This document shows positions 1 to 64,000 of a DNA stretch of 64,000 nt, piece after piece. The notes beneath the pieces were generated by a model, which was not told where the DNA came from, did no database searches, and saw only the letters and a list, made by a program, of their open reading frames with translations. This stretch comes from an uncultured Hoeflea sp. (lineage in GTDB: Bacteria > Pseudomonadota > Alphaproteobacteria > Rhizobiales > Rhizobiaceae): the NCBI RefSeq assembly GCF_947501405.1, contig NZ_CANMVK010000002.1, positions 558,001-622,000 on the forward strand, given 5' to 3'. The position numbers and the translations under genes are program-made. Position 1 is the stretch's first letter, and every line of letters starts with the position of its first letter.

Positions 1-1
1 C

Positions 2-865
2 GACCAGGAAGTGATCGTCACCTCCGGTGCCATCGGCACGCCGAAACTGATGTTGTTGTCAGGCATCGGCCCGGCCGCGCAATTGAGCGAACACGGCATC
101 CCGGTGGTGCGGGATCTGCCGGGCGTCGGTGAAAACCTCAACGATCATTACGGCATCGACATCGTCGCCGAACTGACGGGCCACTACAGCCTCGACAAAT
201 ACAACAAGCCGCATTGGGCGGCCTGGGCCGGTTTGCAATACTACCTGTTCGGTTCGGGTCCCGTGGCCTCAAATGTGGTCGAGGGCGGCGCTTTCTGGTA
301 TGCAGACAAAAGCCTGCCGGTGCCGGACTTGCAGTTTCATTTCCTGGCGGGCGCCGGCGCCGAGGCTGGTGTCCCGAGCGTGTCCAAGGGCAGTTCCGGC
401 ATCACGCTCAATTCCTACACGCTCAGGCCCAAGAGCCGCGGCACGGTGCGGCTGCGCTCGTCCAACCCGGCCGATCTGCCTGTTGTCGATCCGAATTTCC
501 TAGCCGAGCCGGAAGATCTCAAGACCTCCGTCGAGGGTGTCAGGATCAGCCGCGAGATATTTTCCCAGCATTCGCTGCAGAAATACATGCGCGCCATTCG
601 CTTTCCCGATGACAGCGTCAAATCGCAGGCTGAATACGAGGCCTATGCCCGCCAGTATGGCCGCACCTCCTACCACCCCACATGCACCTGCAAGATGGGT
701 GTTGACGAGATGGCGGTGGTCGATCCGAAACTGCGGGTTCACGGCATTGAGGCGCTGCGTATCTGCGACAGCTCGATCATGCCGAGCCTGGTGGGATCGA
801 ACACCAATGCGCCGACAATCATGATTGCCGAAAAAGCCTCGGATTTCATTCGCGGCAACCGCTGA
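2..865 (+). CDS. GMC family oxidoreductase, C-terminal part (5' truncated by window edge)
   Basis: FAD-dependent glucose-methanol-choline oxidoreductase that would oxidise an alcohol to an aldehyde. The reading frame is open from the first bases, so the N-terminal FAD-binding half lies outside the window; a GTG at base 11 is internal, not a start. The C-terminal GMC domain is clear: the segment SYHPTCTCKMG carries the catalytic His, and the ending LRVHGIEALRICDSSIMPS followed by GSNTNAPT carries the usual second active-site Asn and the FAD-contacting signature. It ends facing the convergent aldo/keto reductase across a hairpin terminator. The substrate cannot be told; choline dehydrogenase and related alcohol dehydrogenases share these motifs. 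Family assignment is firm, function is open. Confidence 0.93.
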   Translation, partial: DQEVIVTSGAIGTPKLMLLSGIGPAAQLSEHGIPVVRDLPGVGENLNDHYGIDIVAELTGHYSLDKYNKPHWAAWAGLQYYLFGSGPVASNVVEGGAFWYADKSLPVPDLQFHFLAGAGAEAGVPSVSKGSSGITLNSYTLRPKSRGTVRLRSSNPADLPVVDPNFLAEPEDLKTSVEGVRISREIFSQHSLQKYMRAIRFPDDSVKSQAEYEAYARQYGRTSYHPTCTCKMGVDEMAVVDPKLRVHGIEALRICDSSIMPSLVGSNTNAPTIMIAEKASDFIRGNR

Positions 866-886
866 CCGGCCATCAAATCCATCTGT

Positions 887-911
887 AAAGGACGGCCCCG
901 GGCCGCCCTTT
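887..911. terminator. Bidirectional hairpin between convergent genes
   Basis: A GC-rich inverted repeat (AAAGG/CGGCC arms pairing with GGCCG/CCTTT, one mismatch) sits 22 bases after the GMC stop and 15 bases before the aldo/keto reductase stop. It has A-rich and T-rich ends on either side, as expected for a shared terminator of two converging units. Confidence 0.55.
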
Positions 912-925
912 ATGCGTGACGCGGC

Positions 926-1744
926 TCAGTCGAAATCCGGCGCGAACGGCACCAGATCCTTACCCACGATGCGATAGCCGGTCGCTGTCATGGCATCAAT
1001 CCGCGCCATGTCGATGTTGGACAGGGTGAAATCCATCACATCGAAATTGGCCTCGATGTTTTTGCGCTTGGTCGACATGGTGTTTATCGACACGCCCTTT
1101 TGCAAAATCCAGCGCAGCACGATCTGCGCGGCACTCTTGCCGTAGGCTTCGCCGATTTGGCCGAACAGCGGGTACTCGAACACCTTGCCACGCGCCACCG
1201 AGCAATAGGACGACAGCGGGATGCCGGTCTCCACCGCCGCGGCCAGCAGCTTGTCCTGATTGAGCAGCGGATGAAACTCCACCTGATTGGTGACGATCGG
1301 CGCTTCGATCAGCGCCCTGGCCTCGCGCATCATCTTGACCGTGTAGTTGGACACACCGATGTCCCGGGTCAGGCCCCGGGCCCGCGCCTGGTCCAGCAAT
1401 TTGAGCGACGGTGCGATGTCGCCATCGGCAGGCGGCCAATGCAGCAACAGCACATCCACCTGATCGAGTTGCAGATCTTTGAGACTCTGCTCGACAGAGG
1501 CCAGAAACCGGCTTTCATCGAAATTGGCGACATTGACCTTGGTGGTGACAAACAGCTCTTCGCGTGCCAGGCCGGTCTCCTTCAGCGCGTCGCCGGTGTC
1601 TTTCTCGTTCTCATACATCTGTGCCGTGTCGAAGGCGCGGTAGCCGACTTCCGCAGCAATCAGCATCGCGTCGCGCAGCTCACCGCCCTTGAGCGGATAG
1701 GTGCCGAAACTGCGTTGGTGGGTCTTTTGAAAATATACGCTCAT
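926..1744 (-). CDS. Aldo/keto reductase (272 aa)
   Basis: Cytosolic NADPH-dependent aldehyde/ketone reductase of the AKR superfamily, (beta/alpha)8 barrel. All four catalytic residues are visible: Asp and Tyr in FDTAQMYENE, Lys in FVTTKVN and His in LLLHWPP. The C-terminal half has the cofactor region around STKRKNIEANF. Length is normal for the family. The ATG start has an AGGAGG-type ribosome site just upstream. It is transcribed away from the CoA-transferase operon; the intervening 120 bases hold one copy of the TAACT-N4-AGTTA inverted repeat, so the two units are probably co-regulated. The substrate is unknown; a sugar-derived or short-chain carbonyl is likely from context (inference). 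Confidence 0.93.
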   Translation of the reverse strand: MSVYFQKTHQRSFGTYPLKGGELRDAMLIAAEVGYRAFDTAQMYENEKDTGDALKETGLAREELFVTTKVNVANFDESRFLASVEQSLKDLQLDQVDVLLLHWPPADGDIAPSLKLLDQARARGLTRDIGVSNYTVKMMREARALIEAPIVTNQVEFHPLLNQDKLLAAAVETGIPLSSYCSVARGKVFEYPLFGQIGEAYGKSAAQIVLRWILQKGVSINTMSTKRKNIEANFDVMDFTLSNIDMARIDAMTATGYRIVGKDLVPFAPDFD

Positions 1745-1828
1745 ATATGGTTCCTCCTGCCAGGCGGTTGCATGTCGCCGCCCGGTGAATTTGCGGTCTT
1801 GATCGATGCGTCAAACACTGTCATAAAA

Positions 1829-1842
1829 TAACTGGTTAGTTA
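1829..1842. promoter_or_regulatory. Inverted-repeat operator, copy 1 (TAACT-N4-AGTTA)
   Basis: TAACT and AGTTA arms separated by GGTT lie in the short divergent region between an aldo/keto reductase and the CoA-transferase operon. The same 5-4-5 arrangement recurs at 12255-12268 and, with TAACC as left arm, at 12353-12366. The binding regulator is not identified. Confidence 0.6.
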
Positions 1843-1864
1843 CTTAAATGCAATTGAGGATGTC

Positions 1865-3451
1865 ATGTCAAAAGTCGGAACTGCGGAATTCGCCGCCCGG
1901 GCGATCCCGGATAATGCGACAATCGCGGTCAATTCGTCCAGTGGTCTTTGCTGCCCCGATGCGGTGCTGGCGGCCATCGGAGAACGGTTCGAACGAGACG
2001 GCGCGCCATGCAATCTGACAACCATACACCCCATCGCCGCGGGCGACATGTTCGGCACCAGGGGCGTGGATCACATCGCCCGGCCGGGGCTGCTCAGCCG
2101 TATCATCGGCGGCTCTTATCCCTCGGGGCCAAGCAACGCCGAGCCGCCGCTGATCTGGCAGATGATTACCGCCGATCAGATCGAGGCCTACAACATCCCC
2201 TCAGGCATTGTGTTCGACATCCTGCGCGAGGCTGCGGGAAAACGGCCCGGCGTGCTGACCAAGGTCGGTCTCGATACGTTTGTCGATCCGGATCGCGAAG
2301 GCGGGGCGATGAATGCCGCCGCCGCCAAGAACCCGATCGTCCGGCACATGCAGTTTGAAGGCGAGGACTGGCTCTATTTCCCGGCGATCGCGCCCGATGT
2401 GGCGATCATCCGCGCCACCACCGCCGACGAGAACGGCAATCTGAGTTTCGAGCAGGAGGGCGCCTATCTTGGCGCCATGGAAATGGCGCTGGCCGCCCAC
2501 AACAATGGCGGCACGGTAATCGCCCAGGTCAAGCGCGTCGCTGCGGCCGGGTCGATCCGGCCGCACGATGTGCATGTGCCGGGCATTCTGGTCGACATCG
2601 TGGTTGAGGCGCCCGATCAGTTGCAGACCACGGCCACGCCATATGATCCGGCCATCTCCGGTGAGGTCACGCGTGCGCTATCATCATTCAGCAATGCCGA
2701 GTTCAACGCCGGCAAGGTGATCGCGCGCCGCGTCGCCCAGGAGCTGCATGCCGGCTGGGCGGTCAATATCGGTTTCGGCATCTCCGCCAATGTGCCGCGC
2801 ATTCTGGTCGAGGAGGACCTGCATGGCGCGGTGACCTGGGTGATTGAACAGGGCGCTGTCGGCGGCATCCCGCTGCTTGATTTCAAGTTCGGCTGCTCCG
2901 CCAATGCCGAGGCTTTCGTACCCTCGCCACACCAGTTCTGCTACTTTCAGGCCGCGGGTTTTGACGCCTCGCTGCTTTCCTTCCTGGAAGTCGGCCGCGA
3001 CGGATCGGTCAACGTCTCACGGCTGCCTGCAATCCCCCATCGCACCGCCGGTGCCGGCGGCTTTGTCGACATCACCGCCCGGGCGCGCAAAATTGTTTTT
3101 TCTGGAAATTTCAACGCCGGCGCGCGAATGTCTATCGTCGATGGCCAGTTGCGGATCGACCGCGAGGGCAAGACAGCCAAATTCGTCGAGGAGGTCAACC
3201 AGGTGTCGTTTTCCGGCAAACGCGCTCAGCAGCAAAACCAGGATGTCACCTATGTGACCGAGCGCTGTGCCATCCGGCTGATCGAGGGGAGGCTGGTCGT
3301 CACCGAAATCGCCCCGGGCCTCGACCTGAAACGCGACGTGCTTGACCAGACGGCGGGAACGCTTGCCGTATCCGATGATCTCAAGATCATGGATGATGCG
3401 CTGTTCCGCCCCGAACCCTTCGGACTGCGACTGGGGAGCGGCCATGGCTGA
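1865..3451 (+). CDS. Acyl-CoA:acetate/3-ketoacid CoA-transferase family protein (528 aa)
   Basis: Class I CoA-transferase with both subunits joined in one chain, like propionate CoA-transferase and YdiF. It moves CoA from a donor acyl-CoA to a free carboxylic acid through a glutamyl-CoA thioester. The active-site Glu is residue 328 in VIEQGAVGGIPL, which matches the E-x-G-x-x-GG motif of the family. The N-terminal half corresponds to the alpha subunit and the C-terminal half, from about residue 290, to the beta subunit. The start ATG follows GAGGA at a normal distance. It is the first gene of a four-gene operon and overlaps the enoyl-CoA hydratase start by eight bases. It would activate the organic acid degraded by the downstream enzymes; the acid is not known. 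Confidence 0.92.
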   Translation: MSKVGTAEFAARAIPDNATIAVNSSSGLCCPDAVLAAIGERFERDGAPCNLTTIHPIAAGDMFGTRGVDHIARPGLLSRIIGGSYPSGPSNAEPPLIWQMITADQIEAYNIPSGIVFDILREAAGKRPGVLTKVGLDTFVDPDREGGAMNAAAAKNPIVRHMQFEGEDWLYFPAIAPDVAIIRATTADENGNLSFEQEGAYLGAMEMALAAHNNGGTVIAQVKRVAAAGSIRPHDVHVPGILVDIVVEAPDQLQTTATPYDPAISGEVTRALSSFSNAEFNAGKVIARRVAQELHAGWAVNIGFGISANVPRILVEEDLHGAVTWVIEQGAVGGIPLLDFKFGCSANAEAFVPSPHQFCYFQAAGFDASLLSFLEVGRDGSVNVSRLPAIPHRTAGAGGFVDITARARKIVFSGNFNAGARMSIVDGQLRIDREGKTAKFVEEVNQVSFSGKRAQQQNQDVTYVTERCAIRLIEGRLVVTEIAPGLDLKRDVLDQTAGTLAVSDDLKIMDDALFRPEPFGLRLGSGHG

Positions 3452-4220
3452 CGACAGTCGCATCAGGCTTACCGTTACCGACCAGATCGGACATCTGCTG
3501 ATCGATCGTCCCGACCGGCTCAACGCACTCGATGCCGCAATGGTCGATGAGCTTGGCGCGCTCTGCGCCGCGATCGACCGGCGCGACGACATTGCCGTTG
3601 TGGTGTTGTCGGGTGAGGGTAGGGGGTTCTGCGCCGGCGGTGACATTGAGGCCTGGAGCGCTGAAACCCCGCGGCAATTCGGGCAGGGTTGGGTTCGCGA
3701 CGGTCACCGGGTGTTCGATGCGCTCGCCCGTCTCCGTCAGCCGGTGATCGCGGTCATTGACGGCCATGCATTGGGTGGTGGGCTTGAGCTGGCGGCCTGC
3801 GCTGACTACCGGATCGCCGAGAGCCACATCCGGATCGGCCAGCCCGAAACCGGCCTCGGCATCATTCCCGGCTGGTCGGGCACTCAGCGCGCAGTGCGGC
3901 GCTTCGGAGCCCAGGCGGTGCGCCGCATGGCTCTGTTCGGTGTCATCTATACCGCCGAAGAAGCGCTGCGCGAGGGACTGGTGGACCAGATCGCCGAGAC
4001 TGGCGAGGGACTTGAAGCCGGTCTTGAGTGCGCGCGCGCGCTGATGCGCCGGGGGCCGGAAGCCACCGAACTCACCAAGATGCTGATCAACGCTGCCGAG
4101 GGAGAAGAGGTCGAGCGCGTGCTCGAAGCCTTCGCCGGGCGCATTGCCGCGGGAAGCGACGACCTCAGGGAAGGTCTGGCGGCCTTCCGCGAAAAACGCA
4201 AACCCGGCTTTCGCCGGTAA
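3444..4220 (+). CDS. Enoyl-CoA hydratase/isomerase (crotonase) family protein (258 aa)
   Basis: Crotonase-fold enzyme that hydrates a 2-enoyl-CoA. The oxyanion-hole segments GRGFCAGGDIEAW and DGHALGGGLELAACAD are present, and both catalytic glutamates of true hydratases are kept: Glu115 in GLELAAC and Glu135 in GQPETGLGIIPG. The ATG chosen overlaps the end of the CoA-transferase gene, which is usual for a coupled operon and gives the standard crotonase length; an in-frame start further upstream would add an unrelated basic leader read from the CoA-transferase coding sequence. It lies between the CoA-transferase and the Dabb gene. Exact substrate unknown. Confidence 0.94.
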   Translation: MADDSRIRLTVTDQIGHLLIDRPDRLNALDAAMVDELGALCAAIDRRDDIAVVVLSGEGRGFCAGGDIEAWSAETPRQFGQGWVRDGHRVFDALARLRQPVIAVIDGHALGGGLELAACADYRIAESHIRIGQPETGLGIIPGWSGTQRAVRRFGAQAVRRMALFGVIYTAEEALREGLVDQIAETGEGLEAGLECARALMRRGPEATELTKMLINAAEGEEVERVLEAFAGRIAAGSDDLREGLAAFREKRKPGFRR

Positions 4221-4287
4221 GCGGTTTCAACAAGCTCATCACGGCGCACCGCCGCTCCACACGCCAATCTTAAACAAGGGAAACATC

Positions 4288-4599
4288 ATGATCCGCCATC
4301 TCGTTCATCTGCGGTTCGCCAAGGCCAATTCTGAAGCCGACAAGCAGGCGCTCTATGATCAGCTTGCAAGCCTTTCCGGTCACATTGACGGCATTCTCGA
4401 TTTCCAGCATCGCCGCAATGTCAGTGTGGAAACCCCGCTGGTGCGCGGTTTCGACGACATGTTCTGGTTTGACTTCGCCGACCTGTCGGTCCGTGATACC
4501 TATCTCGAAGACAGTGTCCACAAGGCGATCGGTGCGCAGATCGTCGCGAAACTCGAAGGCGGCGCGGACGGCGTGTTCGTGTGCGATATTGACGTGTGA
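4288..4599 (+). CDS. Dabb (stress-responsive alpha/beta-barrel) domain protein (103 aa)
   Basis: Small ferredoxin-like dimeric barrel protein beginning [11 protein letters not shown], the typical Dabb opening strand, with a central [21 protein letters not shown] segment. The family is found in stress proteins and as small enzymes or partners in catabolic operons (for example cyclases and decarboxylases); no catalytic residue can be assigned here. An AAGGGA ribosome site precedes the ATG. It lies 67 bases after the enoyl-CoA hydratase and its stop codon overlaps the GTG of the glycerate kinase, so it is translated with the catabolic enzymes and probably acts in the same pathway (inference). 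Confidence 0.88.
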
Positions 4600-5891
4600 T
4601 TGATCCCCGTAAACGTGATTTTCTGGCAGGCCTCTTTCACGCCGCGGTGCTGCGCGCGGACCCAAAGCGCGCGCTTGCCGATTGCCTGCCCGAGCGCCCC
4701 GTTGGCAAGACCGTCATCGTCGGGGCGGGCAAGGGCGCGGCGCAACTCGCGGCGGCCTTTGAAGAGCTTTGGGATGGACCGCTGACGGGAACCGTCGTCA
4801 CCCGTTACGGCTACGCCACGCCCTGCAAGACGATCAAGGTGCTTGAAGCCAGCCATCCGGTGCCCGACGCTGCCGGGCTGGCCGCGACGGAGGCGCAGTT
4901 TGAAACGGTGTCCGGGCTCTCCGAAGACGATCTTGTTGTGGCGCTGATCTGCGGCGGCGGCTCGGCGCTGTTGCCCGCGCCGCCCGAAGGGCTGACACTC
5001 GAGGATGAACAGCAGCTCAATCGGATGCTGCTTGCATCCGGTGCGCCGATCGGGGTCATGAACGCCATCCGAAAACACGCAAGCCGCATCAAGGGCGGCC
5101 GTTTGGCAGCCGCTGCTTGGCCCGCAAAGGTGGTGTCGCTGGTGGTCTCGGATGTGCCGGGCGACGAGGCCTGCCAGGTGGCGTCGGGACCGTCCGTCGC
5201 CGATGCGGTCAGCCTGTCCGATGTTCGCTCGATGGTGGCTTCTCGCCATATCGCCTTGCCCGGAAGCATTGCCGCGCATCTCGACTCCGGCCGCGATTTG
5301 CCGCCGCGCCCCGATGACCCGGTCTTTGCCCGCAACGAGGTCCATGTCATCGCTTCGGCTCGCCTGTCGCTGGAAGCGGCAGCCGAACTGGCCAGACGCG
5401 CAGGCGTCGAGGCGGTGATCCTCTCCGATGCGATGGAGGGCGAAGCCCGCGATGTCGGACTGGTGCATGCGGCCATCGCCCGCGAGGTGGCGTCCCGCGA
5501 CCGGCCCTTCGCCAAGCCGGTGGTGATCCTGTCGGGCGGGGAGACCACGGTGACCTTGCGCGCCAGCGACGGCAAATTCGGCAAGGGCGGCCGCAACACC
5601 GAGTTCCTGCTGTCGCTGGCCGCGGCCATTGACGGTGATCAGGCAATCACTGCGCTCGCCGCAGACACCGATGGCATCGACGGCAGCCAGGACAATGCCG
5701 GAGCGTTTGCCGACACAACCACGGCTGAGCGTCTCCGCGCTGCCGGGCTCGATGCGCAGGCGTCCCTTTCCGTCAACGACGCCTGGACGGCGTTTGACGC
5801 CATCGGCGACCTGTTCGTGATCGGACCGACCGGAACCAACGTCAACGATTTCCGGGCGATTCTGGTCGGCGAACTGCCCGACGCCGGTTGA
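4596..5891 (+). CDS. Glycerate kinase, MOFRL family (431 aa)
   Basis: ATP-dependent glycerate 2-kinase of the TtuD/GckA type, converting D-glycerate to 2-phosphoglycerate and so feeding lower glycolysis. The N-terminal domain shows the conserved [12 protein letters not shown] with the catalytic Lys, then SHPVPD and [12 protein letters not shown]; the C-terminal MOFRL domain shows [32 protein letters not shown] and the closing [10 protein letters not shown]. It starts with GTG in a GTGA overlap with the Dabb stop. Its presence as the last gene suggests that the pathway served by this operon releases glycerate or a hydroxypyruvate-type C3 unit (inference). Confidence 0.93.
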
Positions 5892-6078
5892 ATTGCCGGT
5901 TCACGTTTTCAGGCCCGAGAGTTCCCCGGCACCCCGCTGATTGGCGAAGCGGGTTCCCAAGGCCTTTTCATCTGGAGCCGAGTGGCTGTTTTTGCGCCCA
6001 GCTTGATGCTTGCAAACGGATGGGTTAGCGTTTCGTGCTGGCGGACGTGGTCCGCAATTCCCAAAAACGGGGGCTCTC

Positions 6079-7014
6079 ATGCAAGCGCTCAGCCGGATCA
6101 TGACGGAACCGATTCCGATCGAGACACTGCGCGATGACATTCGGCAGATTTGCGGGGCCTTCGAGATTGAACCCGGGACGCTCAGGGGCCCGTCGCACGG
6201 GTTGGCGCGGAAAAGCAGCATGGGCGGGTTCGATATCGCGCTTGTGTCGCTGGACGCCAAGACGGCCGAACGAACCCGCACCTGCATCCGGCGCGATCCT
6301 GGCGAGTATTTCTTCCTGCTGGTGCAGGATTTCGGTCAATGCGTGGTGCATCAAAATGGCGCCGCGACCCTGCTGGGCCCGGGTGACATGTTTGTGGTTG
6401 ATGCGACCCATCCGTCGAGTTTCGTCTACAATGGGCAGCTTGCGCATCAGATTTCCGTGCATTTGCCGCGAGACGAGATTCTCGGCCGGTTCGGCGCGGC
6501 CTGCAACGGAGGCGTGACGATCGACCGCGCCGATCCGCTATGGGTGGCGATGCGGGCGGTGCTGGCCAAGATGCTGCACGCGCCTCCGGAAGCCGGATTG
6601 CAGCTCAGTGAGGTGTTTTATGGGCTGATGGGCGCCTATTTCCAGGAACGCCGCAGCCAGACCGCCGATCCGCGGGGCCTGTTTGTCGACCGCGCGCTTC
6701 GGCTTATCGCGCAGCATTATCGCGATCCGGAATTCGGACCCCGTGCACTGGCCGAGCATCTGGGTGTATCGCTGCGCAGCCTGCAGCGGAATTTCGAAAT
6801 ACTCGGAGAGACGCCCGGTCAGCGTCTGGTCGACACCCGTCTGGCGCAGGCCCATGCCGAGCTGTCCAATGCGCGGCCGGAGACATCGGTTGCCGACCGT
6901 GCCTATGCCTGCGGCTTCAACGACCTGTCGCATTTCTATCGTGCATTCAGACGGCGCTACGGTGTGACCCCGGGCGACATCATGGCGCGGTCGCCTGGCG
7001 TGATCGTCCAATAG
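6079..7014 (+). CDS. AraC family transcriptional regulator, FeaR-like (311 aa)
   Basis: Two-domain activator: an N-terminal AraC_binding_2-type effector domain (about residues 20-190) and a C-terminal pair of helix-turn-helix motifs (about 205-305), with AEHLGVSLRSLQRNFE as the first and VADRAYACGFNDLSHFYRAF as the second, ending RYGVTPGD. Domain layout and context (directly ahead of an aldehyde dehydrogenase and a copper amine oxidase) match FeaR, the activator of the feaB/tynA phenylethylamine genes of E. coli. The start chosen is the ATG after a G-rich ribosome site; an upstream in-frame ATG would add 23 non-conserved residues. It probably senses an amine or its aldehyde product (inference). 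Confidence 0.9.
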   Translation: MQALSRIMTEPIPIETLRDDIRQICGAFEIEPGTLRGPSHGLARKSSMGGFDIALVSLDAKTAERTRTCIRRDPGEYFFLLVQDFGQCVVHQNGAATLLGPGDMFVVDATHPSSFVYNGQLAHQISVHLPRDEILGRFGAACNGGVTIDRADPLWVAMRAVLAKMLHAPPEAGLQLSEVFYGLMGAYFQERRSQTADPRGLFVDRALRLIAQHYRDPEFGPRALAEHLGVSLRSLQRNFEILGETPGQRLVDTRLAQAHAELSNARPETSVADRAYACGFNDLSHFYRAFRRRYGVTPGDIMARSPGVIVQ

Positions 7015-7075
7015 CGCTGTCGCTTTCCTCCAAGAAGCGCACGTCACAACTCCCTATCCTGCCATTGAGGAACCC

Positions 7076-7094
7076 AACCGGCCTACGTCCGGTT
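7076..7094. promoter_or_regulatory. Small hairpin just upstream of the aldehyde dehydrogenase ribosome site
   Basis: Perfect AACCGG/CCGGTT inverted repeat with a 7-base loop, ending ten bases before the GGGAGGA ribosome site of the aldehyde dehydrogenase. It could be a weak terminator after the regulator gene or an activator/RNA structure in the leader; nothing in the sequence decides. Confidence 0.3.
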
Positions 7095-7114
7095 GCGGCA
7101 CGAGGGAGGATATA

Positions 7115-8533
7115 GTGGAAGACCAGATTGATACGATTGCCCTGACGATCGGGGGCCGGAGTGTGGCCACCGCTCAGCGCTTTGATGTGCCCAATCCCGC
7201 CACCGGCGGCCTTGCCGGTACGGCTCCGGATGTCGGGCAGAGCGAGCTTGATCAGGCCGTTGCCGCCGCACGCGCTGCATTTGCAGAGTGGTCCGCAAAG
7301 CCGGATGCGGAATTGCAGGCCGCCTGCAATGCGGTCGCCGACACGCTTGAAGCGCATGCCGAGGAACTGGCGCAGCTGATCACGGCCGAGCAGGGCAAAC
7401 CGCTTGGCGGCATCGGCTCGCGCTGGGAAGTGGGCGGCGCGGTGGCTTGGGCACGCTACACCGCCGGCCTGTCGCTGCCGATGCAGGTCTTGCAGGACAG
7501 CAATGAAGGCCGGGTCGAGATGTACCGCAAACCGCTTGGCGTTGTGGGCTCGATTACGCCCTGGAATTTTCCGGTGCTGATTGCCGTCTGGCACATTCTG
7601 CCCGCTCTGCGCACAGGCAACACGGTGGTCTCCAAACCCTCGCCGATGACGCCGCTGGCGTCGCTGCGGATGATCGAGCTGATGAATGAGGTATTGCCCG
7701 CGGGCGTGGTCAACTCCGTTAGTTGCGCGGATACGGATATCAACATGGGCGCGGCCATGTCGGCCCATGAGGGCATTGCCAAGATCGTGTTCACCGGATC
7801 CTGCGGCACCGGCCAGAAAGTCATGCAATCCTCCGCCGAGACCATGAAACGGCTGACGCTGGAAATGGGCGGCAATGATGCCGGAATCGTGCTGCCCGAT
7901 GCCGATCCCGAAAAGATCGCCGAGGGGCTGTTCTGGGGCGCGTTCATCAACAATGGTCAGACCTGTGCTGCGATGAAGCGGCTTTACGTCCACGACAGCA
8001 TCCACGACGCGGTTTGTGACGCGCTTGTCGCCTATGCAAGCAACATCAAGGTCGGTGAGGGCACAAGCGATGACAGCGTGCTCGGCCCGGTGCAGAACAG
8101 AATGCAGTTCGACAAGGTCTCGCGGCTGGTCGCCCAGGCCCGCGACAAGGGGCAGGTATTGCTGGGCGGCGGTCCGGGCGAGGGGCTGTTCTTTCCGCCG
8201 ACGATCATTGCCGGACTGGAAGCCGACGATCCGCTGGTCTGCGAGGAACAGTTTGGTCCGGCGTTGCCGATTATTCGCTATCATGACGTCGAAGACGCGC
8301 TGGCCCAGGCCAATGCGCTGGACATCGGGCTCGGCGGGTCTGTCTGGTCGCAGGACACCGAGAAGGCCAAGCAGATCGCCAGGCGCATGGAGTGCGGATC
8401 CGTCTGGATCAACAGCCACGGCATGATCCAGCCCAACGCTCCATTTGGCGGTGTCAAGAAATCGGGCTTCGGGATCGAATTCGGCGAGGAGGGGCTGAAG
8501 GAGTACACCGACATCCAGGTGATGTTCGCCTAA
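7115..8533 (+). CDS. NAD(P)-dependent aldehyde dehydrogenase (472 aa)
   Basis: Cytosolic ALDH-superfamily enzyme oxidising an aldehyde to its acid. The cofactor site ITPWNFPVLIAVW, the catalytic general base Glu250 in LEMGGNDAGIV and the nucleophile Cys284 in NNGQTCAAMKR are all present, as are EEQFGPALP and the C-terminal PFGGVKKSGFG signature. It starts at GTG seven to ten bases after a strong GGGAGGA. It sits between the FeaR-like regulator and the copper amine oxidase, so the natural substrate is probably the aldehyde released by the oxidase, as FeaB does for phenylacetaldehyde in E. coli. The specific amine is not known. Confidence 0.94.
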   Translation: MEDQIDTIALTIGGRSVATAQRFDVPNPATGGLAGTAPDVGQSELDQAVAAARAAFAEWSAKPDAELQAACNAVADTLEAHAEELAQLITAEQGKPLGGIGSRWEVGGAVAWARYTAGLSLPMQVLQDSNEGRVEMYRKPLGVVGSITPWNFPVLIAVWHILPALRTGNTVVSKPSPMTPLASLRMIELMNEVLPAGVVNSVSCADTDINMGAAMSAHEGIAKIVFTGSCGTGQKVMQSSAETMKRLTLEMGGNDAGIVLPDADPEKIAEGLFWGAFINNGQTCAAMKRLYVHDSIHDAVCDALVAYASNIKVGEGTSDDSVLGPVQNRMQFDKVSRLVAQARDKGQVLLGGGPGEGLFFPPTIIAGLEADDPLVCEEQFGPALPIIRYHDVEDALAQANALDIGLGGSVWSQDTEKAKQIARRMECGSVWINSHGMIQPNAPFGGVKKSGFGIEFGEEGLKEYTDIQVMFA

Positions 8534-8630
8534 TCATCATCGCCCGGACGATCCGGCAGGGTGACGGCGAGAGGGCCGAAATCCCGGTCGGTCACCGGGC
8601 GGCAAGACTGAAACACAGGAGGAGATCGAC

Positions 8631-10616
8631 ATGAAACGAACCAATCTATTGGGCGGTGTCGCCGCCCTGGTCCTGCTCGGTGCGGGAACCGCATTTGCGC
8701 ACCCGCTGGACGGACTGTCCGGCCCGGAATACCAGAAGATCAATGAAATCCTGCGTGCCAGCGATCTGGCCGGCGACGAGACGCTTTACCCGCTGATCGA
8801 ACTGATCGAACCGCCCAAGGCCGATGTGCTCGCCTGGAAAGAAGGCGATGCGCTGGATCGTCGGGCGATGGTGCATATGTCAAACGCCGATGGATCCGGG
8901 TTTGTCGAATCGGTGGTCAATCTGACAACCGGCGAAGTCGAGGCGAGCAATCCGGTGGCCGGCCAGCCGATGGTGCTGTTTGCCGAATTCGCCAATGCCA
9001 TGGGCGCGGCGCTCGGCCATCCCGACATGGTTGCAGGTCTCGCCAAACGCGGTCTGACGCCCGACGAGGTGTTCTGTCTGCCGTTGACGGCGGGCAATTT
9101 CTTCACCGACGAGGACAAGGGCACGCGGCTGATGAAGGTGCCGTGTTACGTCAATCCGGACGGCTCGAACTTCTATGCCAAGCCGATCGAGGGCATTTAT
9201 GCGGTCGTCGATCTGCAAAGCGGCACCGCGCTGCGCGTCATCGATGAGGGCGTGGTCGCCGTGCCCGAAGATGGCTGGGGTTACACCGGCGAAGAGATCG
9301 AGGCGCGCACGCCGCAGCGGCCGAAGATGAATCCGGCTGTCCTGACCCAGGAAGGCGGCGCGAACTTCACCTATGCAGACGGTGCGCTGGAATGGGACAT
9401 GTGGCGAATGCGGCTGCGCGTCGACAAGCGCCCGGGCCCGGTATTGTCCAACATCGATGTGCGTGACGGCGAGGAATGGCGCTCGCTGATCTATCAGGCG
9501 CATCTCTCGGAGGTGTTCGTGCCCTATATGGATCCGGGCGAGGGGCTCTACTGGCGCACCTATATGGACAGCGGCGAGTATGGCTTCGGCCTGTTCCTGT
9601 CGCCTCTGGTCGCCGGGATCGACTGTCCCTCCTATGCGACCTTCCTGCCGGCGATGATTGCCGACGATCATGGCAATCCGCTCGAAATCCCGGACGCGAT
9701 CTGCATTTTCGAACGCAATATCGGCGATCCCGCCTGGCGGCATTTCGAAGTGTTCGCACAAGGGCCGGATCAGTATGTCCCGGCTGAAGGCAGGCCGGAA
9801 ACCGAACTGGTGGTGCGCACTGCCTCGGAAGTCGGCAACTATGATTACCTGGTCGACTACCGCTTCAAGCAGAACGGCCAGATGGAAATCAAGATCGGCG
9901 CGACCGGGCTTGACGGCGTAAAAGGCGCGAACGCCAAATCAATGGACGACCCGAGCGCTGCGGCTGAAACCGAGTATGGCACGCTGATCGCCCCCAATCT
10001 GGTGGCGGCCAATCATGACCACTACTTCAACTTCCGCATCGATTTCGACATCGACCAGCCGAAAAACCGGTTCATGACGATGGACATCGTGCCCGCCGAG
10101 GTGGCCGATGACAGCCTCCGCCGGTCGATGTGGAAGGTCGAGCACAACATGCCGAAATCGGAGATGGAGGCGATCTATCAGATCTCGTCCTTCAAACCCC
10201 GTTACTTCATGCTGCAAAATCCCGATCGCAAGGGTCCGCTAGGCCACAAGCCGGGTTACATGATCCACCATGGCAGTGTGGCTTACGGGCCGTTCGATTT
10301 CGAAAACGACCCGCCGATGATCCGCAACGCCTATATCGAGAACTCGGTCTGGAACACGGTTTATGATCCGAACGAACGCTATGCGGGCGGCAAGTTCGCG
10401 CTGCAAAGCGATGGGTCGGACACGCTTGCGCAATGGGTCAAGGAAGATGCGCCGTTGCAGGATCAGGACATCGTGACCTGGTTCACGGCCGGTTTCCATC
10501 ACATTCCCCGTATGGAGGACTGGCCGGTGATGTCGACCGAATGGAAGACGGTTCACATCATGCCGCACAATTTCTATCCGATGAATCCTGCGATCACGAT
10601 CCGCGACCCTGAATAG
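8631..10616 (+). CDS. Periplasmic copper-containing primary amine oxidase (661 aa)
   Basis: Oxidatively deaminates a primary amine to aldehyde, ammonia and hydrogen peroxide using copper and a self-made topaquinone. A Sec signal peptide is evident (charged MKRTN, hydrophobic core, cleavage after AFA). The topaquinone precursor is Tyr404 in VGNYDYLVDY, the catalytic base is Asp313 in YMDSGEYGFG, and copper ligands are His462 and His464 in ANHDHYF plus a His at 623/624 in FHHIPRMEDWP. In the residue before VGNYDY, Glu replaces the usual Ser/Thr, a small deviation from the signature. An AGGAGGAG ribosome site precedes the ATG. It ends at a strong terminator. TynA-like by family; an aromatic or aliphatic monoamine substrate is inferred. 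Confidence 0.95.
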   Translation: MKRTNLLGGVAALVLLGAGTAFAHPLDGLSGPEYQKINEILRASDLAGDETLYPLIELIEPPKADVLAWKEGDALDRRAMVHMSNADGSGFVESVVNLTTGEVEASNPVAGQPMVLFAEFANAMGAALGHPDMVAGLAKRGLTPDEVFCLPLTAGNFFTDEDKGTRLMKVPCYVNPDGSNFYAKPIEGIYAVVDLQSGTALRVIDEGVVAVPEDGWGYTGEEIEARTPQRPKMNPAVLTQEGGANFTYADGALEWDMWRMRLRVDKRPGPVLSNIDVRDGEEWRSLIYQAHLSEVFVPYMDPGEGLYWRTYMDSGEYGFGLFLSPLVAGIDCPSYATFLPAMIADDHGNPLEIPDAICIFERNIGDPAWRHFEVFAQGPDQYVPAEGRPETELVVRTASEVGNYDYLVDYRFKQNGQMEIKIGATGLDGVKGANAKSMDDPSAAAETEYGTLIAPNLVAANHDHYFNFRIDFDIDQPKNRFMTMDIVPAEVADDSLRRSMWKVEHNMPKSEMEAIYQISSFKPRYFMLQNPDRKGPLGHKPGYMIHHGSVAYGPFDFENDPPMIRNAYIENSVWNTVYDPNERYAGGKFALQSDGSDTLAQWVKEDAPLQDQDIVTWFTAGFHHIPRMEDWPVMSTEWKTVHIMPHNFYPMNPAITIRDPE

Positions 10617-10637
10617 GGCGTCGGCACTCGACATGAA

Positions 10638-10670
10638 GAAACGCCCGGCTCAATCCGGGCGTTTCGTTTT
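10638..10670. terminator. Strong intrinsic terminator
   Basis: Perfect 11-bp stem GAAACGCCCGG / CCGGGCGTTTC with a 6-base loop, followed by GTTTT. It closes the amine oxidase unit and, read on the other strand, also follows the MaoC gene. Confidence 0.85.
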
Positions 10671-10745
10671 CGTGTTTGGCCGCCGCGGCAGCCATGGCAA
10701 CGATCCGAAAGGCACCGCCGGGTAGCGGTTTACCGGCCTACTTTT

Positions 10746-11225
10746 TTAACTGCGGCGCTCATGCGCGTAGACCATCAACCGGTTGGTTCCGCGCTGCACC
10801 GTGACGCCCGACTGATTGGTGACATCGAACTCCAGCGTGACGATGGCCCGGTCACCCGCCGAAACCGGCCTGATGGCGGCGATGGTGATCAGTGCGCCGA
10901 TCGTGTCGCCGGCCAGAACCGGCGCCTGAAACGTCCAGTCCCAGCCCAGCGAGGCTTGTGCCTTGAACTGTGCGGCGGCCTGGTTTTTTAGCCCGTCGAT
11001 CAGCGACAACACCAAAAGCCCATGCGCCACCCGCGCAGCAAATCCGTGCCTCAGCGCAGCCTCATGCGACATGTGGATCTCGAACCGGTCGCCGGTCATA
11101 GCGGCGAACCCGTCGATCATATCCGTGGTGACCGCGACCCGCCCGGTTTCGACGACATCGCCTGGCGCGATATCGCCGAAACCGTAGCGGCCTTCCGGGA
11201 GGAAAGCTGTATCCGGCTTGCTCAT
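10746..11225 (-). CDS. MaoC-like (R)-hydratase / dehydratase family protein (159 aa)
   Basis: Hot-dog-fold enoyl-CoA hydratase or acyl-CoA dehydratase. The hydratase motif is intact: FAAMTGDRFEIH supplies catalytic Asp46 and His51, followed by GFAARVAHGLLVLSLIDGL. The ATG overlaps the preceding aldo/keto reductase stop in an ATGA junction, so a longer upstream start can be dismissed. With an acyl-CoA dehydrogenase in the divergent operon it could hydrate the double bond made by that enzyme; the crotonase at 3444 could do the same with opposite stereochemistry. Substrate unknown. Confidence 0.92.
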   Translation of the reverse strand: MSKPDTAFLPEGRYGFGDIAPGDVVETGRVAVTTDMIDGFAAMTGDRFEIHMSHEAALRHGFAARVAHGLLVLSLIDGLKNQAAAQFKAQASLGWDWTFQAPVLAGDTIGALITIAAIRPVSAGDRAIVTLEFDVTNQSGVTVQRGTNRLMVYAHERRS

Positions 11226-12238
11226 GCGGGCGTCGGCGCATCCTCGCGCAGCAGCCCGCGCGATTTGAGCGTCGCCCAGAAATCGGCGGGGATCGGGTGG
11301 CTGAACCATTTCAGGTTCTGATCGAGCTGCGCCACGGTGCGGGTGCCGGCCATGAAGGTGGGTATGGCGGGGTGTGCCACCACGAACTGCAGCGCTGCCG
11401 CCGGCAGCGGCACGTCAAAATCGGCGCACACGGCCTCGATTTTCCTGACCCGGTCCATGATCTCGACCGGCGCGGGCGCATAATTATATTTGGCGCCGTC
11501 GACCGCGCCGGTCGCCAGGATGCCCGAATTAAAGCCGCCGCCCACCACCACTGCTGCGCCGCGCGCTTCGCACAGCGGCAGGAAACTGTCGTGTGATTCC
11601 TGCTCGAGCAAAGTGTAGCGACCGGCCAGCAGGAAGCAGTCGAAGTCGCGTTGCTCAAGCGCCGCCTGGCAGACCTGCCATTCATTGACGCCAACACCGA
11701 TCGCCTTGACCACGCCCTCGTCGCGCAGCTTTGACAGCGCCTTCCATGACCCGTCCATTGCAGCCTTGAAAACCTCCGGCTGTTCATCGCCACGGGTGAA
11801 CACGTCGATATCGTGAATGAAGCAGATGTCCATATATTCGAGATTGAGCCGCTGCAGTGAATCCTCGAACGCCCGCATGGTGCCGTCATAGGAATAGTCG
11901 AAATGCATGGTAAACCGCCCGGCATTGGTCCAGGGGGCGTAGTCGATGTCCTGTTTGCGGGCCGGTTTGAGAATACGGCCGACCTTCGACGACAGCACGA
12001 ATTCGTCACGTTCCTTCCAGCGCAGTGAATGGCCGGTGCGCAGCTCCGCCAGGCCATGGCCATACATCGGCGCTGTATCGTAGTAGCGCACGCCCGCATC
12101 CCAGGCATGCTGGATCATCGCGTCCGAGGTCTCCTCGTCGATCTCGCGGAAGATGTTTCCGATCGGCGCCGTGCCGAAACCAAAGGGCGTAACCTTCAGA
12201 TCAACCCTGCCGAATTCTACCTTGTCGAACGGATTCAT
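11222..12238 (-). CDS. Aldo/keto reductase, sugar-dehydrogenase type (338 aa)
   Basis: AKR-superfamily oxidoreductase of the longer class that includes D-threo-aldose (L-fucose) 1-dehydrogenase and pyridoxal 4-dehydrogenase. The tetrad is visible: Asp and Tyr in YYDTAPMYGHG, Lys in LSSKVGRIL, His in CFIHDIDVF. Opening FGFGTAPIGNIFREI is typical of the aldose-dehydrogenase subgroup. It is the first gene of a two-gene leftward operon with the MaoC protein, and its promoter region holds a copy of the shared inverted repeat. It probably oxidises or reduces a sugar or sugar-derived carbonyl (inference). Confidence 0.93.
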   Translation of the reverse strand: MNPFDKVEFGRVDLKVTPFGFGTAPIGNIFREIDEETSDAMIQHAWDAGVRYYDTAPMYGHGLAELRTGHSLRWKERDEFVLSSKVGRILKPARKQDIDYAPWTNAGRFTMHFDYSYDGTMRAFEDSLQRLNLEYMDICFIHDIDVFTRGDEQPEVFKAAMDGSWKALSKLRDEGVVKAIGVGVNEWQVCQAALEQRDFDCFLLAGRYTLLEQESHDSFLPLCEARGAAVVVGGGFNSGILATGAVDGAKYNYAPAPVEIMDRVRKIEAVCADFDVPLPAAALQFVVAHPAIPTFMAGTRTVAQLDQNLKWFSHPIPADFWATLKSRGLLREDAPTPA

Positions 12239-12254
12239 GGTGGCCTCCCATAAG

Positions 12255-12268
12255 TAACTGTTTAGTTA
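12255..12268. promoter_or_regulatory. Inverted-repeat operator, copy 2 (TAACT-N4-AGTTA)
   Basis: TAACT-GTTT-AGTTA, located 16 bases upstream of the leftward aldo/keto reductase start. Same arm sequence and 4-base spacing as at 1829-1842. Confidence 0.6.
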
Positions 12269-12352
12269 TATAGCCATATCATGACGTCCTGCACAAGCCC
12301 CTGGCGCATGCTGAGGCCGGGGCTTGACCGGGTCCGGCGCCAGACCTATAAG

Positions 12353-12366
12353 TAACCAAGTAGTTA
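12353..12366. promoter_or_regulatory. Inverted-repeat operator, copy 3 (TAACC-N4-AGTTA)
   Basis: TAACC-AAGT-AGTTA with extended perfect outer arms AGTAAC/GTTACT, 13 bases before the acyl-CoA dehydrogenase start, so a bound protein would block promoter or ribosome access. Third member of the series. Confidence 0.6.
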
Positions 12367-12379
12367 CTGGAGGGCGGAG

Positions 12380-13525
12380 ATGTTTCTCAACGAGATGCAC
12401 AGGCAGGTTCGGGACATGACCCGAAGCTTTGCCAAGGATGTGATCAGGCCTGTCGCCGAGGAACTTGACCGTGAAGAGCGCTTTCCCCGCGAGATCTACA
12501 AGCAGATGGCCGAGCTCGGCCTGTTTGGTATTTGCGTGCCCGAAGAGATGGGCGGGCCCGGTTTCGACACCATCACCTATGCGCTGGTGATGGAAGAGTT
12601 GTCGCGCGGTTATGCCTCGGTGGCCGATCAGTGCGGATTGGTCGAGCTGATCTCGACCTTGCTGGTCCGGCATGGCAGCGATGCGCAGCGGGCCAAATGG
12701 CTGGCCGATATCCTGAAGGCACAAACGCTGGTCGCCTATTGTATCACCGAACCCGAGGCCGGCACCGATGTTTCTGCCATCCGCACCACAGCGGTGCGCA
12801 ATGGCGATGGCTGGCTGCTCAATGGCGACAAGATCTGGATTCACAACGCACCGGTTGCGGATCTGGCTTTCGTGCTGGCGCGCACCGACAAGGATGCCGG
12901 TCATCGCGGCATGTCAATCTTCGTCGTCGATCTCAATCAGCAGGGCGTCGAGCGCGGCCCCAAGGAACATAAGATGGGTCAGCGCGCCAGTCAGGTCGGC
13001 GCGTTGGCCTTCAAGGATGTGCAGCTTGCCGAAGACGCTCTGCTTGGTGTCGAGGGCAGGGGCTTTCACATGATGATGAGCGTACTCGACAAGGGCCGTG
13101 TCGGCATCGGTGCGCTTGCCGTCGGTATCGGCCAGGCCGGTCTTGAAGCCGCCGTGGATTACGCTGCGCAGCGCAAACAGTTCAAAAAGCCCATCGCCGA
13201 GTTCCAGGGCGTGCAGTGGCTGCTGGCCGACATTGCCAAGGATGTCGAGGCGGCGCGGCTGCTGGTGCTCAGCGCCGCAGCCAAGATCGACGCCGGAGAG
13301 GACGCCACCAAGGCCTGTTCCATGGCCAAGTGCTTTGCCGGCGACATGGCGGTGGCCCGCAGCGCCGATGCCGTGCAGGTGTTTGGCGGTTCGGGTTATA
13401 TACGCGGCTTTGAGGTGGAGCGGCTTTACCGCGACGCCAAGATCACTCAGATTTACGAAGGAACCAACCAGATCCAGCGCATGATCATCGCCCGCGAACT
13501 TCTCGCCAAGGGGGCGGCGGCATGA
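12380..13525 (+). CDS. Acyl-CoA dehydrogenase family protein (381 aa)
   Basis: FAD-dependent enzyme introducing a 2,3-double bond into an acyl-CoA. It has the three-part family fold: helical N-terminus, middle beta domain with TLVAYCITEPEAGTDVSAIR and KIWIHNA, and C-terminal helices with FGGSGYIRGFEVERLYRDA. The catalytic base is Glu360 in IYEGTNQIQRM, the position used in short- and medium-chain enzymes. A GGAGGGCGGAG ribosome site precedes the ATG. The SDR gene overlaps its stop. It heads a four-gene operon with non-fatty-acid partners, so the substrate is more likely a branched or sugar-derived acyl-CoA than a fatty acid (inference). Confidence 0.95.
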   Translation: MFLNEMHRQVRDMTRSFAKDVIRPVAEELDREERFPREIYKQMAELGLFGICVPEEMGGPGFDTITYALVMEELSRGYASVADQCGLVELISTLLVRHGSDAQRAKWLADILKAQTLVAYCITEPEAGTDVSAIRTTAVRNGDGWLLNGDKIWIHNAPVADLAFVLARTDKDAGHRGMSIFVVDLNQQGVERGPKEHKMGQRASQVGALAFKDVQLAEDALLGVEGRGFHMMMSVLDKGRVGIGALAVGIGQAGLEAAVDYAAQRKQFKKPIAEFQGVQWLLADIAKDVEAARLLVLSAAAKIDAGEDATKACSMAKCFAGDMAVARSADAVQVFGGSGYIRGFEVERLYRDAKITQIYEGTNQIQRMIIARELLAKGAAA

Positions 13526-14292
13526 GTGGCCAGGTCGCGCTGATCACCGGCTCGGGCCGCGGCATCGGCCTTGCGGCGGCCGTTGCGCTGGCCAAGCGCG
13601 GCTTCGCCGTTGCGCTCAACGGGCTTGCCGATGATGAAGAACTCGCCCGGGCCGCTCAGGCTATTCGCGACTGCGGCGCCAGGGTGCATGCCTCGGCGCT
13701 TGATGTTTCCGACATCGCGGCCCACGACGCCTATCTTGGCGCGATTGAAGCGAAGCTCGGTCCATTGACCACGCTGGTCAACAATGCCGGCGTCGGCGTC
13801 ATCAGCCGCGGCGACCTGCTCGACGTCACCGAGGAGAGCTATGACCGCTGCTTGACGGTCAACACCAAGTCGCTGTTCTTTCTGTCCCAGGCATTCGCCA
13901 AGCGGTTGCTCGGTCGAGCGCGTTCGCCCGAACAGTTTCATTCCATCGTCAATGTCACCTCGTCCAACGCCAATGCCGTTGCCGTTCAGCGCGGCGAGTA
14001 TTGTGCCTCCAAGGCGGCGGCCGCGATGGTGTCCAAGACCTTTGCAGTGCGGCTGGGTCCGGAAAACATCGCCGTCTATGACGTTCAGCCCGGCCTGATC
14101 AAAACCGACATGACTGCGCCGGTGATCGCCCAGTACGAGCAGCGTGCCAAAGACGGTCTGACCCTGTTTCCGCGCGTGGGCCAGCCCGAGGATGTGGGCA
14201 ATGTGATTGCCGCGCTCGCCACCGGAGAGCTTCCCTACACCACCGGTCAGACGGTCTCGGTGGATGCGGGCATGCTGGTTTCAAGATTCTGA
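13522..14292 (+). CDS. Short-chain dehydrogenase/reductase (256 aa)
   Basis: Classical SDR, NAD(P)-dependent. The Rossmann motif TGSGRGIG is near the N-terminus, NNAGVG follows, and the catalytic Ser-Tyr-Lys set lies in VTSSNANA and EYCASKAAA (Tyr160, Lys164). The C-terminal GQTVSVDAGM is typical. The start overlaps the acyl-CoA dehydrogenase stop (ATGA). It is annotated in many genomes as 3-ketoacyl-ACP reductase-like, but in this operon a 3-hydroxyacyl-CoA or sugar alcohol dehydrogenase role is more likely (inference). Confidence 0.94.
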   Translation: MSGQVALITGSGRGIGLAAAVALAKRGFAVALNGLADDEELARAAQAIRDCGARVHASALDVSDIAAHDAYLGAIEAKLGPLTTLVNNAGVGVISRGDLLDVTEESYDRCLTVNTKSLFFLSQAFAKRLLGRARSPEQFHSIVNVTSSNANAVAVQRGEYCASKAAAAMVSKTFAVRLGPENIAVYDVQPGLIKTDMTAPVIAQYEQRAKDGLTLFPRVGQPEDVGNVIAALATGELPYTTGQTVSVDAGMLVSRF

Positions 14293-14300
14293 GGAAAGCG

Positions 14301-15452
14301 ATGATGAAGATTGCTCTGCCCGACAGCCATGGCCGTTTGACCGACTACGCCCTTACGGGCGTTCCGGTCGAAGGGGCGAGGCTCGGCGCTGACGCCACCA
14401 GAACCGTGTTCTCCGCCGCCCATGTGGTGGCCGATCCGTTCACTGCCAATGACCCGACCGGCACCGCCAGCGTCGATTGGGATGCGACCATGGCCTTTCG
14501 CCGCCATCTGATCGATCACGGGCTGGGGATAGCCGAAGCGATGGACACCGCTCAGCGCGGCATGGGGCTGGACTGGCCCGGCGCGCTGGAACTGATCACC
14601 CGCACCAGGACCGAATTCCCCGAGGCGCTGGTGTTCAACGGCGCGGGCACCGATCACCTCGATCCGGCTTACGCCAGATCACTCGACGATGTGCGCCGCG
14701 CCTATCTGCATCAGATCGAGGCGATCCAGATGATTGGCGGCCGCATCATTCTGATGGCGAGCCGGGCCCTTGCCAAGGTCGCTCAAAGCCCCGACGACTA
14801 TGTCCGGATCTACGGCGAGGTGCTTTCGGCCTGCGATCAGCCTGTGATCCTGCATTGGCTGGGCGAGATGTTCGATCCGGCGCTTAAAGGCTATTGGGGT
14901 AGCGCCGAATTCGATGATTGCCTTGAGACGACGCTGGCCATCATTGGACAGAACGTGGCCAAGGTCGACGGCATCAAGATCTCGCTGCTCGACAAGGACA
15001 AGGAAATCCGCATGCGCCGGCTGCTGCCCGATGGTGTGCGCATGTATACCGGCGATGACTTCAACTACCCTGAACTGATCGAAGGCGACGAACAGGGATT
15101 TTCCCATGCGCTGCTGGGGATCTTCGATCCGCTGGCGCCCGCCGCAGCCTATGCTGTCGATGAACTGGGCAAAGGCAACACGGCCGCCTTCCGCGCGACG
15201 CTGGATCCGACGGTACCGCTGGCGCGCCGGATCTTTCGCGCGCCCACCCGGTTTTACAAGACAGGGGTCGTGTTCATGGCCTGGCTCAACGGATTTCAGG
15301 ATCACTTCATCATGCTCGGCGGCGCGCAATCGGCGCGGCCGCTACCGGATCTCGTCGAAATCTTCAAAATGGCCGACACCTGCGGGCTACTGCGTGATCC
15401 CGATCTCGCCGTTGCCCGGATGAACCGGCTGCTCGCGGTCTACGGGGTGTAG
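14301..15452 (+). CDS. DUF993 family protein, DHDPS-like TIM barrel (383 aa)
   Basis: Member of an uncharacterised family distantly related to dihydrodipicolinate synthase and N-acetylneuraminate lyase. The sequence runs as a TIM barrel; Lys226 in VDGIKISLLDKD sits where the Schiff-base lysine of the DHDPS/NAL class would lie, suggesting an aldolase or lyase reaction on a keto acid. GAGGAAAG precedes a double ATG. It is followed six bases later by a sugar-phosphate isomerase-like gene, a pairing compatible with breaking down an unusual sugar acid. No experimentally defined function is known to me for the family; the aldolase idea is inference. Confidence 0.88.
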   Translation: MMKIALPDSHGRLTDYALTGVPVEGARLGADATRTVFSAAHVVADPFTANDPTGTASVDWDATMAFRRHLIDHGLGIAEAMDTAQRGMGLDWPGALELITRTRTEFPEALVFNGAGTDHLDPAYARSLDDVRRAYLHQIEAIQMIGGRIILMASRALAKVAQSPDDYVRIYGEVLSACDQPVILHWLGEMFDPALKGYWGSAEFDDCLETTLAIIGQNVAKVDGIKISLLDKDKEIRMRRLLPDGVRMYTGDDFNYPELIEGDEQGFSHALLGIFDPLAPAAAYAVDELGKGNTAAFRATLDPTVPLARRIFRAPTRFYKTGVVFMAWLNGFQDHFIMLGGAQSARPLPDLVEIFKMADTCGLLRDPDLAVARMNRLLAVYGV

Positions 15453-15457
15453 ATCCG

Positions 15458-16318
15458 GTGCGCGATTTTGCCTCCGATCATTCCATGCTGGCGCTCAACA
15501 CCGCAACGCTGGGCCACAATCTCGATGGCCATGGCGTTGGGTGGAGCTCCGAACAGGTGATCGAGGCCTGCGCCGAGCGCGGTCTGGGCGGCATCACCTT
15601 CTGGCGTCGTGAGATCGGCACGCGCGCCGTCGAGATCGGCAACCGGGTGCGCGCAGCCGGCCTGCAGGTGGTTGGCCTGTGCCGCACGCCGTTTCTGACA
15701 GGCCCGCTCGCCCCGCCCACCCGGCAGGGCGTGATTGATGACTTCCGCGCCTCCATCGCCATGGCCCACGATTTGGGCGCGCCAGTGCTGACCATCGTCA
15801 CCGGCGGGGTGATCGCCGGAAGTCATTCGATCACCGAAAGCCTCAAACAAGTACAAGACATCGTCGCGGCCATGGCGCCCGAAGCCGCGGATGCTGGTGT
15901 GGTGCTGGCGCTCGAGCCGCTCAACCCGGTCTATGGCGGCAACCGCTCTTGCCTGGTCACGGTGCGCGATGCGGTCGACATGTGCGAGGCGATCGGCGCG
16001 CCCAACGTCCAGATCGCCGTCGATGTCTATCACGTCTGGTGGGACACATCGCTAGCCAGCGAACTCAAGCGCGCGGGCAAACACCGCATCGCCGGCTATC
16101 ACCTTTGCGACTGGATGGCGGACACCACTGATGTGCTGCTCGATCGCGGCATGATGGGCGACGGTGTAGCAGACCTTGAATCGATCCGCGCGGCGGTCGA
16201 GGGCGCTGGCTACGACGGCTATTGCGAGGTGGAGATTTTTTCCGCCGGCAATTGGTGGAAGCGCCCGCCAGGCGAAGTTCTTGACGTCATGATCGAGCGC
16301 TTCAAGTCGGTATGCTGA
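15458..16318 (+). CDS. Sugar phosphate isomerase/epimerase family protein (286 aa)
   Basis: Xylose-isomerase-like TIM barrel (AP endonuclease 2 superfamily), usually acting on keto-sugars with a divalent metal. Candidate metal ligands appear in order: Glu in LALEPLNPV, Asp and His in QIAVDVYHVWWD, Glu in YCEVEIFSAGNWW. It starts at GTG five bases after the DUF993 stop. Its 3' end overlaps the convergent LacI gene by 17 bases. The neighbouring sugar ABC importer and LacI repressor support a sugar substrate. Confidence 0.9.
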   Translation: MRDFASDHSMLALNTATLGHNLDGHGVGWSSEQVIEACAERGLGGITFWRREIGTRAVEIGNRVRAAGLQVVGLCRTPFLTGPLAPPTRQGVIDDFRASIAMAHDLGAPVLTIVTGGVIAGSHSITESLKQVQDIVAAMAPEAADAGVVLALEPLNPVYGGNRSCLVTVRDAVDMCEAIGAPNVQIAVDVYHVWWDTSLASELKRAGKHRIAGYHLCDWMADTTDVLLDRGMMGDGVADLESIRAAVEGAGYDGYCEVEIFSAGNWWKRPPGEVLDVMIERFKSVC

Positions 16319-17339
16319 GCGCCGCAGACGGCAGATACGCTTCCGGGCTGGCCAGCACCTGAAGGCTCTCGGGCGCTTCGCCGTCCAATTGCCGCAACAA
16401 CAGCCGCATCATGATCCGGCCGGCTTCCTCGATGTCCTCGCGCAGCGATTCCACATTGGGCCGCAGATGCTTGAAGATATCTGAAGTGCGTTTGGCGATC
16501 AGCGCAATGTCATGGTCGGGCGAAAGCCCCGCATCTAAAATGGCGGCGTTGGCGATGATGGCCGACACTTCACCGGGGCAGATGATGCCGTCGGGCCGCC
16601 CGGGCGAGCTCAGCCATCGGCGCATGCCCGGGTGCAGCCGGTCGGCCTCCATGTTGAGGTCGAAATCCTCGGGAATGTGACTGGTCAGGCCGAACCGGCC
16701 AAGTCCGTCGCGATATCCCGCCATCATATGGTCGTGATACATGAAGCGGCTCGAAGGCGGCACGATGCCGATCCGCCTGCAGCCGCGCGCCGCCAGCCGC
16801 CCCACCGCGTCACGGGCAAAGGCATAATTGTCGTAATCATACCAGGCGTGGCTTTGCAGGTCGGTGCGGCCATGGGTGACGAAGGGAAATTTCTGCTCCA
16901 GTAAAAAAGCCGCCCGCGGGTCCTGGCGGGTGGTGCGGGCAAACAGGATGCCATCGGCCTGGCGGTTGCGCACGATGAAACGGATCGGCTCCAGCGGATC
17001 TTCGCCCAGTTGATACTGCATCACGGTGAGATGGTAACGCGTGCCGCGCACAATGTCGGCGATGCCAGTGATCATTGAATTGCCAAAGCCGAGAATTTCG
17101 CTGTGCGGATCAAGCACCAGGCTGACCACATTGGTGCGCCCGGTCCTCAGCCTTTGCGCTGCCCGGTCGGGCACATAGCCAATCTCGCGCGCGGTGGTTA
17201 AAACCCGCTCCCGGGTCTTGGCGGCGATCTTGGGATCATTGGCGAGCGCCCGCGACACCGTCGTGACGGCAAGACCGGTCAGCCGCGCAATGGTCTGCTG
17301 TGTGGGCTTGTCCCCGCTATGGCCGCCGGAATAATTCAT
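16302..17339 (-). CDS. LacI family transcriptional repressor (345 aa)
   Basis: DNA-binding repressor with an N-terminal LacI helix-turn-helix and hinge (about residues 12-70: TIARLTGLAVTTVSRAL, then GYVPDRAAQRLRTGRTN) and a periplasmic-binding-protein-like effector domain (about 75-335). The chosen ATG gives the family-standard length; starting 30 codons earlier would add a non-conserved leader. It is divergent from the sugar ABC operon, and the space between holds a 20-bp perfect palindrome with central CG, as LacI-family operators have, overlapping the importer promoter. It probably represses the importer and itself until a sugar binds. Confidence 0.92.
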   Translation of the reverse strand: MNYSGGHSGDKPTQQTIARLTGLAVTTVSRALANDPKIAAKTRERVLTTAREIGYVPDRAAQRLRTGRTNVVSLVLDPHSEILGFGNSMITGIADIVRGTRYHLTVMQYQLGEDPLEPIRFIVRNRQADGILFARTTRQDPRAAFLLEQKFPFVTHGRTDLQSHAWYDYDNYAFARDAVGRLAARGCRRIGIVPPSSRFMYHDHMMAGYRDGLGRFGLTSHIPEDFDLNMEADRLHPGMRRWLSSPGRPDGIICPGEVSAIIANAAILDAGLSPDHDIALIAKRTSDIFKHLRPNVESLREDIEEAGRIMMRLLLRQLDGEAPESLQVLASPEAYLPSAALSIPT

Positions 17340-17461
17340 CGTCACCCGTTTATCATTGCCTGCACTGTCATTTTCGCCCGTGCATCCCGAATTGCCACAC
17401 TTTACGCCCGGTTTCTCGCCTGACTCCATTGCACAAGAGGCAGCATAGCGCGAAAATACGG

Positions 17462-17491
17462 TTGACAGGAACCATATTTATAACGTTATAA
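17462..17491 (+). promoter_or_regulatory. Promoter of the sugar ABC importer
   Basis: TTGACA at 17462-17467 and TTATAA at 17486-17491 with an 18-base spacer; the -10 element lies inside the LacI-type palindrome. Confidence 0.6.
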
Positions 17492-17494
17492 ATA
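17475..17494. promoter_or_regulatory. LacI-type operator, 20-bp perfect palindrome
   Basis: A perfect 20-bp palindrome with core ATAACGTTAT centred on CG between 17484 and 17485. It overlaps the predicted -10 box and lies between the LacI gene and the operon it most likely controls. A degenerate copy of the other inverted repeat (TAACC-GTAT-AGTGC) follows directly at 17497-17510. Confidence 0.75.
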
Positions 17495-17529
17495 AGTAAC
17501 CGTATAGTGCGGTAATTGGGAGGTTGAAA

Positions 17530-18780
17530 ATGAAATCGACAAGAGCAACGCTCAAAATGACCGTCGCGGCGCTGGCCGTGATGACCGCCGGTGCGCAGGC
17601 AGCGGATGTGGAGGTCTTGCATTGGTGGACTTCGGGCGGCGAAGCCGCAGCGTTGAATGTCCTCAAGCAAGATCTCGAAGGCCAGAGCATCGGCTGGCAG
17701 GACATGCCGGTGGCCGGCGGCGGTGGCGAGCAGGCCATGACTGTGCTGCGCGCCCGCGTGACCTCGGGCAATGCGCCCACAGCCGTGCAGATGCTAGGCT
17801 TCGACATCACCGATTGGGCAGACCAGGGTGCGCTGGCGGATCTCAACAGCGTGGCCGAGCAGGAAGGTTGGGACGCAGTCGTGCCTGACGCGCTCAAGGC
17901 GTTTTCCAAGCATGACGGCAAGTGGGTGGCTGCGGCCGTCAACGTGCACTCGACCAACTGGGTCTGGGCCAATAAGTCCGTGCTTGAGGCCAATGGCATC
18001 GAAGTTCCGCAAACCTGGGAAGACTTCACGGCCGCACTCGCCAAGCTCAAGGAAGCGGGCATCACCCCGATCGCCCATGGCGGCCAGCCCTGGCAGGATG
18101 CCACCGTGTTTGACGCGGTCGCGATGTCGACCGGCGGCCCCGACTTCTACAAAAAGGCCTTTATCGATCTTGATCCCGAAACACTCGGGTCGGAAACCAT
18201 GGTCGAAGCCTTCAAGCGCATGGACGTCATTCGCGCCAATGTCGATGAGAACTTCTCCGGCCGCGACTGGAACCTGGCGACCGCCATGGTCATCAACGGC
18301 GAAGCCGGTTTCCAGATGATGGGCGACTGGGCCAAGGGCGAATTCCTCAACGCCGACAAGACGCCGGGCGAGGATTTCCTCTGCTTCCGCTTCCCCGGCA
18401 CCCAGGCGCAGGTCACCTTCAACGCTGACCAGTTCGCCATGTTCGATCAGGGCGGCGAAGTCTCCGCCGAGCAGGCAGCACTCGCCAAGGCGATCCTGTC
18501 GCCGTCGTTCCAGTCCGCCTTCAACGTGGTCAAGGGTTCGGTGCCTGCGCGCACCGATGTCAGCGACGAGGCCTTTGACGCTTGCGGCAAGCAGGGCATG
18601 AAGGATCTGGCCGCGGCTGCCTCGAGCGGCAACCTGTTCGGCTCAATGGCCCATGGCCATTCCGCGCCGGCCTCGGTCAAGAACGCCATGTACGACGTCA
18701 TCACCGCGCATTTTAACGGTGAGTACGACGCCGAGACCGCGGCCGCGGAACTTGCGACCGCCGTCGAGCTCGCGCAATAA
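17530..18780 (+). CDS. Sugar ABC transporter substrate-binding protein (416 aa)
   Basis: Periplasmic family 1 solute-binding protein that captures a sugar for the two permeases downstream. A Sec signal peptide ([10 protein letters not shown], hydrophobic core, cleavage after AQA) is followed by [16 protein letters not shown], typical of glucose/mannose-type binding proteins. The ATG at 17530 is preferred over a TTG six bases earlier because GGGAGG abuts the TTG but is well spaced from the ATG. It is first in the operon under the LacI operator. The ligand cannot be read from sequence. Confidence 0.94.
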
Positions 18781-18855
18781 CCCTCAAGCTTCCCTCCCGG
18801 CGGTCATCGCCGCCGGGAGGGGTGCGCCATCCAATTGCATGAGGGGAGCGGGGCT

Positions 18856-19752
18856 ATGGCCCAGGCCGCCGGCGGTGCGGATTTCAGAACGCGCCTGCAA
18901 CATCTCATACCCAAGATCGTTCTTGCCCCGTCGCTGGCGATGGTGCTGGTGTTTGTTTACGGCTTCATCCTGTTCACGATCTATCTGTCGTTTACCGACA
19001 GCCGGATCCTGCCGAGTTTCAACCTGGTCGGTTTCGAGAACTACGTGAAGCTGTTCAAGCTGAGCCACTGGAGCATCGCGATCACCAATCTCGGTGTTTT
19101 CGCGTTTCTCTATATCTCCATCTGCACGGTGATCGGACTGTTTCTGGCGATCTTCCTGGATCAGAAGATCCGCGGCGAGGGAATGCTCCGGCCGATCTAT
19201 CTCTATCCCATGGCTCTGAGCTTTATCGTCACCGGTACGGCCTGGAAATGGCTGCTCGATCCGGGCATCGGCATTGAGCACACAATGCATCTGTGGGGCT
19301 GGGAGAGTTTCGCCTTCGACTGGATCAAGAACCGCGATTACGCGATCTATACGGTAGTGCTGGCAGCAGTCTGGCAGACCAGCGGCTTTGTTATGGCAAT
19401 GTTTCTGGCCGGCCTGCGCGGCATCGATAACGAGATCCTCAAGGCTGCGCAGATGGACGGCGCATCCAACTGGAACCTCTATCGGCGTATCATCCTGCCG
19501 CAACTGCGCCCGGCGTTTTTATCGGCCTTCGTCATCCTGAGCCACCTTGCCGTCAAATCCTACGATCTGGTGATCGCGCTGACCGGTGGCGGGCCGGGCA
19601 GGGCGACCGAACTTCCGGCCACCTTCATGTATTCCTACACCTTCAGCCGCAACCAGATGGGCATCGGCGCAAGCTCCGCCGTCATCATGCTGATGACCAT
19701 CGCCGCGATCATGGTGCCCTATCTTTACGCCGAACTGCGGGAGAAGAAGTGA
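18856..19752 (+). CDS. Sugar ABC transporter permease, MalF/UgpA type (298 aa)
   Basis: Inner-membrane permease with six predicted membrane segments and the cytoplasmic EAA loop EILKAAQMDGASNWNLYRRI, which docks the ATPase. The start ATG is preceded by GAGGGGAGC; an in-frame TTG upstream has no better site. It joins the second permease in a TGATG overlap. Together they form the import channel for the sugar bound by the preceding protein. Confidence 0.94.
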   Translation: MAQAAGGADFRTRLQHLIPKIVLAPSLAMVLVFVYGFILFTIYLSFTDSRILPSFNLVGFENYVKLFKLSHWSIAITNLGVFAFLYISICTVIGLFLAIFLDQKIRGEGMLRPIYLYPMALSFIVTGTAWKWLLDPGIGIEHTMHLWGWESFAFDWIKNRDYAIYTVVLAAVWQTSGFVMAMFLAGLRGIDNEILKAAQMDGASNWNLYRRIILPQLRPAFLSAFVILSHLAVKSYDLVIALTGGGPGRATELPATFMYSYTFSRNQMGIGASSAVIMLMTIAAIMVPYLYAELREKK

Positions 19753-20633
19753 TGGCCGTGGCTTCGACCGACACCGCCATCCGTACCGGCAACGCCACCC
19801 GGGTCCTGCTCTATCTGGTGCTGCTGCTGTTTGCGCTGTTCTACCTGCTGCCCTTCGGCATCATGGTGCTCAATTCGCTCAAGCCGCTGTCCGAAATCAC
19901 CGGCGGCAACATGATGGCGCTGCCCGAGGTCTGGACCCTCGATGCCTGGCGCAATGCCTGGTCCCAGGCCCAGATCGGCGTCGAGCCGACCGGGTTGCAA
20001 CCCTATTTCTGGAACTCCATCAAGATGGTGGTTCCGGCCGTGGCGATTTCCACGGTGCTCGGCGCGCTCAACGGCTACATCCTTACCAAATGGCGGTTTC
20101 GCGGCGATACCATCCTGTTCGGACTGATGCTGTTTTCCTGCTTCATCCCGTTCCAGATCGTGCTGATCCCGATGGCCCGGATCCTCGGGATCACCGGGCT
20201 TGCGGGTTCCACGGCCGGGCTGGTGCTGGTGCATGTGGTCTACGGCATCGGGTTCTCGACGCTCTATTTCCGCAACTATTATGCGGTGTTTCCAACCGAA
20301 CTGGTGCGCGCGGCGCAGATCGACGGCGCCGGCTTCTTCCGCATCTTCTGGCGCATCATGCTGCCCAGCTCCGGTCCGATCACCGTGGTCTGCGTCATCT
20401 GGCAGTTCACCAACATCTGGAACGACTTCCTGTTCGGCGCCAGCTTCGCGGATTTTGACAGTCAGCCGATGACGGTGGCGCTTAACAACCTGGTCAATTC
20501 CTCCACCGGCGTGAAGGAATACAATGTCCATTTCGCGGGCGCCATCTATGCCGCCCTGCCGACCTTGCTCGTCTATATCGTGGCGGGCCGCTACTTCGTG
20601 CGCGGGCTGATGTCCGGCTCGGTGAAGGGATAA
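19752..20633 (+). CDS. Sugar ABC transporter permease, MalG/UgpE type (293 aa)
   Basis: Second membrane subunit, with about six hydrophobic segments and an EAA loop ELVRAAQIDGAGFFRIFWRI near residue 195. The ATG shares a base with the previous stop. It pairs with the MalF-type permease; the ATPase gene starts three bases after its stop. Confidence 0.94.
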   Translation: MAVASTDTAIRTGNATRVLLYLVLLLFALFYLLPFGIMVLNSLKPLSEITGGNMMALPEVWTLDAWRNAWSQAQIGVEPTGLQPYFWNSIKMVVPAVAISTVLGALNGYILTKWRFRGDTILFGLMLFSCFIPFQIVLIPMARILGITGLAGSTAGLVLVHVVYGIGFSTLYFRNYYAVFPTELVRAAQIDGAGFFRIFWRIMLPSSGPITVVCVIWQFTNIWNDFLFGASFADFDSQPMTVALNNLVNSSTGVKEYNVHFAGAIYAALPTLLVYIVAGRYFVRGLMSGSVKG

Positions 20634-20636
20634 CCC

Positions 20637-21752
20637 ATGAGCTTCCTCAAAATCGAGAACGTCACAAAATCCTATGGCGCGGTCGAAGTGCTGCACCAGG
20701 TCGATATAGATGTCGAGGAAGGCGAGTTCCTGGTGCTCGTCGGCCCCTCGGGCTGTGGCAAATCCACCCTGCTCAACATGATCGCCGGGCTTGAGGAAAT
20801 CTCCAGCGGCGAGATGTCGATCAAGGGACAGGTGATGAACGGCGTGCATCCGTCAAAGCGCAACATCGCCATGGTGTTCCAGTCCTATGCACTCTACCCC
20901 AACATGACGGTGGCGCAAAACATCACCTTCGGGCTGGAGATGCACAATGTCCCCAAGCCGGAGCGGGACGCCGCCATGAACAAGGTCGCCGACATGCTGC
21001 AGATCACGCAGCTGTTGTCGCGCAAACCCGGTCAGCTCTCCGGCGGCCAGCGCCAGCGGGTCGCCATGGGCCGCGCGCTGGTGCGCAATCCCGATGTGTT
21101 TTTGTTTGACGAGCCCCTGTCCAATCTCGACGCCAAGCTGCGCGTCGACATGCGCACCGAGATCAAGAAACTGCACCAGCGGCTCGGCACCACCATTGTC
21201 TATGTCACCCATGACCAGATCGAGGCCATGACGCTGTCGACCCGGATCGCGGTGATGAATGGCGGCTACATCCAGCAATTAGGGACACCCAAGGAAATCT
21301 ACGACAACCCCGCCAACATCTTTGTCGCAAGCTTCATGGGCTCGCCCTCGATGAACCTGCTTGCGGCGACATTGCGCAGCGATGGCGCCAGGACCGCGGT
21401 CGAAATCACCGACTGGGAAGGCAAACCCGTGGTGCTGCCGCTCATGGAGGCGATCACCGACGTTAGTCGCAAGGATGGCGATCGGGTGATCCTGGGCATC
21501 CGCCCCGAAGCGCTGACCGACCCGGATGGCGCCGACCGCAATGCCCGCAATGTGGTCACCGTCAGCAACCGCATTGATGTCACCGAACCCGCAGGCTCCG
21601 ACACCTTCGTCACCACCGTGCTGGCAGGCGGCGATGTGGTTGGCCGCATGCGTGCCGACGCCGCGGTGGTGCCCGGCCAGACCTGCGACTTTGCCGTCAA
21701 CATGGACAAGGCGGTGCTGTTCGACCCCGAGACCGAGATGCGGATCCGTTAG
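20637..21752 (+). CDS. Sugar ABC transporter ATP-binding protein, UgpC/MalK type (371 aa)
   Basis: ATPase that powers the importer. Walker [10 protein letters not shown] at residues 36-44, signature [15 protein letters not shown], Walker [17 protein letters not shown] and the switch His in [10 protein letters not shown] are intact. The C-terminal third is the MalK/UgpC-type TOBE regulatory domain. Length and order fit a complete carbohydrate uptake (CUT1-type) system. It closes the catabolic half of the window. Confidence 0.95.
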
Positions 21753-22129
21753 GCTTCCTAGGGGCATGGGCCTTTATGTTGGCCCCGCCTCGATCGCTGG
21801 TTCATCGTTGGACGCCGTCGAACCGGCTTGCAAGATTTGCAGCGGTCTTCTCGGAGGCCCAGGTTTCCAGTGCGGTCTTTACCTTGAAGCCGGGCGCAGG
21901 TGGATCGTGGTTCGACACTTCCGACGGCGTTTCATTGAAGACCAGACGACTGCATATCCCGGCGTTTGCGCGTGTTTGAATTCCCGCGATGCGGCTCAGT
22001 ATTTCATCTTTACCCAGCTTTGCAGTGTTCGCGGCCGCCTGTGAGCTTCGAGCTATTGCTCTCGCATAGGCTAAAGGATATTGGGGGCTGTCATTTCAGT
22101 TACCCTTAGAGATCCCAAGGAGAGCTCGC
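21753..22129. other. Intergenic region with a start-less open frame
   Basis: No intact gene. On the minus strand a frame is open from 22095 down to a stop at 21802-21804 (about 97 codons) with protein-like composition (for example TAKLGKDEILSRIAGI, then KTALETWASEKTAANLASRF), but no ATG, GTG or TTG start was found in it. It may be a decayed gene or carried-over fragment. The right end supplies AAGGAGAG for wbpA. Confidence 0.4.
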
Positions 22130-23479
22130 GTGGAAACGAGAACCACAAACACGATTGATGAAATTCTGGACCGCATTGAATCACGGGATTTCAAAGTCGG
22201 CGTCGTTGGCTTGGGATATGTCGGAATTCCGCTTGTCCTCGTTGCCGTACAGAAAGGTTTCTCGGTCCTCGGATTCGATATTGACGCCCAAAGGGTGGAG
22301 AGCCTCAACACCGGTGTGAGCTCGATCAAGCACATCTCCGACGACAGCATCCGCGACGCCAGGGAATCGGGGAAATTCGAAGCCACCAGTGATTTGTCGC
22401 GATTGGGTGAGGCGGACGCGATCCTGATCGCCGTTCCCACGCCGCTGAGCAAATATCGCGAGCCGGATCTTTCGTTTGTGGTCAAGACGACCGAGGCGAT
22501 CGCCAAGACGCTTCGCAAGGGGCAGTTGATTGTGCTGGAATCGACCACCTATCCCGGCACGACCCAGGAAATCATGCGTCCGATCTTCGAAGCGACCGGA
22601 CTCAAGAGCGGTGAGGATTTCTATCTCGCCTTTTCGCCCGAACGCGAAGACCCGGGCAATCCGGATTTCGGAACAGCGACGATTCCCAAGGTGGTGGGCG
22701 GCGATGGCGCCGATGCGCTGGCTTTGGCTGTTGCCTTGTATTCGAACCTCGTCGTCAAGATCGTTCCCGTGTCCTCCACCGCGACCGCCGAGGCGGTGAA
22801 GCTCACCGAAAACATCTTCCGGTCGGTCAACATTGCTTTGGTCAACGAGCTCAAGGTTGTCTATGAAGCCATGGGCGTTGATGTCTGGGAGGTCATTGAC
22901 GCCGCCAAAACCAAGCCGTTTGGTTTCATGCCATTTTATCCCGGCCCGGGGCTGGGAGGGCACTGCATTCCCATCGATCCCTTCTATCTGACCTGGAAGG
23001 CCCGGGAATTCGACATTTCCACCCGTTTCATCGAACTGGCCGGGCAAATCAACACCCGCATGCCCTATCTCGTTGTCGACAAGCTGGCGGCCGCATTGGA
23101 CGGGCGTTTGGGAGTGGGCCTGACGCGTGCGCGGATCCTGCTTCTCGGTATCGCCTACAAGAAGAACGTCGACGACATGCGCGAAAGCCCGTCCCTCAAG
23201 CTGATCGAGCTGATGGAAGGCCGTGGCGCCACAGTGGACTTCCATGATCCCTATATCGACGTGATCCCGGTGACCCGGGAGCATGCTCCGCTTGCGGGGC
23301 GTCACTCCATCGCGCTGACGGCAAGCAATATTGCAGACTACGATGGTGTCATGATCGCCACCGACCATGACAATGTGGACTACGCTTTGGTTGCCGAGCA
23401 CAGCAAGGTGCTGATCGACACCAGAAACGCGGTCGAAAGGGCGGGCATCCCTGCCGGAGACAATATCTTCAAAGCCTGA
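22130..23479 (+). CDS. wbpA: UDP-N-acetyl-D-glucosamine 6-dehydrogenase, WbpA-like (449 aa)
   Basis: NAD-dependent nucleotide-sugar dehydrogenase that oxidises C6 of UDP-GlcNAc to the uronate in two steps. The Rossmann motif VGLGYVGIPL is near residue 26, and the catalytic Cys279 lies in GPGLGGHCIPIDPFYL. The final domain shows KKNVDDMRESPSLKL. It starts at GTG after AAGGAGAG. It begins the polysaccharide locus and is followed by a WbpE-type aminotransferase, so UDP-GlcNAcA is probably carried on toward a 2,3-diamino uronic acid. A UDP-ManNAc dehydrogenase role is the main alternative, but WbpE, WbpG and WbpI homologues nearby favour WbpA. Confidence 0.93.
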   Translation: METRTTNTIDEILDRIESRDFKVGVVGLGYVGIPLVLVAVQKGFSVLGFDIDAQRVESLNTGVSSIKHISDDSIRDARESGKFEATSDLSRLGEADAILIAVPTPLSKYREPDLSFVVKTTEAIAKTLRKGQLIVLESTTYPGTTQEIMRPIFEATGLKSGEDFYLAFSPEREDPGNPDFGTATIPKVVGGDGADALALAVALYSNLVVKIVPVSSTATAEAVKLTENIFRSVNIALVNELKVVYEAMGVDVWEVIDAAKTKPFGFMPFYPGPGLGGHCIPIDPFYLTWKAREFDISTRFIELAGQINTRMPYLVVDKLAAALDGRLGVGLTRARILLLGIAYKKNVDDMRESPSLKLIELMEGRGATVDFHDPYIDVIPVTREHAPLAGRHSIALTASNIADYDGVMIATDHDNVDYALVAEHSKVLIDTRNAVERAGIPAGDNIFKA

Positions 23480-23560
23480 TCACGCTGCCTGACCACCACT
23501 TACTGAAAACCGGCCTACGGTGCATTGAGGCAAGGCCAGACGCAATCAAGGACGCCGACA

Positions 23561-24715
23561 ATGACTTCTCCAATGAAAATCGAATTCATCGATCTCAAGG
23601 CTCAGCGCGAGCATATCGGCGAGCGCATGGACAAAGCCATTTTGGACGCGGTGAATGAGGGCCGGTACATTCACGGTCCGCAGGTGCGCGAGTTTGAAAC
23701 CAAGCTCGCGGATTTCTGCGGCGCCAAACACGCGATCGGATGTGCCAACGGAACGGATGCGCTGGGCCTGTGTCTCATGACCCTGGGATTGCGGCCGGGC
23801 GATGCCGTGATTTGCCCCAGCTTTACATTTGCCGCGACGGCCGAGGTTGTCGCCTGGCTTGGCGCAACGCCGGTTTTTGCCGAGATTGATGAAGCGACCT
23901 TCAACATCGATCCCAAGGGCCTGGATGCCGCACTCGAGACAGCGGCGCGCGAAGGCCTCAAGGTCAAGGCATTGATCACCGTCGATCTCTTCGGCCAACC
24001 CGCGGACTATGAGCCGATTGAAGCCTTCTGCAAGGCCAATGACCTGGTCTTGATTGCCGATTCCGCCCAGGGTTTCGGAGGCCAGTATCGCGGCCGTGTC
24101 GCCGGATCCATCGGAGATTTGGCGACCACCAGCTTTTTCCCCGCCAAGCCGCTTGGATGCTACGGCGATGGAGGGGCAGTTTTGACCCCTCATGATGAAT
24201 ACAGGGATGTGATCAGGTCACTGCATGTGCATGGCAAGGGGACTGACAAATATGACAATGCCCGCATCGGTGTGAACTCGCGCCTCGATACGCTTCAAGC
24301 CGCGATATTGCTCGAAAAGATCGCGGTCTTTGGAGACGAGATCGCAAAACGCCAGATCGTGGCGGAGCGCTATGCTGACGGGCTTGCCGGTGTGGTTCGG
24401 ACACCAAAAGTTTTGGACGATTGCGTATCCACTTGGGCGCAGTACGTCGTTCGGGTGCCCGAGGACAAGCGGGACGCGATGATTGAAGCCCTCAAGGCGA
24501 AATCTGTTCCCACTGCTGTGTACTATCCAAAGCCCCTGCATCAGCAGACCGCCTACAAGCGTTTTCCGGTGAGCGGAAACGGGCTTCCGATTTCCGAACG
24601 AACCTCGCGGCAGGTGATCGCGCTGCCGATGCATCCCTACCTCGAGGAGTCCGTGCAGGACTACATCATCGATGCCGTGCGCGTTGTGGCGACGGATTTG
24701 GGCATAGCGGATTGA
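23561..24715 (+). CDS. wbpE: DegT/DnrJ/EryC1 aminotransferase, WbpE-like (384 aa)
   Basis: PLP-dependent aminotransferase predicted to convert a 3-keto UDP-GlcNAc uronate to the 3-amino sugar. The opening KIEFIDLKAQREHI, the block CANGTDALGLCLMTLG and the Schiff-base Lys196 in FFPAKPLGCYGDGG closely follow Pseudomonas aeruginosa WbpE, as does GVNSRLDTLQAAILL. AAGGA precedes the chosen ATG. It is next to wbpA. The 3-keto substrate needs a WbpB-type dehydrogenase; none is adjacent, and the Gfo/Idh protein at 62007 is the only candidate seen in the window. Confidence 0.92.
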   Translation: MTSPMKIEFIDLKAQREHIGERMDKAILDAVNEGRYIHGPQVREFETKLADFCGAKHAIGCANGTDALGLCLMTLGLRPGDAVICPSFTFAATAEVVAWLGATPVFAEIDEATFNIDPKGLDAALETAAREGLKVKALITVDLFGQPADYEPIEAFCKANDLVLIADSAQGFGGQYRGRVAGSIGDLATTSFFPAKPLGCYGDGGAVLTPHDEYRDVIRSLHVHGKGTDKYDNARIGVNSRLDTLQAAILLEKIAVFGDEIAKRQIVAERYADGLAGVVRTPKVLDDCVSTWAQYVVRVPEDKRDAMIEALKAKSVPTAVYYPKPLHQQTAYKRFPVSGNGLPISERTSRQVIALPMHPYLEESVQDYIIDAVRVVATDLGIAD

Positions 24716-24744
24716 GGGTCGAACGCGGGCTAAAGTAACGGAGT

Positions 24745-24870
24745 GGTCTCAACCGGATACAGGTGCCGCTCAATTGCGGCCGCTGCTTTTGAGTTGGATT
24801 GACATGCATCATCCATATGGCTAGTCATCAGTCGCGGAATGGGTGGGCTTGGTTTAGTCGGTTGAGACTA
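24745..24870. repeat. Inverted repeats flanking a candidate promoter
   Basis: GGTCTCAACCG at 24745-24755 is matched in inverted orientation by CGGTTGAGAC at 24859-24868, giving a perfect 10-bp core that extends to 12 of 13 bases. The arms are about 100 bases apart and enclose a TTGACA promoter facing the wbpG operon. This arrangement would allow inversion, but no recombinase gene is seen in the window. Confidence 0.45.
24799..24827 (+). promoter_or_regulatory. Candidate promoter for the wbpG-hisH-hisF-wzx operon
   Basis: TTGACA at 24799-24804 and TAGTCA at 24822-24827, 17-base spacer. The -10 is only a fair match. It lies between the two inverted repeats, about 100 bases before wbpG. Confidence 0.4.
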
Positions 24871-24926
24871 CGTGCCGTTTCCCCGAATCATCAACAGTTG
24901 CGGATTAAAATAGTGAAGGCCTTTGG

Positions 24927-26084
24927 ATGACTTCCTACGCCAGCAGTTCTAAACGACCTTACCAGATATGCACCAATTGCATCATGGATACGTCGGACTC
25001 GAAAATCACCTTCGATTCAGATGGGGTTTGTGAGTATTGCAACAACTACCGCACGAATATCCTTCCCAACTGGCATACGGATGAACGTGGTGCACGGTTC
25101 ATTGCTGCTGAAGTCGAGAAGATCAAGAAGGCCGGCGAAGGCAAGCCTCATGACTGCATCATAGGCATCAGCGGTGGCGTTGACAGCTCCTACGTCGTTC
25201 ACCTCGCCAAGGCTGTTTTCGGCCTCCGCCCGCTCTTGTTTCATGTCGATGCGGGGTGGAATTCACAGCAGGCCGTGCACAATATTGAATGCCTCGTCGA
25301 CAAGCTGGGCCTCGACCTGCACACCGAGGTTGTCAACTGGCAGGAGATGCGTGATCTCCAACTGGCGTATTTCAAGGCGGGGGTCCCGCATCTCGATACG
25401 CCGCAGGACCATGCCTTCTTTGCGGGGCTCTACAATTTCGCGGAGAAGAACGGCGTCAAGCACATTCTGACCGGCGCCAATTACTCGACCGAGTGCGTGC
25501 GCGAGCCGCTTGAATGGCACTACCACGCGTCCGACCGGCGCAACATGCTTGATATCCACCGCAAGTTCGGCACCCGGCCGCTGAAGTCGTTTCCGACCAC
25601 CGACATTTTCACCTACAAGATTTATTATAATCTTTTCAGGGGTGTAAAGGTGGTCAAGCCACTCAATCACGTGCCCTATATAAAGGAAGACGCGATCAAT
25701 CTGCTGGTCGATGAATATGGCTGGCAGCGCTATGCTCACAAGCATTACGAATCGCGTTTCACGCGCTTTTACGAAGGCTATTGGTTGCCCAAGAAGTTCG
25801 GTTACGACAAACGGCGGGCGCACTACTCCAGCCTGATCCTGACGGGTCAGGTGACGCGGGAGGAGGCGCTTCAAGTTCTCGCGACCGACCCCTACACGCC
25901 GGAAGACGTGGCCCGGGATATGGAGTTCGTCGCCAACAAGCTCGGGATTACGGTGGAAGAATTGCAGGGCTATATGGAGCTGCCCAACAAGACCTACCGG
26001 GATTATGCAAACGCAATGACCTTCATCGATCTGGGCACCAAAGTGTTCCGGAAGCTTGGTCTGCAACGGTCTGTGATGCGATGA
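24927..26084 (+). CDS. wbpG: N-acetyl sugar amidotransferase, WbpG-like (385 aa)
   Basis: Adenine-nucleotide alpha-hydrolase-fold enzyme that, with a HisH/HisF-like ammonia supply, converts an N-acetyl group of a nucleotide sugar to acetamidino. The PP-loop SGGVDSS is at residues 82-88. A zinc-ribbon-like pair CTNC (15-18) and CEYC (35-38) opens the protein. Motifs HVDAGWNSQQAV and LTGANYSTECVREP are typical of WbpG. The start ATG follows GAAGGCC weakly. Its stop overlaps hisH (ATGA), and hisF follows, the same trio as in P. aeruginosa O5 where it acts on a mannuronic acid derivative. Confidence 0.94.
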   Translation: MTSYASSSKRPYQICTNCIMDTSDSKITFDSDGVCEYCNNYRTNILPNWHTDERGARFIAAEVEKIKKAGEGKPHDCIIGISGGVDSSYVVHLAKAVFGLRPLLFHVDAGWNSQQAVHNIECLVDKLGLDLHTEVVNWQEMRDLQLAYFKAGVPHLDTPQDHAFFAGLYNFAEKNGVKHILTGANYSTECVREPLEWHYHASDRRNMLDIHRKFGTRPLKSFPTTDIFTYKIYYNLFRGVKVVKPLNHVPYIKEDAINLLVDEYGWQRYAHKHYESRFTRFYEGYWLPKKFGYDKRRAHYSSLILTGQVTREEALQVLATDPYTPEDVARDMEFVANKLGITVEELQGYMELPNKTYRDYANAMTFIDLGTKVFRKLGLQRSVMR

Positions 26085-26695
26085 TCGGCGTTGTTGATTA
26101 CGGTCTGGGAAACGTTCAGGCCTTTTTGACCGCTTACCGGCGCATGAATATCCCGGCTTTTGCCGCCAAGGTTCCCGATGAATTGCTCAAGGCGTCGAAG
26201 ATCATTCTTCCCGGGGTCGGTTCGTACGACCACGCGATGGATCTCCTCAATCAATCAGGATTGAAAGAGCCCTTGCTGGCCCAGGCCAAATCCGGCGAGG
26301 TGCCGATCTTGGGTGTTTGCGTTGGCATGCAGATTTTGGCCGACGGAAGCGACGAAGGCGTTGAATCAGGGCTCGGCCTGGTGCCGGGCCGGGTCAGGGC
26401 TCTGGTCTCCCAGCCCGATTTGTCGCATCTGCCAATGCCCCACATGGGCTGGAACGATGTTCAGCCAATGGACGGCATGCCCCTGTTCGCCGGACTGGAA
26501 GACGCGCCGCGTTTCTATTTCCTCCATTCTTACTTTTATGACTGCGCGGATGAAGCGGACGTTGCGGCACATGTGACCTACGGCAAGGCCTTCTGTTGCG
26601 CAGTGCGCAGCGGCAATGTCTTCGGGGTCCAGTTTCATCCTGAAAAGAGCCATGGTTTTGGCTCGCGCCTGCTGCGCAACTTTGCGGAACTGTGA
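26081..26695 (+). CDS. hisH: HisH-type glutamine amidotransferase subunit, accessory (204 aa)
   Basis: Class I glutaminase that releases ammonia for the partner synthase. Catalytic triad Cys80 (GVCVGMQ), His186 and Glu188 (FGVQFHPEKS) is complete. It overlaps wbpG by four bases and is followed two bases later by a HisF paralogue. The location inside a polysaccharide locus and the altered HisF indicate a role in making an acetamidino sugar, not histidine. Confidence 0.93.
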   Translation: MIGVVDYGLGNVQAFLTAYRRMNIPAFAAKVPDELLKASKIILPGVGSYDHAMDLLNQSGLKEPLLAQAKSGEVPILGVCVGMQILADGSDEGVESGLGLVPGRVRALVSQPDLSHLPMPHMGWNDVQPMDGMPLFAGLEDAPRFYFLHSYFYDCADEADVAAHVTYGKAFCCAVRSGNVFGVQFHPEKSHGFGSRLLRNFAEL

Positions 26696-26697
26696 CA

Positions 26698-27483
26698 ATG
26701 CTGAGGCCTCGGATCATACCCAGTTTGCTCGTCCATGATGACGGGCTGGTCAAGACGACAGGTTTCAAGGATCCCAAATATGTCGGCGATCCTCTCAACG
26801 CTGTTCGCATTTTCAACGAGAAACAATGTGATGAACTCGCGGTCTTCGATATCGACGCGACTGTCAACGGTGCGGGCCCAGACTTCAAACTGATCGGCGA
26901 GCTGGCCTCTGAATGCCGGATGCCGCTGTGCTATGGCGGCGGAGTGCGAAACGTCGAGGATGCCAAACGCATCATCTCGTTGGGTGTGGAAAAGGTGGCG
27001 CTCAGCGCCGCGGCGCTGGCTGACCCGACGATCGTGACGGCAATCGCCAAGGAGCTTGGAAGGCAGAGCGTGGTTGTCGTCCTGGATGTGCGCAAGCGCA
27101 TGCTGGCGCGCGATCATGATGTCTACACACACAACGCTACCCGGAAGACCGGCATAAGCTTGAGCGACGCTCTTCAAAAAATGCAGGCGGCGGGCGCCGG
27201 GGAGATCATCATCAACTCGATCGATGATGATGGATCCATGAAAGGGTACGATCTCGATCTTGCCCGCAAGGCCCGCGCACAGCTCAGCATTCCGATGACC
27301 ATGCTGGGCGGGGCTGGCAAACCCGATGACTTCTCGTCACTGTTTGCGGCTTGCGGCACCCTGGGTGCAGCGGCTGGAAGCTACTTCGTGTTCAAAGGTG
27401 TCTATCGGGCGGTGTTGATCAGCTACCCGGATCAACAGCAAAAAGACGCGATCATCGAGGCCGGGCAGCGGGCGGGCGTTTAA
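26698..27483 (+). CDS. hisF: HisF-type cyclase paralogue for sugar amidination (261 aa)
   Basis: (Beta/alpha)8 barrel related to imidazole glycerol-phosphate synthase. The phosphate-binding loops LCYGGGVRNVEDAKR and MLGGAGKPDDF are kept, and Asp130 is present (VVLDVRKR), but position 11, the catalytic Asp in histidine-making HisF, is Leu here (IIPSLLVHDD). This is the expected pattern for HisF2 proteins that only channel ammonia to WbpG. It follows hisH with a two-base gap, and the flippase starts 35 bases later. ATG chosen over a GTG two codons upstream that overlaps the hisH stop. Confidence 0.92.
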   Translation: MLRPRIIPSLLVHDDGLVKTTGFKDPKYVGDPLNAVRIFNEKQCDELAVFDIDATVNGAGPDFKLIGELASECRMPLCYGGGVRNVEDAKRIISLGVEKVALSAAALADPTIVTAIAKELGRQSVVVVLDVRKRMLARDHDVYTHNATRKTGISLSDALQKMQAAGAGEIIINSIDDDGSMKGYDLDLARKARAQLSIPMTMLGGAGKPDDFSSLFAACGTLGAAAGSYFVFKGVYRAVLISYPDQQQKDAIIEAGQRAGV

Positions 27484-27518
27484 GCCGCCTCCTTTCGCGG
27501 CGTCAGTGGATTGGACCT

Positions 27519-28907
27519 ATGGCTTCCAGTAAAATGCTCGACGCCCTCATCGCAAAGCTGCGCCAGGCATTGTCGGGACAGTTTCTTGCCGGAGTAATGA
27601 AGCTGGCCGGGGCGGCAGCCCTTGCTCAGGCCATACTCATGGGCGCGCTTGTCATTGCGACCCGGCTCTATTCGCCGGCGGATTTCGGTGTTCTGGCGGT
27701 TTTCAACGCGGTGGTCACGATTGTGGCCGTCGCGGCGTGCCTTCGGTTCGATATCGCTGTGCCGCTGCCGCGGGAGCAGAAGGATGCCGTCAATCTGCTC
27801 GGCCTGGCGTTTCTCAGCGCGGGCGCCGTGGCGTGTGGCTTCAGCCTGCTCGTGGCGCTTGCGCCTGAGAGGCACGCCCTTTTGCTGTTTGATCCCAGTG
27901 TCTACAAACACCTCTGGCTCGCCGGCCCGGCGATCTTCTTCTTGGCCGGCATGAGCGCGCTGCAGAACTGGTTCATCCGGCAAAAGGCTTACGGCACGGT
28001 GGCGCGCAACCGGATCGTACAGGCGCTGGTTCACGCAACCATCCAGCTTGGCGGCGGTTGGATCTTTGCGCTGCCGGTCTTCCTGGTGCTTGGTCAGATG
28101 GCCAATTTCGCCACCGCCGTGGTGGTCCTCGGCGGCGTCTTCCTGCTGCAAAGCGCAAGCCTGTTGCGGGAAGTCACGGTCGCGAGGATGCGCAGCGTTG
28201 CCTCCGAATACCGGCAGTTTCCGATCTATTCGACCTGGGAAGCGTTTTTTAACGCCGCAGGCATTTTTGTACCGGTCATCCTGATCGGCGCGCTGGCGCC
28301 GCCTGCGGAAGTGGGGCATTTGCAGCTCGGTCTTTATGCCATGCAGGCGATGATTGGCCTTGTCGGCGCCGCCATCGCACAGGTCTATTTCTCGAGAGCC
28401 GCGGAAGAACATAATGCAGGCCGGCTTGCCGGGTTCACCGGAACCGTCCTTGTAAACTTGGCCAAAACCGGACCGGGGCCGCTTCTTGCGATCGGCATCA
28501 CCGCGCCATTTGTCTTTCCGGTGGTCTTTGGCGAGGAATGGACCAGGTCAGGTATCCTGGTCGCATGGATGACCCCCTGGTTCGTGCTGCAGTTTCTCGC
28601 CTCACCGATTTCACTTGCGCTGGCGGTCACCCGAAGGCAAAGAGCCGCATTTTTGCTGCAGCTGTTCGGGTTCTTTTTCCGCTCCGGCGCGGTCTTGTTC
28701 GCGGCCTACGCATTGAATGGCTACGTAACTGAAGCTTATGCGTTATCGGGTGTGGTTTTCTATGCTGCTTATCTGGCTGTTATCATGGCTGCGTCCAGGA
28801 TATCGATCTCCAGCGTTGTCGCCGATATCAGGCGTATCGGGTTGATCTGGGCATTTTGGATCCTGCTTGCAGGCGTCGTATCCGCGTTGGCGACGATGTG
28901 GAAATGA
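27519..28907 (+). CDS. wzx: Lipopolysaccharide/oligosaccharide flippase, Wzx-like (462 aa)
   Basis: Polytopic inner-membrane protein of the MATE/MOP-type polysaccharide exporters, with about twelve hydrophobic segments starting near residue 30 (LAGAAALAQAILMGALVIA) and the opening RLYSPADFGVLAVF typical of Wzx. It flips an undecaprenyl-linked repeat unit to the periplasm. It is the last gene of the wbpG operon and faces the polymerase gene, so repeat unit, flippase and polymerase are physically linked. The specific repeat unit cannot be read from sequence. Confidence 0.88.
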   Translation: MASSKMLDALIAKLRQALSGQFLAGVMKLAGAAALAQAILMGALVIATRLYSPADFGVLAVFNAVVTIVAVAACLRFDIAVPLPREQKDAVNLLGLAFLSAGAVACGFSLLVALAPERHALLLFDPSVYKHLWLAGPAIFFLAGMSALQNWFIRQKAYGTVARNRIVQALVHATIQLGGGWIFALPVFLVLGQMANFATAVVVLGGVFLLQSASLLREVTVARMRSVASEYRQFPIYSTWEAFFNAAGIFVPVILIGALAPPAEVGHLQLGLYAMQAMIGLVGAAIAQVYFSRAAEEHNAGRLAGFTGTVLVNLAKTGPGPLLAIGITAPFVFPVVFGEEWTRSGILVAWMTPWFVLQFLASPISLALAVTRRQRAAFLLQLFGFFFRSGAVLFAAYALNGYVTEAYALSGVVFYAAYLAVIMAASRISISSVVADIRRIGLIWAFWILLAGVVSALATMWK

Positions 28908-28955
28908 CTATTTCGGTTAACTCGCGCGCAGCAGAACTCTGAAGCCAAGGTGTCC

Positions 28956-30359
28956 TCAATCCGAATCGGCGTTCAAAGGACGCACATCTGTAGACTGGGC
29001 TTCATTCAATCGACGGAACATACCCCACAACAAAGCAGGAATCTCCCAGTAAATAGATTTGAACAATAGAACCATCAGGGTGCAAAATATTACCATGTAA
29101 TAAAACGCTTTAAATTCAGAGGATACTGACTCAGGAAAAAAGGTTATACTTTTTGTTTGTAACAGACACTTCCAAGCTGGCGCGAAAATTATGTAACAAT
29201 ACAATAAAAATCCAAGAAGGCCAAACTGACGCCAACTTGAAAGCAAATTATGAATATACTGACCAAAGTCCCCATTCTCCATTTGTCCCGCGTAATTTCC
29301 GAAAATCGGATTTTCTAGGATGTCCGCGACGCCTTCTCCAAAAACTTCGGCGCGTGCAAGCCATGATGCAGATGTTTCGAGGCTAAATATTTCATCAACT
29401 CGGTCGCTTCCGGTTGCCGTGTCTCCACTAGCTGCAGGATTTTCCAATGGTGCAGGATTTTCCAATGGTGCAGGATTTTCCAATGGTGCAGGATTAGAAA
29501 TTTGTGGGTCTGAATTCCATTGCGCCACCGCTTTCTGAGCCTCCGATTCGATCAGTTTCAAATTCATCGCAAAAACAAAGGCAAGAGAAATGATAATCCA
29601 AGGTGCGGCTGTCAGAGGCCTAAATCTATAGGCACTCTTGAACCAAGATCTCAGGAAGTGAACGGAATTAATTCCCAGCCAAACCACAAAAACAGATACC
29701 ATAGAGAAAAATTCAGATCTAGCTCCAATATAATAAAGTCCTGAAATTACACTTAAGAAAAGTAAATAAACATGGAGAGGCTTATTAACACACAACAAAT
29801 ATATAAAGAAAAAAGTTGAAAATGATCTTGCCATAGCTTGGTAATTGGCTGATGCGGCGTGTGTAATATCGGCAGTCTGCGGGTCGAGAATTTTCACATT
29901 CCAATCTGATGATATAAATATCAGAAATAACATAAGATAGAAAATAACACATATTAAATAAGAGTTAATTCGTTCCTTTATAAGAAAATATCCTATAATA
30001 TATAAACAAAAAAGGCGCCCCAAGAGCTTATAGTTTTCGAATAAAGCTGTATAATTGACTTGATGGGCCGCGCCGAAAAAGAAATAATAAGAAGCATAAA
30101 CGGCAATTATGACAATAAACAGCAAAATAGGATCGCGAAGAATGTCAGATTTAATAAATCCGAAAATCACCAAAATGAATGCAATAACAGCAAAAATCAG
30201 ATTGATTAGACTCCAACCATTTCCCAGTATCAAAGGCATCTGCATAAATTGGTATTGCGCATGATAGAGGAAAAAACCAGGAAAAATAATAATCATAAAG
30301 CAAAATGATAAAATCGGCGCAACGCGATTTCTGCCATTCTTAAATGAAAAATTCCACAC
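28956..30359 (-). CDS. wzy: O-antigen polymerase/ligase family membrane protein, Wzy-like (467 aa)
   Basis: Polytopic membrane protein with about eleven hydrophobic segments and a large periplasmic loop toward the C-terminus, typical of Wzy. The loop carries three NPAPLE repeats followed by a partial copy. A signature-like SLLSSWRQFGLLGFLLY segment follows the loop, resembling the Wzy_C region. The GTG at 30359 is chosen because GGAGAAAG lies seven bases upstream; the frame stays open to 30503, but that extra stretch is more GC-rich and unlike the polymerase. The gene is strikingly AT-rich compared with its neighbours and ends next to an IS5-family element, indicating acquisition. It would polymerise the repeat units flipped by the adjacent Wzx. 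Confidence 0.85.
   Translation of the reverse strand: MWNFSFKNGRNRVAPILSFCFMIIIFPGFFLYHAQYQFMQMPLILGNGWSLINLIFAVIAFILVIFGFIKSDILRDPILLFIVIIAVYASYYFFFGAAHQVNYTALFENYKLLGRLFCLYIIGYFLIKERINSYLICVIFYLMLFLIFISSDWNVKILDPQTADITHAASANYQAMARSFSTFFFIYLLCVNKPLHVYLLFLSVISGLYYIGARSEFFSMVSVFVVWLGINSVHFLRSWFKSAYRFRPLTAAPWIIISLAFVFAMNLKLIESEAQKAVAQWNSDPQISNPAPLENPAPLENPAPLENPAASGDTATGSDRVDEIFSLETSASWLARAEVFGEGVADILENPIFGNYAGQMENGDFGQYIHNLLSSWRQFGLLGFLLYCYIIFAPAWKCLLQTKSITFFPESVSSEFKAFYYMVIFCTLMVLLFKSIYWEIPALLWGMFRRLNEAQSTDVRPLNADSD
29434..29495. repeat. In-frame 18-bp tandem repeat inside wzy
   Basis: Three perfect 18-base units starting at 29434, 29452 and 29470 (GCAGGATTTTCCAATGGT) plus eight bases of a fourth. 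On the coding strand each unit gives the six residues NPAPLE. Because the unit is a multiple of three, gain or loss of copies would keep the frame and only change the length of the periplasmic loop. Confidence 0.97.
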
Positions 30360-30520
30360 AGACTTTCTCCAAATCAAACATGGGCCCGCAGCAAGCGCGA
30401 ATTCGTACGTGCCTGAACTGGCTTCTATGGTCAAGCGGACGCTTGCAAGAGGAACGGAAAAAGGTTCGAAAGCTAACAGCAGCATTGATGCATGCATTTG
30501 CAATCAAAGGTAGAGTACTA

Positions 30521-31359
30521 GGCTCAGGACCCTTCAATTTGCATTGCTGTTGAGGACGTGATTCAGGATGGTAAAGGAGTTTGCCATGGCTGATTTGTTT
30601 TTGCTCTCACCTGCCCAGATGTCGAAGATCGAGCCGTTCTTTCCGAGGTCACACGGGATTGCCCGGGTGGATGATCGCCGGGTGATTTCGGGCATCATTT
30701 ACGTGTTGAAACACGGCCTTCAGTGGAAAGATGCGCCGAAGGATTATGGGCCGCACAAGACGCTTCACAACCGCTTCCGTCTCTGGACGGAACTTGGTGT
30801 GTTCGACTGGATTTTCAGCAACTTGGCAGCAAGTGACGGGCCACCCGGCACGCTGATGATCGATGCCACGCACCTGAAGGCTCACCGCACGGCGTCGAGC
30901 CTACTAAAAGGGGGCTACTTTCTCGCCATATTGGCCGTACAAAGGGTGGACTGAACAGCAAATTGCATGCCGTGTGCGATGATCGGGGTCGACCCATCGC
31001 GACGTGCCTGACGGCTGGCCAAGTCTCCGGCCATATCGGTGCCAAGATCCTGTATCCAACACTGCCGGACCACAGCAGTGCGACGATGATTGCGGACAAG
31101 GGCTATGATTCCGATGAATATCGAGCCGCTCTCAACGCGAAGGGCATCGCTTCCTGCATTCCGCCGCGCAAGGGTCGCAAAGACCCTGCATCATTCTGCA
31201 AAATCCAATACAAACAACGCCATAAAATCTAGAACATGTTTGGGCGGCTCAAAGACTGGCAACGCATCGCCACTCGATACGACCGCAGGGCCGACGTCTT
31301 CATGGCTGTAATCACAATCACAGCAATCGTCATCTTGTGGCTTCAATGAGTCCTGAGCC
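30521..31359 (+). mobile_element. IS5-family (IS427-group-like) insertion sequence, 839 bp, inactive
   Basis: Ends begin GGCTCAGGAC as imperfect terminal inverted repeats (left GGCTCAGGACCC, right complement GGCTCAGGACTC). The flanking dinucleotide TA occurs at 30519-30520 and 31360-31361, as expected for the 2-bp TA duplication of this group. The single transposase region is broken. The element lies 161 bases upstream of the wzy start and before a rightward glycosyltransferase, at the centre of the AT-rich part of the locus. Confidence 0.88.
30586..31349 (+). pseudogene. IS5-family transposase, frameshifted and with a nonsense codon at the catalytic Glu
   Basis: DDE transposase in two frames. 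The first part (ADLFLLSPAQMSKIEPFF to IDATHLKAHRTASSLL) has the first catalytic Asp. The second frame (RHIGRTKGGLNSKLHAV, then IADKGYDSDEY) has the second. The shift occurs at an AAAAGGGGG run near 30906, which could be a programmed -1 site as in IS427-group elements. Independently, the codon that should encode the Glu of the Y-x2-R-x3-E signature, in YKQRHKI-stop-NMFGRLKDW, is TAG at 31230-31232, one base from GAG. This removes the third catalytic residue, so the element cannot move itself. The start follows AAGGAG. Confidence 0.93.
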
Positions 31360-31361
31360 TA

Positions 31362-31778
31362 CCATAATCAAGCGCCCGCTTAATCGCACATAAGCTGGGC
31401 AGAAAAAATGCGGCGCGGCCAGATTTGAAGAAAATGAGACTACGCATGACTCGCATGAAATTTCAGATAGTTGGACAGATTGCTCGACACCTGCAGTATA
31501 AGGTTCATGTATTGACTTTGCAGGAGATGCCACCTACTCCAAAAACCGTTTGCACACCGCGCTAGTTTGAAGTTTTGCGCAAAATGGAGCCATTGTTCTG
31601 AAGGCAGAGCCAAAACCAGAGGCCGTTGCGAGCTTAGCCGGGCGTACTATCAGAACGCGGTTTGTGCGGCCGGCAAATGTTACACTGTGTGCATTTGATT
31701 CTCCGGAGGATCGGCCGAATTTGCGGTGGGCAGATAGTTGGCATTCCCCAAGTGTAGCTCGATGAACCGGAGACACTA
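31362..31778. other. Intergenic region right of the IS
   Basis: No gene is supported. Short open frames (43 codons near 31436 and about 80 codons on the minus strand) have no recognisable features. GGAG at 31769-31772 is the ribosome site of the glycosyltransferase. Its promoter probably lies here. Confidence 0.5.
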
Positions 31779-33002
31779 ATGAATATAATGTATCTAGACA
31801 GCATCGGACCTAAAGGCGGAGCCTCGCGAAGCCTATACGAAATGACGCGCGAAATATCGATGGTTCCAGGTTTTGATTTGTATTTTTGTTGCACGAGAGG
31901 AACGGCAAACGAATATTATATGAAAGTGTGTAAAGATATAGTTACGTGCAAGGGCATGTTTAAATTCGACAATACAAGGTATAGCTATTATAGAGGTGTT
32001 CGATGGATTGTTTTGCTGAGGGAAATATTATACGTACCTGCAAACATATATGCCTTATTTAAGGCGTGGCGCCGATTTCCTGATGTGGATGTAATTCATT
32101 CAAATGAAATTATTGAGATATTTACAGCCGTGATAGCAAAGAAGATCTTCGGAGCAAAACTTGTCATACATGTTCGATCACCGCAGAGGTCCGGTGTTCG
32201 CTCCCTCAGATTAACTTTGGTTCGCTATTTGTTGAACAGGTATGCCGACAAAGTTGTCGCGATCGATATGAATGTGGCTTCGACGCTCGACGGCGTCAAT
32301 AATGTTGCCGTCGTGAACAATTCATTTTCCTGGGTCGACGATGTGTATGAACCTGACCCGGACGCAGCCGCGAAATTTGACGAGATCGAAAGCGGGCGAC
32401 GTGTTTTTGGCTTCGTAGGTAATATTCACAAGTCAAAAGGTATTGTCGAGCTGATTGAGGCCTGCAACATCATGAAGGGTCGAAGTGGTAATTTTCATTT
32501 GGCGATTATCGGAGGTGAAACAATACAACTAAATGGAATTGTGAAAAATATACTTAATCGTTTCGGACTGCTTCAGAATTTTGGTGACCAAATTCGAGAA
32601 AATATCTCAAAGTACTCCCTCGAAGATCGAGTTCAATTAATGGGGCAGACAGATAACATCGTGAGCGTGTATAAGCGAATCGATGTTATTTGTTTCGCAA
32701 GCCAATTGGATACACCCGGGCGCCCGGTCTTCGAAGCTGCCTTTGGCGGAGTTCCTGCCATACTGGCTGCCAGCCGTACCTTTCCTGATACCGCGGTACC
32801 CGGTGAGACCTGTCTTGTCGTGGATGGTGCAAATCCAGCCGCCATCGCCGATGCGATGCAATATTTTGTAGAAAACCCAGATGAAGTTGAGCGCATGGGA
32901 CGTAATGCGCGGCAGCTGGCGCTCGCGAATTTCGATCCGAAGAAAAATGCACGAAAGATAATTGATATATATGAATGTTTGCATCGTGGTGTCAGAGCTT
33001 GA
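31779..33002 (+). CDS. Glycosyltransferase family 4 (407 aa)
   Basis: GT-B-fold transferase. The N-terminal acceptor domain starts NIMYLDSIGPKGGASRSLYE, with the glycine-rich loop near the donor cleft. The C-terminal GT1/GT4 domain shows FGFVGNIHKSKGIVELIEA and the nucleotide-binding E-x7-E region in RPVFEAAFGGVPAILAA. It is rather AT-rich in its first two thirds, like wzy and unlike its other neighbours, and stands alone as a rightward gene between the IS and the leftward wbpI. It probably adds one of the type-specific sugars; donor and acceptor are unknown. Confidence 0.92.
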   Translation: MNIMYLDSIGPKGGASRSLYEMTREISMVPGFDLYFCCTRGTANEYYMKVCKDIVTCKGMFKFDNTRYSYYRGVRWIVLLREILYVPANIYALFKAWRRFPDVDVIHSNEIIEIFTAVIAKKIFGAKLVIHVRSPQRSGVRSLRLTLVRYLLNRYADKVVAIDMNVASTLDGVNNVAVVNNSFSWVDDVYEPDPDAAAKFDEIESGRRVFGFVGNIHKSKGIVELIEACNIMKGRSGNFHLAIIGGETIQLNGIVKNILNRFGLLQNFGDQIRENISKYSLEDRVQLMGQTDNIVSVYKRIDVICFASQLDTPGRPVFEAAFGGVPAILAASRTFPDTAVPGETCLVVDGANPAAIADAMQYFVENPDEVERMGRNARQLALANFDPKKNARKIIDIYECLHRGVRA

Positions 33003-33062
33003 GGAGGCCTGACGTTCGCATGCGAGGTTATGCACTCAACACTATCGGTTGGTAAGGCATTC

Positions 33063-34136
33063 TCAAGTTCCAATGAGAGCTGCAATCTTCCGAGCAGCTT
33101 CGCCATCACCGTAAATGCCTGTCTTCTTATCCCCGGATTTCTGCATGTCCTGTGCGGCCTTCGTAATCCTCTGCGAATCGGCGCCTGTCAAAACGCTTGC
33201 CCTAGCCTCCAGCAGCTCTGTCCACTCGGTCTCTTCGCGTAAGATGGCACATGGCACACCATGATAGTAAGCCTCCTTTTGAACGCCCCCGCTGTCGGTG
33301 ATGATCAAGCGGGCGTTTGCTTCGAGCAGAAGCATATCGAAATACCCGACAGGATCGATTTCAATGACATTGGCAGGCGCCGATAGACCGGCTTTTATCA
33401 TTCTCGCTTTTGTCCTGGGATGCACAGGAAACAGGATCTTGCCGTCAATTCTCCCGATGCCCTCGAGGATCGATCTGAGGCGGGCCGCGTCGTCGGTGTT
33501 TTCCTTTCGGTGAAAGGTCAGCAGCGCGTATGAACCGGAGCCGAGGCCGATCCGATCCATGATGCCGGATCGCTTCCTTGCCACCTCTGAAAACTGCTTC
33601 ACCGCATCAAACATCACATCCCCGACATTGTGAATCGAGGCGGGATCAATTCCCTCTCCCTTCAGCGTCCGGCATGATGCGGCTGAGGTGCAAAACAGCA
33701 ATTGTGACACATGGTCAGTGACAACACGGTTGATCTCCTCCGGCATCGATCTGTTGTAGGATCTCAGCCCTGCCTCGACATGGGCAACCGGCACCCCGAG
33801 CTTCGAGGCGGCAATTCCTCCCGCAAGGGTCGAATCCGTGTCGCCGTAAACCAGCACCATGTCCGGCTTGAGATCCATCATGGCGGCTTCAAGCGCTTCA
33901 ATCATGCGTCCGGTGTTTTGACCATGGCTGCCTCCGCCAATCCCCAGGGACAGCGATACGGGGGGCAGTTCGAGCTCCTCGAAAAAGACCGCGGACATGT
34001 TGGCATCGTAATGTTGCCCGGTATGGACCAGTTTCTCCGCGATTCCGGCTTCAGTCAGGGCACGGCTGACAACGGCTGCCTTCACAAATTGAGGGCGCGC
34101 CCCGACAACCGTCATAACGTTGAGACTATTGGCCAT
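33063..34136 (-). CDS. wbpI: UDP-N-acetylglucosamine 2-epimerase family, WbpI-like (357 aa)
   Basis: Non-hydrolysing 2-epimerase. Opening NVMTVVGARPQFVKAAVV, HTGQHYDANMSAVFFEEL, GGGSHGQNTGRM and YGDTDSTLAGGIAASKL closely follow P. aeruginosa WbpI, which acts on UDP-2,3-diacetamido glucuronate to give the manno isomer. The C-terminal DSGGVQKEAYYHGVPC is the family active-site loop. GGAG lies nine bases before the ATG. It is the last gene of the leftward biosynthetic series, and it supplies the C2 inversion step expected with wbpA, wbpE and wbpG. A plain UDP-GlcNAc 2-epimerase (WecB) role is possible but less like the sequence. Confidence 0.9.
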   Translation of the reverse strand: MANSLNVMTVVGARPQFVKAAVVSRALTEAGIAEKLVHTGQHYDANMSAVFFEELELPPVSLSLGIGGGSHGQNTGRMIEALEAAMMDLKPDMVLVYGDTDSTLAGGIAASKLGVPVAHVEAGLRSYNRSMPEEINRVVTDHVSQLLFCTSAASCRTLKGEGIDPASIHNVGDVMFDAVKQFSEVARKRSGIMDRIGLGSGSYALLTFHRKENTDDAARLRSILEGIGRIDGKILFPVHPRTKARMIKAGLSAPANVIEIDPVGYFDMLLLEANARLIITDSGGVQKEAYYHGVPCAILREETEWTELLEARASVLTGADSQRITKAAQDMQKSGDKKTGIYGDGEAARKIAALIGT

Positions 34137-34439
34137 TTGGGGAATTTCTCCGAAACCCGGAAACAGAGTGCGGCAGATGTAATTTAGTTTCCTGCCAGCA
34201 GCAACCCCGTGGCGTTTGCGACAGTTAGCAGCGATGTCTGAAGGGAATGCAAGCTCGCCTCGAAGGGCTCACACGGCGAAAGCTGCTGGGCTTGAATTGC
34301 CTTACTGGAAAACAGCGCACGCTTTCTGCCGCTGGCAAGCCTAGCCTGTCATGATGCTCGCCCCGGCAGTCCGCGACAAAGGCCTGCTCGCCATGCAGCG
34401 GGGATCAGCCATTGGAGGCGCGAGCTGCCGAAACCCGCC
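34137..34439. other. Intergenic region between the two 2-epimerase genes
   Basis: About 300 bases with no open frame of note and no hairpin terminator I can support; it carries the GGAG ribosome site and presumably a promoter for wbpI. Confidence 0.4.
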
Positions 34440-35570
34440 TCATATGTCTGACTTGCGCCAGACGCGGCGGTTGACGTAGTCGGTGTAGCTCATGACGATG
34501 CGGACGATCTTGTCGGAGACGTTGGCTGGCTGATAGTCGAGGGGAACCCTGAGCGCCCGTTCGTTGCCGCGCGGCTGTGTATCGAGTATGTCCAGCGCCT
34601 GCATGACACGGGTCCGCTCAAGCCCGACCAGCATGACCGAAGCTTCCTCGAAGCCCTCGGGCCGCTCATGAACCTCCCTCAAGTTAAGCGCGGGGAAATT
34701 CAGGATGGCGCTTTCCTCGGTAATCGTTCCACTGTCCGACAGCACGGCTCTGGCCTGAAGCTGCAGTTGAATATAGTCGAGAAAGCCGAAGGGTTTTTCG
34801 AACCGGACCAACGGGTGTGCGGCAATGCCCATGGCGTCCAAACGATTGCGCGTGCGCGGATGGGTCGACACGATCACCGGTTCGCCCTGACGCTCAGCCA
34901 GGCCGTTGACGACGTCAATAAGCGCCGACAGTCTTTCCGGCGCATCGACATTTTCTTCACGATGCGCGCTAACCAGGTAATAGCCGCCCTGTTCCAGGCC
35001 AAGGGTGGTGACTATCTCAGAGGCGAGGATCTCTTCGAGATAGTGCGCAATGACTTCGGCCATGGGGCTGCCGGTGACGATCACCTGATCCGGCGGAAAG
35101 CCCTCGCGCAACAGATACTGACGGGCGATCTGGCTATAGGTCAGATTGATGTCCGAGACATTGTCGACGATCTTGCGGTTGATTTCCTCCGGGACACGCT
35201 GGTCGAAGCAGCGGTTCCCGGCCTCCATGTGAAACACCGGTATTTTGCGGCGTTTCGCCGAAATCGCCGCAAGGCAGCTGTTGGTGTCACCGAGAATCAA
35301 CACCGCGTCCGGCTTGTGGCGCGCAAGCGCCTTGTCCGATTCAGAAATCACATTGGCGATTGTTTCGGCACTGGTGGCGCCGGCGGCTTCCAGAAACTCG
35401 TCCGGGCGCCGGATGCCGAGCTGGCTGAAGAAGATCTCATTGAGCTCGTAATCATAATTCTGGCCGGAGTGGATCAGCACATGCTCGAAGTGCTGATCGA
35501 ATTTCGCGATGACCCTGGAGAGCCGGATAATCTCCGGGCGCGTTCCAACGATGGTCATGATCTTGAGCAT
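34440..35570 (-). CDS. UDP-HexNAc 2-epimerase, WbvD/WbjD-like (376 aa)
   Basis: Non-hydrolysing nucleotide-sugar 2-epimerase of a different subgroup from the neighbour at 33063: MLKIMTIVGTRPEIIRLSRV, HSGQNYDYELNEIFFSQL, LGDTNSCLAAISAKRRKIP and LSDSGTITEESAILNFPAL. Length and motifs match WbjD/CapG and WbvD, which complete the UDP-L-FucNAc and UDP-L-QuiNAc pathways. It follows the 4,6-dehydratase and reductase genes on the same strand, so it is the third enzyme of an L-hexosamine module (inference from order). Confidence 0.9.
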   Translation of the reverse strand: MLKIMTIVGTRPEIIRLSRVIAKFDQHFEHVLIHSGQNYDYELNEIFFSQLGIRRPDEFLEAAGATSAETIANVISESDKALARHKPDAVLILGDTNSCLAAISAKRRKIPVFHMEAGNRCFDQRVPEEINRKIVDNVSDINLTYSQIARQYLLREGFPPDQVIVTGSPMAEVIAHYLEEILASEIVTTLGLEQGGYYLVSAHREENVDAPERLSALIDVVNGLAERQGEPVIVSTHPRTRNRLDAMGIAAHPLVRFEKPFGFLDYIQLQLQARAVLSDSGTITEESAILNFPALNLREVHERPEGFEEASVMLVGLERTRVMQALDILDTQPRGNERALRVPLDYQPANVSDKIVRIVMSYTDYVNRRVWRKSDI

Positions 35571-35780
35571 AGGTATCCCCGCGTGCGTCTTGTTCGGTTC
35601 AGCTTCGATCGCGTTGTGTCATGGGCGGCCCGCGACCCATTTGGCCCATCTCTCACAGCGGATCGCCGATTGGCAAGAGCCGCTCGACCTCAAGGGTTTC
35701 ATGGTGATCCAAGGTGCCGACCCGATGGGCTTCTTGCGTTGAAACTGCTTGAAGCGACCCGTACCCCGCCTGAGCGTCTG

Positions 35781-36821
35781 TCAATCTTCCAACTCGACCG
35801 TCGCCTGCGTCAGCGATTGCTGAACATATTTCACCTTCATCAAAAGCTTGGTCAGCTCAGCCTGGTCGAGCTGGGTCGTGTTGTGCGAATTGTATTCCTC
35901 GATCTCGTTGAGACGGGATTCGCCTTCCTCAACAAATATCGAGTAGTTCAGGTCGCGGCTGTCGGCAGGGACCCGGAAGTAGTCTCCCAGATCATCGGCG
36001 ATCGCAAACTCTTCACGGCCGAGCAGCACTTCGAAGATCTTCTCGCCGTGACGCGTGCCGATCTCGTGGACCGGATGATCGGGCCGGTCGAACAGATCCT
36101 TGATCGCCTTGGCCAGCACCGCGACGGTGCTTGCCGGCGCCTTCTGAACGAAAATGTCGCCATTGCGGCCGTTGTTGAACGCATAGATCACCAGCTCCAC
36201 CGCATCTTCCAGCGTCATCATGAACCGGGTCATATCCGGATTGGTGATGGTGATCGGCTTGTCGGCCCGGATCTGCTCGATGAAAAGCGGGATAACCGAT
36301 CCGCGCGATGCCATCACATTGCCGTACCGGGTGCCGCAAATGACGGTTTTGCTCGAATCGAGGTTGCGCGAGGCCGCCACCATCACTTTTTCCATCAGGG
36401 CCTTGGAAATGCCCATGGCATTGATCGGATAAACAGCCTTGTCGGTCGACAGGCAGACCACTCGCTTAAGCTCATTGGCGATCGCGGCCTGGAGCACATT
36501 GTCTGTTCCGATGATGTTGGTTCGAACCGCTTCCATCGGATGAAATTCGCAGGACGGCACCTGCTTGAGCGCGGCGGCATGAAAACAGTAATCCACGCCG
36601 CGCATCGCCCGATGGACGCTTGCGGGATCCCGCACATCGCCGAGATAGAACTTGAGCTTGGGATGATGGAAATGCTTGCGCATGTCATCCTGCTTTTTTT
36701 CATCGCGGCTCAGAATCCGGATCTCGCGAATGTCTGTATCCAGGAACCTGCTCACAGTCGCACGTCCGAAGGATCCGGTCCCTCCTGTGATCAACAACAC
36801 CTTGTCTGAAAACATCCGCAT
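35781..36821 (-). CDS. UDP-GlcNAc 4,6-dehydratase (5-inverting), CapE/WbjB/WbvB-like (346 aa)
   Basis: Short, soluble member of the polysaccharide biosynthesis protein family related to FlaA1. It removes water from UDP-GlcNAc and inverts C5 to start L-sugar synthesis. The cofactor loop TGGTGSFG is at residues 12-19. The active site reads STDKAVYPINAMGISK with Met136 where ordinary SDRs have Tyr, before Lys140; this Met is characteristic of the CapE/WbjB group. There are no membrane segments, unlike WbpM or PglF. It lies after the reductase and before the 2-epimerase in the leftward set. Confidence 0.92.
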   Translation of the reverse strand: MRMFSDKVLLITGGTGSFGRATVSRFLDTDIREIRILSRDEKKQDDMRKHFHHPKLKFYLGDVRDPASVHRAMRGVDYCFHAAALKQVPSCEFHPMEAVRTNIIGTDNVLQAAIANELKRVVCLSTDKAVYPINAMGISKALMEKVMVAASRNLDSSKTVICGTRYGNVMASRGSVIPLFIEQIRADKPITITNPDMTRFMMTLEDAVELVIYAFNNGRNGDIFVQKAPASTVAVLAKAIKDLFDRPDHPVHEIGTRHGEKIFEVLLGREEFAIADDLGDYFRVPADSRDLNYSIFVEEGESRLNEIEEYNSHNTTQLDQAELTKLLMKVKYVQQSLTQATVELED

Positions 36822-36993
36822 AAATCCTTGAGTTAATCTGCCGCGTCTTGTTTTGGCGATGTGATGCCCGCTCCATGGAGCATCGTCAAGCCATTCAGAT
36901 CGGCTGGGTTACTTGCCTGGTTCCTTCACGCGTCCATGCCGGGGGGTGGGCGCCTAGGGCAGCGCTTCCGTTCATGGCTCCGGTGTTTGGCGG

Positions 36994-37842
36994 TTACTGG
37001 TCTGCCAGTTCCGCAATCATGCTTGGCCATGACGGCGGGGTGTATTCGAATTCGGCCCGAAAGCGCGAGGAATCCAGGCTGCGATCGATCTGAACCGCGG
37101 TGTCGGGAACGACCTCAATAGCGGGATGCAGATGCTGTTTGATGAGCAGCAGCAGCGCGTATTTGTCGATCGGATCGCTGGAAACCTGGTACATTCCGCG
37201 CGCATCGGGATGATTGAGCAAAACCCGCTCGATGAGCCGCGCCATTTCGATTGTGGTGAAGCCTGAAAAAATCGCCTTTTGAAAGCCTTTGACTTCCCCT
37301 TGTTGCGCAAGTGTCCATTCCAGCAGGCTGGATTTGCGGCTCAGCTCATGTCCGATAATGGAGGTGCGAAGCGTGATGCAGCCGACTTCGTCGACCTCAC
37401 CGAGATGTTTTGAGCGCCCGTACAGATCCTCGGCATCTGAAACATCGGTTTCCAGATAATTGCCCTTGGTGCCGGAAAACACGCAATCGGTGCTCATGTG
37501 CACCAGCCGCGCGCCCGCGAGCCGGCACAAAACGGCAAGCCGGTGCGGCAGGAGCGCATTGACTTCCAGGCTCAGGATGGACTGCTTGGCGGAGGGGCGC
37601 TGTTTGATGATGCCAATGCAGTTGATCACGGCATCGGGTTTAAACTGCGCCATCACCTCGCTGATACGGTCGATGTTGCGCACATCAATGCCGTAGAAGG
37701 CGTTGTCATCGGAAAACAAACCGAAGGCGTCATAACTCGATTTGTCCTGGCGCAAGGTGACGGCCACCTGGTGCCGGGGTGAGAGCTGTTTGAGAATTTG
37801 ATGGCCCAGCATGCCATCTCCACCGAGTACAAGTATTCGCAT
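36994..37842 (-). CDS. RmlD-type SDR reductase, WbvR-like (282 aa)
   Basis: NAD(P)-dependent reductase of the dTDP-4-dehydrorhamnose reductase family, beginning RILVLGGDGMLGHQIL with the Rossmann motif and carrying STDCVFSGTKGNY and LYGRSKHLGEVD (Tyr-x3-Lys). It reduces the C4 keto group of the dehydratase product. It lacks the C-terminal cupin domain of WbjC/CapF (about 370 residues), which favours a WbvR-type reaction toward UDP-L-RhaNAc and then UDP-L-QuiNAc over UDP-L-FucNAc. Start at MRILVLGG is preferred on alignment; an ATG four codons earlier overlaps the end of the upstream glycosyltransferase gene. Confidence 0.88.
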   Translation of the reverse strand: MRILVLGGDGMLGHQILKQLSPRHQVAVTLRQDKSSYDAFGLFSDDNAFYGIDVRNIDRISEVMAQFKPDAVINCIGIIKQRPSAKQSILSLEVNALLPHRLAVLCRLAGARLVHMSTDCVFSGTKGNYLETDVSDAEDLYGRSKHLGEVDEVGCITLRTSIIGHELSRKSSLLEWTLAQQGEVKGFQKAIFSGFTTIEMARLIERVLLNHPDARGMYQVSSDPIDKYALLLLIKQHLHPAIEVVPDTAVQIDRSLDSSRFRAEFEYTPPSWPSMIAELADQ

Positions 37843-37846
37843 GCCG

Positions 37847-39136
37847 CTATCCATTCTTGACGGTCTCAATATCAGTCCGCGCGCCGACTGTTGCGCGATT
37901 GCGCCTTTCCTGGCGGAACCAATCCACCAACTGATCGAAAAGCGTGTCCATATTGTAGTATTTTTCCATGTAGGCCCGGCCCTTGCGGCCCATCTCGGCC
38001 CTGTCTTCCGGACTCATCACAGCCAGTTCGCTGATTGCCGACGCCAGTGCTTGCGGGGTGCCCGCGTCCACGCCAATGCCGGCCCCGCTCTCGCTCACAA
38101 TCCGCTTAACGTTGCCGCTGACAGAGGAAATGATCGGTTTTCCCGCCGCAAGATAGGATTGGAGTTTGGCCGGGACGGTCAGGGCGAACGCCGGCTCGTC
38201 GCGCAACGAAATCAGCAATGCGCCGGCCTGCTGGTAAAATCCGGGCATCAGGCTCGACGGAAACCGTCCGAGGCAATGAAATGTTTCCGAAAGCCCCCGT
38301 TTCTCGATCTCCTGGCGCACCCATTTGAGTTTGTGACCGTCGCCGACGATGACAAACTGAATGTCCTTTTTGTCTTTGAGCAAGGTCGCCGCGCCAAGAA
38401 CCGTTTCAAAATCCTGCGACGCGCCGATATTGCCGGTGAACACCACCTTGAAGCCCCCGGGCAGGCTTGGAAGGCTGTCGTGGTCGATTGCCGTCGAGTT
38501 TTTGCGCAAATCCTCCCATTGCGGGAACCATCTCACCTCACGTCGTTCGCCGGCGACACGACAGATCGGCTCGTCAAATCCCTGGGACGTCGCCAGAATG
38601 ACGTCGCTGCCGGCATAGACCTTCCGTGCCAGCCAGCTTGCAACCTTGTTGGCAAATGGCGATTTCACCATTCCCGATGCAGAGAGACTTTCAGGCCACA
38701 GGTCCAGAACCCACAAAAACATCGGAGCTTTGGCTTTCCAGGCCGCCACGATACCCGGAAACCCGACGGTGACAGGGGAAGTCTGATAGACGAACACCGC
38801 GTCATACCGCTCCCTGATGCGCACCAACGCGACCAGGCTGCCGGCAACGGCAAAGCTGAAATAGTTTGCAACGAGTTTGATCTTGCTTTTCTGGCCACGC
38901 GGAACCAGCGGCGCCCTGATGATGCGAATCCCGTTGTGCATCTCGGTCCATGGGCCTGTTAGACCATGGCTGGGAAACAGGCTCCCCTTTGGGTAGTTGG
39001 GCAACCCTGTCAAAACCGTGACCTTGTGGCCGCGCTCGACAAGTCCTGCCGCAAGCTCATTGAGCCTGAAATCTTCGGGCCAGAAATACTGGCTGACGAT
39101 CAGGATCTTGAGTTTTTCCTCCGGGGCAACTCCCAT
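37847..39136 (-). CDS. Glycosyltransferase family 4, WbuB-like (429 aa)
   Basis: GT-B-fold transferase opening KILIVSQYFWPEDFRLNELA, the hallmark of WbuB-type N-acetyl-L-fucosamine transferases. The C-terminal domain shows VVFTGNIGASQDFETVLGAA, FVIVGDGHK and the donor-site FALTVPAKLQSYLAAGKPI. It is transcribed directly before the L-hexosamine genes (five-base gap to the reductase), which supports transfer of the L-QuiNAc, L-RhaNAc or L-FucNAc made by them. It starts two bases after the epimerase stop. Confidence 0.92.
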   Translation of the reverse strand: MGVAPEEKLKILIVSQYFWPEDFRLNELAAGLVERGHKVTVLTGLPNYPKGSLFPSHGLTGPWTEMHNGIRIIRAPLVPRGQKSKIKLVANYFSFAVAGSLVALVRIRERYDAVFVYQTSPVTVGFPGIVAAWKAKAPMFLWVLDLWPESLSASGMVKSPFANKVASWLARKVYAGSDVILATSQGFDEPICRVAGERREVRWFPQWEDLRKNSTAIDHDSLPSLPGGFKVVFTGNIGASQDFETVLGAATLLKDKKDIQFVIVGDGHKLKWVRQEIEKRGLSETFHCLGRFPSSLMPGFYQQAGALLISLRDEPAFALTVPAKLQSYLAAGKPIISSVSGNVKRIVSESGAGIGVDAGTPQALASAISELAVMSPEDRAEMGRKGRAYMEKYYNMDTLFDQLVDWFRQERRNRATVGARTDIETVKNG

Positions 39137-39138
39137 CG

Positions 39139-40068
39139 TCAGTCTTTCATGTCCGCTTTAAGCCAGGTCATGTATTCGCGAAGGCCGTTTTCAAAATCCG
39201 CCGAAGGCGAGAACCCCAGCGACGCGCGTGCGGCGGAAATGTCGGCCAGCGAATCGCGCACGTCGCCCGGCCGCGGCGGGCCGTATTCAACCTTGGCACT
39301 GATGCCGGAAGCCTCCTGCATCATGTCGATCAGCGCGTTGATGGTGATGCGGGTGGCGCTGCCCAGATTGAAGGCGCCGGAAACACCCTCGGCGAGGCCC
39401 GCCTGATAGTTTGCCTGGGCCACGTCCCGGACATTAACGAAGTCGCGTGTCTGCTCGCCATCGCCGAACACTGTCACCGGTTCACCGCGCAACATGCGGT
39501 AGGCGAAGATCGGAATCACGTTACCATAGGCGTCAAAGCGCTGGTTCACGCCGTACACATTGAAGTAGCGCAAGGCCACCACGCCGATGTCGTAGAGCTT
39601 GGAATAGCTCAGTGCGAATTTTTCCTCAAACAGCTTGGATGCGCCATAGGGGCTGTCGGGATCAATCGGATGGTCTTCCGAAATCGGCAGCGTTTTGAGC
39701 TCGCCAAATATTCCTGCCGATGACGACACTACGACCCGCTTGACGCCGGCTTTGCGGGCGGATTCCATCAGCGTGACGGTGCCCATCGCATTGATGTCGG
39801 CATCAAGCCGGGGATCATCGATCGAGCGCTTGTTGCCGACTGCGGCGGCGAGGTGAAACACCACGTCGCAATTCTCGACCGCGGTTTCCATGGCCTGCTG
39901 ATCGCGAATGTCAGCCTCGATGAAGCGAATGTCCGGATCGAAATCCAGATTCCGGCGGTAACCGCTCAGCAGTGAGTCGATCACCACAACGTCATGGCCT
40001 TCCGAGCGCAGGAGCTTGCATATGTTGGACCCGATAAAGCCTGCGCCGCCAGTGACAAGTGCCTTCAT
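39139..40068 (-). CDS. NAD-dependent UDP-sugar 4-epimerase, WbpP/GalE-type extended SDR (309 aa)
   Basis: Extended SDR with VTGGAGFIGSN at the N-terminus, the catalytic Ser in VVSSSAGIFG and Tyr-x3-Lys in SPYGASKLFEE. Motifs LRYFNVYGVNQRFD and GDGEQTRDFVNVRDV are standard for UDP-glucose/UDP-GlcNAc 4-epimerases. It may supply UDP-GalNAc or UDP-galactose-type donors. The ATG at MKALVTGG follows AAGGAC; a longer frame upstream lacks conservation. It sits between the fused transferase and the WbuB-like glycosyltransferase on the same strand. Confidence 0.92.
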   Translation of the reverse strand: MKALVTGGAGFIGSNICKLLRSEGHDVVVIDSLLSGYRRNLDFDPDIRFIEADIRDQQAMETAVENCDVVFHLAAAVGNKRSIDDPRLDADINAMGTVTLMESARKAGVKRVVVSSSAGIFGELKTLPISEDHPIDPDSPYGASKLFEEKFALSYSKLYDIGVVALRYFNVYGVNQRFDAYGNVIPIFAYRMLRGEPVTVFGDGEQTRDFVNVRDVAQANYQAGLAEGVSGAFNLGSATRITINALIDMMQEASGISAKVEYGPPRPGDVRDSLADISAARASLGFSPSADFENGLREYMTWLKADMKD

Positions 40069-40165
40069 GTGTATGGTGTCCTTCCAGCGTTCGTTAAAAT
40101 TGATGTGCTCCGGCACAGTCTGTTTTCAAAGTCGACGGTAAGAGAAGCTATATGGCAGCCCGATC

Positions 40166-41359
40166 TCATTTGCCGCTTCCCAGCACCGCTGCGATAAAGA
40201 TGTTCCAATCGAACCGCAATGATTGCAGCGCCATGTAGCGCGCATCCCATTGGGCGTGAATTTCCGGATCGTTCATATCGATGCCATTCATCTGCGCAAG
40301 GCTGCAGACGCCCGGCTTGAGTGCCAGTACGCCCAACTGGCGCCGGGCGTCAACAAGTTCCCTCTGTTCCGGCAAGCAAGCGCTCGGCCCGACTAGGCTC
40401 ATTTCGTTGCGGAAAATGTTGATGATCTGTGGCAACTCGTCGAGGTTCAGTTTCCTTAGCGCCCGTCCGAGCCTGGTCACCGGCGCGGCGCTGGCCCTGT
40501 GCATCTCCAAACTCTCGGGTCCGGATTTTGTTGTGCGGAACCTGTAGCAGGTGAAGGGTCGTCCGTCGCGGCCGATCTTTTCCTGGGCAACAATACCGGG
40601 CCCTTTAGATTCGGTGCGGATCAGAACCCAGATCACAACGAGCAGCCACCAGAACAGGACCACCACCACGAGCGCAAAAAGCACATCGATAACACGCTTG
40701 AAAAAAGCAAAGGCCGGATTGTCGGCCTGACCGTCGCTGAGGATAGCTGGCGCCGGCAGGCTGGCGAAAAACCCGTCCGTCTCCAGGTCTTCGATGAACC
40801 CGGCAATCCGGTCAATCGATACGGTGGGGCGGCGCGAAGCTATGACATGAAACATGAGGCGAGCAAGCGGAGAGGGCAGTCTGCTCAAGAAAGACAGACG
40901 GTCTGAGAACTTTGGCTCATAGACATAGGGCAGGTATATGCTGATGACCTCGAGACCCTTGAGCTTCGCCAGCTCCGCTGCAGCTTTTCGTTTGCTGATC
41001 GCGTAATACGATGTGTTGGTTGGATCCAGCGCGTGCGTGGACGAGACGTTTACGAATGTCTTGATGCCGGACTTGCGTGCGAGCTCGGCCGTTTCCAGTG
41101 CTCCGTTGACATTGACATCCAGGAAAGTCTCCAGCGGTTCATTGGAATTGGTGTTCAACACCGCCATGTGAAGAAGTGTTGTGTAGCCCTGTGCCTCGCG
41201 AACAAGATCGCCATATCCGCAACACCGGACCCCGGGAAAACACGCACTGACCTTTGAAGGATCGCGTCCGACCAGAAGCAGATCGGTGCCGCGCTTTTGA
41301 ATAAGAGGAATGAGATTGCGGCCCACATATCCCGTTGCGCCTGTAATGACGATTTTCAC
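40166..41359 (-). CDS. Fused SDR epimerase/reductase and initiating sugar-phosphate transferase (397 aa)
   Basis: Two complete enzymes in one chain. Residues 1-215 are an SDR with TGATGYVG (6-13), SS in VNVSSTHA and Tyr119-x3-Lys123 (YAISK). Residues 216-397 are a monotopic phosphoglycosyl transferase: one membrane helix (about 224-248), then YRFRTTKSG, LRKLNLDELPQIINIFRNEM with the catalytic Asp307-Glu308 pair, and SLVGPSACLP. Such proteins are known as hybrid nucleoside-diphosphate-sugar epimerase/sugar transferases. The SDR part could modify the sugar before or after transfer to undecaprenyl phosphate, as separate WreQ and WreU do in Rhizobium etli (analogy only). It heads the leftward biosynthetic genes. 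Confidence 0.9.
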   Translation of the reverse strand: MKIVITGATGYVGRNLIPLIQKRGTDLLLVGRDPSKVSACFPGVRCCGYGDLVREAQGYTTLLHMAVLNTNSNEPLETFLDVNVNGALETAELARKSGIKTFVNVSSTHALDPTNTSYYAISKRKAAAELAKLKGLEVISIYLPYVYEPKFSDRLSFLSRLPSPLARLMFHVIASRRPTVSIDRIAGFIEDLETDGFFASLPAPAILSDGQADNPAFAFFKRVIDVLFALVVVVLFWWLLVVIWVLIRTESKGPGIVAQEKIGRDGRPFTCYRFRTTKSGPESLEMHRASAAPVTRLGRALRKLNLDELPQIINIFRNEMSLVGPSACLPEQRELVDARRQLGVLALKPGVCSLAQMNGIDMNDPEIHAQWDARYMALQSLRFDWNIFIAAVLGSGK

Positions 41360-41856
41360 AACAACGTTCCTATGGGAGTGGACTATGGCCCGGTGCAGGA
41401 GATGAGTTTCTGTCGGTCAAACAAGCAATCCAGTCACTCAAAGTCTGGAAGCAACAGGTGAGGTTTCGCTCTATTCATTTATCCGGTTGCGTTGCCGTGA
41501 AAGGAAAATCCCCTGGAGCGGCGATACCTTGCGATGCAAGAATTGTGCGCCGCGACAGCGTCATTTATCGTCGCGGACCATTATCCCAAGCCTTTGAAGA
41601 CATCAACCGGTTTCCCGGTTCTCGTTTGCTTTTGGCATGTCTTCGGCAAACCGGGGCTCGGCGTCACCGCTTCATCGCACCCGTCCGGTGTAAGCGGGTC
41701 CTGGCTGCTAAAAGCCAAGCGCGGCTTCCCGCCATCGCAGGCGCCGATGGAGCTTGCAACTCAGCGATCCGGAAGGGGCGGCATATTGCGTTGGACACGG
41801 GCGGCGGAACGCGGCAATCGTAACTGGTCACGCAGGCAAACGATTCCGGAGAAATC
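41360..41856. other. Divergent intergenic region
   Basis: About 500 bases between the leftward fused transferase and the rightward YdcF-like gene. Open frames of about 120 codons exist on the plus strand but show no family features, so no gene is called. CGGAGAA near 41850 is the ribosome site of the YdcF gene; promoters for both sides should lie here. Confidence 0.45.
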
Positions 41857-42657
41857 ATGGACACGCTCTTCTTTGTGTTGTCGAAAACGCTTTGGATAGT
41901 TTTGAAGCCGGAAACAATGTTCGGCTTCTTGCTGCTTGGCGCCATCGTGGCGGTCCGGCGCAACAGGCAAGGGATCGCACTTGGCATTCTCGCCGCAGCG
42001 CTCATATCATTTGTGTCGCTCGCCATCGTTCCATTGGGAGACGTTTTCCTGGAACCCTTGGAGCATCGTATTCCCGCACGTTCGCCAGTTGCGAAACCGG
42101 CCTACATCGTGGTGCTGGGCGGCGCGGAAGCCAACGAACAATCCGCGGCGACGGGTACGGTAAACGTCAATGACGCCGGCGAAAGGCTGCTTGCCGCCAT
42201 TGAGCTCGCAGTCGCCTATCCTGAAGCGAAACTGATCCTCTCAGGCGGATCCGGCCGACTGGCCGGCGGAACGTTAAGCTCGGCGGAACTCATGGCCGAG
42301 GCGCTGACTGCGGCGGGAATTGAGAGCGATCGTCTGCTGCTCGAAGAAGCATCGCGCAACACCTCTGAAAATGCCGCACGAAGCGCCGAGCTGGTTGGAA
42401 CGGGAGTGTCGGCTCCGGCGCTGCTTGTCACCAGTGCCTTTCATATGCCGCGCAGTGTTGGCGTCTTTTGCGCTGCCGGATGGTCGGACATCACGCCTTT
42501 CCCGGTTGACTATCGAACCGGCAACATCGCTAACCGGATTGGTTGGCAATTTGCCATCAACCTCAATAACCTGAATGTCGGTGTGCGCGAGTGGATCGGG
42601 CTGATTGCCTATCGGCTAACCGGTCGGACCCGGGAATTTCTTCCGCGCGCATGTTGA
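41857..42657 (+). CDS. YdcF/ElyC/SanA (DUF218) family membrane protein (266 aa)
   Basis: Two hydrophobic N-terminal segments (about residues 18-60) precede the DUF218 domain: AYIVVLGGAEANEQ, DAGERLLAAIELAVAYPEAKLILSGGSG, EEASRNTSENAARSAEL and LLVTSAFHMPRS. E. coli relatives ElyC and SanA affect envelope integrity and lipid-carrier use; their reaction is not settled. It is the only rightward gene between two leftward groups, so it is regulated separately. A role in undecaprenyl-phosphate or glycan handling is plausible from context. Confidence 0.9.
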   Translation: MDTLFFVLSKTLWIVLKPETMFGFLLLGAIVAVRRNRQGIALGILAAALISFVSLAIVPLGDVFLEPLEHRIPARSPVAKPAYIVVLGGAEANEQSAATGTVNVNDAGERLLAAIELAVAYPEAKLILSGGSGRLAGGTLSSAELMAEALTAAGIESDRLLLEEASRNTSENAARSAELVGTGVSAPALLVTSAFHMPRSVGVFCAAGWSDITPFPVDYRTGNIANRIGWQFAINLNNLNVGVREWIGLIAYRLTGRTREFLPRAC

Positions 42658-42791
42658 CCGCGATCAGGCCTGCAAAAGGCCACATGAGGCGCGGATGCTT
42701 GCTGTTATGGCCGGTCTTTTGACGCCGAAGCGATCAGCGTGACTGAGTTTCTCCAGCCACCATCTCATTCCAAGCCATCGGGCGTTGGGAA

Positions 42792-43520
42792 CTAACCGCT
42801 TTTCTTGAGGTGGCCGATAAGCACGACCCGGAAGTTTTTCAACGCATCCGTGGAAGTGACAAGACGCTGGTACAAAATACCGAACAGATATGCCACAGAC
42901 ATAACGCGCAGATATTCCGGCCGGCTTTCGAGTAAAACGAACTCCACCGGTTCCAGGCCGCTCGGCGCCGCGTTGCGCACAACATCGGCCGGCCTGTTGG
43001 CGCGATAGTGCGTCTCGAAGGTGTCGACCGAATCCCTGCCGCGGATCTTGTTGTAGAACTGATGAAACCAGTGTGGTGTTGCAGTGGCGATGAGTGGCAT
43101 ATAGTGCCATTTGTTCGGCGTCTTGAACATGAACCGGCCGCCGGGTTTCAACACCCTGGCGATTTCTGCAAAGACTTCGGCCGGTCGTTCAAGATGTTCG
43201 AGAACATTGTCCGCGATCACGATATCGAATGTCTCGTCCGGCCAGTCGATGCTTTCGCCATAACCGATTTTCGCGTCGTCGAGATGGGGATTTTCCAGAA
43301 CCCGGGGATCAGGGTCCAGTCCCGCAACCGATTTTACCAATCCGCGAAAGTGCATTTCCTTGACGATTCCGGCGCCCGCGCCGATGTCGAGCATCACATG
43401 GTCTTCTTTGACATGGGATAAAATGTAGTTGCGGAAAGCCAGATCATCCCAGAAATTCGCAACTCCGGGGAAGAATTTCCGGTCCATCCAGCCTACCAAA
43501 CCGCCAGTTTGGGTCGGCAT
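42792..43520 (-). CDS. Class I SAM-dependent methyltransferase (242 aa)
   Basis: Rossmann-type methyltransferase with motif I VMLDIGAGAG at about residues 42-51, post-I Asp in AGLDPDPRVLE, and IADNVLEHLERPAEVFAEIARVLKPGG. The chosen start has AGGAAG eight bases upstream; an ATG six codons earlier is possible. It follows the polyprenyl-phosphate sugar transferase by about 30 bases on the same strand, so it may methylate the glycan or a sugar of the repeat unit. Acceptor unknown. Confidence 0.88.
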   Translation of the reverse strand: MPTQTGGLVGWMDRKFFPGVANFWDDLAFRNYILSHVKEDHVMLDIGAGAGIVKEMHFRGLVKSVAGLDPDPRVLENPHLDDAKIGYGESIDWPDETFDIVIADNVLEHLERPAEVFAEIARVLKPGGRFMFKTPNKWHYMPLIATATPHWFHQFYNKIRGRDSVDTFETHYRANRPADVVRNAAPSGLEPVEFVLLESRPEYLRVMSVAYLFGILYQRLVTSTDALKNFRVVLIGHLKKSG

Positions 43521-43549
43521 ATCATCTGCTTCCTGCATCTCACATCTCG

Positions 43550-44863
43550 CTATTTTGCGCCGTGTCCGGTCAGAACTGTTCGAAGAGTGCGTAGCACGAT
43601 GAGGACATCGAGCCACATGGAGAAATTCTTGATGTAGTAGAAATCGTAGTGAAGCTTCTCGAGCACCTCATCGACATCCGCAACATGGCCCTGTGTCACT
43701 TGAGCCCAGCCCGTGATGCCGGGGCGCACAATATGCCGGTAGCTGTAGTAGGGGAGTTCCCTCTCATACCATTCCGACAGCACGAGTGCTTCCGGCCGCG
43801 GCCCGATCCAGCTCATCTCATCCCGCAATATGTTGAGGAGCTGCGGAAGCTCATCAATTCGTGTGCGCCTCAAGAACCGGCCCACCCTCGTAATGCGGTC
43901 ATCATTGTTCTTGGTAATGGCCGATTGCCGCGGCGCATCCGCATGCTCCGAGACTTGGGATGAGTCCGAGGATTCGACCGCACGGGTGTCGGTAGCCTTG
44001 CTGTCGGTCATCGTCCTGAATTTGTAGACGACGAAATTCGATCCGCGGTATCCCTTTCTGACCTGCTTGAACAAGACAGGCCCGGGAGAATCCAGTTTGA
44101 TGCAGATGGAAACGAGCAAAAAGATGGGCGAAAACACAATCAGCACCGCGAGCGCACACACCCAATCGAAGGTCTGCTTGATCTCGAGATAGGCCTGATT
44201 GGGATTCAGAGAACCGAGGGTGTTTTCGGAAAGATGCTCAATCTCCACCTTTCCCAGAAGGGTTTCCTTGATTTGCTTGACGTGAAAGACCTGAATTCCG
44301 CTCAAGGCCTTGTCGGCGAGGAAATGCTCCCATTCGGGAGGCAGGTCCGCGCGAAGATCGACCACTATGCCTGTAGCATCTGGATTGAAGTCTTCCGGCT
44401 TCTCCATCCTTTGCCACTTAACCGTATCGATCGCCTCGAGATCTTCGACCCGGCCTATCGGTACGATTGACAGTTTGAATCGAGCAAGCCTTCTTTTGAG
44501 AAAATCGAATGTTAAAAACCAGATACAGCACGCAAAATAGCACAAAACCAATGTTGTGCGTGTATATTCAAGCCGAAACATGAAGAACATGAATGCGGCT
44601 AGAAGAAAAGAGAACGTGAAGATAAAGAGAATGAATCTCTCAGATTGCGCGCTGGAAAAAACCGAGATGCGGGAGTAAAAGAAGTAGCCGAGAATGACAG
44701 CAAGACTGGCGCCCAAAACGGTTTCGATTTGGGGAGTTCGCAAGAACGCGTCCATGCTGAAGCCGCTTCGAGCGTATGTCGGAAGAAAAATAACAAAGAA
44801 AATCGCGCCAACGACTTGAAACCGTGCGCTTAGTATAAGTTTCTGAAGGTCTCTTGCGCTCAT
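43550..44863 (-). CDS. Polyprenyl-phosphate sugar-1-phosphate transferase, WcaJ/ExoY type (437 aa)
   Basis: Long-form initiating phosphoglycosyl transferase: four N-terminal membrane helices (to about residue 125), a soluble linker, a re-entrant helix near 235-255 and the C-terminal catalytic domain with FVVYKFRTM, RRTRIDELPQLLNILRDEM (catalytic Asp-Glu) and SWIGPRPE, ending with RPGITGWAQVTQG. It moves a hexose- or hexosamine-1-phosphate to undecaprenyl phosphate to start a repeat unit. The locus also holds the fused enzyme at 40166, so there are two initiators. A methyltransferase gene follows on the same strand. Confidence 0.93.
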   Translation of the reverse strand: MSARDLQKLILSARFQVVGAIFFVIFLPTYARSGFSMDAFLRTPQIETVLGASLAVILGYFFYSRISVFSSAQSERFILFIFTFSFLLAAFMFFMFRLEYTRTTLVLCYFACCIWFLTFDFLKRRLARFKLSIVPIGRVEDLEAIDTVKWQRMEKPEDFNPDATGIVVDLRADLPPEWEHFLADKALSGIQVFHVKQIKETLLGKVEIEHLSENTLGSLNPNQAYLEIKQTFDWVCALAVLIVFSPIFLLVSICIKLDSPGPVLFKQVRKGYRGSNFVVYKFRTMTDSKATDTRAVESSDSSQVSEHADAPRQSAITKNNDDRITRVGRFLRRTRIDELPQLLNILRDEMSWIGPRPEALVLSEWYERELPYYSYRHIVRPGITGWAQVTQGHVADVDEVLEKLHYDFYYIKNFSMWLDVLIVLRTLRTVLTGHGAK

Positions 44864-45805
44864 TCCATCCCAGCAATCACGTAAGGTTGAATTCGAGGAT
44901 TGGTCGTTGGGTCTGGAAAAACCGCGCTCAACAAATGATCACCCGACATGACCAACATGCAGGGCATTTCGGTACCGTATTTCCACCACTAACGACTTGG
45001 AGCTGCCAAACTCAGCATTTTCCGTCCCGCTCAACAGAGAGGCGATTAGCGTATGCCAGCGTATTCCGCAATGCTTTTTTGTATTGTACCGCGCGGTGTT
45101 TCGCACCTGCGGCTGATGCAGGGCGCAAACAGGTCATTTAAGATGATTGGTCGTTCGTGCTCATATCGACCGACAATGTGGTCCGCCTTACGACATCATG
45201 GCGGCATTCAAATGCCTGGCTAAACGAATTGCTCAAGATGTTGCGGAAAAGTCGAGATATCAGAAGAAGCCGATCGCGCCGGAAGCCGCGCCAGATGATC
45301 TGAAATCTGACCCGATGTACGACTACCCCGCACTATGAATTGCTGCGGAAGATCGGGCCGCCCTTGTCGAGGTATTGCGCCGCGTAGTGGGCATGGGATT
45401 GCGTCGGAGCAAATGATGCGGATGATGCAAGGGGAACTGAGGTCAGCGCCGCCGGCAACTTGCCGTGCCAGTCCGTTAGCGGAGTCGACGATGTCAGTCA
45501 GCGCATGACGCTGGCGTCCTTTGGTATCTTGCCTTGACATTGCACCCAAATCTCCTTTCCATTGGTCCTGGCGCATCGGCTATCAGTGATCCGTGTATTC
45601 AAACACGGTGCATTTGCCTTAGGCTCTCGGTAATTCGGTCTGATGGCAGTCGGGCTTGCAGCAATGTTCGACACGGTCCATATCGGTTCGGGAAATCCTG
45701 GGCCAATCGAATCCTTGTTAAATCGACGGGATTTCATCTCACTGAATTTGCTGAGCAACTTACAAATCGGACTTCGAAATTTTCAAAAAGAAAAACCGGC
45801 ATGAG
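44864..45805. other. Large gene-free region (942 bases)
   Basis: No intact gene found on either strand. A start-less open frame on the minus strand (45497 down to a stop at 45333-45335, ending HAHYAAQYLDKGGPIFRSNS) and other short fragments are protein-like but unrecognised. The stretch looks like decayed coding sequence left between two gene groups, and it must carry promoters for the sugar transferase and the membrane protein on either side. Confidence 0.45.
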
Positions 45806-47857
45806 ATGACTGAAATGACGAAGCCCGAGAAGTGGTTCGCGCAAGACGGACAAAATGGCGCATTAAATCTGATCGTATTTAAGGTCGGGCGAAATACCGC
45901 AATCGCATATTTGGTGGCTGTTCTTGTTCTGGCTGCGATCGGCCACACGCACTTTTTCAATTTGCCTTACGTGGTTGGTCTTCGCGGATTCTCAGTCGTT
46001 GAGTATTTGGCTCATGCTTTGGAGCCGCTTAGTTTTGCCCGCGATTTTCCCGGGGGGAGCTATTCCACAACTGATAACTCGATCATCACCAATCTCTATG
46101 TTCCCCTTAAGCACTTCACCGGCTTGTCCAACATCAACTTGATGACCGGTGGAATCTGGCTTGAAGTGTTGTCGGTGATCGCTGGAGGGAGTGTCCTGTG
46201 GTGGGCGCTCAGCGCGTCGGTGCCTGCCGAACAAACAATGGACGATCGTCTGAAAAGACTGTTTGTCGGTGGGTGGCTGATAACCGTTCTGGTGGCCGGT
46301 AATGTCATCAAACCCAATCTGTCGGGTTTCGGCGCACCGTTCTTTCACGGGCAATTCTACGGCTATGCCGACGCGCTGGCGTTTGTCGCGCTTGCAGCCT
46401 ATCTGCGCGGAAGATGGATTTTTGTCACGCTGGCGCTGATTGCAGCTTTCGCCGTCCATCCGATCAAGGCGGTGATGCCGAGCGTTTTTATCGGCGCCGC
46501 CGTTCTCGCTAACATCCGCTCTGAACTTACGATCAAGTCGGTCGCAAGCGGCATTTGCGTTGCACTCTTTGCTGTGTACTGGGCTTTGTTTCGGTTGAAA
46601 CTGGGCGGCGCGGCTGGCGTCGCCAACATTCCTGACGATGTGTTCATCGCTTACACGCGAATCCAGCAGTATCACTGGTACCCTGCCGTCACCGGTATCA
46701 TCTCTTCAGCTCAAGGTACGGGTCTGGTGCCCTTCTTCGCTGCCTTGATCATGGCCCTGACCGCAGGTCTGAGAACAGATCTGCCTCAAAAGATAAAGTC
46801 AGCGTTTCTTGCGGGCTTTTTCGCCCTATTTCTGCTTACCGCTTGGGGAATCTATAACTCGATTGACCTGCGTTCGGCGTTCTTAATCAAACTCTGTCTC
46901 ATCAGAGCCAGCGAGTTCATGGTTCAATTGTCGCCGTTTCTGATTTGCCTGGCAATTTATCAGACGTGGCGAGGGAAGGACTGGCTCTGGTTCGCGATCT
47001 TTATCGGCTTTCTGTTGGCTGCGATGTTTCCCAACACCCAACCATCTTACTCTCTGGCCTTCTGCGCCGCTGGACTCTTCCTGATTCAAAGCCTTTCGCA
47101 ACGCAAAGCCGGATTTTCCGCCGCTCTCCTAGCTTTGACTGTTTCCGTATTTTTTCTGATTACGCAATTCGTTTGGTGGCGCTTTCCCGGAAGCTCAAAC
47201 CCACTGTTCTACTCATCCTCGGCAATCCTCGTTGCGGCAGTCTGTTACCTTGCGCTAACTGTACCGGTTCCACGACAACTTTTGCCTTGGAAGGCCGTGG
47301 TCATAGCAAATGCCTTTAGTCTGGTTTTCCTTTCAGGTGCTTTCGCCTGGTTGCTGCACTACAGCACCCTTCAAGCCGACATGAATTTCGCGCGACCCTA
47401 TTACGAGGCGCAGAAATGGGCCAATCGCTCCACGGATAAGACCGCGTTGTTCATGGTCGATCCTTGCTTGAATTATGGATGGAGAGATTTCTCGGAACGC
47501 AGCTCAATCGGCACGCCCCGGGAATGGTACATGACAGGTTGGGGCTATGTGTCAGACCTTCGGGTTTTCCGCTGGGGCCAGGATATTGGACAAACGCTGG
47601 GGATGGACTTGACGGGAATGCTGCCCAAGCGCGAAGAAGAAGCCGGACTTCAAATCGGGCCAATCTGTGAGCAGGCGAGGGAACTCTATTACGACGATTC
47701 CCGAGCCCCGCTGCGGCGAATGCATGAGAAATACGGAATCGACTACTTCGTCATGTACAAAGATCAGTCCGAAGAACTGATGCAAAAATACGCGATCGAG
47801 CCGGCATACGCGAACAACCATGTGCGAATCATCTCGGCCGAGGAATTTCTGAAATAG
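45806..47857 (+). CDS. Large polytopic membrane protein with soluble C-terminal domain (683 aa)
   Basis: About twelve hydrophobic segments from residue 30 to 515, the first loop after helix 1 being long (GLRGFSVVEYLAHALEPLSF). A soluble tail of about 160 residues follows, with AQKWANRSTDKTALFMVDPC and GTPREWYMTGWGYVSD. The layout resembles GT-C-like or DUF6798-type membrane proteins, in which the tail reads nTp-like segments found after membrane domains of predicted glycosyltransferases; I cannot name a reaction. No clear ribosome site is seen before the ATG. It stands alone between the gene-free stretch and the leftward DUF2793 gene. Confidence 0.8.
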   Translation: MTEMTKPEKWFAQDGQNGALNLIVFKVGRNTAIAYLVAVLVLAAIGHTHFFNLPYVVGLRGFSVVEYLAHALEPLSFARDFPGGSYSTTDNSIITNLYVPLKHFTGLSNINLMTGGIWLEVLSVIAGGSVLWWALSASVPAEQTMDDRLKRLFVGGWLITVLVAGNVIKPNLSGFGAPFFHGQFYGYADALAFVALAAYLRGRWIFVTLALIAAFAVHPIKAVMPSVFIGAAVLANIRSELTIKSVASGICVALFAVYWALFRLKLGGAAGVANIPDDVFIAYTRIQQYHWYPAVTGIISSAQGTGLVPFFAALIMALTAGLRTDLPQKIKSAFLAGFFALFLLTAWGIYNSIDLRSAFLIKLCLIRASEFMVQLSPFLICLAIYQTWRGKDWLWFAIFIGFLLAAMFPNTQPSYSLAFCAAGLFLIQSLSQRKAGFSAALLALTVSVFFLITQFVWWRFPGSSNPLFYSSSAILVAAVCYLALTVPVPRQLLPWKAVVIANAFSLVFLSGAFAWLLHYSTLQADMNFARPYYEAQKWANRSTDKTALFMVDPCLNYGWRDFSERSSIGTPREWYMTGWGYVSDLRVFRWGQDIGQTLGMDLTGMLPKREEEAGLQIGPICEQARELYYDDSRAPLRRMHEKYGIDYFVMYKDQSEELMQKYAIEPAYANNHVRIISAEEFLK

Positions 47858-47955
47858 AGCTTGGCGCGTCCCTTCCGGACTGACCTTTGCCTGGGCGGGG
47901 ACGTTACAAGCAAGTTCGGTCATCAACGCCGTTATGATACGACGCGCCGATACGG

Positions 47956-49008
47956 CTACACCTGGATGATGCTGTAAAGCGCACCGGTAAGGCCCAGCTG
48001 TGCCGAGCCGGCATTGTGGCGCATCCGCACACAGACCGTATCTCCCGCGGTCAAAGTCATGACCGCACGCGACATGATCGTGTTCTGCCCGGACACTCCC
48101 GAGACTTCATTGAATCCCACCTGGTCCACACCGTTTCTGAAGAGATAGACCGATGTCGTGCTTGCCAATCCGTTCACAGAAAGGGATACGCCAAAATCAT
48201 AGGTACCATCTTCCGGAACGGTAAACTCACGGCCATCCCAGGCGGCGTTACCAAAATCGTTGCGCGAAGTAGTGGTAAAAACCTGATCGGTATAAACCAT
48301 GTCGGGCATTGACGTCCCTGAGGTGTCCTCTGCTGTCAACACCTTGATGCTACCTGGTGTCGCTGGCAGCGATACCACGCCGGTGACAGGGTCGATCAGC
48401 AGCGCCTCTACCCATGTGGCCCCGTCAGCGCTGACCTTGATGGAGAAGCCGTCGCTGCCGGCGAGGCCGATTTCGGCGCGACCGGACCATCCGGTCTTAA
48501 ATAGCATGCTCGCTGTGTCGACCGGTAAGGCTTTGTTGGCGGTCAGACGGAGGCTGCCGCTGCCGGGCGTTATGTCATCATGGGAAAACAGAATCTCGTC
48601 CGATTTGACCGCCAGCCGGCTTGACTGATCGGCAACCGCATTGACGCCGAGAGTGAGGGGGGTGGCAGAATTCCCGTTGGACTGCCAGGCAACTCCGTTC
48701 CAGACAACCAGAACGGCTTCATCGGCGATCCAGGCAAGCCAGCCGGGACGCGGCGACAGCCGCATCCAACCGCCCGCCGAATACAACGCCACCGAACCAT
48801 CCCAGCCTTCCCACTCCGCAGAAGCTGCGGCGCCAACGATATGACGGTCACCGTCAACCGGATTGGGGGGAGGAAGCGTCCGGGTCCGGTCGGCGACCGA
48901 GAGCTGAACCAATGCATCAAGCGCAGCCAGTGCCTCATTGTGCGTGACGTGCTTTTGGGCCTGAGCGGCGGCAATCAAAGGCAGGGAGAGATTGGGGGTG
49001 GCGTCCAT
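47956..49008 (-). CDS. DUF2793 protein with C1q-like C-terminal domain, tail-fibre-like (350 aa)
   Basis: N-terminal DUF2793 (about 1-110): TPNLSLPLIAAAQAQKHVTHNEALAALD and the Trp-rich GWMRLSPRPGWLAWIADE. The last 130 residues fit a C1q/TNF-like beta sandwich: FTVPEDGTYDFGVSLSVNG, YLFRNGVDQ, LTAGDTVCVRMRHNAG. DUF2793 proteins occur in alphaproteobacterial phages and as tail-fibre parts of gene transfer agents. No other phage genes are nearby, so this is an orphan receptor-binding-like protein inside a polysaccharide region. The ATG after GAGG gives a start at the conserved domain; an upstream frame extension is not conserved. Confidence 0.87.
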   Translation of the reverse strand: MDATPNLSLPLIAAAQAQKHVTHNEALAALDALVQLSVADRTRTLPPPNPVDGDRHIVGAAASAEWEGWDGSVALYSAGGWMRLSPRPGWLAWIADEAVLVVWNGVAWQSNGNSATPLTLGVNAVADQSSRLAVKSDEILFSHDDITPGSGSLRLTANKALPVDTASMLFKTGWSGRAEIGLAGSDGFSIKVSADGATWVEALLIDPVTGVVSLPATPGSIKVLTAEDTSGTSMPDMVYTDQVFTTTSRNDFGNAAWDGREFTVPEDGTYDFGVSLSVNGLASTTSVYLFRNGVDQVGFNEVSGVSGQNTIMSRAVMTLTAGDTVCVRMRHNAGSAQLGLTGALYSIIQV

Positions 49009-49317
49009 GGCGTCCTCGCTGTTTGAGGCCACCAGTTTCGCCTCAAGTACGAGAAGGGGGAAAACAATCGGCGTTTTTCCCGTCCAAGCGGACCTCTCCG
49101 CCAACTGATTGCACGACGCCGGATGCCGATCCGGTGCCCACGTCAACACCCTCAGATTTCACCAAAATTCCCTTGAGAGGACCGGAATGCAGTTGGGGCA
49201 CCAGCCCCGCGGGCTGCATCCGGACCAAGCCAAATCACGTTGATTTTCAGTGTGGTTTTTCCTCATTCTGGCAAGGGGTCCAAGCCGGCAACACTATTGC
49301 GGAACTGATACAACGAC
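49009..49317. other. Intergenic region upstream of the DUF2793 gene
   Basis: About 300 bases with no supported gene. It holds the ribosome site and presumably the promoter of the leftward DUF2793 gene; no terminator hairpin was found. Confidence 0.4.
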
Positions 49318-50628
49318 TTATGACAAAAGCCCCAGCAGCGACTCGAAACCGGCCTCCCAGCCATAGACGTCGGTGATTGTGTGTGTGTGCCAATTCACCG
49401 TTATCTCGCCGCCGACGGCCTGCACTTCCTTGATCCAATGGCGCATGGCTGTTTCCGGATCGGCGTCTTCGCCGCTGGAATAATCGTAAAAATGCGAATC
49501 CATGAACACCATCGGAATGGCGTCGATCGCAAGTGGCTTTCCCGCCGCCTCATCCCAGGGCCTGATGGTGAGCGCATGACCGGCGCGAAAGCCGGGCCGG
49601 TCATTAAAGCCGAGGGTGGAATCGAGCTCGAGCCCGGCTGCGGCCTGCGCTGCCCAGGTTCGGGCCCAGGAGAAGTGCAGCCAGTGCTGCCGGCAATGAC
49701 GAACCATACCGCCCAGTGCGCGCTCAAGGCGGGCCTTCTCGATTAACATCGTGTCTGCCTCTTCCCAGGCATCGAAAGACTGGTGCAGCCCAATGGTCCA
49801 GTCTCCTTCGGCAAAGGCCCGCAGCTCACGGCGCATCATCTCCGAGCCGATATTGTAGGCCGGATCGATCAGGATCCGGCGCGGCGAGCGCCGGCCCAGG
49901 CCTGCTCGCCCCCCATAAAAGTGCAGCGTGCTTCGAATCCCGGCGGAGCGCTCCATGTCGCGCACCCGCCCAAAAGTCCGGAAATCGCCTGAGGAAAATG
50001 CATAACGGCGGGCGTCTCTCAGTCTGGCACGGATCAGTGAACCATCGCCTCGGGCCGTTGCCCGCGCCGCGTTGGTCAATTGGAACGCTGTCTGCTTGAA
50101 CCGGATTTCCGGCGTCAGGCGGATGGCGTCGACATCGTGTGTCAGTAGGATCTGGGCTCGCGGCAATGGGCCAAAAACGGCCTCCTCGGACAACCCTGCC
50201 TCACGCGCCGCCCAGCGCCGGAGAAACAGAAAGCTGCGATTGACCCAGGCATGCTGATACAGGGGATCCAGCGTCCGCGGTAGCCGGAAGCTGTAAGACA
50301 GGATCGGACCATGGAGCCGTTCATGTGCGCGTTCCGGCGAGCCTGCCAGCATGTAAAAGGCATTGGCGATCCAGTCGCAGCATTGCCAGTCGGGCTTTCC
50401 CTCAACCGGCGATAGGGTCGAGGCAAAAACGAGAAGCCGGCCATCGACGCCGAGATCGGCCGCCCAATCGGGCAGGGCGATATGGTGCAGGGCGGGCTCG
50501 GCACCGGGGTCGGCGTCAACAATGGGAAACGGAAGCCTGGCGACAGCCTCATGCCCCGATGGCCAGTAACGCATTCCGCAATCCAGCGTCCACCTGCGGC
50601 TTGAATCGGTCTCACTTGCGGCGTTCAT
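49318..50628 (-). CDS. Polysaccharide deacetylase-like protein (436 aa)
   Basis: Shows the carbohydrate-esterase-4-like pattern of a metal-dependent deacetylase: ILLTHDVDAIRL (His-Asp near the start of the barrel), IGLHQSFDAWEEADTMLIEKARLE in place of the usual second His motif, LHFSWARTW, and a closing NWHTHT. An N-terminal domain of about 150 residues precedes it. No signal peptide is evident. The ATG follows GGAGGGCGG and overlaps the upstream membrane-protein gene by 17 bases, so the two are coupled. It may deacetylate an N-acetyl sugar of the polymer; the metal site is incomplete by eye, so activity is uncertain. Confidence 0.72.
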   Translation of the reverse strand: MNAASETDSSRRWTLDCGMRYWPSGHEAVARLPFPIVDADPGAEPALHHIALPDWAADLGVDGRLLVFASTLSPVEGKPDWQCCDWIANAFYMLAGSPERAHERLHGPILSYSFRLPRTLDPLYQHAWVNRSFLFLRRWAAREAGLSEEAVFGPLPRAQILLTHDVDAIRLTPEIRFKQTAFQLTNAARATARGDGSLIRARLRDARRYAFSSGDFRTFGRVRDMERSAGIRSTLHFYGGRAGLGRRSPRRILIDPAYNIGSEMMRRELRAFAEGDWTIGLHQSFDAWEEADTMLIEKARLERALGGMVRHCRQHWLHFSWARTWAAQAAAGLELDSTLGFNDRPGFRAGHALTIRPWDEAAGKPLAIDAIPMVFMDSHFYDYSSGEDADPETAMRHWIKEVQAVGGEITVNWHTHTITDVYGWEAGFESLLGLLS

Positions 50629-51622
50629 TCTCCGCCCTCCAGTCACGCAGGCGCGCCATGAGGCGGCCTAGGCTCAAGTCACCCGAAACAAGAAACCAGC
50701 CCGCAACGGCGATGACAGGAATGACGAGACACAGGCGCAGCAGAAGTGCCATAGCGATTGCGGTTCCCATCGGAAACCCAAAAGCAGCCAATGACAGGGC
50801 GATCGCGCCCTCGAATGTGCCCAATCCGCCGGGCGCGACGGAAACGATCAAGCCGAGCGTGCTGGCGATGAAAACAACCAAAATCTGGCCAAGTGTAAGT
50901 TCGCCAAATCCAATGGAGAAAAAAAACAGAGCAAAGATTAGGTAGGCCGCCAACCACGAAGCGGCAGATAACCCGATAACGAGTGCGGTGGTCCGCAAGC
51001 TTGCCAGACGGGAAATCGCTTCGGCAACATGCTCGACTTGGACCCGCAACCATTGGTTAGGCATCCTATCCGCAAGGCTCCATAAAGACCTGGGGTGAAC
51101 AAGGATCACACCGATTACAAGCAACCCGGTCACAGCAATCCCGGCCAAGACAATGCCACTTGACTGAACGGTTTCCCGCTGCGGCCCGGTCAAGACTGCG
51201 AGCGCGGCAAAGGCGAGCCCGGCAAGGAAAACCGCATCAAAAACGCGCTCGATCGCAAGAATCGTGAATCCGCGACTGAATGGGAGGTTGCTGACAAGGT
51301 TCAGTCCCACGGGCTTTGCGATTTCCGAGAGACGACTCGGAATTATCAGCGACACGAACTGCGCAACTGACTGCACAGCCAACCCATTTCGCATTGTCAC
51401 ACTGCTACCTGACAGAACTGAAACACGCCACCCGGCGATCACGATCCCAATCCATGCCACAGGAAACGTAACCAACACTGAAATCAGAGCGTGACCTGTC
51501 TCAATCTCTTTTGGCCATTCGGGAATGATGTAGACGACAATCAGCGCGCCAAAGAGAGCGATAATCGCTGTATTCAGAAACACGTAGTTTTTTGCTTCCA
51601 ACTTTGCGAACCACCGAAACAC
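50612..51622 (-). CDS. LPG-synthase transmembrane-domain protein, UPF0104/AglD type (336 aa)
   Basis: About eight membrane segments with the family signature LIIPSRLSEIAKP and, later, VAPGGLGTFEGAIALSL. These match the flippase-like lysylphosphatidylglycerol synthase membrane domain, without the soluble synthase. Family members occur in glycolipid and cell-wall loci and may move lipids or lipid-linked sugars. The GTG start is chosen because GAGGGAAAGAG lies upstream; a TTG eleven codons earlier has no ribosome site. It is coupled to the deacetylase-like gene that follows. Confidence 0.86.
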   Translation of the reverse strand: MFRWFAKLEAKNYVFLNTAIIALFGALIVVYIIPEWPKEIETGHALISVLVTFPVAWIGIVIAGWRVSVLSGSSVTMRNGLAVQSVAQFVSLIIPSRLSEIAKPVGLNLVSNLPFSRGFTILAIERVFDAVFLAGLAFAALAVLTGPQRETVQSSGIVLAGIAVTGLLVIGVILVHPRSLWSLADRMPNQWLRVQVEHVAEAISRLASLRTTALVIGLSAASWLAAYLIFALFFFSIGFGELTLGQILVVFIASTLGLIVSVAPGGLGTFEGAIALSLAAFGFPMGTAIAMALLLRLCLVIPVIAVAGWFLVSGDLSLGRLMARLRDWRAENERRK

Positions 51623-51655
51623 CGTAGCTCTTTCCCTCGCAGTGTACTCTGACAA

Positions 51656-52126
51656 ATTCAGCGCTCATGTCATCTGCTTCATGACATGCACAAGCGAGAA
51701 ATACGCGTGCTGGGCACCGTCCCGAGTGTTAGCCGATTAGCAGCAGTGGGTCTACAAGAACGAAACTGGCCCGCCCGATGGTAGATGATCCGACATAGCT
51801 GTTCTGCATTGGCAGTTGTGCGCAAACCAGCCTGCTCACTCTTTGGCATGCGAAGTTCCACGCGAGCTGGCACAATCGACCGTCCGCCCCAAGAATGGCA
51901 AACCGGAACGCATTTCAGTTCGATATCCCAAGCTTTGCGACGCGGCAAAAGAGCGGCAGAATTGATGGGCCGCAAGATTCACTATATGCCCAATCGACAT
52001 TGGTCTCGGCTCGTTGATCCTGCAGTCCGTTCTATTGGATGGGGGAACGACAAAAACGATTGCTGACGCTATCACAACACCAGCTCGAGCCGAGTTCATC
52101 CAGACGGTAACCAAAAGGGCCAGCGC
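51656..52126. other. Divergent intergenic region
   Basis: About 470 bases with no supported gene, between the leftward UPF0104-type gene and the rightward GNAT gene. The only clear structure is the inverted repeat at 51666-51688. Promoters for both units should be here. Confidence 0.45.
51666..51688. promoter_or_regulatory. Perfect 8-bp inverted repeat with 7-base loop
   Basis: CATGTCAT and ATGACATG separated by CTGCTTC, about 44 bases upstream of the chosen start of the UPF0104-type gene. It could be an operator or a leader hairpin; it has no T-tract. Confidence 0.35.
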
Positions 52127-53071
52127 ATGAGGTTCAACCTCGTCAGAAAGAAAACATTCCTCGATATCCTAAGCGATGTCTACGGTTTGACCGTCTACGC
52201 AAATGAAGGGATAGAAGATGCCCGCTTTTTTCGGTCTCTCAATCCCTTGGCTCGAAAGCTGGCGTTCAATTTGCCAATGGGCTTTTATGAGACTTCTGAA
52301 CAGTTGCGCGACCGTTGGACGAACGGCCAATGGGAGGCTTTGAAGAAGAAATCTTTGGAAAGTGGAGTGAACTATTCGATCAGCGTATTGGGGGATGCTG
52401 GATTGGGTGGAGGTGTGCATGTCGCTCACAATCCGGTGCTGAGTTTACGGGGCTGTACGCATCACAAGCAGAGATACAAACGGCACCATATCAAGAACCT
52501 AAACACCGAATACAACAAGGCTGATCGCAATCGCATTGAGATTGTGTTTGCAACAACTGAGGATGAACTCCGCGGCTTCTACCATGTATTGGCCTGCCAG
52601 TATGTTCGAGAGCACATGATGGTTTTCCAGCCATTCGAGTTGTATCGCAGGCTGTTCGCGCAGGATTTCGGACAGTTGCTCGTTGCCAAGCAGGATGGCA
52701 AAGTTGTTGGTGGCATGTTTCTCATGCGCGACGATAAAGTCCTGCATTACAATTGGGGCGCGAGAGCCCGGATTGGTAACGTCAGTATCGGCACCATTCT
52801 GATAGATGCCGCCATCGAACACGCCCTTTCTGCCGGTTATGATTACTTCGACTTCGGCTCGACTCCGCTGTCGGATGATGCCTTGCTACGCTTCAAGCTG
52901 AAATGGGGGGCCATCGATGAGCCGGTGTACAAATACTCGACATTGCAAAACCAAGGCATCATGGATTTGAACACTGCGTATATGTGGCCACGCAAGTTGT
53001 TTTCATTTTTGCCGATCGCGGTGGCGAAAAAGCTGATGCCGATCGCCGTTCCCTGGGTGGTATCAGGATGA
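52127..53071 (+). CDS. GNAT/FemAB-like acyltransferase (314 aa)
   Basis: Resembles the FemAB or BioF2-like acetyltransferase group with GNAT fold. The core is in the second half: FYHVLACQYVREHMMVFQPFELYRRLF, LLVAKQDGKVVGGMFLMRDDKVLHYNWGA, then AIEHALSAGYDYFDFGSTPLSDDALLRFKLKWGA. These are typical of proteins that add an acyl or aminoacyl group to an amino sugar or peptide in exopolysaccharide loci. The next gene, a formyltransferase, starts inside its stop codon (ATGA). No ribosome site is obvious. The acyl donor is unknown. Confidence 0.85.
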   Translation: MRFNLVRKKTFLDILSDVYGLTVYANEGIEDARFFRSLNPLARKLAFNLPMGFYETSEQLRDRWTNGQWEALKKKSLESGVNYSISVLGDAGLGGGVHVAHNPVLSLRGCTHHKQRYKRHHIKNLNTEYNKADRNRIEIVFATTEDELRGFYHVLACQYVREHMMVFQPFELYRRLFAQDFGQLLVAKQDGKVVGGMFLMRDDKVLHYNWGARARIGNVSIGTILIDAAIEHALSAGYDYFDFGSTPLSDDALLRFKLKWGAIDEPVYKYSTLQNQGIMDLNTAYMWPRKLFSFLPIAVAKKLMPIAVPWVVSG

Positions 53072-53895
53072 CAAGACTGATCATTCTCTGCGCAGACGAC
53101 ACGGTCTGGGCATTGCCGTGCTGGATAAGAACCATCCCGAAATTGAAAGATTCGGGTTTCACGATCGCAGGCCTTGCCACCACCTCCTATTCCCCGTCCA
53201 TTGGCAGATCAGATACCCCCGCATATCTTTGGTATATATCGCGTTTTGGCTTGTGGAATTTTCTAAAGATGGTTGGTTTCGCCTTGGTGTCGCGCATGGC
53301 GTCGATACTGCACGGGAACCCGCAGAGTTTTAAAAAGCTTGCCAGCTTTCACAGCATTCCCTTTCATGCTTTTGGCTCCGTTAAAGATTTGGATATGTTG
53401 TCGTACTTCCAAAATGAAAGTCCGGATGTAGTCGCAATCATGGTGCCGGAGATAATTCCTGTGGCGCTAATAGAGGCAAGCCGGTTTGGCATGATCAATC
53501 AGCATCCGTCGCTTCTGCCAAGAAACAAGGGGTTATTCCCTTATATATATGCTTTCACAAAGCAGGAACAGCAAGGCGTTACATTACACAGTATTGACCA
53601 GCGTATAGACGAAGGTGAAATATTGTATCAGTATAAATTGGATTCACATCAGGCGTCGAGCATGGTTCAAGCTCACTATGAAATCATGCACGCTTTTCCC
53701 GAGGCGCTCATCTGCGCGCTCGACGGTCTGGTAAATCCGAGCGCACGGAACGTGTTTACAGCGTCATCCAAAGAACCTACCTACAACCGGGCGCCGAACG
53801 AGAAGGTCATGAAAAGCTTCTTCGATTCCGGTGGTCGTATTATCGGTTTGGAAGATTTGATCCGTGCATGGCGAAACGGGTCCGGTTCGGAATAG
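53068..53895 (+). CDS. Formyltransferase family protein (275 aa)
   Basis: Member of the methionyl-tRNA/GART formyltransferase fold used by sugar N-formyltransferases. The catalytic triad is visible: Asn144 and His146 in INQHPSLLPRNKG and Asp181 in HSIDQRIDEGEIL. It would use N10-formyl-tetrahydrofolate to formylate an amine, probably an amino sugar given the context. It starts in the GNAT stop codon and is followed by a methyltransferase, so the three are one operon. The first 90 residues lack the standard N-terminal motif, which makes the acceptor hard to guess. Confidence 0.86.
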   Translation: MTRLIILCADDTVWALPCWIRTIPKLKDSGFTIAGLATTSYSPSIGRSDTPAYLWYISRFGLWNFLKMVGFALVSRMASILHGNPQSFKKLASFHSIPFHAFGSVKDLDMLSYFQNESPDVVAIMVPEIIPVALIEASRFGMINQHPSLLPRNKGLFPYIYAFTKQEQQGVTLHSIDQRIDEGEILYQYKLDSHQASSMVQAHYEIMHAFPEALICALDGLVNPSARNVFTASSKEPTYNRAPNEKVMKSFFDSGGRIIGLEDLIRAWRNGSGSE

Positions 53896-53908
53896 AAAAC
53901 GGGTGCAC

Positions 53909-54673
53909 ATGCCATACTGTTACGCACGCAAACTGCCGCAGTTCCTGAGAAATCCCCTGTTCGGAGATCGTGATCGACACGGACCAGTCATTGATGAAAC
54001 CGATCCTTCATGGGTTGAGTACAAATCACGATTTTTCGATTTCTACGAGTCCACGCAAAAGGGCGGTATTGGCAAAACGATCAATGATGCCGGATACGGC
54101 GTTCTGCGTGATATTGATCTGAACGGCAAGCGTGTCGCTGAAATCGGCCCTGGCAGCATGCCGCATCGCAGCTTTTGGAATGGCACGCCTGCCACGTTCA
54201 CTGCAGTTGATATTTCCAAAGAGTTTCTGGAAATGACCGCGAGTAAGGTCGATTGTCCGTTCGAGGCTGTACACCTGGACGGAAGATCCCGAAAACTGCC
54301 CCTGCCGGATGACAGCTTTGACGTATTGATTAGCTTCTATTCATTGGAACACCTCAGCCCTCTGGATGGCCATCTTGAAGAATATGCCCGGGTCTTGAAG
54401 CCCGGTGGGGTGTTTGTCGGCGCGATTCCGAATGAAGGTGGTTTGGCATGGGGCGTTGGTCGATATCTGACCTCACGCCGTTGGGTTTTGAGAAATACGA
54501 CGATCGATTACGATAAAATCATCTGTTGGGAGCATCCCAACTTCGCTGATTCAATATTGATGGGATTGGACCGATATTTCGAGCGTGAGAAGATATCGAT
54601 GTATCCATTCTCCGTTGTGAATTCACTCGACATAAATCTGGTGACCAAGTTCCGTTATCGCAAACCCGCCTGA
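53909..54673 (+). CDS. SAM-dependent methyltransferase (254 aa)
   Basis: Class I methyltransferase with motif I VAEIGPGSMP at residues 76-85, VDISKEFLEMTASK and the motif IV/post region FDVLISFYSLEHLSPLDGHLEEYARVLKPGG. The start is the ATG thirteen bases after the formyltransferase stop; the frame is open further upstream inside the previous gene, but that part is not conserved. It is the last of the GNAT-formyltransferase-methyltransferase operon. Acceptor probably a sugar or lipid-linked glycan (inference). Confidence 0.87.
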   Translation: MPYCYARKLPQFLRNPLFGDRDRHGPVIDETDPSWVEYKSRFFDFYESTQKGGIGKTINDAGYGVLRDIDLNGKRVAEIGPGSMPHRSFWNGTPATFTAVDISKEFLEMTASKVDCPFEAVHLDGRSRKLPLPDDSFDVLISFYSLEHLSPLDGHLEEYARVLKPGGVFVGAIPNEGGLAWGVGRYLTSRRWVLRNTTIDYDKIICWEHPNFADSILMGLDRYFEREKISMYPFSVVNSLDINLVTKFRYRKPA

Positions 54674-54717
54674 ATAGTGCTGGCTGAAAACCATTGGTTT
54701 GGGCTTCCGTTTCAGCC

Positions 54718-55893
54718 CTATGTGATCGCGTGCAGTGTTTCGACAACCCGCCTGGCTTGCGTCTTGTTGACCCAGACCGGGAGGTTGACGACGCTGGCGT
54801 TGAGGCGCCGGGTTTGGTCGAAAGGGCCCTGGGTCGATGCCATGTCGCGATAGGCCATCATGTCGGGTACGCAATAGTCGATCAGACGCCCAAGCTCAAT
54901 CCCGCGTCGTGCGGCGGCGGACACCAGGCCTTCTGGATCGGCCACCCGCAGCACATAGTGGGAATAGGTCGCGCCATCGACAAGCGGCGGCCGCGCGTCC
55001 GGCAGCGCATCCGCCAGGGCCTGGTCATAGAAGGCCGCGATGCGTCGCCGCCGGTCGATGATGCCACAGTACGCGGCGCACTGGCGCACACCGACACTGG
55101 CTTCGGCGCGGCCGATCTGGACCAGATGATTGGCGGGCATATCGATCAGCGTCTCGTCATAGTAACGCACGAAACGGTCGATCAGGCCCAGGTCGGCGAT
55201 GCGTTTGACGAGGGTGAACACCGGCGGCGCCAGCGCCGTCGCCGCGGCACCCAGATAGAACGCGCGGGACACGCCGCGGCCGCCGCCCTCAAGCCGGTGG
55301 TCGCGCAACGCGCGCAGGCGCTCCGCCAGATCAGCGTCATCGGTTGTGATCATGCCGCCGAAGATCGACGTCATCAGCTTGGAGATGTTGAGCCCGAAAA
55401 TCGCGGCGCGGCCGTGCTTCTGCACCGGGCGCCCGTGCCATTCGGCGGCAAAGGAATGGGCGCAATCCTGAATGATCTCGACATGCGGGTGACGGGCGGC
55501 GATTGCATCCAGGCGGTCAAGATCGACCGGGTAGCCGTGAATGGAGGTCGCGATGATCGCCCCGGTGTTTGCCGTAATGGCTGCTTCGGCCTTGTCGAGA
55601 TCCATGTTGAAACCATCGGTTTCACTGTCGACAAACACCGGCTTGCAACCCGACAGGACGATGGCATGCGCCACCACCACGCAAGTGTAGGCAGGCAGGA
55701 TGATCTCGCGGCCCTTGAGCTCCATCGCCTCCATCAAAACCATCTGCGCGGTTCGGCCGTAGGGAAAGGCGATTGCGTGCGATTGCCCCATGAGCGTTGC
55801 AAACGTGCGCTCGAACTCCTCGACCGATTTGCCCCCTTTAAAGGCTGCGGCGATGTCAGCGGCGCCGATGGCCGGACGCAGACGCGGGATCAT
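54718..55893 (-). CDS. DegT/DnrJ/EryC1/StrS-type aminotransferase (391 aa)
   Basis: PLP-dependent sugar aminotransferase fold: AFPYGRTAQMVLMEAMELKG, ILPAYTCVVVAHAI, IQDCAHSFAAEWHG and Schiff-base Lys172 in FGLNISKLMTS. It is distinct from the WbpE-like protein at 23561 (no DSAQ/DAAQ box). The ATG overlaps the preceding gene by ATGA. It is last of a four-gene leftward operon with AsnB and GT2, so it probably aminates a keto sugar or sugar-linked intermediate in the decoration pathway. Confidence 0.88.
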   Translation of the reverse strand: MIPRLRPAIGAADIAAAFKGGKSVEEFERTFATLMGQSHAIAFPYGRTAQMVLMEAMELKGREIILPAYTCVVVAHAIVLSGCKPVFVDSETDGFNMDLDKAEAAITANTGAIIATSIHGYPVDLDRLDAIAARHPHVEIIQDCAHSFAAEWHGRPVQKHGRAAIFGLNISKLMTSIFGGMITTDDADLAERLRALRDHRLEGGGRGVSRAFYLGAAATALAPPVFTLVKRIADLGLIDRFVRYYDETLIDMPANHLVQIGRAEASVGVRQCAAYCGIIDRRRRIAAFYDQALADALPDARPPLVDGATYSHYVLRVADPEGLVSAAARRGIELGRLIDYCVPDMMAYRDMASTQGPFDQTRRLNASVVNLPVWVNKTQARRVVETLHAIT

Positions 55894-57452
55894 GTTTTTG
55901 ATCCTCCGGTATCGCCACGCTGCCAATATCCCGAACTCGCCATGTGGATGACAGAGAACGGCTCGTCAACGGACACACGCTTGAGTTCGCCTGGCTCCCA
56001 ACTGTCGCTGACCGAAAGCTCCGGGCCGAGCTCGACAGTGCGCGTGAACCGCCCGGCGGGCCGCCCCCGAGACCTGACGAGCATCTTGGCGATCAGCTTC
56101 TTGACCTCAGCGCCGATCGCCGGGATGCGCATCACCGAGATCGCCAGCAGACGCAGGATCAGCACATTGTAGGGATTGGCGAGCGGCATCGAGCGCTCGA
56201 TGAGTTGGCCCTTGATGACCAGGCGTTCGCCCTCCAGCTCGGTCTTTGCCTCCGGGTCGCCCTGGCTGGTCAGATATTTGCCGTTGCCCCTGGCAAGCAC
56301 CAGGCCGGTGTCGTTGAGCACCATCCGCGTATCTTGCCAATGGCAGACCACCGCCTTGCGAAGCGAGATGACGCTATGGTGGCGCGCGCCGATATCGGCC
56401 AGAAGGCCGGCTTCGGGCATAAACCAGCGCCCTGGCTGGGCAGGCGATGGCGGATCGGATGGATCGGCGCCCGGAGCCGCCGCCAGTGCCTGGCAGTAAT
56501 TGTTGAACACCGGAGCCAGATTCGGCGTGTCGATTGCCGACAGCGTCACGGGAGAATGATGGCCAATCGCCGATCGCATCCAATCGGCCAATACACCGGC
56601 ACGGGCGTCGCGCCCTGAAAGCAGCTCCATCGCCGCGGGATAGTAGACGCGGGTGGCCCGGCTGCCGTAAATCCCGCCAAACGATCCGTCGGGGTGGGCA
56701 AAACGGGAAAGAAACTCGGTGCCGCGCTCCAGCGCATCCCAAAGCCGGGGTGAATTCAGAAATTCGGCCGCATCGGCAAGATGGGTCATACACAGGGTCT
56801 GATAGCCCGGATCAGCCCCGCCATATTCATCGAACCAGCCTTCCTGGGATTGGCGGTCGAGAATGCGCGTCATCAGTTCTTCGGCCGTCCGGCGCGCCGC
56901 GGCATCCCCGTGCAACCGGTCCCAGCGCAGAAGTGCCGCGACCGCGGTGGCCAGATGGTTGGAGATGAAGCCATGGGTTTCATCGCGACGCACCAGGAAG
57001 CTTACCGCCGGTGCGAGCGCGGCAGACTGTTGCCGCGCGCGATCCTTGTCGGGACCCGCCAGCCGTTCGACCGCGCACAGGTGATCGTAAAGAACCAGCG
57101 CCGTCACACAATAAGACTGCTCATAGGGCAGGGCTTCCTCGAAACTGCCATCGGCACGCATCAGGCGTGGCGTCGCCTTAAGCATGGTGTCGATCAGTGC
57201 GCGGATCTTCTCCGGATTGACCGTGTCCCCAAAGGCATCCATCTCGACAAGTGCGCTCAGGCCGTTGACCGGTCCTTGAAGTGTGCCATTGGCGAAATCC
57301 GTAAGCTTCCAGGCCCAGAAACGGCGATCGCCAATGCCGCGCGTCAGGCTGAGCGGATCCCTGTCAGCCAGGGCGAGGATTCGCGGCAACGCGGCGTCGA
57401 TCTCGACGGCATAGGCGTTATTGGCAAATCGGGCGTCAAGAAGCCTGAGCAT
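55890..57452 (-). CDS. Unrecognised (alpha/alpha)-toroid-like protein (about 520 aa)
   Basis: I do not recognise a characterised family. Residues 1-300 are helical with repeated motifs (LTRGIGDRRFWAWKLTDFAN, GWFDEYGGADPGYQT, HPDGSFGGIYGSRATRVYYP), as in six-hairpin glycosidases, prenyltransferase-like toroids and heparinase II/III N-domains. The last 200 residues are beta-rich, with RKAVVCHWQDTRMVLNDTG. This layout is like heparinase-type lyases, but no catalytic Tyr/His pair can be assigned. It is coupled between AsnB (17-base overlap) and the DegT aminotransferase. The ATG at 57452 was chosen; a GTG three codons earlier is equally possible. Confidence 0.72.
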   Translation of the reverse strand: MLRLLDARFANNAYAVEIDAALPRILALADRDPLSLTRGIGDRRFWAWKLTDFANGTLQGPVNGLSALVEMDAFGDTVNPEKIRALIDTMLKATPRLMRADGSFEEALPYEQSYCVTALVLYDHLCAVERLAGPDKDRARQQSAALAPAVSFLVRRDETHGFISNHLATAVAALLRWDRLHGDAAARRTAEELMTRILDRQSQEGWFDEYGGADPGYQTLCMTHLADAAEFLNSPRLWDALERGTEFLSRFAHPDGSFGGIYGSRATRVYYPAAMELLSGRDARAGVLADWMRSAIGHHSPVTLSAIDTPNLAPVFNNYCQALAAAPGADPSDPPSPAQPGRWFMPEAGLLADIGARHHSVISLRKAVVCHWQDTRMVLNDTGLVLARGNGKYLTSQGDPEAKTELEGERLVIKGQLIERSMPLANPYNVLILRLLAISVMRIPAIGAEVKKLIAKMLVRSRGRPAGRFTRTVELGPELSVSDSWEPGELKRVSVDEPFSVIHMASSGYWQRGDTGGSKT

Positions 57453-59349
57453 TGTTCGCACCTGCGCCGGGAGGGAGCAATGTCACGCCCAGGCGTTCCT
57501 TATACTGCCGGATCCAGCTTTCCAGGCATAGCAACATCCAGATTCGGTGGGTGGCGATCTCGTCGAGAGGGCGCAATCGCCGACGCCAGGATCCGAGGTA
57601 GCTCTCAACATGGACCGAAAGCGCCTCGGGTTCAAACAATGTGCCCAAAGTGCTGTCCGTGTCGCACAATCGCGTGCGCATCCACCCGGCCAGCGGGCCA
57701 CGCAGCCAGGCACTCAAAGGGTTGGGGAACCCGCGCTTGGGCAGGGAGAACAGCGGGTCCGGCAAAACGCCCCGTGCGGCCGCCCGCGGCACCGCCTTGA
57801 GAATGCCACCGTCAAGCTTGACGGCAGTGGGCAGCGACAAGGCATAGGCCACCAATTCATTGTCGAGAAACGGCGTGCGCGATTCAAGCGAATGCGCCAT
57901 CGACACTTTATCCTCGAGGATAAGCAGGCCGGGAAGATAATCGCGCAGATATTGCCGCATCAGCCGGTCAAACACATTGCCTGGCGCCGGTTCGGCGGCT
58001 GTATCCGGCAAGCGTTTCAGCGCGGAGGTTACATGCTTGCGCAGCAGGCGATCGCGCAGCGCCGGCCCGAAAAGGCGCGGCAGGAATGGTTTTTCGCGGC
58101 CACTCAATGTGGCAAGCGCAAAATAGACGATATGCGGCAGTTCCGAGAGCCGCACGGAGCGCAACGCCTTGAGGAAGGCGGCCGGTTTTCGCCACGCGGT
58201 CTGGGCAAGAAGCACGAATTTGAAGACCGGATAGCCGGAGAACAGCTCGTCACCGCCATGGCCGGTCAGCACCACTTTGTGGGTCTTTGCCACGTCTTTG
58301 GCCACCATGTACTGCGGCAGAGCACCGGTGCCCATGCGCGGCTCGTCGAGCGCGAACACCAGATCGTCGAAATGCGCCTGAAAACTCTCGGCGCCAATCT
58401 GCACCCGTTTGTGCGGCAGGTTCCGCGACGCGGCAACCATGGCAGCGCCCGAAACCTCATCATACCATCCGCCGGCGTCGAAAGCGCCGGTAAAGGCTGT
58501 CGGTCCATGCTCGTCCGCCAGGCGTTCGGCAGCGGTAAGCGTCACCAGGCTGCTGTCGATGCCAGCGCTCAGATAGGACGCAAGCGGCACATCGCTCATC
58601 AAATGCCGGTCGACAGCTTTGCCGAACGCCGACTTGAAGCCCGATACGGCTTCGGGAAAGGACACATCCAGGGTGTCATGAAGGCTCGGATCCGCAAAGC
58701 AGACGGTCTTCATACCGTCGCGATCGATTTGCACCCGCTGGCCAGGCTCAACCAGATTGATGCCTTCAAGCATGGTCTGGGCGCCGAAGCGGTTCTCATA
58801 GGTCAGATATTGCCCCAGACCGGCCGGCGAAATCGGCCACTCCGTGCGTCCGCTCGCAGCAACTATCGCCCGCATGTCCGAGGCAAACAGTGTCTGTCCG
58901 CCATCGCTCCAGTAAAAGATCGGCTTGATTCCCATCCGGTCCCGGACAAGGTGAAGCGCCTGGCGATCGCCATCCCAGAGCGCGATGGCGAACATGCCGT
59001 TGAAGCGGCCGAAGCACTCCTCGCCCCACTGCCGCCAGGCATGAATGACGGTTTCGCTGTCACAATCGGAGACGAACAAATGGCCGAACTGCTCCAGTTC
59101 ACGGCGCAGCTCGGCGTAATTGTAGATCTCGCCATTGACCGAAATGGCGATACGGCCGTCGCTTGAAACCATCGGTTGACGGCCGCGCTCGGAAAGATCG
59201 ACAATCGCCAGCCGCCGGTGACCCAGCACGATGCCGGGCGCCTGCCAGCTGCCTTCGCCATCGGGCCCGCGGTGCTCCATATGGCGCAGCATGACAGAAA
59301 CTGCGTCAACCGATGCATCCCGGCCATGACTGCCGCAGATGCCGCACAT
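57436..59349 (-). CDS. asnB: Asparagine synthase (glutamine-hydrolysing) family amidotransferase (637 aa)
   Basis: N-terminal class II glutaminase domain starting MCGICG with nucleophile Cys2, HRGPDGEG and SVNGEIYNYAELR. C-terminal synthetase with PP-loop SAGIDSSLV, GHGGDELFSGYPVFK and the closing LEDKVSMAHSLESRTPFLD. Such proteins in O-antigen loci (WbpS-type) amidate hexuronic acids; asparagine synthesis is the alternative. It starts in a one-base overlap with the GT2 stop. Given wbpA-type uronate synthesis in the same region, sugar amidation is plausible. Confidence 0.94.
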   Translation of the reverse strand: MCGICGSHGRDASVDAVSVMLRHMEHRGPDGEGSWQAPGIVLGHRRLAIVDLSERGRQPMVSSDGRIAISVNGEIYNYAELRRELEQFGHLFVSDCDSETVIHAWRQWGEECFGRFNGMFAIALWDGDRQALHLVRDRMGIKPIFYWSDGGQTLFASDMRAIVAASGRTEWPISPAGLGQYLTYENRFGAQTMLEGINLVEPGQRVQIDRDGMKTVCFADPSLHDTLDVSFPEAVSGFKSAFGKAVDRHLMSDVPLASYLSAGIDSSLVTLTAAERLADEHGPTAFTGAFDAGGWYDEVSGAAMVAASRNLPHKRVQIGAESFQAHFDDLVFALDEPRMGTGALPQYMVAKDVAKTHKVVLTGHGGDELFSGYPVFKFVLLAQTAWRKPAAFLKALRSVRLSELPHIVYFALATLSGREKPFLPRLFGPALRDRLLRKHVTSALKRLPDTAAEPAPGNVFDRLMRQYLRDYLPGLLILEDKVSMAHSLESRTPFLDNELVAYALSLPTAVKLDGGILKAVPRAAARGVLPDPLFSLPKRGFPNPLSAWLRGPLAGWMRTRLCDTDSTLGTLFEPEALSVHVESYLGSWRRRLRPLDEIATHRIWMLLCLESWIRQYKERLGVTLLPPGAGANNAQAS

Positions 59350-60398
59350 CAGTCGGACTTGTCCCGTTCCAGGTCCTTCAGCCGATCATTCATCCGGGCC
59401 ATCAGAATATACAGCTCTTCGAACTGTTTCTTGCTTTGCAACGACTGGAAATAGAACGCAAAGAACACCAAAAGCACGACCGTGCTGCCGGCGGTCAGCA
59501 TCAGGGTGAGGCTGCCGTTTAGCAGAGCATCGCGCAGGCCGGCATAGAGAGCGACGAAGAAACCGCGATCCATGAGTTCGATCGTGCGCATGATCCAGCT
59601 GCCGAGAAGCATCATGGTGCCCACAAAGATCATCACCGACAGCGCCGCCACCGGCAGGAACAGCGTGGCCCCCGGGCGCAGAACGTAATTATAGACCAGG
59701 TGTGAGGCGATGGTTCCCGACAGCGCAAACAGCGGGAACGCGCCACCCTTGCCCACCCGCTTGGCGCGGGCCTTGTCGCGCCAGTCAAGCGTTGCCGGAA
59801 TTTCGGCGAGACGGTAGCCGAAAAGATTGGCCTTCTGGATGATCTCGAGGTGCAGATCCTTGCTGTCGCTGATCAGTTCGAGCTTCTTGACGACTTCGCG
59901 GCGGTAGGCACGAACGATACAAGTGAGCGTATACAACTGCCCGCGCACGCCGGCGCTCAACACCTTGTTGCCATAATAGGAGATCTTGGCGCGCATCCAG
60001 GGTACATTTTTGACCATGCCATCAGGATGGTAGGCCGACGCCAGAACGATGTCGGCCTCACCTCGCTCCAGAGGTGCGAGCATGCGCGGAATGTGATCCG
60101 GCGTGTAGGACAGGTCGCAATCAAGCGTGACCACGTACTCGCCATTGGCCGCGGCGAAACCGGTGCGCACGCCTGCGCCTCGGCCGCGATTTCTTGCGTG
60201 CCGCTCAACCCGCAGGTTCGGCATGTCGAGAGCATCGAGCTTGGCTCCCATACCGTCGGTGGATCCATCATCGACAACGATGATTTCAAATGAGCGGCCG
60301 GGCATCTCGCGTTTCATGAACGTGTCGAGTTCGCCGACGGTGTTCTGGATAATAGCGGCTTCGTTATAGGCCGGGATGATGAGCGAGATTTCAGTCAT
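59349..60398 (-). CDS. Glycosyltransferase family 2, dolichol-phosphate-sugar-synthase-like (349 aa)
   Basis: GT-A-fold transferase opening SLIIPAYNEAAIIQNTV, with VVDDGSTDG and the metal-binding Asp93-x-Asp95 in TLDCDLSYTPDH. Two C-terminal membrane segments (about 240-270 and 305-330) and the segment DLHLEIIQKANLFGYRLAEIP resemble polyprenol-phosphate mannosyl/glucosyl transferases. It probably charges undecaprenyl phosphate with a sugar used by a membrane transferase such as that at 45806 (inference). It is first in the leftward four-gene operon. Its start codon lies inside a 32-base segment duplicated at the Gfo/Idh end. Confidence 0.93.
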   Translation of the reverse strand: MTEISLIIPAYNEAAIIQNTVGELDTFMKREMPGRSFEIIVVDDGSTDGMGAKLDALDMPNLRVERHARNRGRGAGVRTGFAAANGEYVVTLDCDLSYTPDHIPRMLAPLERGEADIVLASAYHPDGMVKNVPWMRAKISYYGNKVLSAGVRGQLYTLTCIVRAYRREVVKKLELISDSKDLHLEIIQKANLFGYRLAEIPATLDWRDKARAKRVGKGGAFPLFALSGTIASHLVYNYVLRPGATLFLPVAALSVMIFVGTMMLLGSWIMRTIELMDRGFFVALYAGLRDALLNGSLTLMLTAGSTVVLLVFFAFYFQSLQSKKQFEELYILMARMNDRLKDLERDKSD

Positions 60399-60412
60399 GA
60401 GATCAGCTTCAG
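60381..60412. repeat. Imperfect direct repeat, copy A (GT2 start)
   Basis: This 32-base stretch spans the GT2 start codon and its first codons and recurs at 61979-62010 with 29 of 32 bases identical. See copy B. Confidence 0.9.
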
Positions 60413-60856
60413 ACTGCCGGTGCCGAGCCCGTAGGGCAGACCGGTTTCAGGGCTGGCGAAGTCCTCGCCTGGCCGCAGGTCGCGGCAGGACGGGCTAGAC
60501 GGTTTAAGACGGGACGGCAGGACAGTCATGGCTGCTAACATTCCAATTTAGTTGACACGCGGCAGGCGTAGTGACTCAGCACATGCGTTGACAAGTGGGT
60601 AAGTCATTGATTTAAATAGCCAGTACGTTGGGGAAAGTGCTTTTCGGGTCGGTTCCACCACAGTGGATCAATCAGCGCGGCATGTTGCACAAAGTGCCTG
60701 CCGAAGTAAAGCGATTAAGCCTCCGCCTGACAGCGCGCTCAGAAGGGCTGCTCTCACCTTATTCAACCTTTTTGGCGCATTTTACCTCTCTGAAGGCCCG
60801 CGCCTGAGAACGGCCTGCGGCTGCTCATCTTCTCAGGGTTTTGGAGAAGGAAGCAT
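60399..60856. other. Intergenic region with a hairpin
   Basis: About 460 bases, no supported gene. It holds the left repeat of the duplicated junction and, at 60803-60842, a long-loop hairpin that may end the ankyrin unit. The GT2 operon promoter should lie here. Confidence 0.45.
60803..60842. terminator. Candidate terminator or operator hairpin near the ankyrin gene
   Basis: Perfect CCTGAGAA/TTCTCAGG arms with a 19-base loop, followed on the plus strand by GTTTT. The minus-strand ankyrin gene ends just upstream, but on that strand no T-tract follows, so assignment is weak. Confidence 0.35.
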
Positions 60857-61159
60857 TCAGGAATTGCCGGGCGCTTCAAGAATCTCGAGAATCAACCGGC
60901 TTCTCTCTGTCGTATAGTCGGCTGCGGTCTTGCCGTCATTGTCGCGCACCAACGGGTCAGCGCCATGTTCAATCAGCGTTGTCATGATCTCCGTTTCCCC
61001 GGTTCTAAACGCATAGGTCTTTGCGTACATCAGCGGGGTCGTCCCATTCGCATTCTGCGCGTTCACGTCAGCGCCGGCCGCAATCAACCGGCTTACCTCC
61101 GACGCATCGCCGCTCCAGCAAGCCTCCATCAACGGAGTTCGCGAACTATTGTTTTGCAT
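60857..61159 (-). CDS. Ankyrin-repeat protein (100 aa)
   Basis: Compact ankyrin protein with about two and a half repeats: TPLMEACWSGDASEVSRLI-AAGADVNAQ, TPLMYAKTYAFRTGETEIMTTLI-EHGADPLVRD and GKTAADYTTERS. No signal peptide or other domain. Such small proteins act by protein binding; the partner is unknown. It overlaps the end of the formyltransferase gene by 14 bases on the same strand, so both are translated together. The pairing inside a duplicated junction suggests they moved as a unit. Confidence 0.9.
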   Translation of the reverse strand: MQNNSSRTPLMEACWSGDASEVSRLIAAGADVNAQNANGTTPLMYAKTYAFRTGETEIMTTLIEHGADPLVRDNDGKTAADYTTERSRLILEILEAPGNS

Positions 61160-61826
61160 GGGAGTCCTTGAACGTCTCGAATGCCTGAATCAAATCGGCC
61201 TCGACGCCAATCGGCATTCTCATCGTTGCCTCATGTTCCGGCAAATCCAGCACTTCACGCCTGTCGAGCAGCGTATCGAAATTTATCAGCATCCAGATCT
61301 CATTCTCGTAGTGCCGCCTTGCGAGCGTATGAAGGTCGTCTTCCGGGAAGACCGGGGTCGGCAGATGAAACAGTATCTCGCCCGCATCCGCCCTGTCATC
61401 GATCTTGTGAAGCGTGTTCCCCAAAGGCATACCGTTCAGGATCGCCCATTTGAATGAATCGAGACCTCTGACGGACGGGATCAGCCCCGCATGCACATTG
61501 AGAATGCGGCCTGAATTTGCAAAGTCCGCTTCAATCAGATTGGAGCCGCAAACCAAAAACCACTCATAGTCGTCAAGCACATCGCGCCATTCGCTGTACT
61601 GAATGATTTTCCCGCCGTTGAACGCCGCCAAAGAGCGCGGGTCCGGTCCTTCAAACTGCGCCGGCCGGTGCTTGAACTCAACAGCTCTTTCCGGCCGTTT
61701 CTTAAACGGCATCAGCAATAGATCGATGTTTCTGAAGCCGCGATTGTGCAGCCCCATCAACACTTGCGTGGTTTTGAGATGCGGAGTGTCATACGAGAGC
61801 AGACAAATTCGGTTTTCGGCAGTCAT
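61146..61826 (-). CDS. Formyltransferase family protein (226 aa)
   Basis: Sugar/formyl transferase fold with catalytic Asn110 and His112 in ILNVHAGLIPSVRG and Asp147 in HKIDDRADAGEIL. It begins ENRICLLSYDTPHLKTTQVL, shorter at the N-terminus than tRNA formyltransferases. CTGGAGGG precedes the ATG, which is chosen over an upstream in-frame GHA segment because it starts at the conserved strand. It is the second formyltransferase of the window. The ankyrin gene overlaps its stop. Acceptor is probably an amino sugar (inference from locus). Confidence 0.86.
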   Translation of the reverse strand: MTAENRICLLSYDTPHLKTTQVLMGLHNRGFRNIDLLLMPFKKRPERAVEFKHRPAQFEGPDPRSLAAFNGGKIIQYSEWRDVLDDYEWFLVCGSNLIEADFANSGRILNVHAGLIPSVRGLDSFKWAILNGMPLGNTLHKIDDRADAGEILFHLPTPVFPEDDLHTLARRHYENEIWMLINFDTLLDRREVLDLPEHEATMRMPIGVEADLIQAFETFKDSHAKQ

Positions 61827-61996
61827 TGCATGGCCCTCCAGGGATTTGAACCGCACCAAAGCCAACGGATCAGATTGGATTTAATAACATCGCCACGACC
61901 GGGCTCTCCGGCATTGACCTGGCGGGTTTTCCGCTTCTGGTTAAATGTCCCGCCGGCTTCGTTAGGGCGCGAATTTTCGAGCGAGATCTCTGTCAT
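61823..61996 (-). pseudogene. Gene-start fragment left by the duplicated junction
   Basis: An ATG at 61996 opens a 57-codon frame whose first six residues MTEISL equal those of the GT2 protein at 59349, after which the sequence is unrelated (ENSRPNEAGGTFNQ). It lies directly after the Gfo/Idh stop. It looks like the relic of the original gene start, now cut off by the formyltransferase/ankyrin cassette. Confidence 0.4.
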
Positions 61997-62010
61997 GGGA
62001 TCAGCTTCAG
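61979..62010. repeat. Imperfect direct repeat, copy B (Gfo/Idh end)
   Basis: Matches 60381-60412 at 29 of 32 bases. On the minus strand it contains the last codon(s) and TGA of the Gfo/Idh gene, then ATG and the codons TEIS as in GT2. The two copies flank about 1.57 kb holding the formyltransferase and ankyrin genes. Confidence 0.9.
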
Positions 62011-62999
62011 TCCGCGGCCTTGCCGAGCTTGGCGCGCAATTGCGTTTCGGCCTGTTCGAGCACGCTGAGCACGCGCAGGCCCTCGGCAGCATCTGTAAGC
62101 GGGGTTTTGTTGGCGGCCGCAGCCTCGATGAAATGTCGGCATTCCTCGCGCAGCGGCTCGGCCTGCGCAACCTCGACAAACCGCGACTGTCCCTTGGACG
62201 CGACCGGCCGGCCGTCAACCCAATCGACCTTGCTGTCATAGACTTCGAGCTTTTCGTTCCAGGGGCGGACATCATCGAACATCGCCATGCCCTTGTCGCC
62301 GACGACGACCAGGCGCTGTTCCTTGAACGGGTGCAGCCATGACACCAGAATGTGGGCTTCCAGCCCGCCCGGAAACTCGAGATGTGTGGTGGCGAAGTCG
62401 ACGAGATGCGGCGTGACATGAGCAGCTGTGCCGGTCGCCATAACGTTATGTGGTGCTTCGCCGGCCAGCGCCAGCACCATGGAAATGTCATGGGGCGCGA
62501 AGCTCCACAGCACATTTTCCTCCTGTCGTATTTTCCCCATGCTCATGCGGTTGGAATAGACATAGCGCGGTGTGCCGATATCCCCGGCCTTGACCAGCGC
62601 CAGCAGCGCCTGAAACACCGGATGGTACTGCAGAAGGTGGCCAACCATCAGCACGCGACCGGCCTTTTGTGCAATTGCCGCAAGTTTCTCGCCATCGGCG
62701 ACCGAAAGCGCCAGCGGTTTTTCGACAAAGACGTGCTTCCCCGCTTCAAGCATCTGCGCGGCGACTGGCAGATGCAGTTCGGCTGGTACCGCGACACACA
62801 CCGCATCGATTTCGGAACTGGCGGCGATCTCATCCAGAGACAGGGCCGGAACGCCATAGTCAGCGCTGAACTGCGCAGCTGTTGCCGGGTTGGCGTCGCT
62901 GATGGCGCGCAGGACACCGAGTGCGGCAATGTTTTTGACAATATTCTTGCCCCAGCCGCCGCAACCGGCAACGGCCAAGCGCATCTCGCTCGTGTTCAT
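62007..62999 (-). CDS. Gfo/Idh/MocA family oxidoreductase (330 aa)
   Basis: NAD(P)-dependent sugar oxidoreductase: Rossmann motif AGCGGWG at residues 11-17, EKPLAL at 93-98 with the family catalytic Lys, and SMGKIRQEENVLWSFAPHDISMVL with the substrate-site His. These C-terminal motifs are of the type often seen beside nucleotide-sugar aminotransferases. It is the only candidate in the window for the missing 3-dehydrogenase (WbpB-like) step of the diamino-uronate path, although its sequence is not close to WbpB. It follows a divergent 400-base region and precedes the formyltransferase group on the same strand. Confidence 0.9.
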   Translation of the reverse strand: MNTSEMRLAVAGCGGWGKNIVKNIAALGVLRAISDANPATAAQFSADYGVPALSLDEIAASSEIDAVCVAVPAELHLPVAAQMLEAGKHVFVEKPLALSVADGEKLAAIAQKAGRVLMVGHLLQYHPVFQALLALVKAGDIGTPRYVYSNRMSMGKIRQEENVLWSFAPHDISMVLALAGEAPHNVMATGTAAHVTPHLVDFATTHLEFPGGLEAHILVSWLHPFKEQRLVVVGDKGMAMFDDVRPWNEKLEVYDSKVDWVDGRPVASKGQSRFVEVAQAEPLREECRHFIEAAAANKTPLTDAAEGLRVLSVLEQAETQLRAKLGKAAD

Positions 63000-63405
63000 T
63001 CCATATCTCTCTTGTTCAATCGATGTCTTCCCAATCCCGGAAATTGGCACGGCTCGATTTCGAACGCCAATCGGGCTGATCCCTGTCGCGGTAATGCGAT
63101 AATGCAGACGTATAGGTTCCGCAAGGTTTTAGCGACCACCGGGCCGTTTGTTGCAAAGATGCCGTCAACTGGCAACCATCCCAAGTGAGGTCGCGTCAGG
63201 CCTTGGCCCTGGCCATGGTCGCGTCGAGCCTAGCGTTTACCTACATTGGGATCGTGGAACGATCAGCCGTGGACGCAGGCCGGATGCCTAGGGTTCCGGG
63301 AGCGTCGATACCACCTGTGGGGGACTGTGGCTTGATCTTCAAGTGCGCGAGACTGCGCTCAGACATGGCCACAGTTGCCGGCAACCGGATTGATGGAGAC
63401 ATATC
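63000..63405. other. Divergent intergenic region
   Basis: About 400 bases without a supported gene between the leftward Gfo/Idh gene and the rightward aminotransferase. Near 63287 the text CCTAGGGTTCCGGG resembles a short conserved block of guanidine-I riboswitches, but the rest of the consensus is not visible. GGAG at 63395-63398 serves the aminotransferase. Confidence 0.4.
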
Positions 63406-64000
63406 GTGACTGTCCTCGACAAAGGCGCTGCGTGGAAGAACGATCGAGCGCACGTGATTCACCCCTACACGGATTTTGCGACCTTTCATCAGGAAGGCAG
63501 TCAGATCATCGAGCGGGCCGAGGGCATGTATGTCACCGACACCGCGGGCAACCGACTGCTCGACGGGATTGCAGGGCTCTGGTGCGTCAATATCGGCCAC
63601 GGCCGCAAGGAAATGGCCGATACCATCGCCGAACAGGTGATGAACATGGAATATTACAATCCCTTCGGTCACAGCTCCAACATTCCCGCGGCCACGCTTG
63701 CTGCCAAACTGGCCGAGCTGGCGCCGGGAGATTTGAACCATGTCTATTACACCTGCGGCGGGTCAACGGCCAATGATGCCGCCATCCGGCTGGTGCATTA
63801 CTTTTTCGATATGAAGGGCCAGCATCGCAAGAAAAAGATCATCTCGCGGCAAAACGGCTACCACGGGGCAACCTATGTGGCGGCATCGCTCACCGGTATC
63901 CAGGGAACCAAATATGGGTTCGACCGGATTGGCGAGGACTTTATTCATCATGTCTCGGAAGCCAATCTCTTTGCCAAACCGGAAGGTTGGAGCGATGCGG
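63406..64000 (+). CDS. Class III aminotransferase, N-terminal part (3' truncated by window edge)
   Basis: PLP-dependent omega-aminotransferase of the aspartate aminotransferase III superfamily. It starts at GTG seven bases after GGAG, and the frame is open to the last base (198 codons). The large-domain opening is clear: FHQEGSQIIERAEGMYVTDTAGNRLLD, GIAGLWCVNIGHGRKEMAD, then YYTCGGSTANDAAIRLVHYFF and the PLP ring-stacking region SRQNGYHGATYVAAS. The Schiff-base Lys lies beyond the edge. Such enzymes convert omega-amino acids or polyamines with pyruvate; with the amine oxidase at the other end of the window this may be part of amine metabolism, but no direct link is seen. Confidence 0.92.
   Translation, partial: MTVLDKGAAWKNDRAHVIHPYTDFATFHQEGSQIIERAEGMYVTDTAGNRLLDGIAGLWCVNIGHGRKEMADTIAEQVMNMEYYNPFGHSSNIPAATLAAKLAELAPGDLNHVYYTCGGSTANDAAIRLVHYFFDMKGQHRKKKIISRQNGYHGATYVAASLTGIQGTKYGFDRIGEDFIHHVSEANLFAKPEGWSDA

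Follow-up and report, generated by a model that had tools for sequence, protein, structure and literature searches.

A conserved palindrome as the probable operator of a TetR-family repressor encoded in an alphaproteobacterial import-and-degradation cluster

RESULTS AND DISCUSSION

A palindrome confined to the promoters of one cluster

The inverted repeat TAACYN4AGTTA serves, with a high degree of probability, as operator for a TetR-family repressor whose gene lies in an import-and-degradation cluster; the repressor would control this cluster and be released by a pathway-related ligand. We analyzed the genome of an uncultured Hoeflea sp. (4,451,211 bases, 11 contigs) and, within it, a window of 64,000 nucleotides on the contig denoted C2; coordinates without a prefix refer to the window, and the operators are numbered S1 to S4. 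A pattern scan of the whole genome yielded six strand matches to the motif at four places, all in C2:555714-570366, that is, within 14.7 kb of a 4.45-Mb genome, with a catabolic gene just downstream of each; the motif is not equally common elsewhere, and its sites are confined to promoters of one functional cluster, which also encodes a TetR regulator. Three of these places are those given in an earlier note made from the sequence, with coordinates that proved right (TAACTGGTTAGTTA at 1829-1842, TAACTGTTTAGTTA at 12255-12268, and TAACCAAGTAGTTA at 12353-12366); the fourth, C2:555714-555727, lies to the left of the window and had been missed.

The window contains five strand matches at its three places versus a mean of 0.02 in shuffled sequence, and control scans with the pattern reversed gave 7 and 4 matches genome-wide. 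The looser pattern TAACN6GTTA occurs at seven genome places, four of which are the TAACYN4AGTTA places. Only the near-exact motif is significant by itself, because a search for TAACTN4AGTTA with two mismatches allowed gives no excess in the window (4 matches versus 4.3 expected). The bare string is not rare elsewhere, with at least one match in 97 of 151 family genomes, and the weight of the evidence lies in the position and conservation of the motif, not in string rarity.

Organization of the cluster and the proposed regulon

Operator S1 (C2:555714-555727, 2.3 kb left of the window) is located 37 bp before the aldehyde dehydrogenase gene ALDH1, which is followed by the GMC oxidoreductase gene GMC1 (gene start C2:557264, 3' part at 11-865, plus strand; named from the Sagittula annotation). 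S2 (1826-1845), with a profile score of 34.6, the best in 82 kb, separates the aldo/keto reductase AKR1 (926-1744, minus strand; DkgB-like, below the NCBIfam cut-off) from a CoA-transferase (1865-3451, plus; FadX-like, also below the cut-off), a crotonase, that is, enoyl-CoA hydratase/isomerase (3450-4220, plus; start 3450 chosen within the open reading frame 3342-4220), and a glycerate 2-kinase-like MOFRL/DUF4147 protein (4596-5891, plus). Relatives also have sites in the AKR1/CoA-transferase promoter. S3 (12252-12271, core 12255-12268, score 29.6) lies 16 bp before the start codon of the aldo/keto reductase AKR2 (11222-12238, minus), the query for the comparative work, with a MaoC-like dehydratase downstream (10746-11225, minus; start chosen within 10746-11309). 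S4 (12350-12369, core 12353-12366, score 28.4) lies 13 bp before the start codon of an acyl-CoA dehydrogenase, ACAD (12380-13525, plus), which is followed on the same strand by an SDR oxidoreductase (13522-14292), a DUF993 protein (14301-15452; "dihydrodipicolinate synthase family" in the Sagittula annotation), and a xylose isomerase-like TIM barrel of the AP_endonuc_2 type (15458-16318). A LacI-family regulator (16302-17429, minus) is divergent from the second ABC importer (17524-21752, plus), which consists of an SBP_bac_1 protein (SBP1), two permeases, and an ATPase with a MalK-type OB domain. Among the matches listed, the SDR (NF009386) is the sole cluster protein above an NCBIfam cut-off. 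The substrate is perhaps polyol- or sugar-like, and the best reading is that the regulon would serve import, oxidation, and CoA-linked breakdown of one substrate.

From the sequence, position, conservation, and co-occurrence of these elements, we infer that the 20-bp palindrome wwGTAACYRnnYRGTTACww, close before start codons and over or just after -35/-10-like elements where these are readable, would be occupied by a TetR dimer, and that transcription would stay blocked until the dimer is released by a pathway-related ligand. The controlled units would be: TetR and the first importer, with a Zn-alcohol dehydrogenase; ALDH1-GMC1; AKR1 and CoA-transferase-crotonase-kinase; AKR2-MaoC; ACAD-SDR-DUF993-TIM barrel; and the second ABC importer. 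The predicted regulon is larger than the earlier note had proposed, in that it adds the ALDH1/GMC operon; a second GMC gene, GMC0, is probably a further unit. A regulon shows which genes work together, and therefore the substrate becomes searchable through what releases the repressor.

Conservation of the sites in homologous clusters

The site in the AKR2 promoter was found in 24 of 25 family genomes, the own genome counted, and in 16 of 17 loci from distant alphaproteobacteria in which AKR2 is 75-84% identical; the two misses, L025 and L179, both lack a close TetR match. None of the scanned promoters of diverged AKR2 paralogues carries the motif (22/22 at 41-53% identity and 5/5 at 63-64%, 27/27 in all); five of the six family paralogues were scanned, the sixth having no locus. 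The motif scan covered all 39 loci of the AKR2 search and the gene-by-gene annotation L007-L025. The sites are conserved in orthologous promoters and absent from the scanned paralogous ones, and loss of the motif in relatives is not borne out. The proposal that one regulator couples three catabolic units gains support because the sites are exclusive to the cluster genome-wide, conserved in homologous promoters, and absent from the paralogue promoters scanned.

Motif, cluster, and repressor gene also co-occur in other alphaproteobacteria. The cluster occurs in Ruegeria and other roseobacters, Ensifer, Mesorhizobium, a 49-kb Sagittula plasmid, and pSymA of Sinorhizobium meliloti. Searches of open-access text (DUF993, SMa14xx locus tags, and TetR in Sinorhizobium/pSymA, Rhizobiales, and Ruegeria) found no paper on the cluster or regulon among the titles and abstract starts listed. 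The analysis supplies the cluster with a probable regulator, together with an operator sequence and the list of its genes.

A TetR-family protein as the most likely regulator

The earlier note was right that the regulator is not evident in the window: it is most likely a 213-aa TetR-family protein encoded 9.3 kb to the left, at C2:548053-548694 (L005:8053-8694). This protein combines an N-terminal TetR_N helix-turn-helix (HTH) domain (PF00440, 56.6 bits versus a Pfam cut-off of 24) with a C-terminal ligand/dimerization domain (PF17938, TetR_C_29, 142.9 bits versus 26.2, positions 1-119 of 119). It exceeds the cut-off of none of the 19 NCBIfam models matched at E 0.001 or better, the best being ScbR-type (59.6 bits versus 150), and its best PDB sequence match, 3npi, is named only TetR family regulatory protein.

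A TetR orthologue (66-82% identity) is present in 14 of the 17 genomes with 75-84% AKR2 loci, in 13 cases on a contig that also bears motif sites. Among 394 family genomes, AKR2 (at least 73% identity) and TetR (at least 68%) orthologues are each found in 25 and both in 23, on one contig within 30 kb in 21 of the 23 (Fisher p 9e-33, relatedness ignored). This co-occurrence in part reflects membership of the TetR gene in the cluster. On the Sagittula plasmid, for which the gene table is incomplete, the stretch from 19.6 to 39.7 kb has no annotated regulator besides TetR.

Among 14 TetR paralogues of 50-58% identity, the motif lies about 200 bp or less from the gene in seven, all of them neighbours of a diverged DUF993 gene; six have none in 8-9 kb, though five of the six share NKRMLYHYF. 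The HTH segment NKRM[IL]YHY[FY] is constant in the aligned orthologues and site-bearing paralogues. No motif was found at the 11 loci of more distant matches (25-41% over partial stretches), with the 41-44% relatives in L093 and L094, or, in canonical form, beside a second, 70% identical TetR copy in G163.

The sites could instead be bound by another regulator, encoded elsewhere, with the linked TetR controlling only its own promoter through an AGTGC variant of the motif. This would fit the TetR/importer promoter, which in 22 of 25 family loci carries the variant, mostly without the canonical palindrome, as well as G066, G152, and G164, in which sites are present but no close TetR match. Each of these assemblies is fragmented (G066 in 440 contigs; the G152 site on a 3.9-kb contig, with only weak TetR matches), and in G164 the best TetR match, at 41%, is itself flanked by palindromes; of the five genomes that have AKR2 but no close TetR match, the other two (G167/L025 and G016/L179) lack the site. 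Another regulator is, however, quite improbable: the complete left half of the canonical site, AAGTAACY, is retained by the variant in almost every aligned sequence, canonical palindromes adjoin the genes of TetR paralogues located at another cluster, and canonical sites also adjoin the TetR gene itself in G063, G165 (where the TetR match contains a TAG codon), G281, and G289.

Two other regulators were rejected. The AraC gene at 6010-7014 is FeaR-like (below the cut-off) and belongs to an ALDH/copper amine oxidase block; we set it aside because neither AraC nor amine oxidase has a match in the annotated stretches of relatives and because direct repeats are the usual target of AraC proteins. 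The LacI gene adjoins the second importer only and has a different palindrome beside it.

Local TetR-family repressors that control catabolic clusters include KstR, KstR2, RutR, and AcuR. Like these, the candidate has TetR_N and TetR_C ligand domains above Pfam cut-offs, and its putative palindromic operators lie in divergent promoters, within a local regulon of catabolic genes that includes CoA enzymes. Unlike the RutR, BetI, FadR, KstR, AcuR, and other named TetR groups of NCBIfam, it scores under the curated cut-off of each model, and the operator differs from KstR- and NemR-type operators. The full-length C-terminal domain is shared with PF17938 proteins, none of which was found with this operator in the searches made.

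Promoter layout and mode of action

S4 directly follows TATAAG in a promoter that reads TTGACC-N17-TATAAG; these -35/-10 elements were assigned by eye, and a promoter scanner gave no matches in the three regions tried. We compared 18 AKR2/ACAD promoters (L008 and L025 left out). Some TetR-family proteins act as activators, so the regulator might be an activator or a dual regulator, but this is very unlikely: in all 18 promoters a constant TTGAC precedes the ACAD site, the end of which lies 12-33 bp from the start codon, and in the own genome a protein bound at this site should stand in the way of RNA polymerase. Repression by TetR is the preferred reading. Two exact sites are present in 16 of the 18 promoters, as would be expected if the pair acted by DNA looping or cooperative binding, whereas the other two retain a single exact site and the distance between sites ranges from 76 to 117 bp, with that from the ACAD site to its gene maintained; given this variable spacing, looping was rejected as highly improbable.

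A probable variant operator at the two importers

The degenerate fourth form reported in the earlier note was confirmed as TAACCGTATAGTGC at 17497-17510, within a variant operator, GTAACCGTATAGTGCGGTAA (17496-17515, plus), before the second importer, and is very probably a real operator of the series. Its score on the canonical profile is a weak 6.3, under the 7.2 of a presumed chance match at 31931, and 25 of 29 scored SBP1 promoters are negative (29 of 30 loci scored, with L204 not long enough to score; for most SBP1 matches no locus was available). That the site is itself a chance match is nonetheless unlikely. The string GTAACYNNNTAGTGC has two copies in the 4.45-Mb genome, at the promoter shared by TetR and the first importer and at 17496-17510, versus none for the reversed control; scores of 5 or more occur only six times in 413,268 background positions; and the SBP1 genes scored on the cluster's contig in G344, G250, and G281 reach 14.7, 16.6, and 4.8. 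GTAACYNNNTAGTGC is also the single long conserved block among 13 aligned TetR/importer promoter sequences (L109, L118, and L122 not included). Uptake, which the note had listed as possible sugar uptake, is probably part of the regulon through both importers.

Like LacI-controlled sugar importer operons, the second importer is paired with a divergent LacI gene and has a palindrome, TTTATAACGTTATAAA, in the promoter; unlike them, it carries the TetR-type variant operator directly downstream of this palindrome, so dual control by LacI and TetR is likely. The variant, in which one half-site is intact and the other altered, perhaps has lower affinity. We tentatively suggest that selection may keep the importer operators asymmetric, GTAACY being intact and TAGTGC altered: TetR would grip the uptake and autoregulatory promoters more weakly, and import would therefore leak before the enzymes are released. 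If so, an order of induction would be built into the cluster and go with it through the alphaproteobacteria, also on plasmids; comparing the two classes of operator could show simply whether uptake is set to switch on ahead of breakdown. Sequences of the AACGTTATAAAT type, similar to the LacI palindrome, were seen in L106 and L123.

Distribution of the predicted operator in the genome

A pattern search of the window placed the palindrome TAACYN4AGTTA at three places, against 0.02 matches expected in shuffled sequence: S2 (1829), between the aldo/keto reductase gene AKR1 and the CoA-transferase gene; S3 (12255), on the side of a second aldo/keto reductase gene, AKR2; and S4 (12353), on the side of the acyl-CoA dehydrogenase (ACAD) gene. 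These are the positions reported in the earlier note. Genome-wide (4,451,211 bases searched), the pattern is confined to four places within positions 555714-570366 of contig C2, whose positions 558001-622000 form the window; the additional one, S1 (C2:555714-555727), lies just left of the window, 37 bp upstream of an aldehyde dehydrogenase gene. The wider pattern TAACN6GTTA has seven genomic matches, four of which are S1-S4.

A symmetric profile (consensus wwGTAACYRnnYRGTTACww) was derived from 98 distinct sites of relatives, excluding the Hoeflea genome itself. In 82 kb of Hoeflea sequence, the top scores were those of S2 (34.6), S1 (30.8), S3 (29.6), and S4 (28.4), a ranking that, with the profile fitted to pattern-found sites, supports rank and flanks but not independence from the pattern. 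The fifth score, 25.3, belongs to a site before the gene GMC0, and the next best is 10.2. Among 413,268 positions of paralogous background (22 loci), no score reached 15 and two reached 10. The site-like sequence immediately upstream of GMC0 (L005:5792-5809) reads TATCTAACTGGTTACTTA; exact palindromes closely precede the relatives of GMC0 in three loci (L014, L017, and L120).

Conservation of the sites in homologous clusters

A search for homologous clusters with AKR2 yielded 39 loci, 17 with close AKR2 (75-84% identity; L007-L022 and L025) and 22 with distant AKR2 (41-53%). The AKR2 upstream region contains TAACN6GTTA in 16 close loci and in none of the distant ones, supporting the proposal of one regulator for these units. 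The divergent AKR1/CoA-transferase promoter carries sites in 11 of the 12 close clusters where it is visible; L025 is the exception in both comparisons. AKR1 and the CoA-transferase gene are not adjacent in L016. The arrangement recurs, with sites, on pSymA of Sinorhizobium meliloti 1021 and on a Sagittula plasmid. AKR2 paralogues at 63-64% identity had no promoter site in the five scanned of six; one such locus (L183) contains TAACTTTAACGTTA, but away from the promoter.

In 18 aligned ACAD/AKR2 promoters, a site ends 12-33 bp upstream of the ACAD start codon, behind an invariant GTCAA (read as TTGAC in the ACAD direction), and 16 contain two exact sites spaced by 76-117 bp. In the Hoeflea genome, S4 directly follows TTGACC-N17-TATAAG; a strict promoter scanner gave no match in this region. 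These positions fit repression by promoter block, which we infer as the probable step.

A TetR family protein as the candidate regulator

The regulator proposed for the cluster, with good confidence from sequence comparison, is the TetR encoded at C2:548053-548694, which contains TetR_N and TetR_C_29 domains according to domain profile search and scored above no NCBIfam cut-off. TetR orthologues (66-82% identity) are encoded in 14 of the 17 genomes with close AKR2 loci, and in 13 of these the contig that encodes TetR also carries sites; the best match is 41% over most of the length in G164, with weak matches only in G152 and none in G167. In the annotated Sagittula cluster, whose gene table is known to be incomplete, TetR is the sole regulator listed. 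Across 394 family genomes (orthologue limits, at least 73% for AKR2 and at least 68% for TetR), AKR2 and TetR orthologues were each found in 25 and both in 23, 21 of which have the two on one contig at most 30 kb apart. Of the 25 genomes with an AKR2 orthologue, 24 have the site in its promoter.

Shared clustering alone could produce this co-occurrence, and separating cases were therefore sought. Among five AKR2 genomes without a close TetR match, the site is absent in two. One is G167 (L025), a 2.6-Mb MAG with a best profile score of -1.0. The other is G016, where no TetR orthologue was detected at the limit of the search; its AKR2 belongs to a rearranged cluster whose own TetR, at 40%, differs in the HTH segment, and a weak site-like sequence (score 11.1) occurs elsewhere in that cluster. 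The other three, G066, G152, and G164, have the site, and their assemblies are all fragmented; TAACTCAATGGTTA and TAACCATTTCGTTA flank the 41% TetR of G164.

TetR paralogues outside the cluster (50-58%) are more telling in separating a regulator from mere clustering. Seven of 14 carry the canonical motif no more than about 200 bp from the gene, and all seven adjoin a diverged DUF993 gene; an eighth has a site at a distance of 1.9 kb, and six have none. No canonical motif was detected in 11 loci around more distant TetR matches. The single coupling regulator envisaged in the earlier note is supported and extended: TetR is proposed as this regulator, and the predicted regulon is enlarged.

Paralogues of 52-55% identity with palindromes adjoining the gene and a diverged DUF993 gene alongside (L219, L222, L223, and L225-L228) apparently form a second, related regulon with the same operator. 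G163 encodes, besides its cluster TetR, a second copy (70-71%) near an aldehyde dehydrogenase relative (L118; G163:C27:150000-169500), with no canonical palindrome beside it.

A putative asymmetric operator at importer promoters

The degenerate form noted at the sugar importer (window 17497-17510) was confirmed; it reads TAACCGTATAGTGC, with one half-site intact and the other altered to AGTGC. The region between TetR and the first importer has a single long block constant in 13/13 aligned sequences, GTAAC(C/T)AG(A/T)TAGTGC, located in the Hoeflea genome 17 bp after a constant TTGAC. In the family, 22 of the 25 loci with a TetR orthologue have GTAACN5AGTGC (missing in L142, L143, and L145); at L142, its place is taken by a canonical site that lies between the genes for TetR and an acyl-CoA dehydrogenase. 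GTAACYNNNTAGTGC occurs exactly twice in the Hoeflea genome, in the TetR/first-importer region and before the second importer (window 17496-17510), and its reversed control has no match there. The degenerate form of the earlier note therefore belongs to a class of sites that recurs at importer promoters.

Relatives of SBP1, the binding protein of the second importer, are present in 180 of 394 genomes, most unconnected with the TetR cluster. Four of 29 scored SBP1 promoters were positive (Hoeflea, 6.3; G344, 14.7; G250, 16.6; G281, 4.8), each gene sharing a contig with a TetR or AKR2 orthologue. In three other TetR-bearing genomes (G181, G296, and G082), the promoter is negative and the SBP1 gene is on a different contig. 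Among four promoters from other genomes, either cluster-linked or from a second cluster, L112 has a canonical site, L120 a site with one mismatch, and L106 a partial one; none was seen by eye in L123. A LacI-type palindrome, TTTATAACGTTATAAA (window 17477-17492), immediately precedes the TetR-type variant site, and the second importer is probably under dual control by LacI and TetR. S. meliloti pSymA carries the variant site a second time, as GTAACTGGTTAGTGCGTTA, some 1.6 kb past the TetR gene (L124:25096-25114). The proposed system, a local TetR regulon, is ordinary in kind; what sets it apart is the asymmetric operator conserved in the importer promoters.

Organization, predicted function, and distribution of the cluster

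From left to right, the cluster comprises GMC0 and a heme-binding-like protein gene; TetR (minus strand); the first importer (binding protein, permease, ATPase, permease); Zn alcohol dehydrogenase, flavodoxin-like, and ABM-like protein genes; S1, ALDH1, and GMC1; AKR1 (minus), S2, CoA-transferase, crotonase, and a glycerate-kinase-like gene; an AraC/ALDH2/copper amine oxidase block; MaoC and AKR2 (both minus), S3, and S4; ACAD, SDR, DUF993, and TIM-barrel genes; and LacI (minus) with the second importer. For several genes left of the window, the names were taken from the Sagittula annotation; flavodoxin- and ABM-like are our own readings. In L013, the TIM-barrel gene directly follows the kinase gene. 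An amine-degradation unit seems to have been inserted at window 6010-10616, where the genes for a FeaR-like AraC regulator, an aldehyde dehydrogenase, and a copper amine oxidase form a block: the annotated stretches of relatives gave no match to AraC or to the amine oxidase.

Most likely, a ligand would release TetR and lift repression of import genes, of oxidation genes (AKR, alcohol and aldehyde dehydrogenases, and GMC), and of genes for CoA transfer and beta-oxidation-like steps (ACAD, crotonase, MaoC, and SDR). Cleavage or isomerization of the carbon chain may then fall to the DUF993 and TIM-barrel proteins, and the return of a C3 unit to the kinase, an order proposed from the protein families.

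The patchy presence of AKR2 orthologues at the limits used (0/7 congeners; 25/394 family genomes, including Hoeflea) suggests horizontal acquisition of the cluster. On the 49-kb Sagittula sp. P11 plasmid, the cluster adjoins what may be a mevalonate-type unit (L125:10169-19574), with genes for a degradative HMG-CoA reductase, a 3-keto-5-aminohexanoate cleavage protein, and a TRAP transporter.
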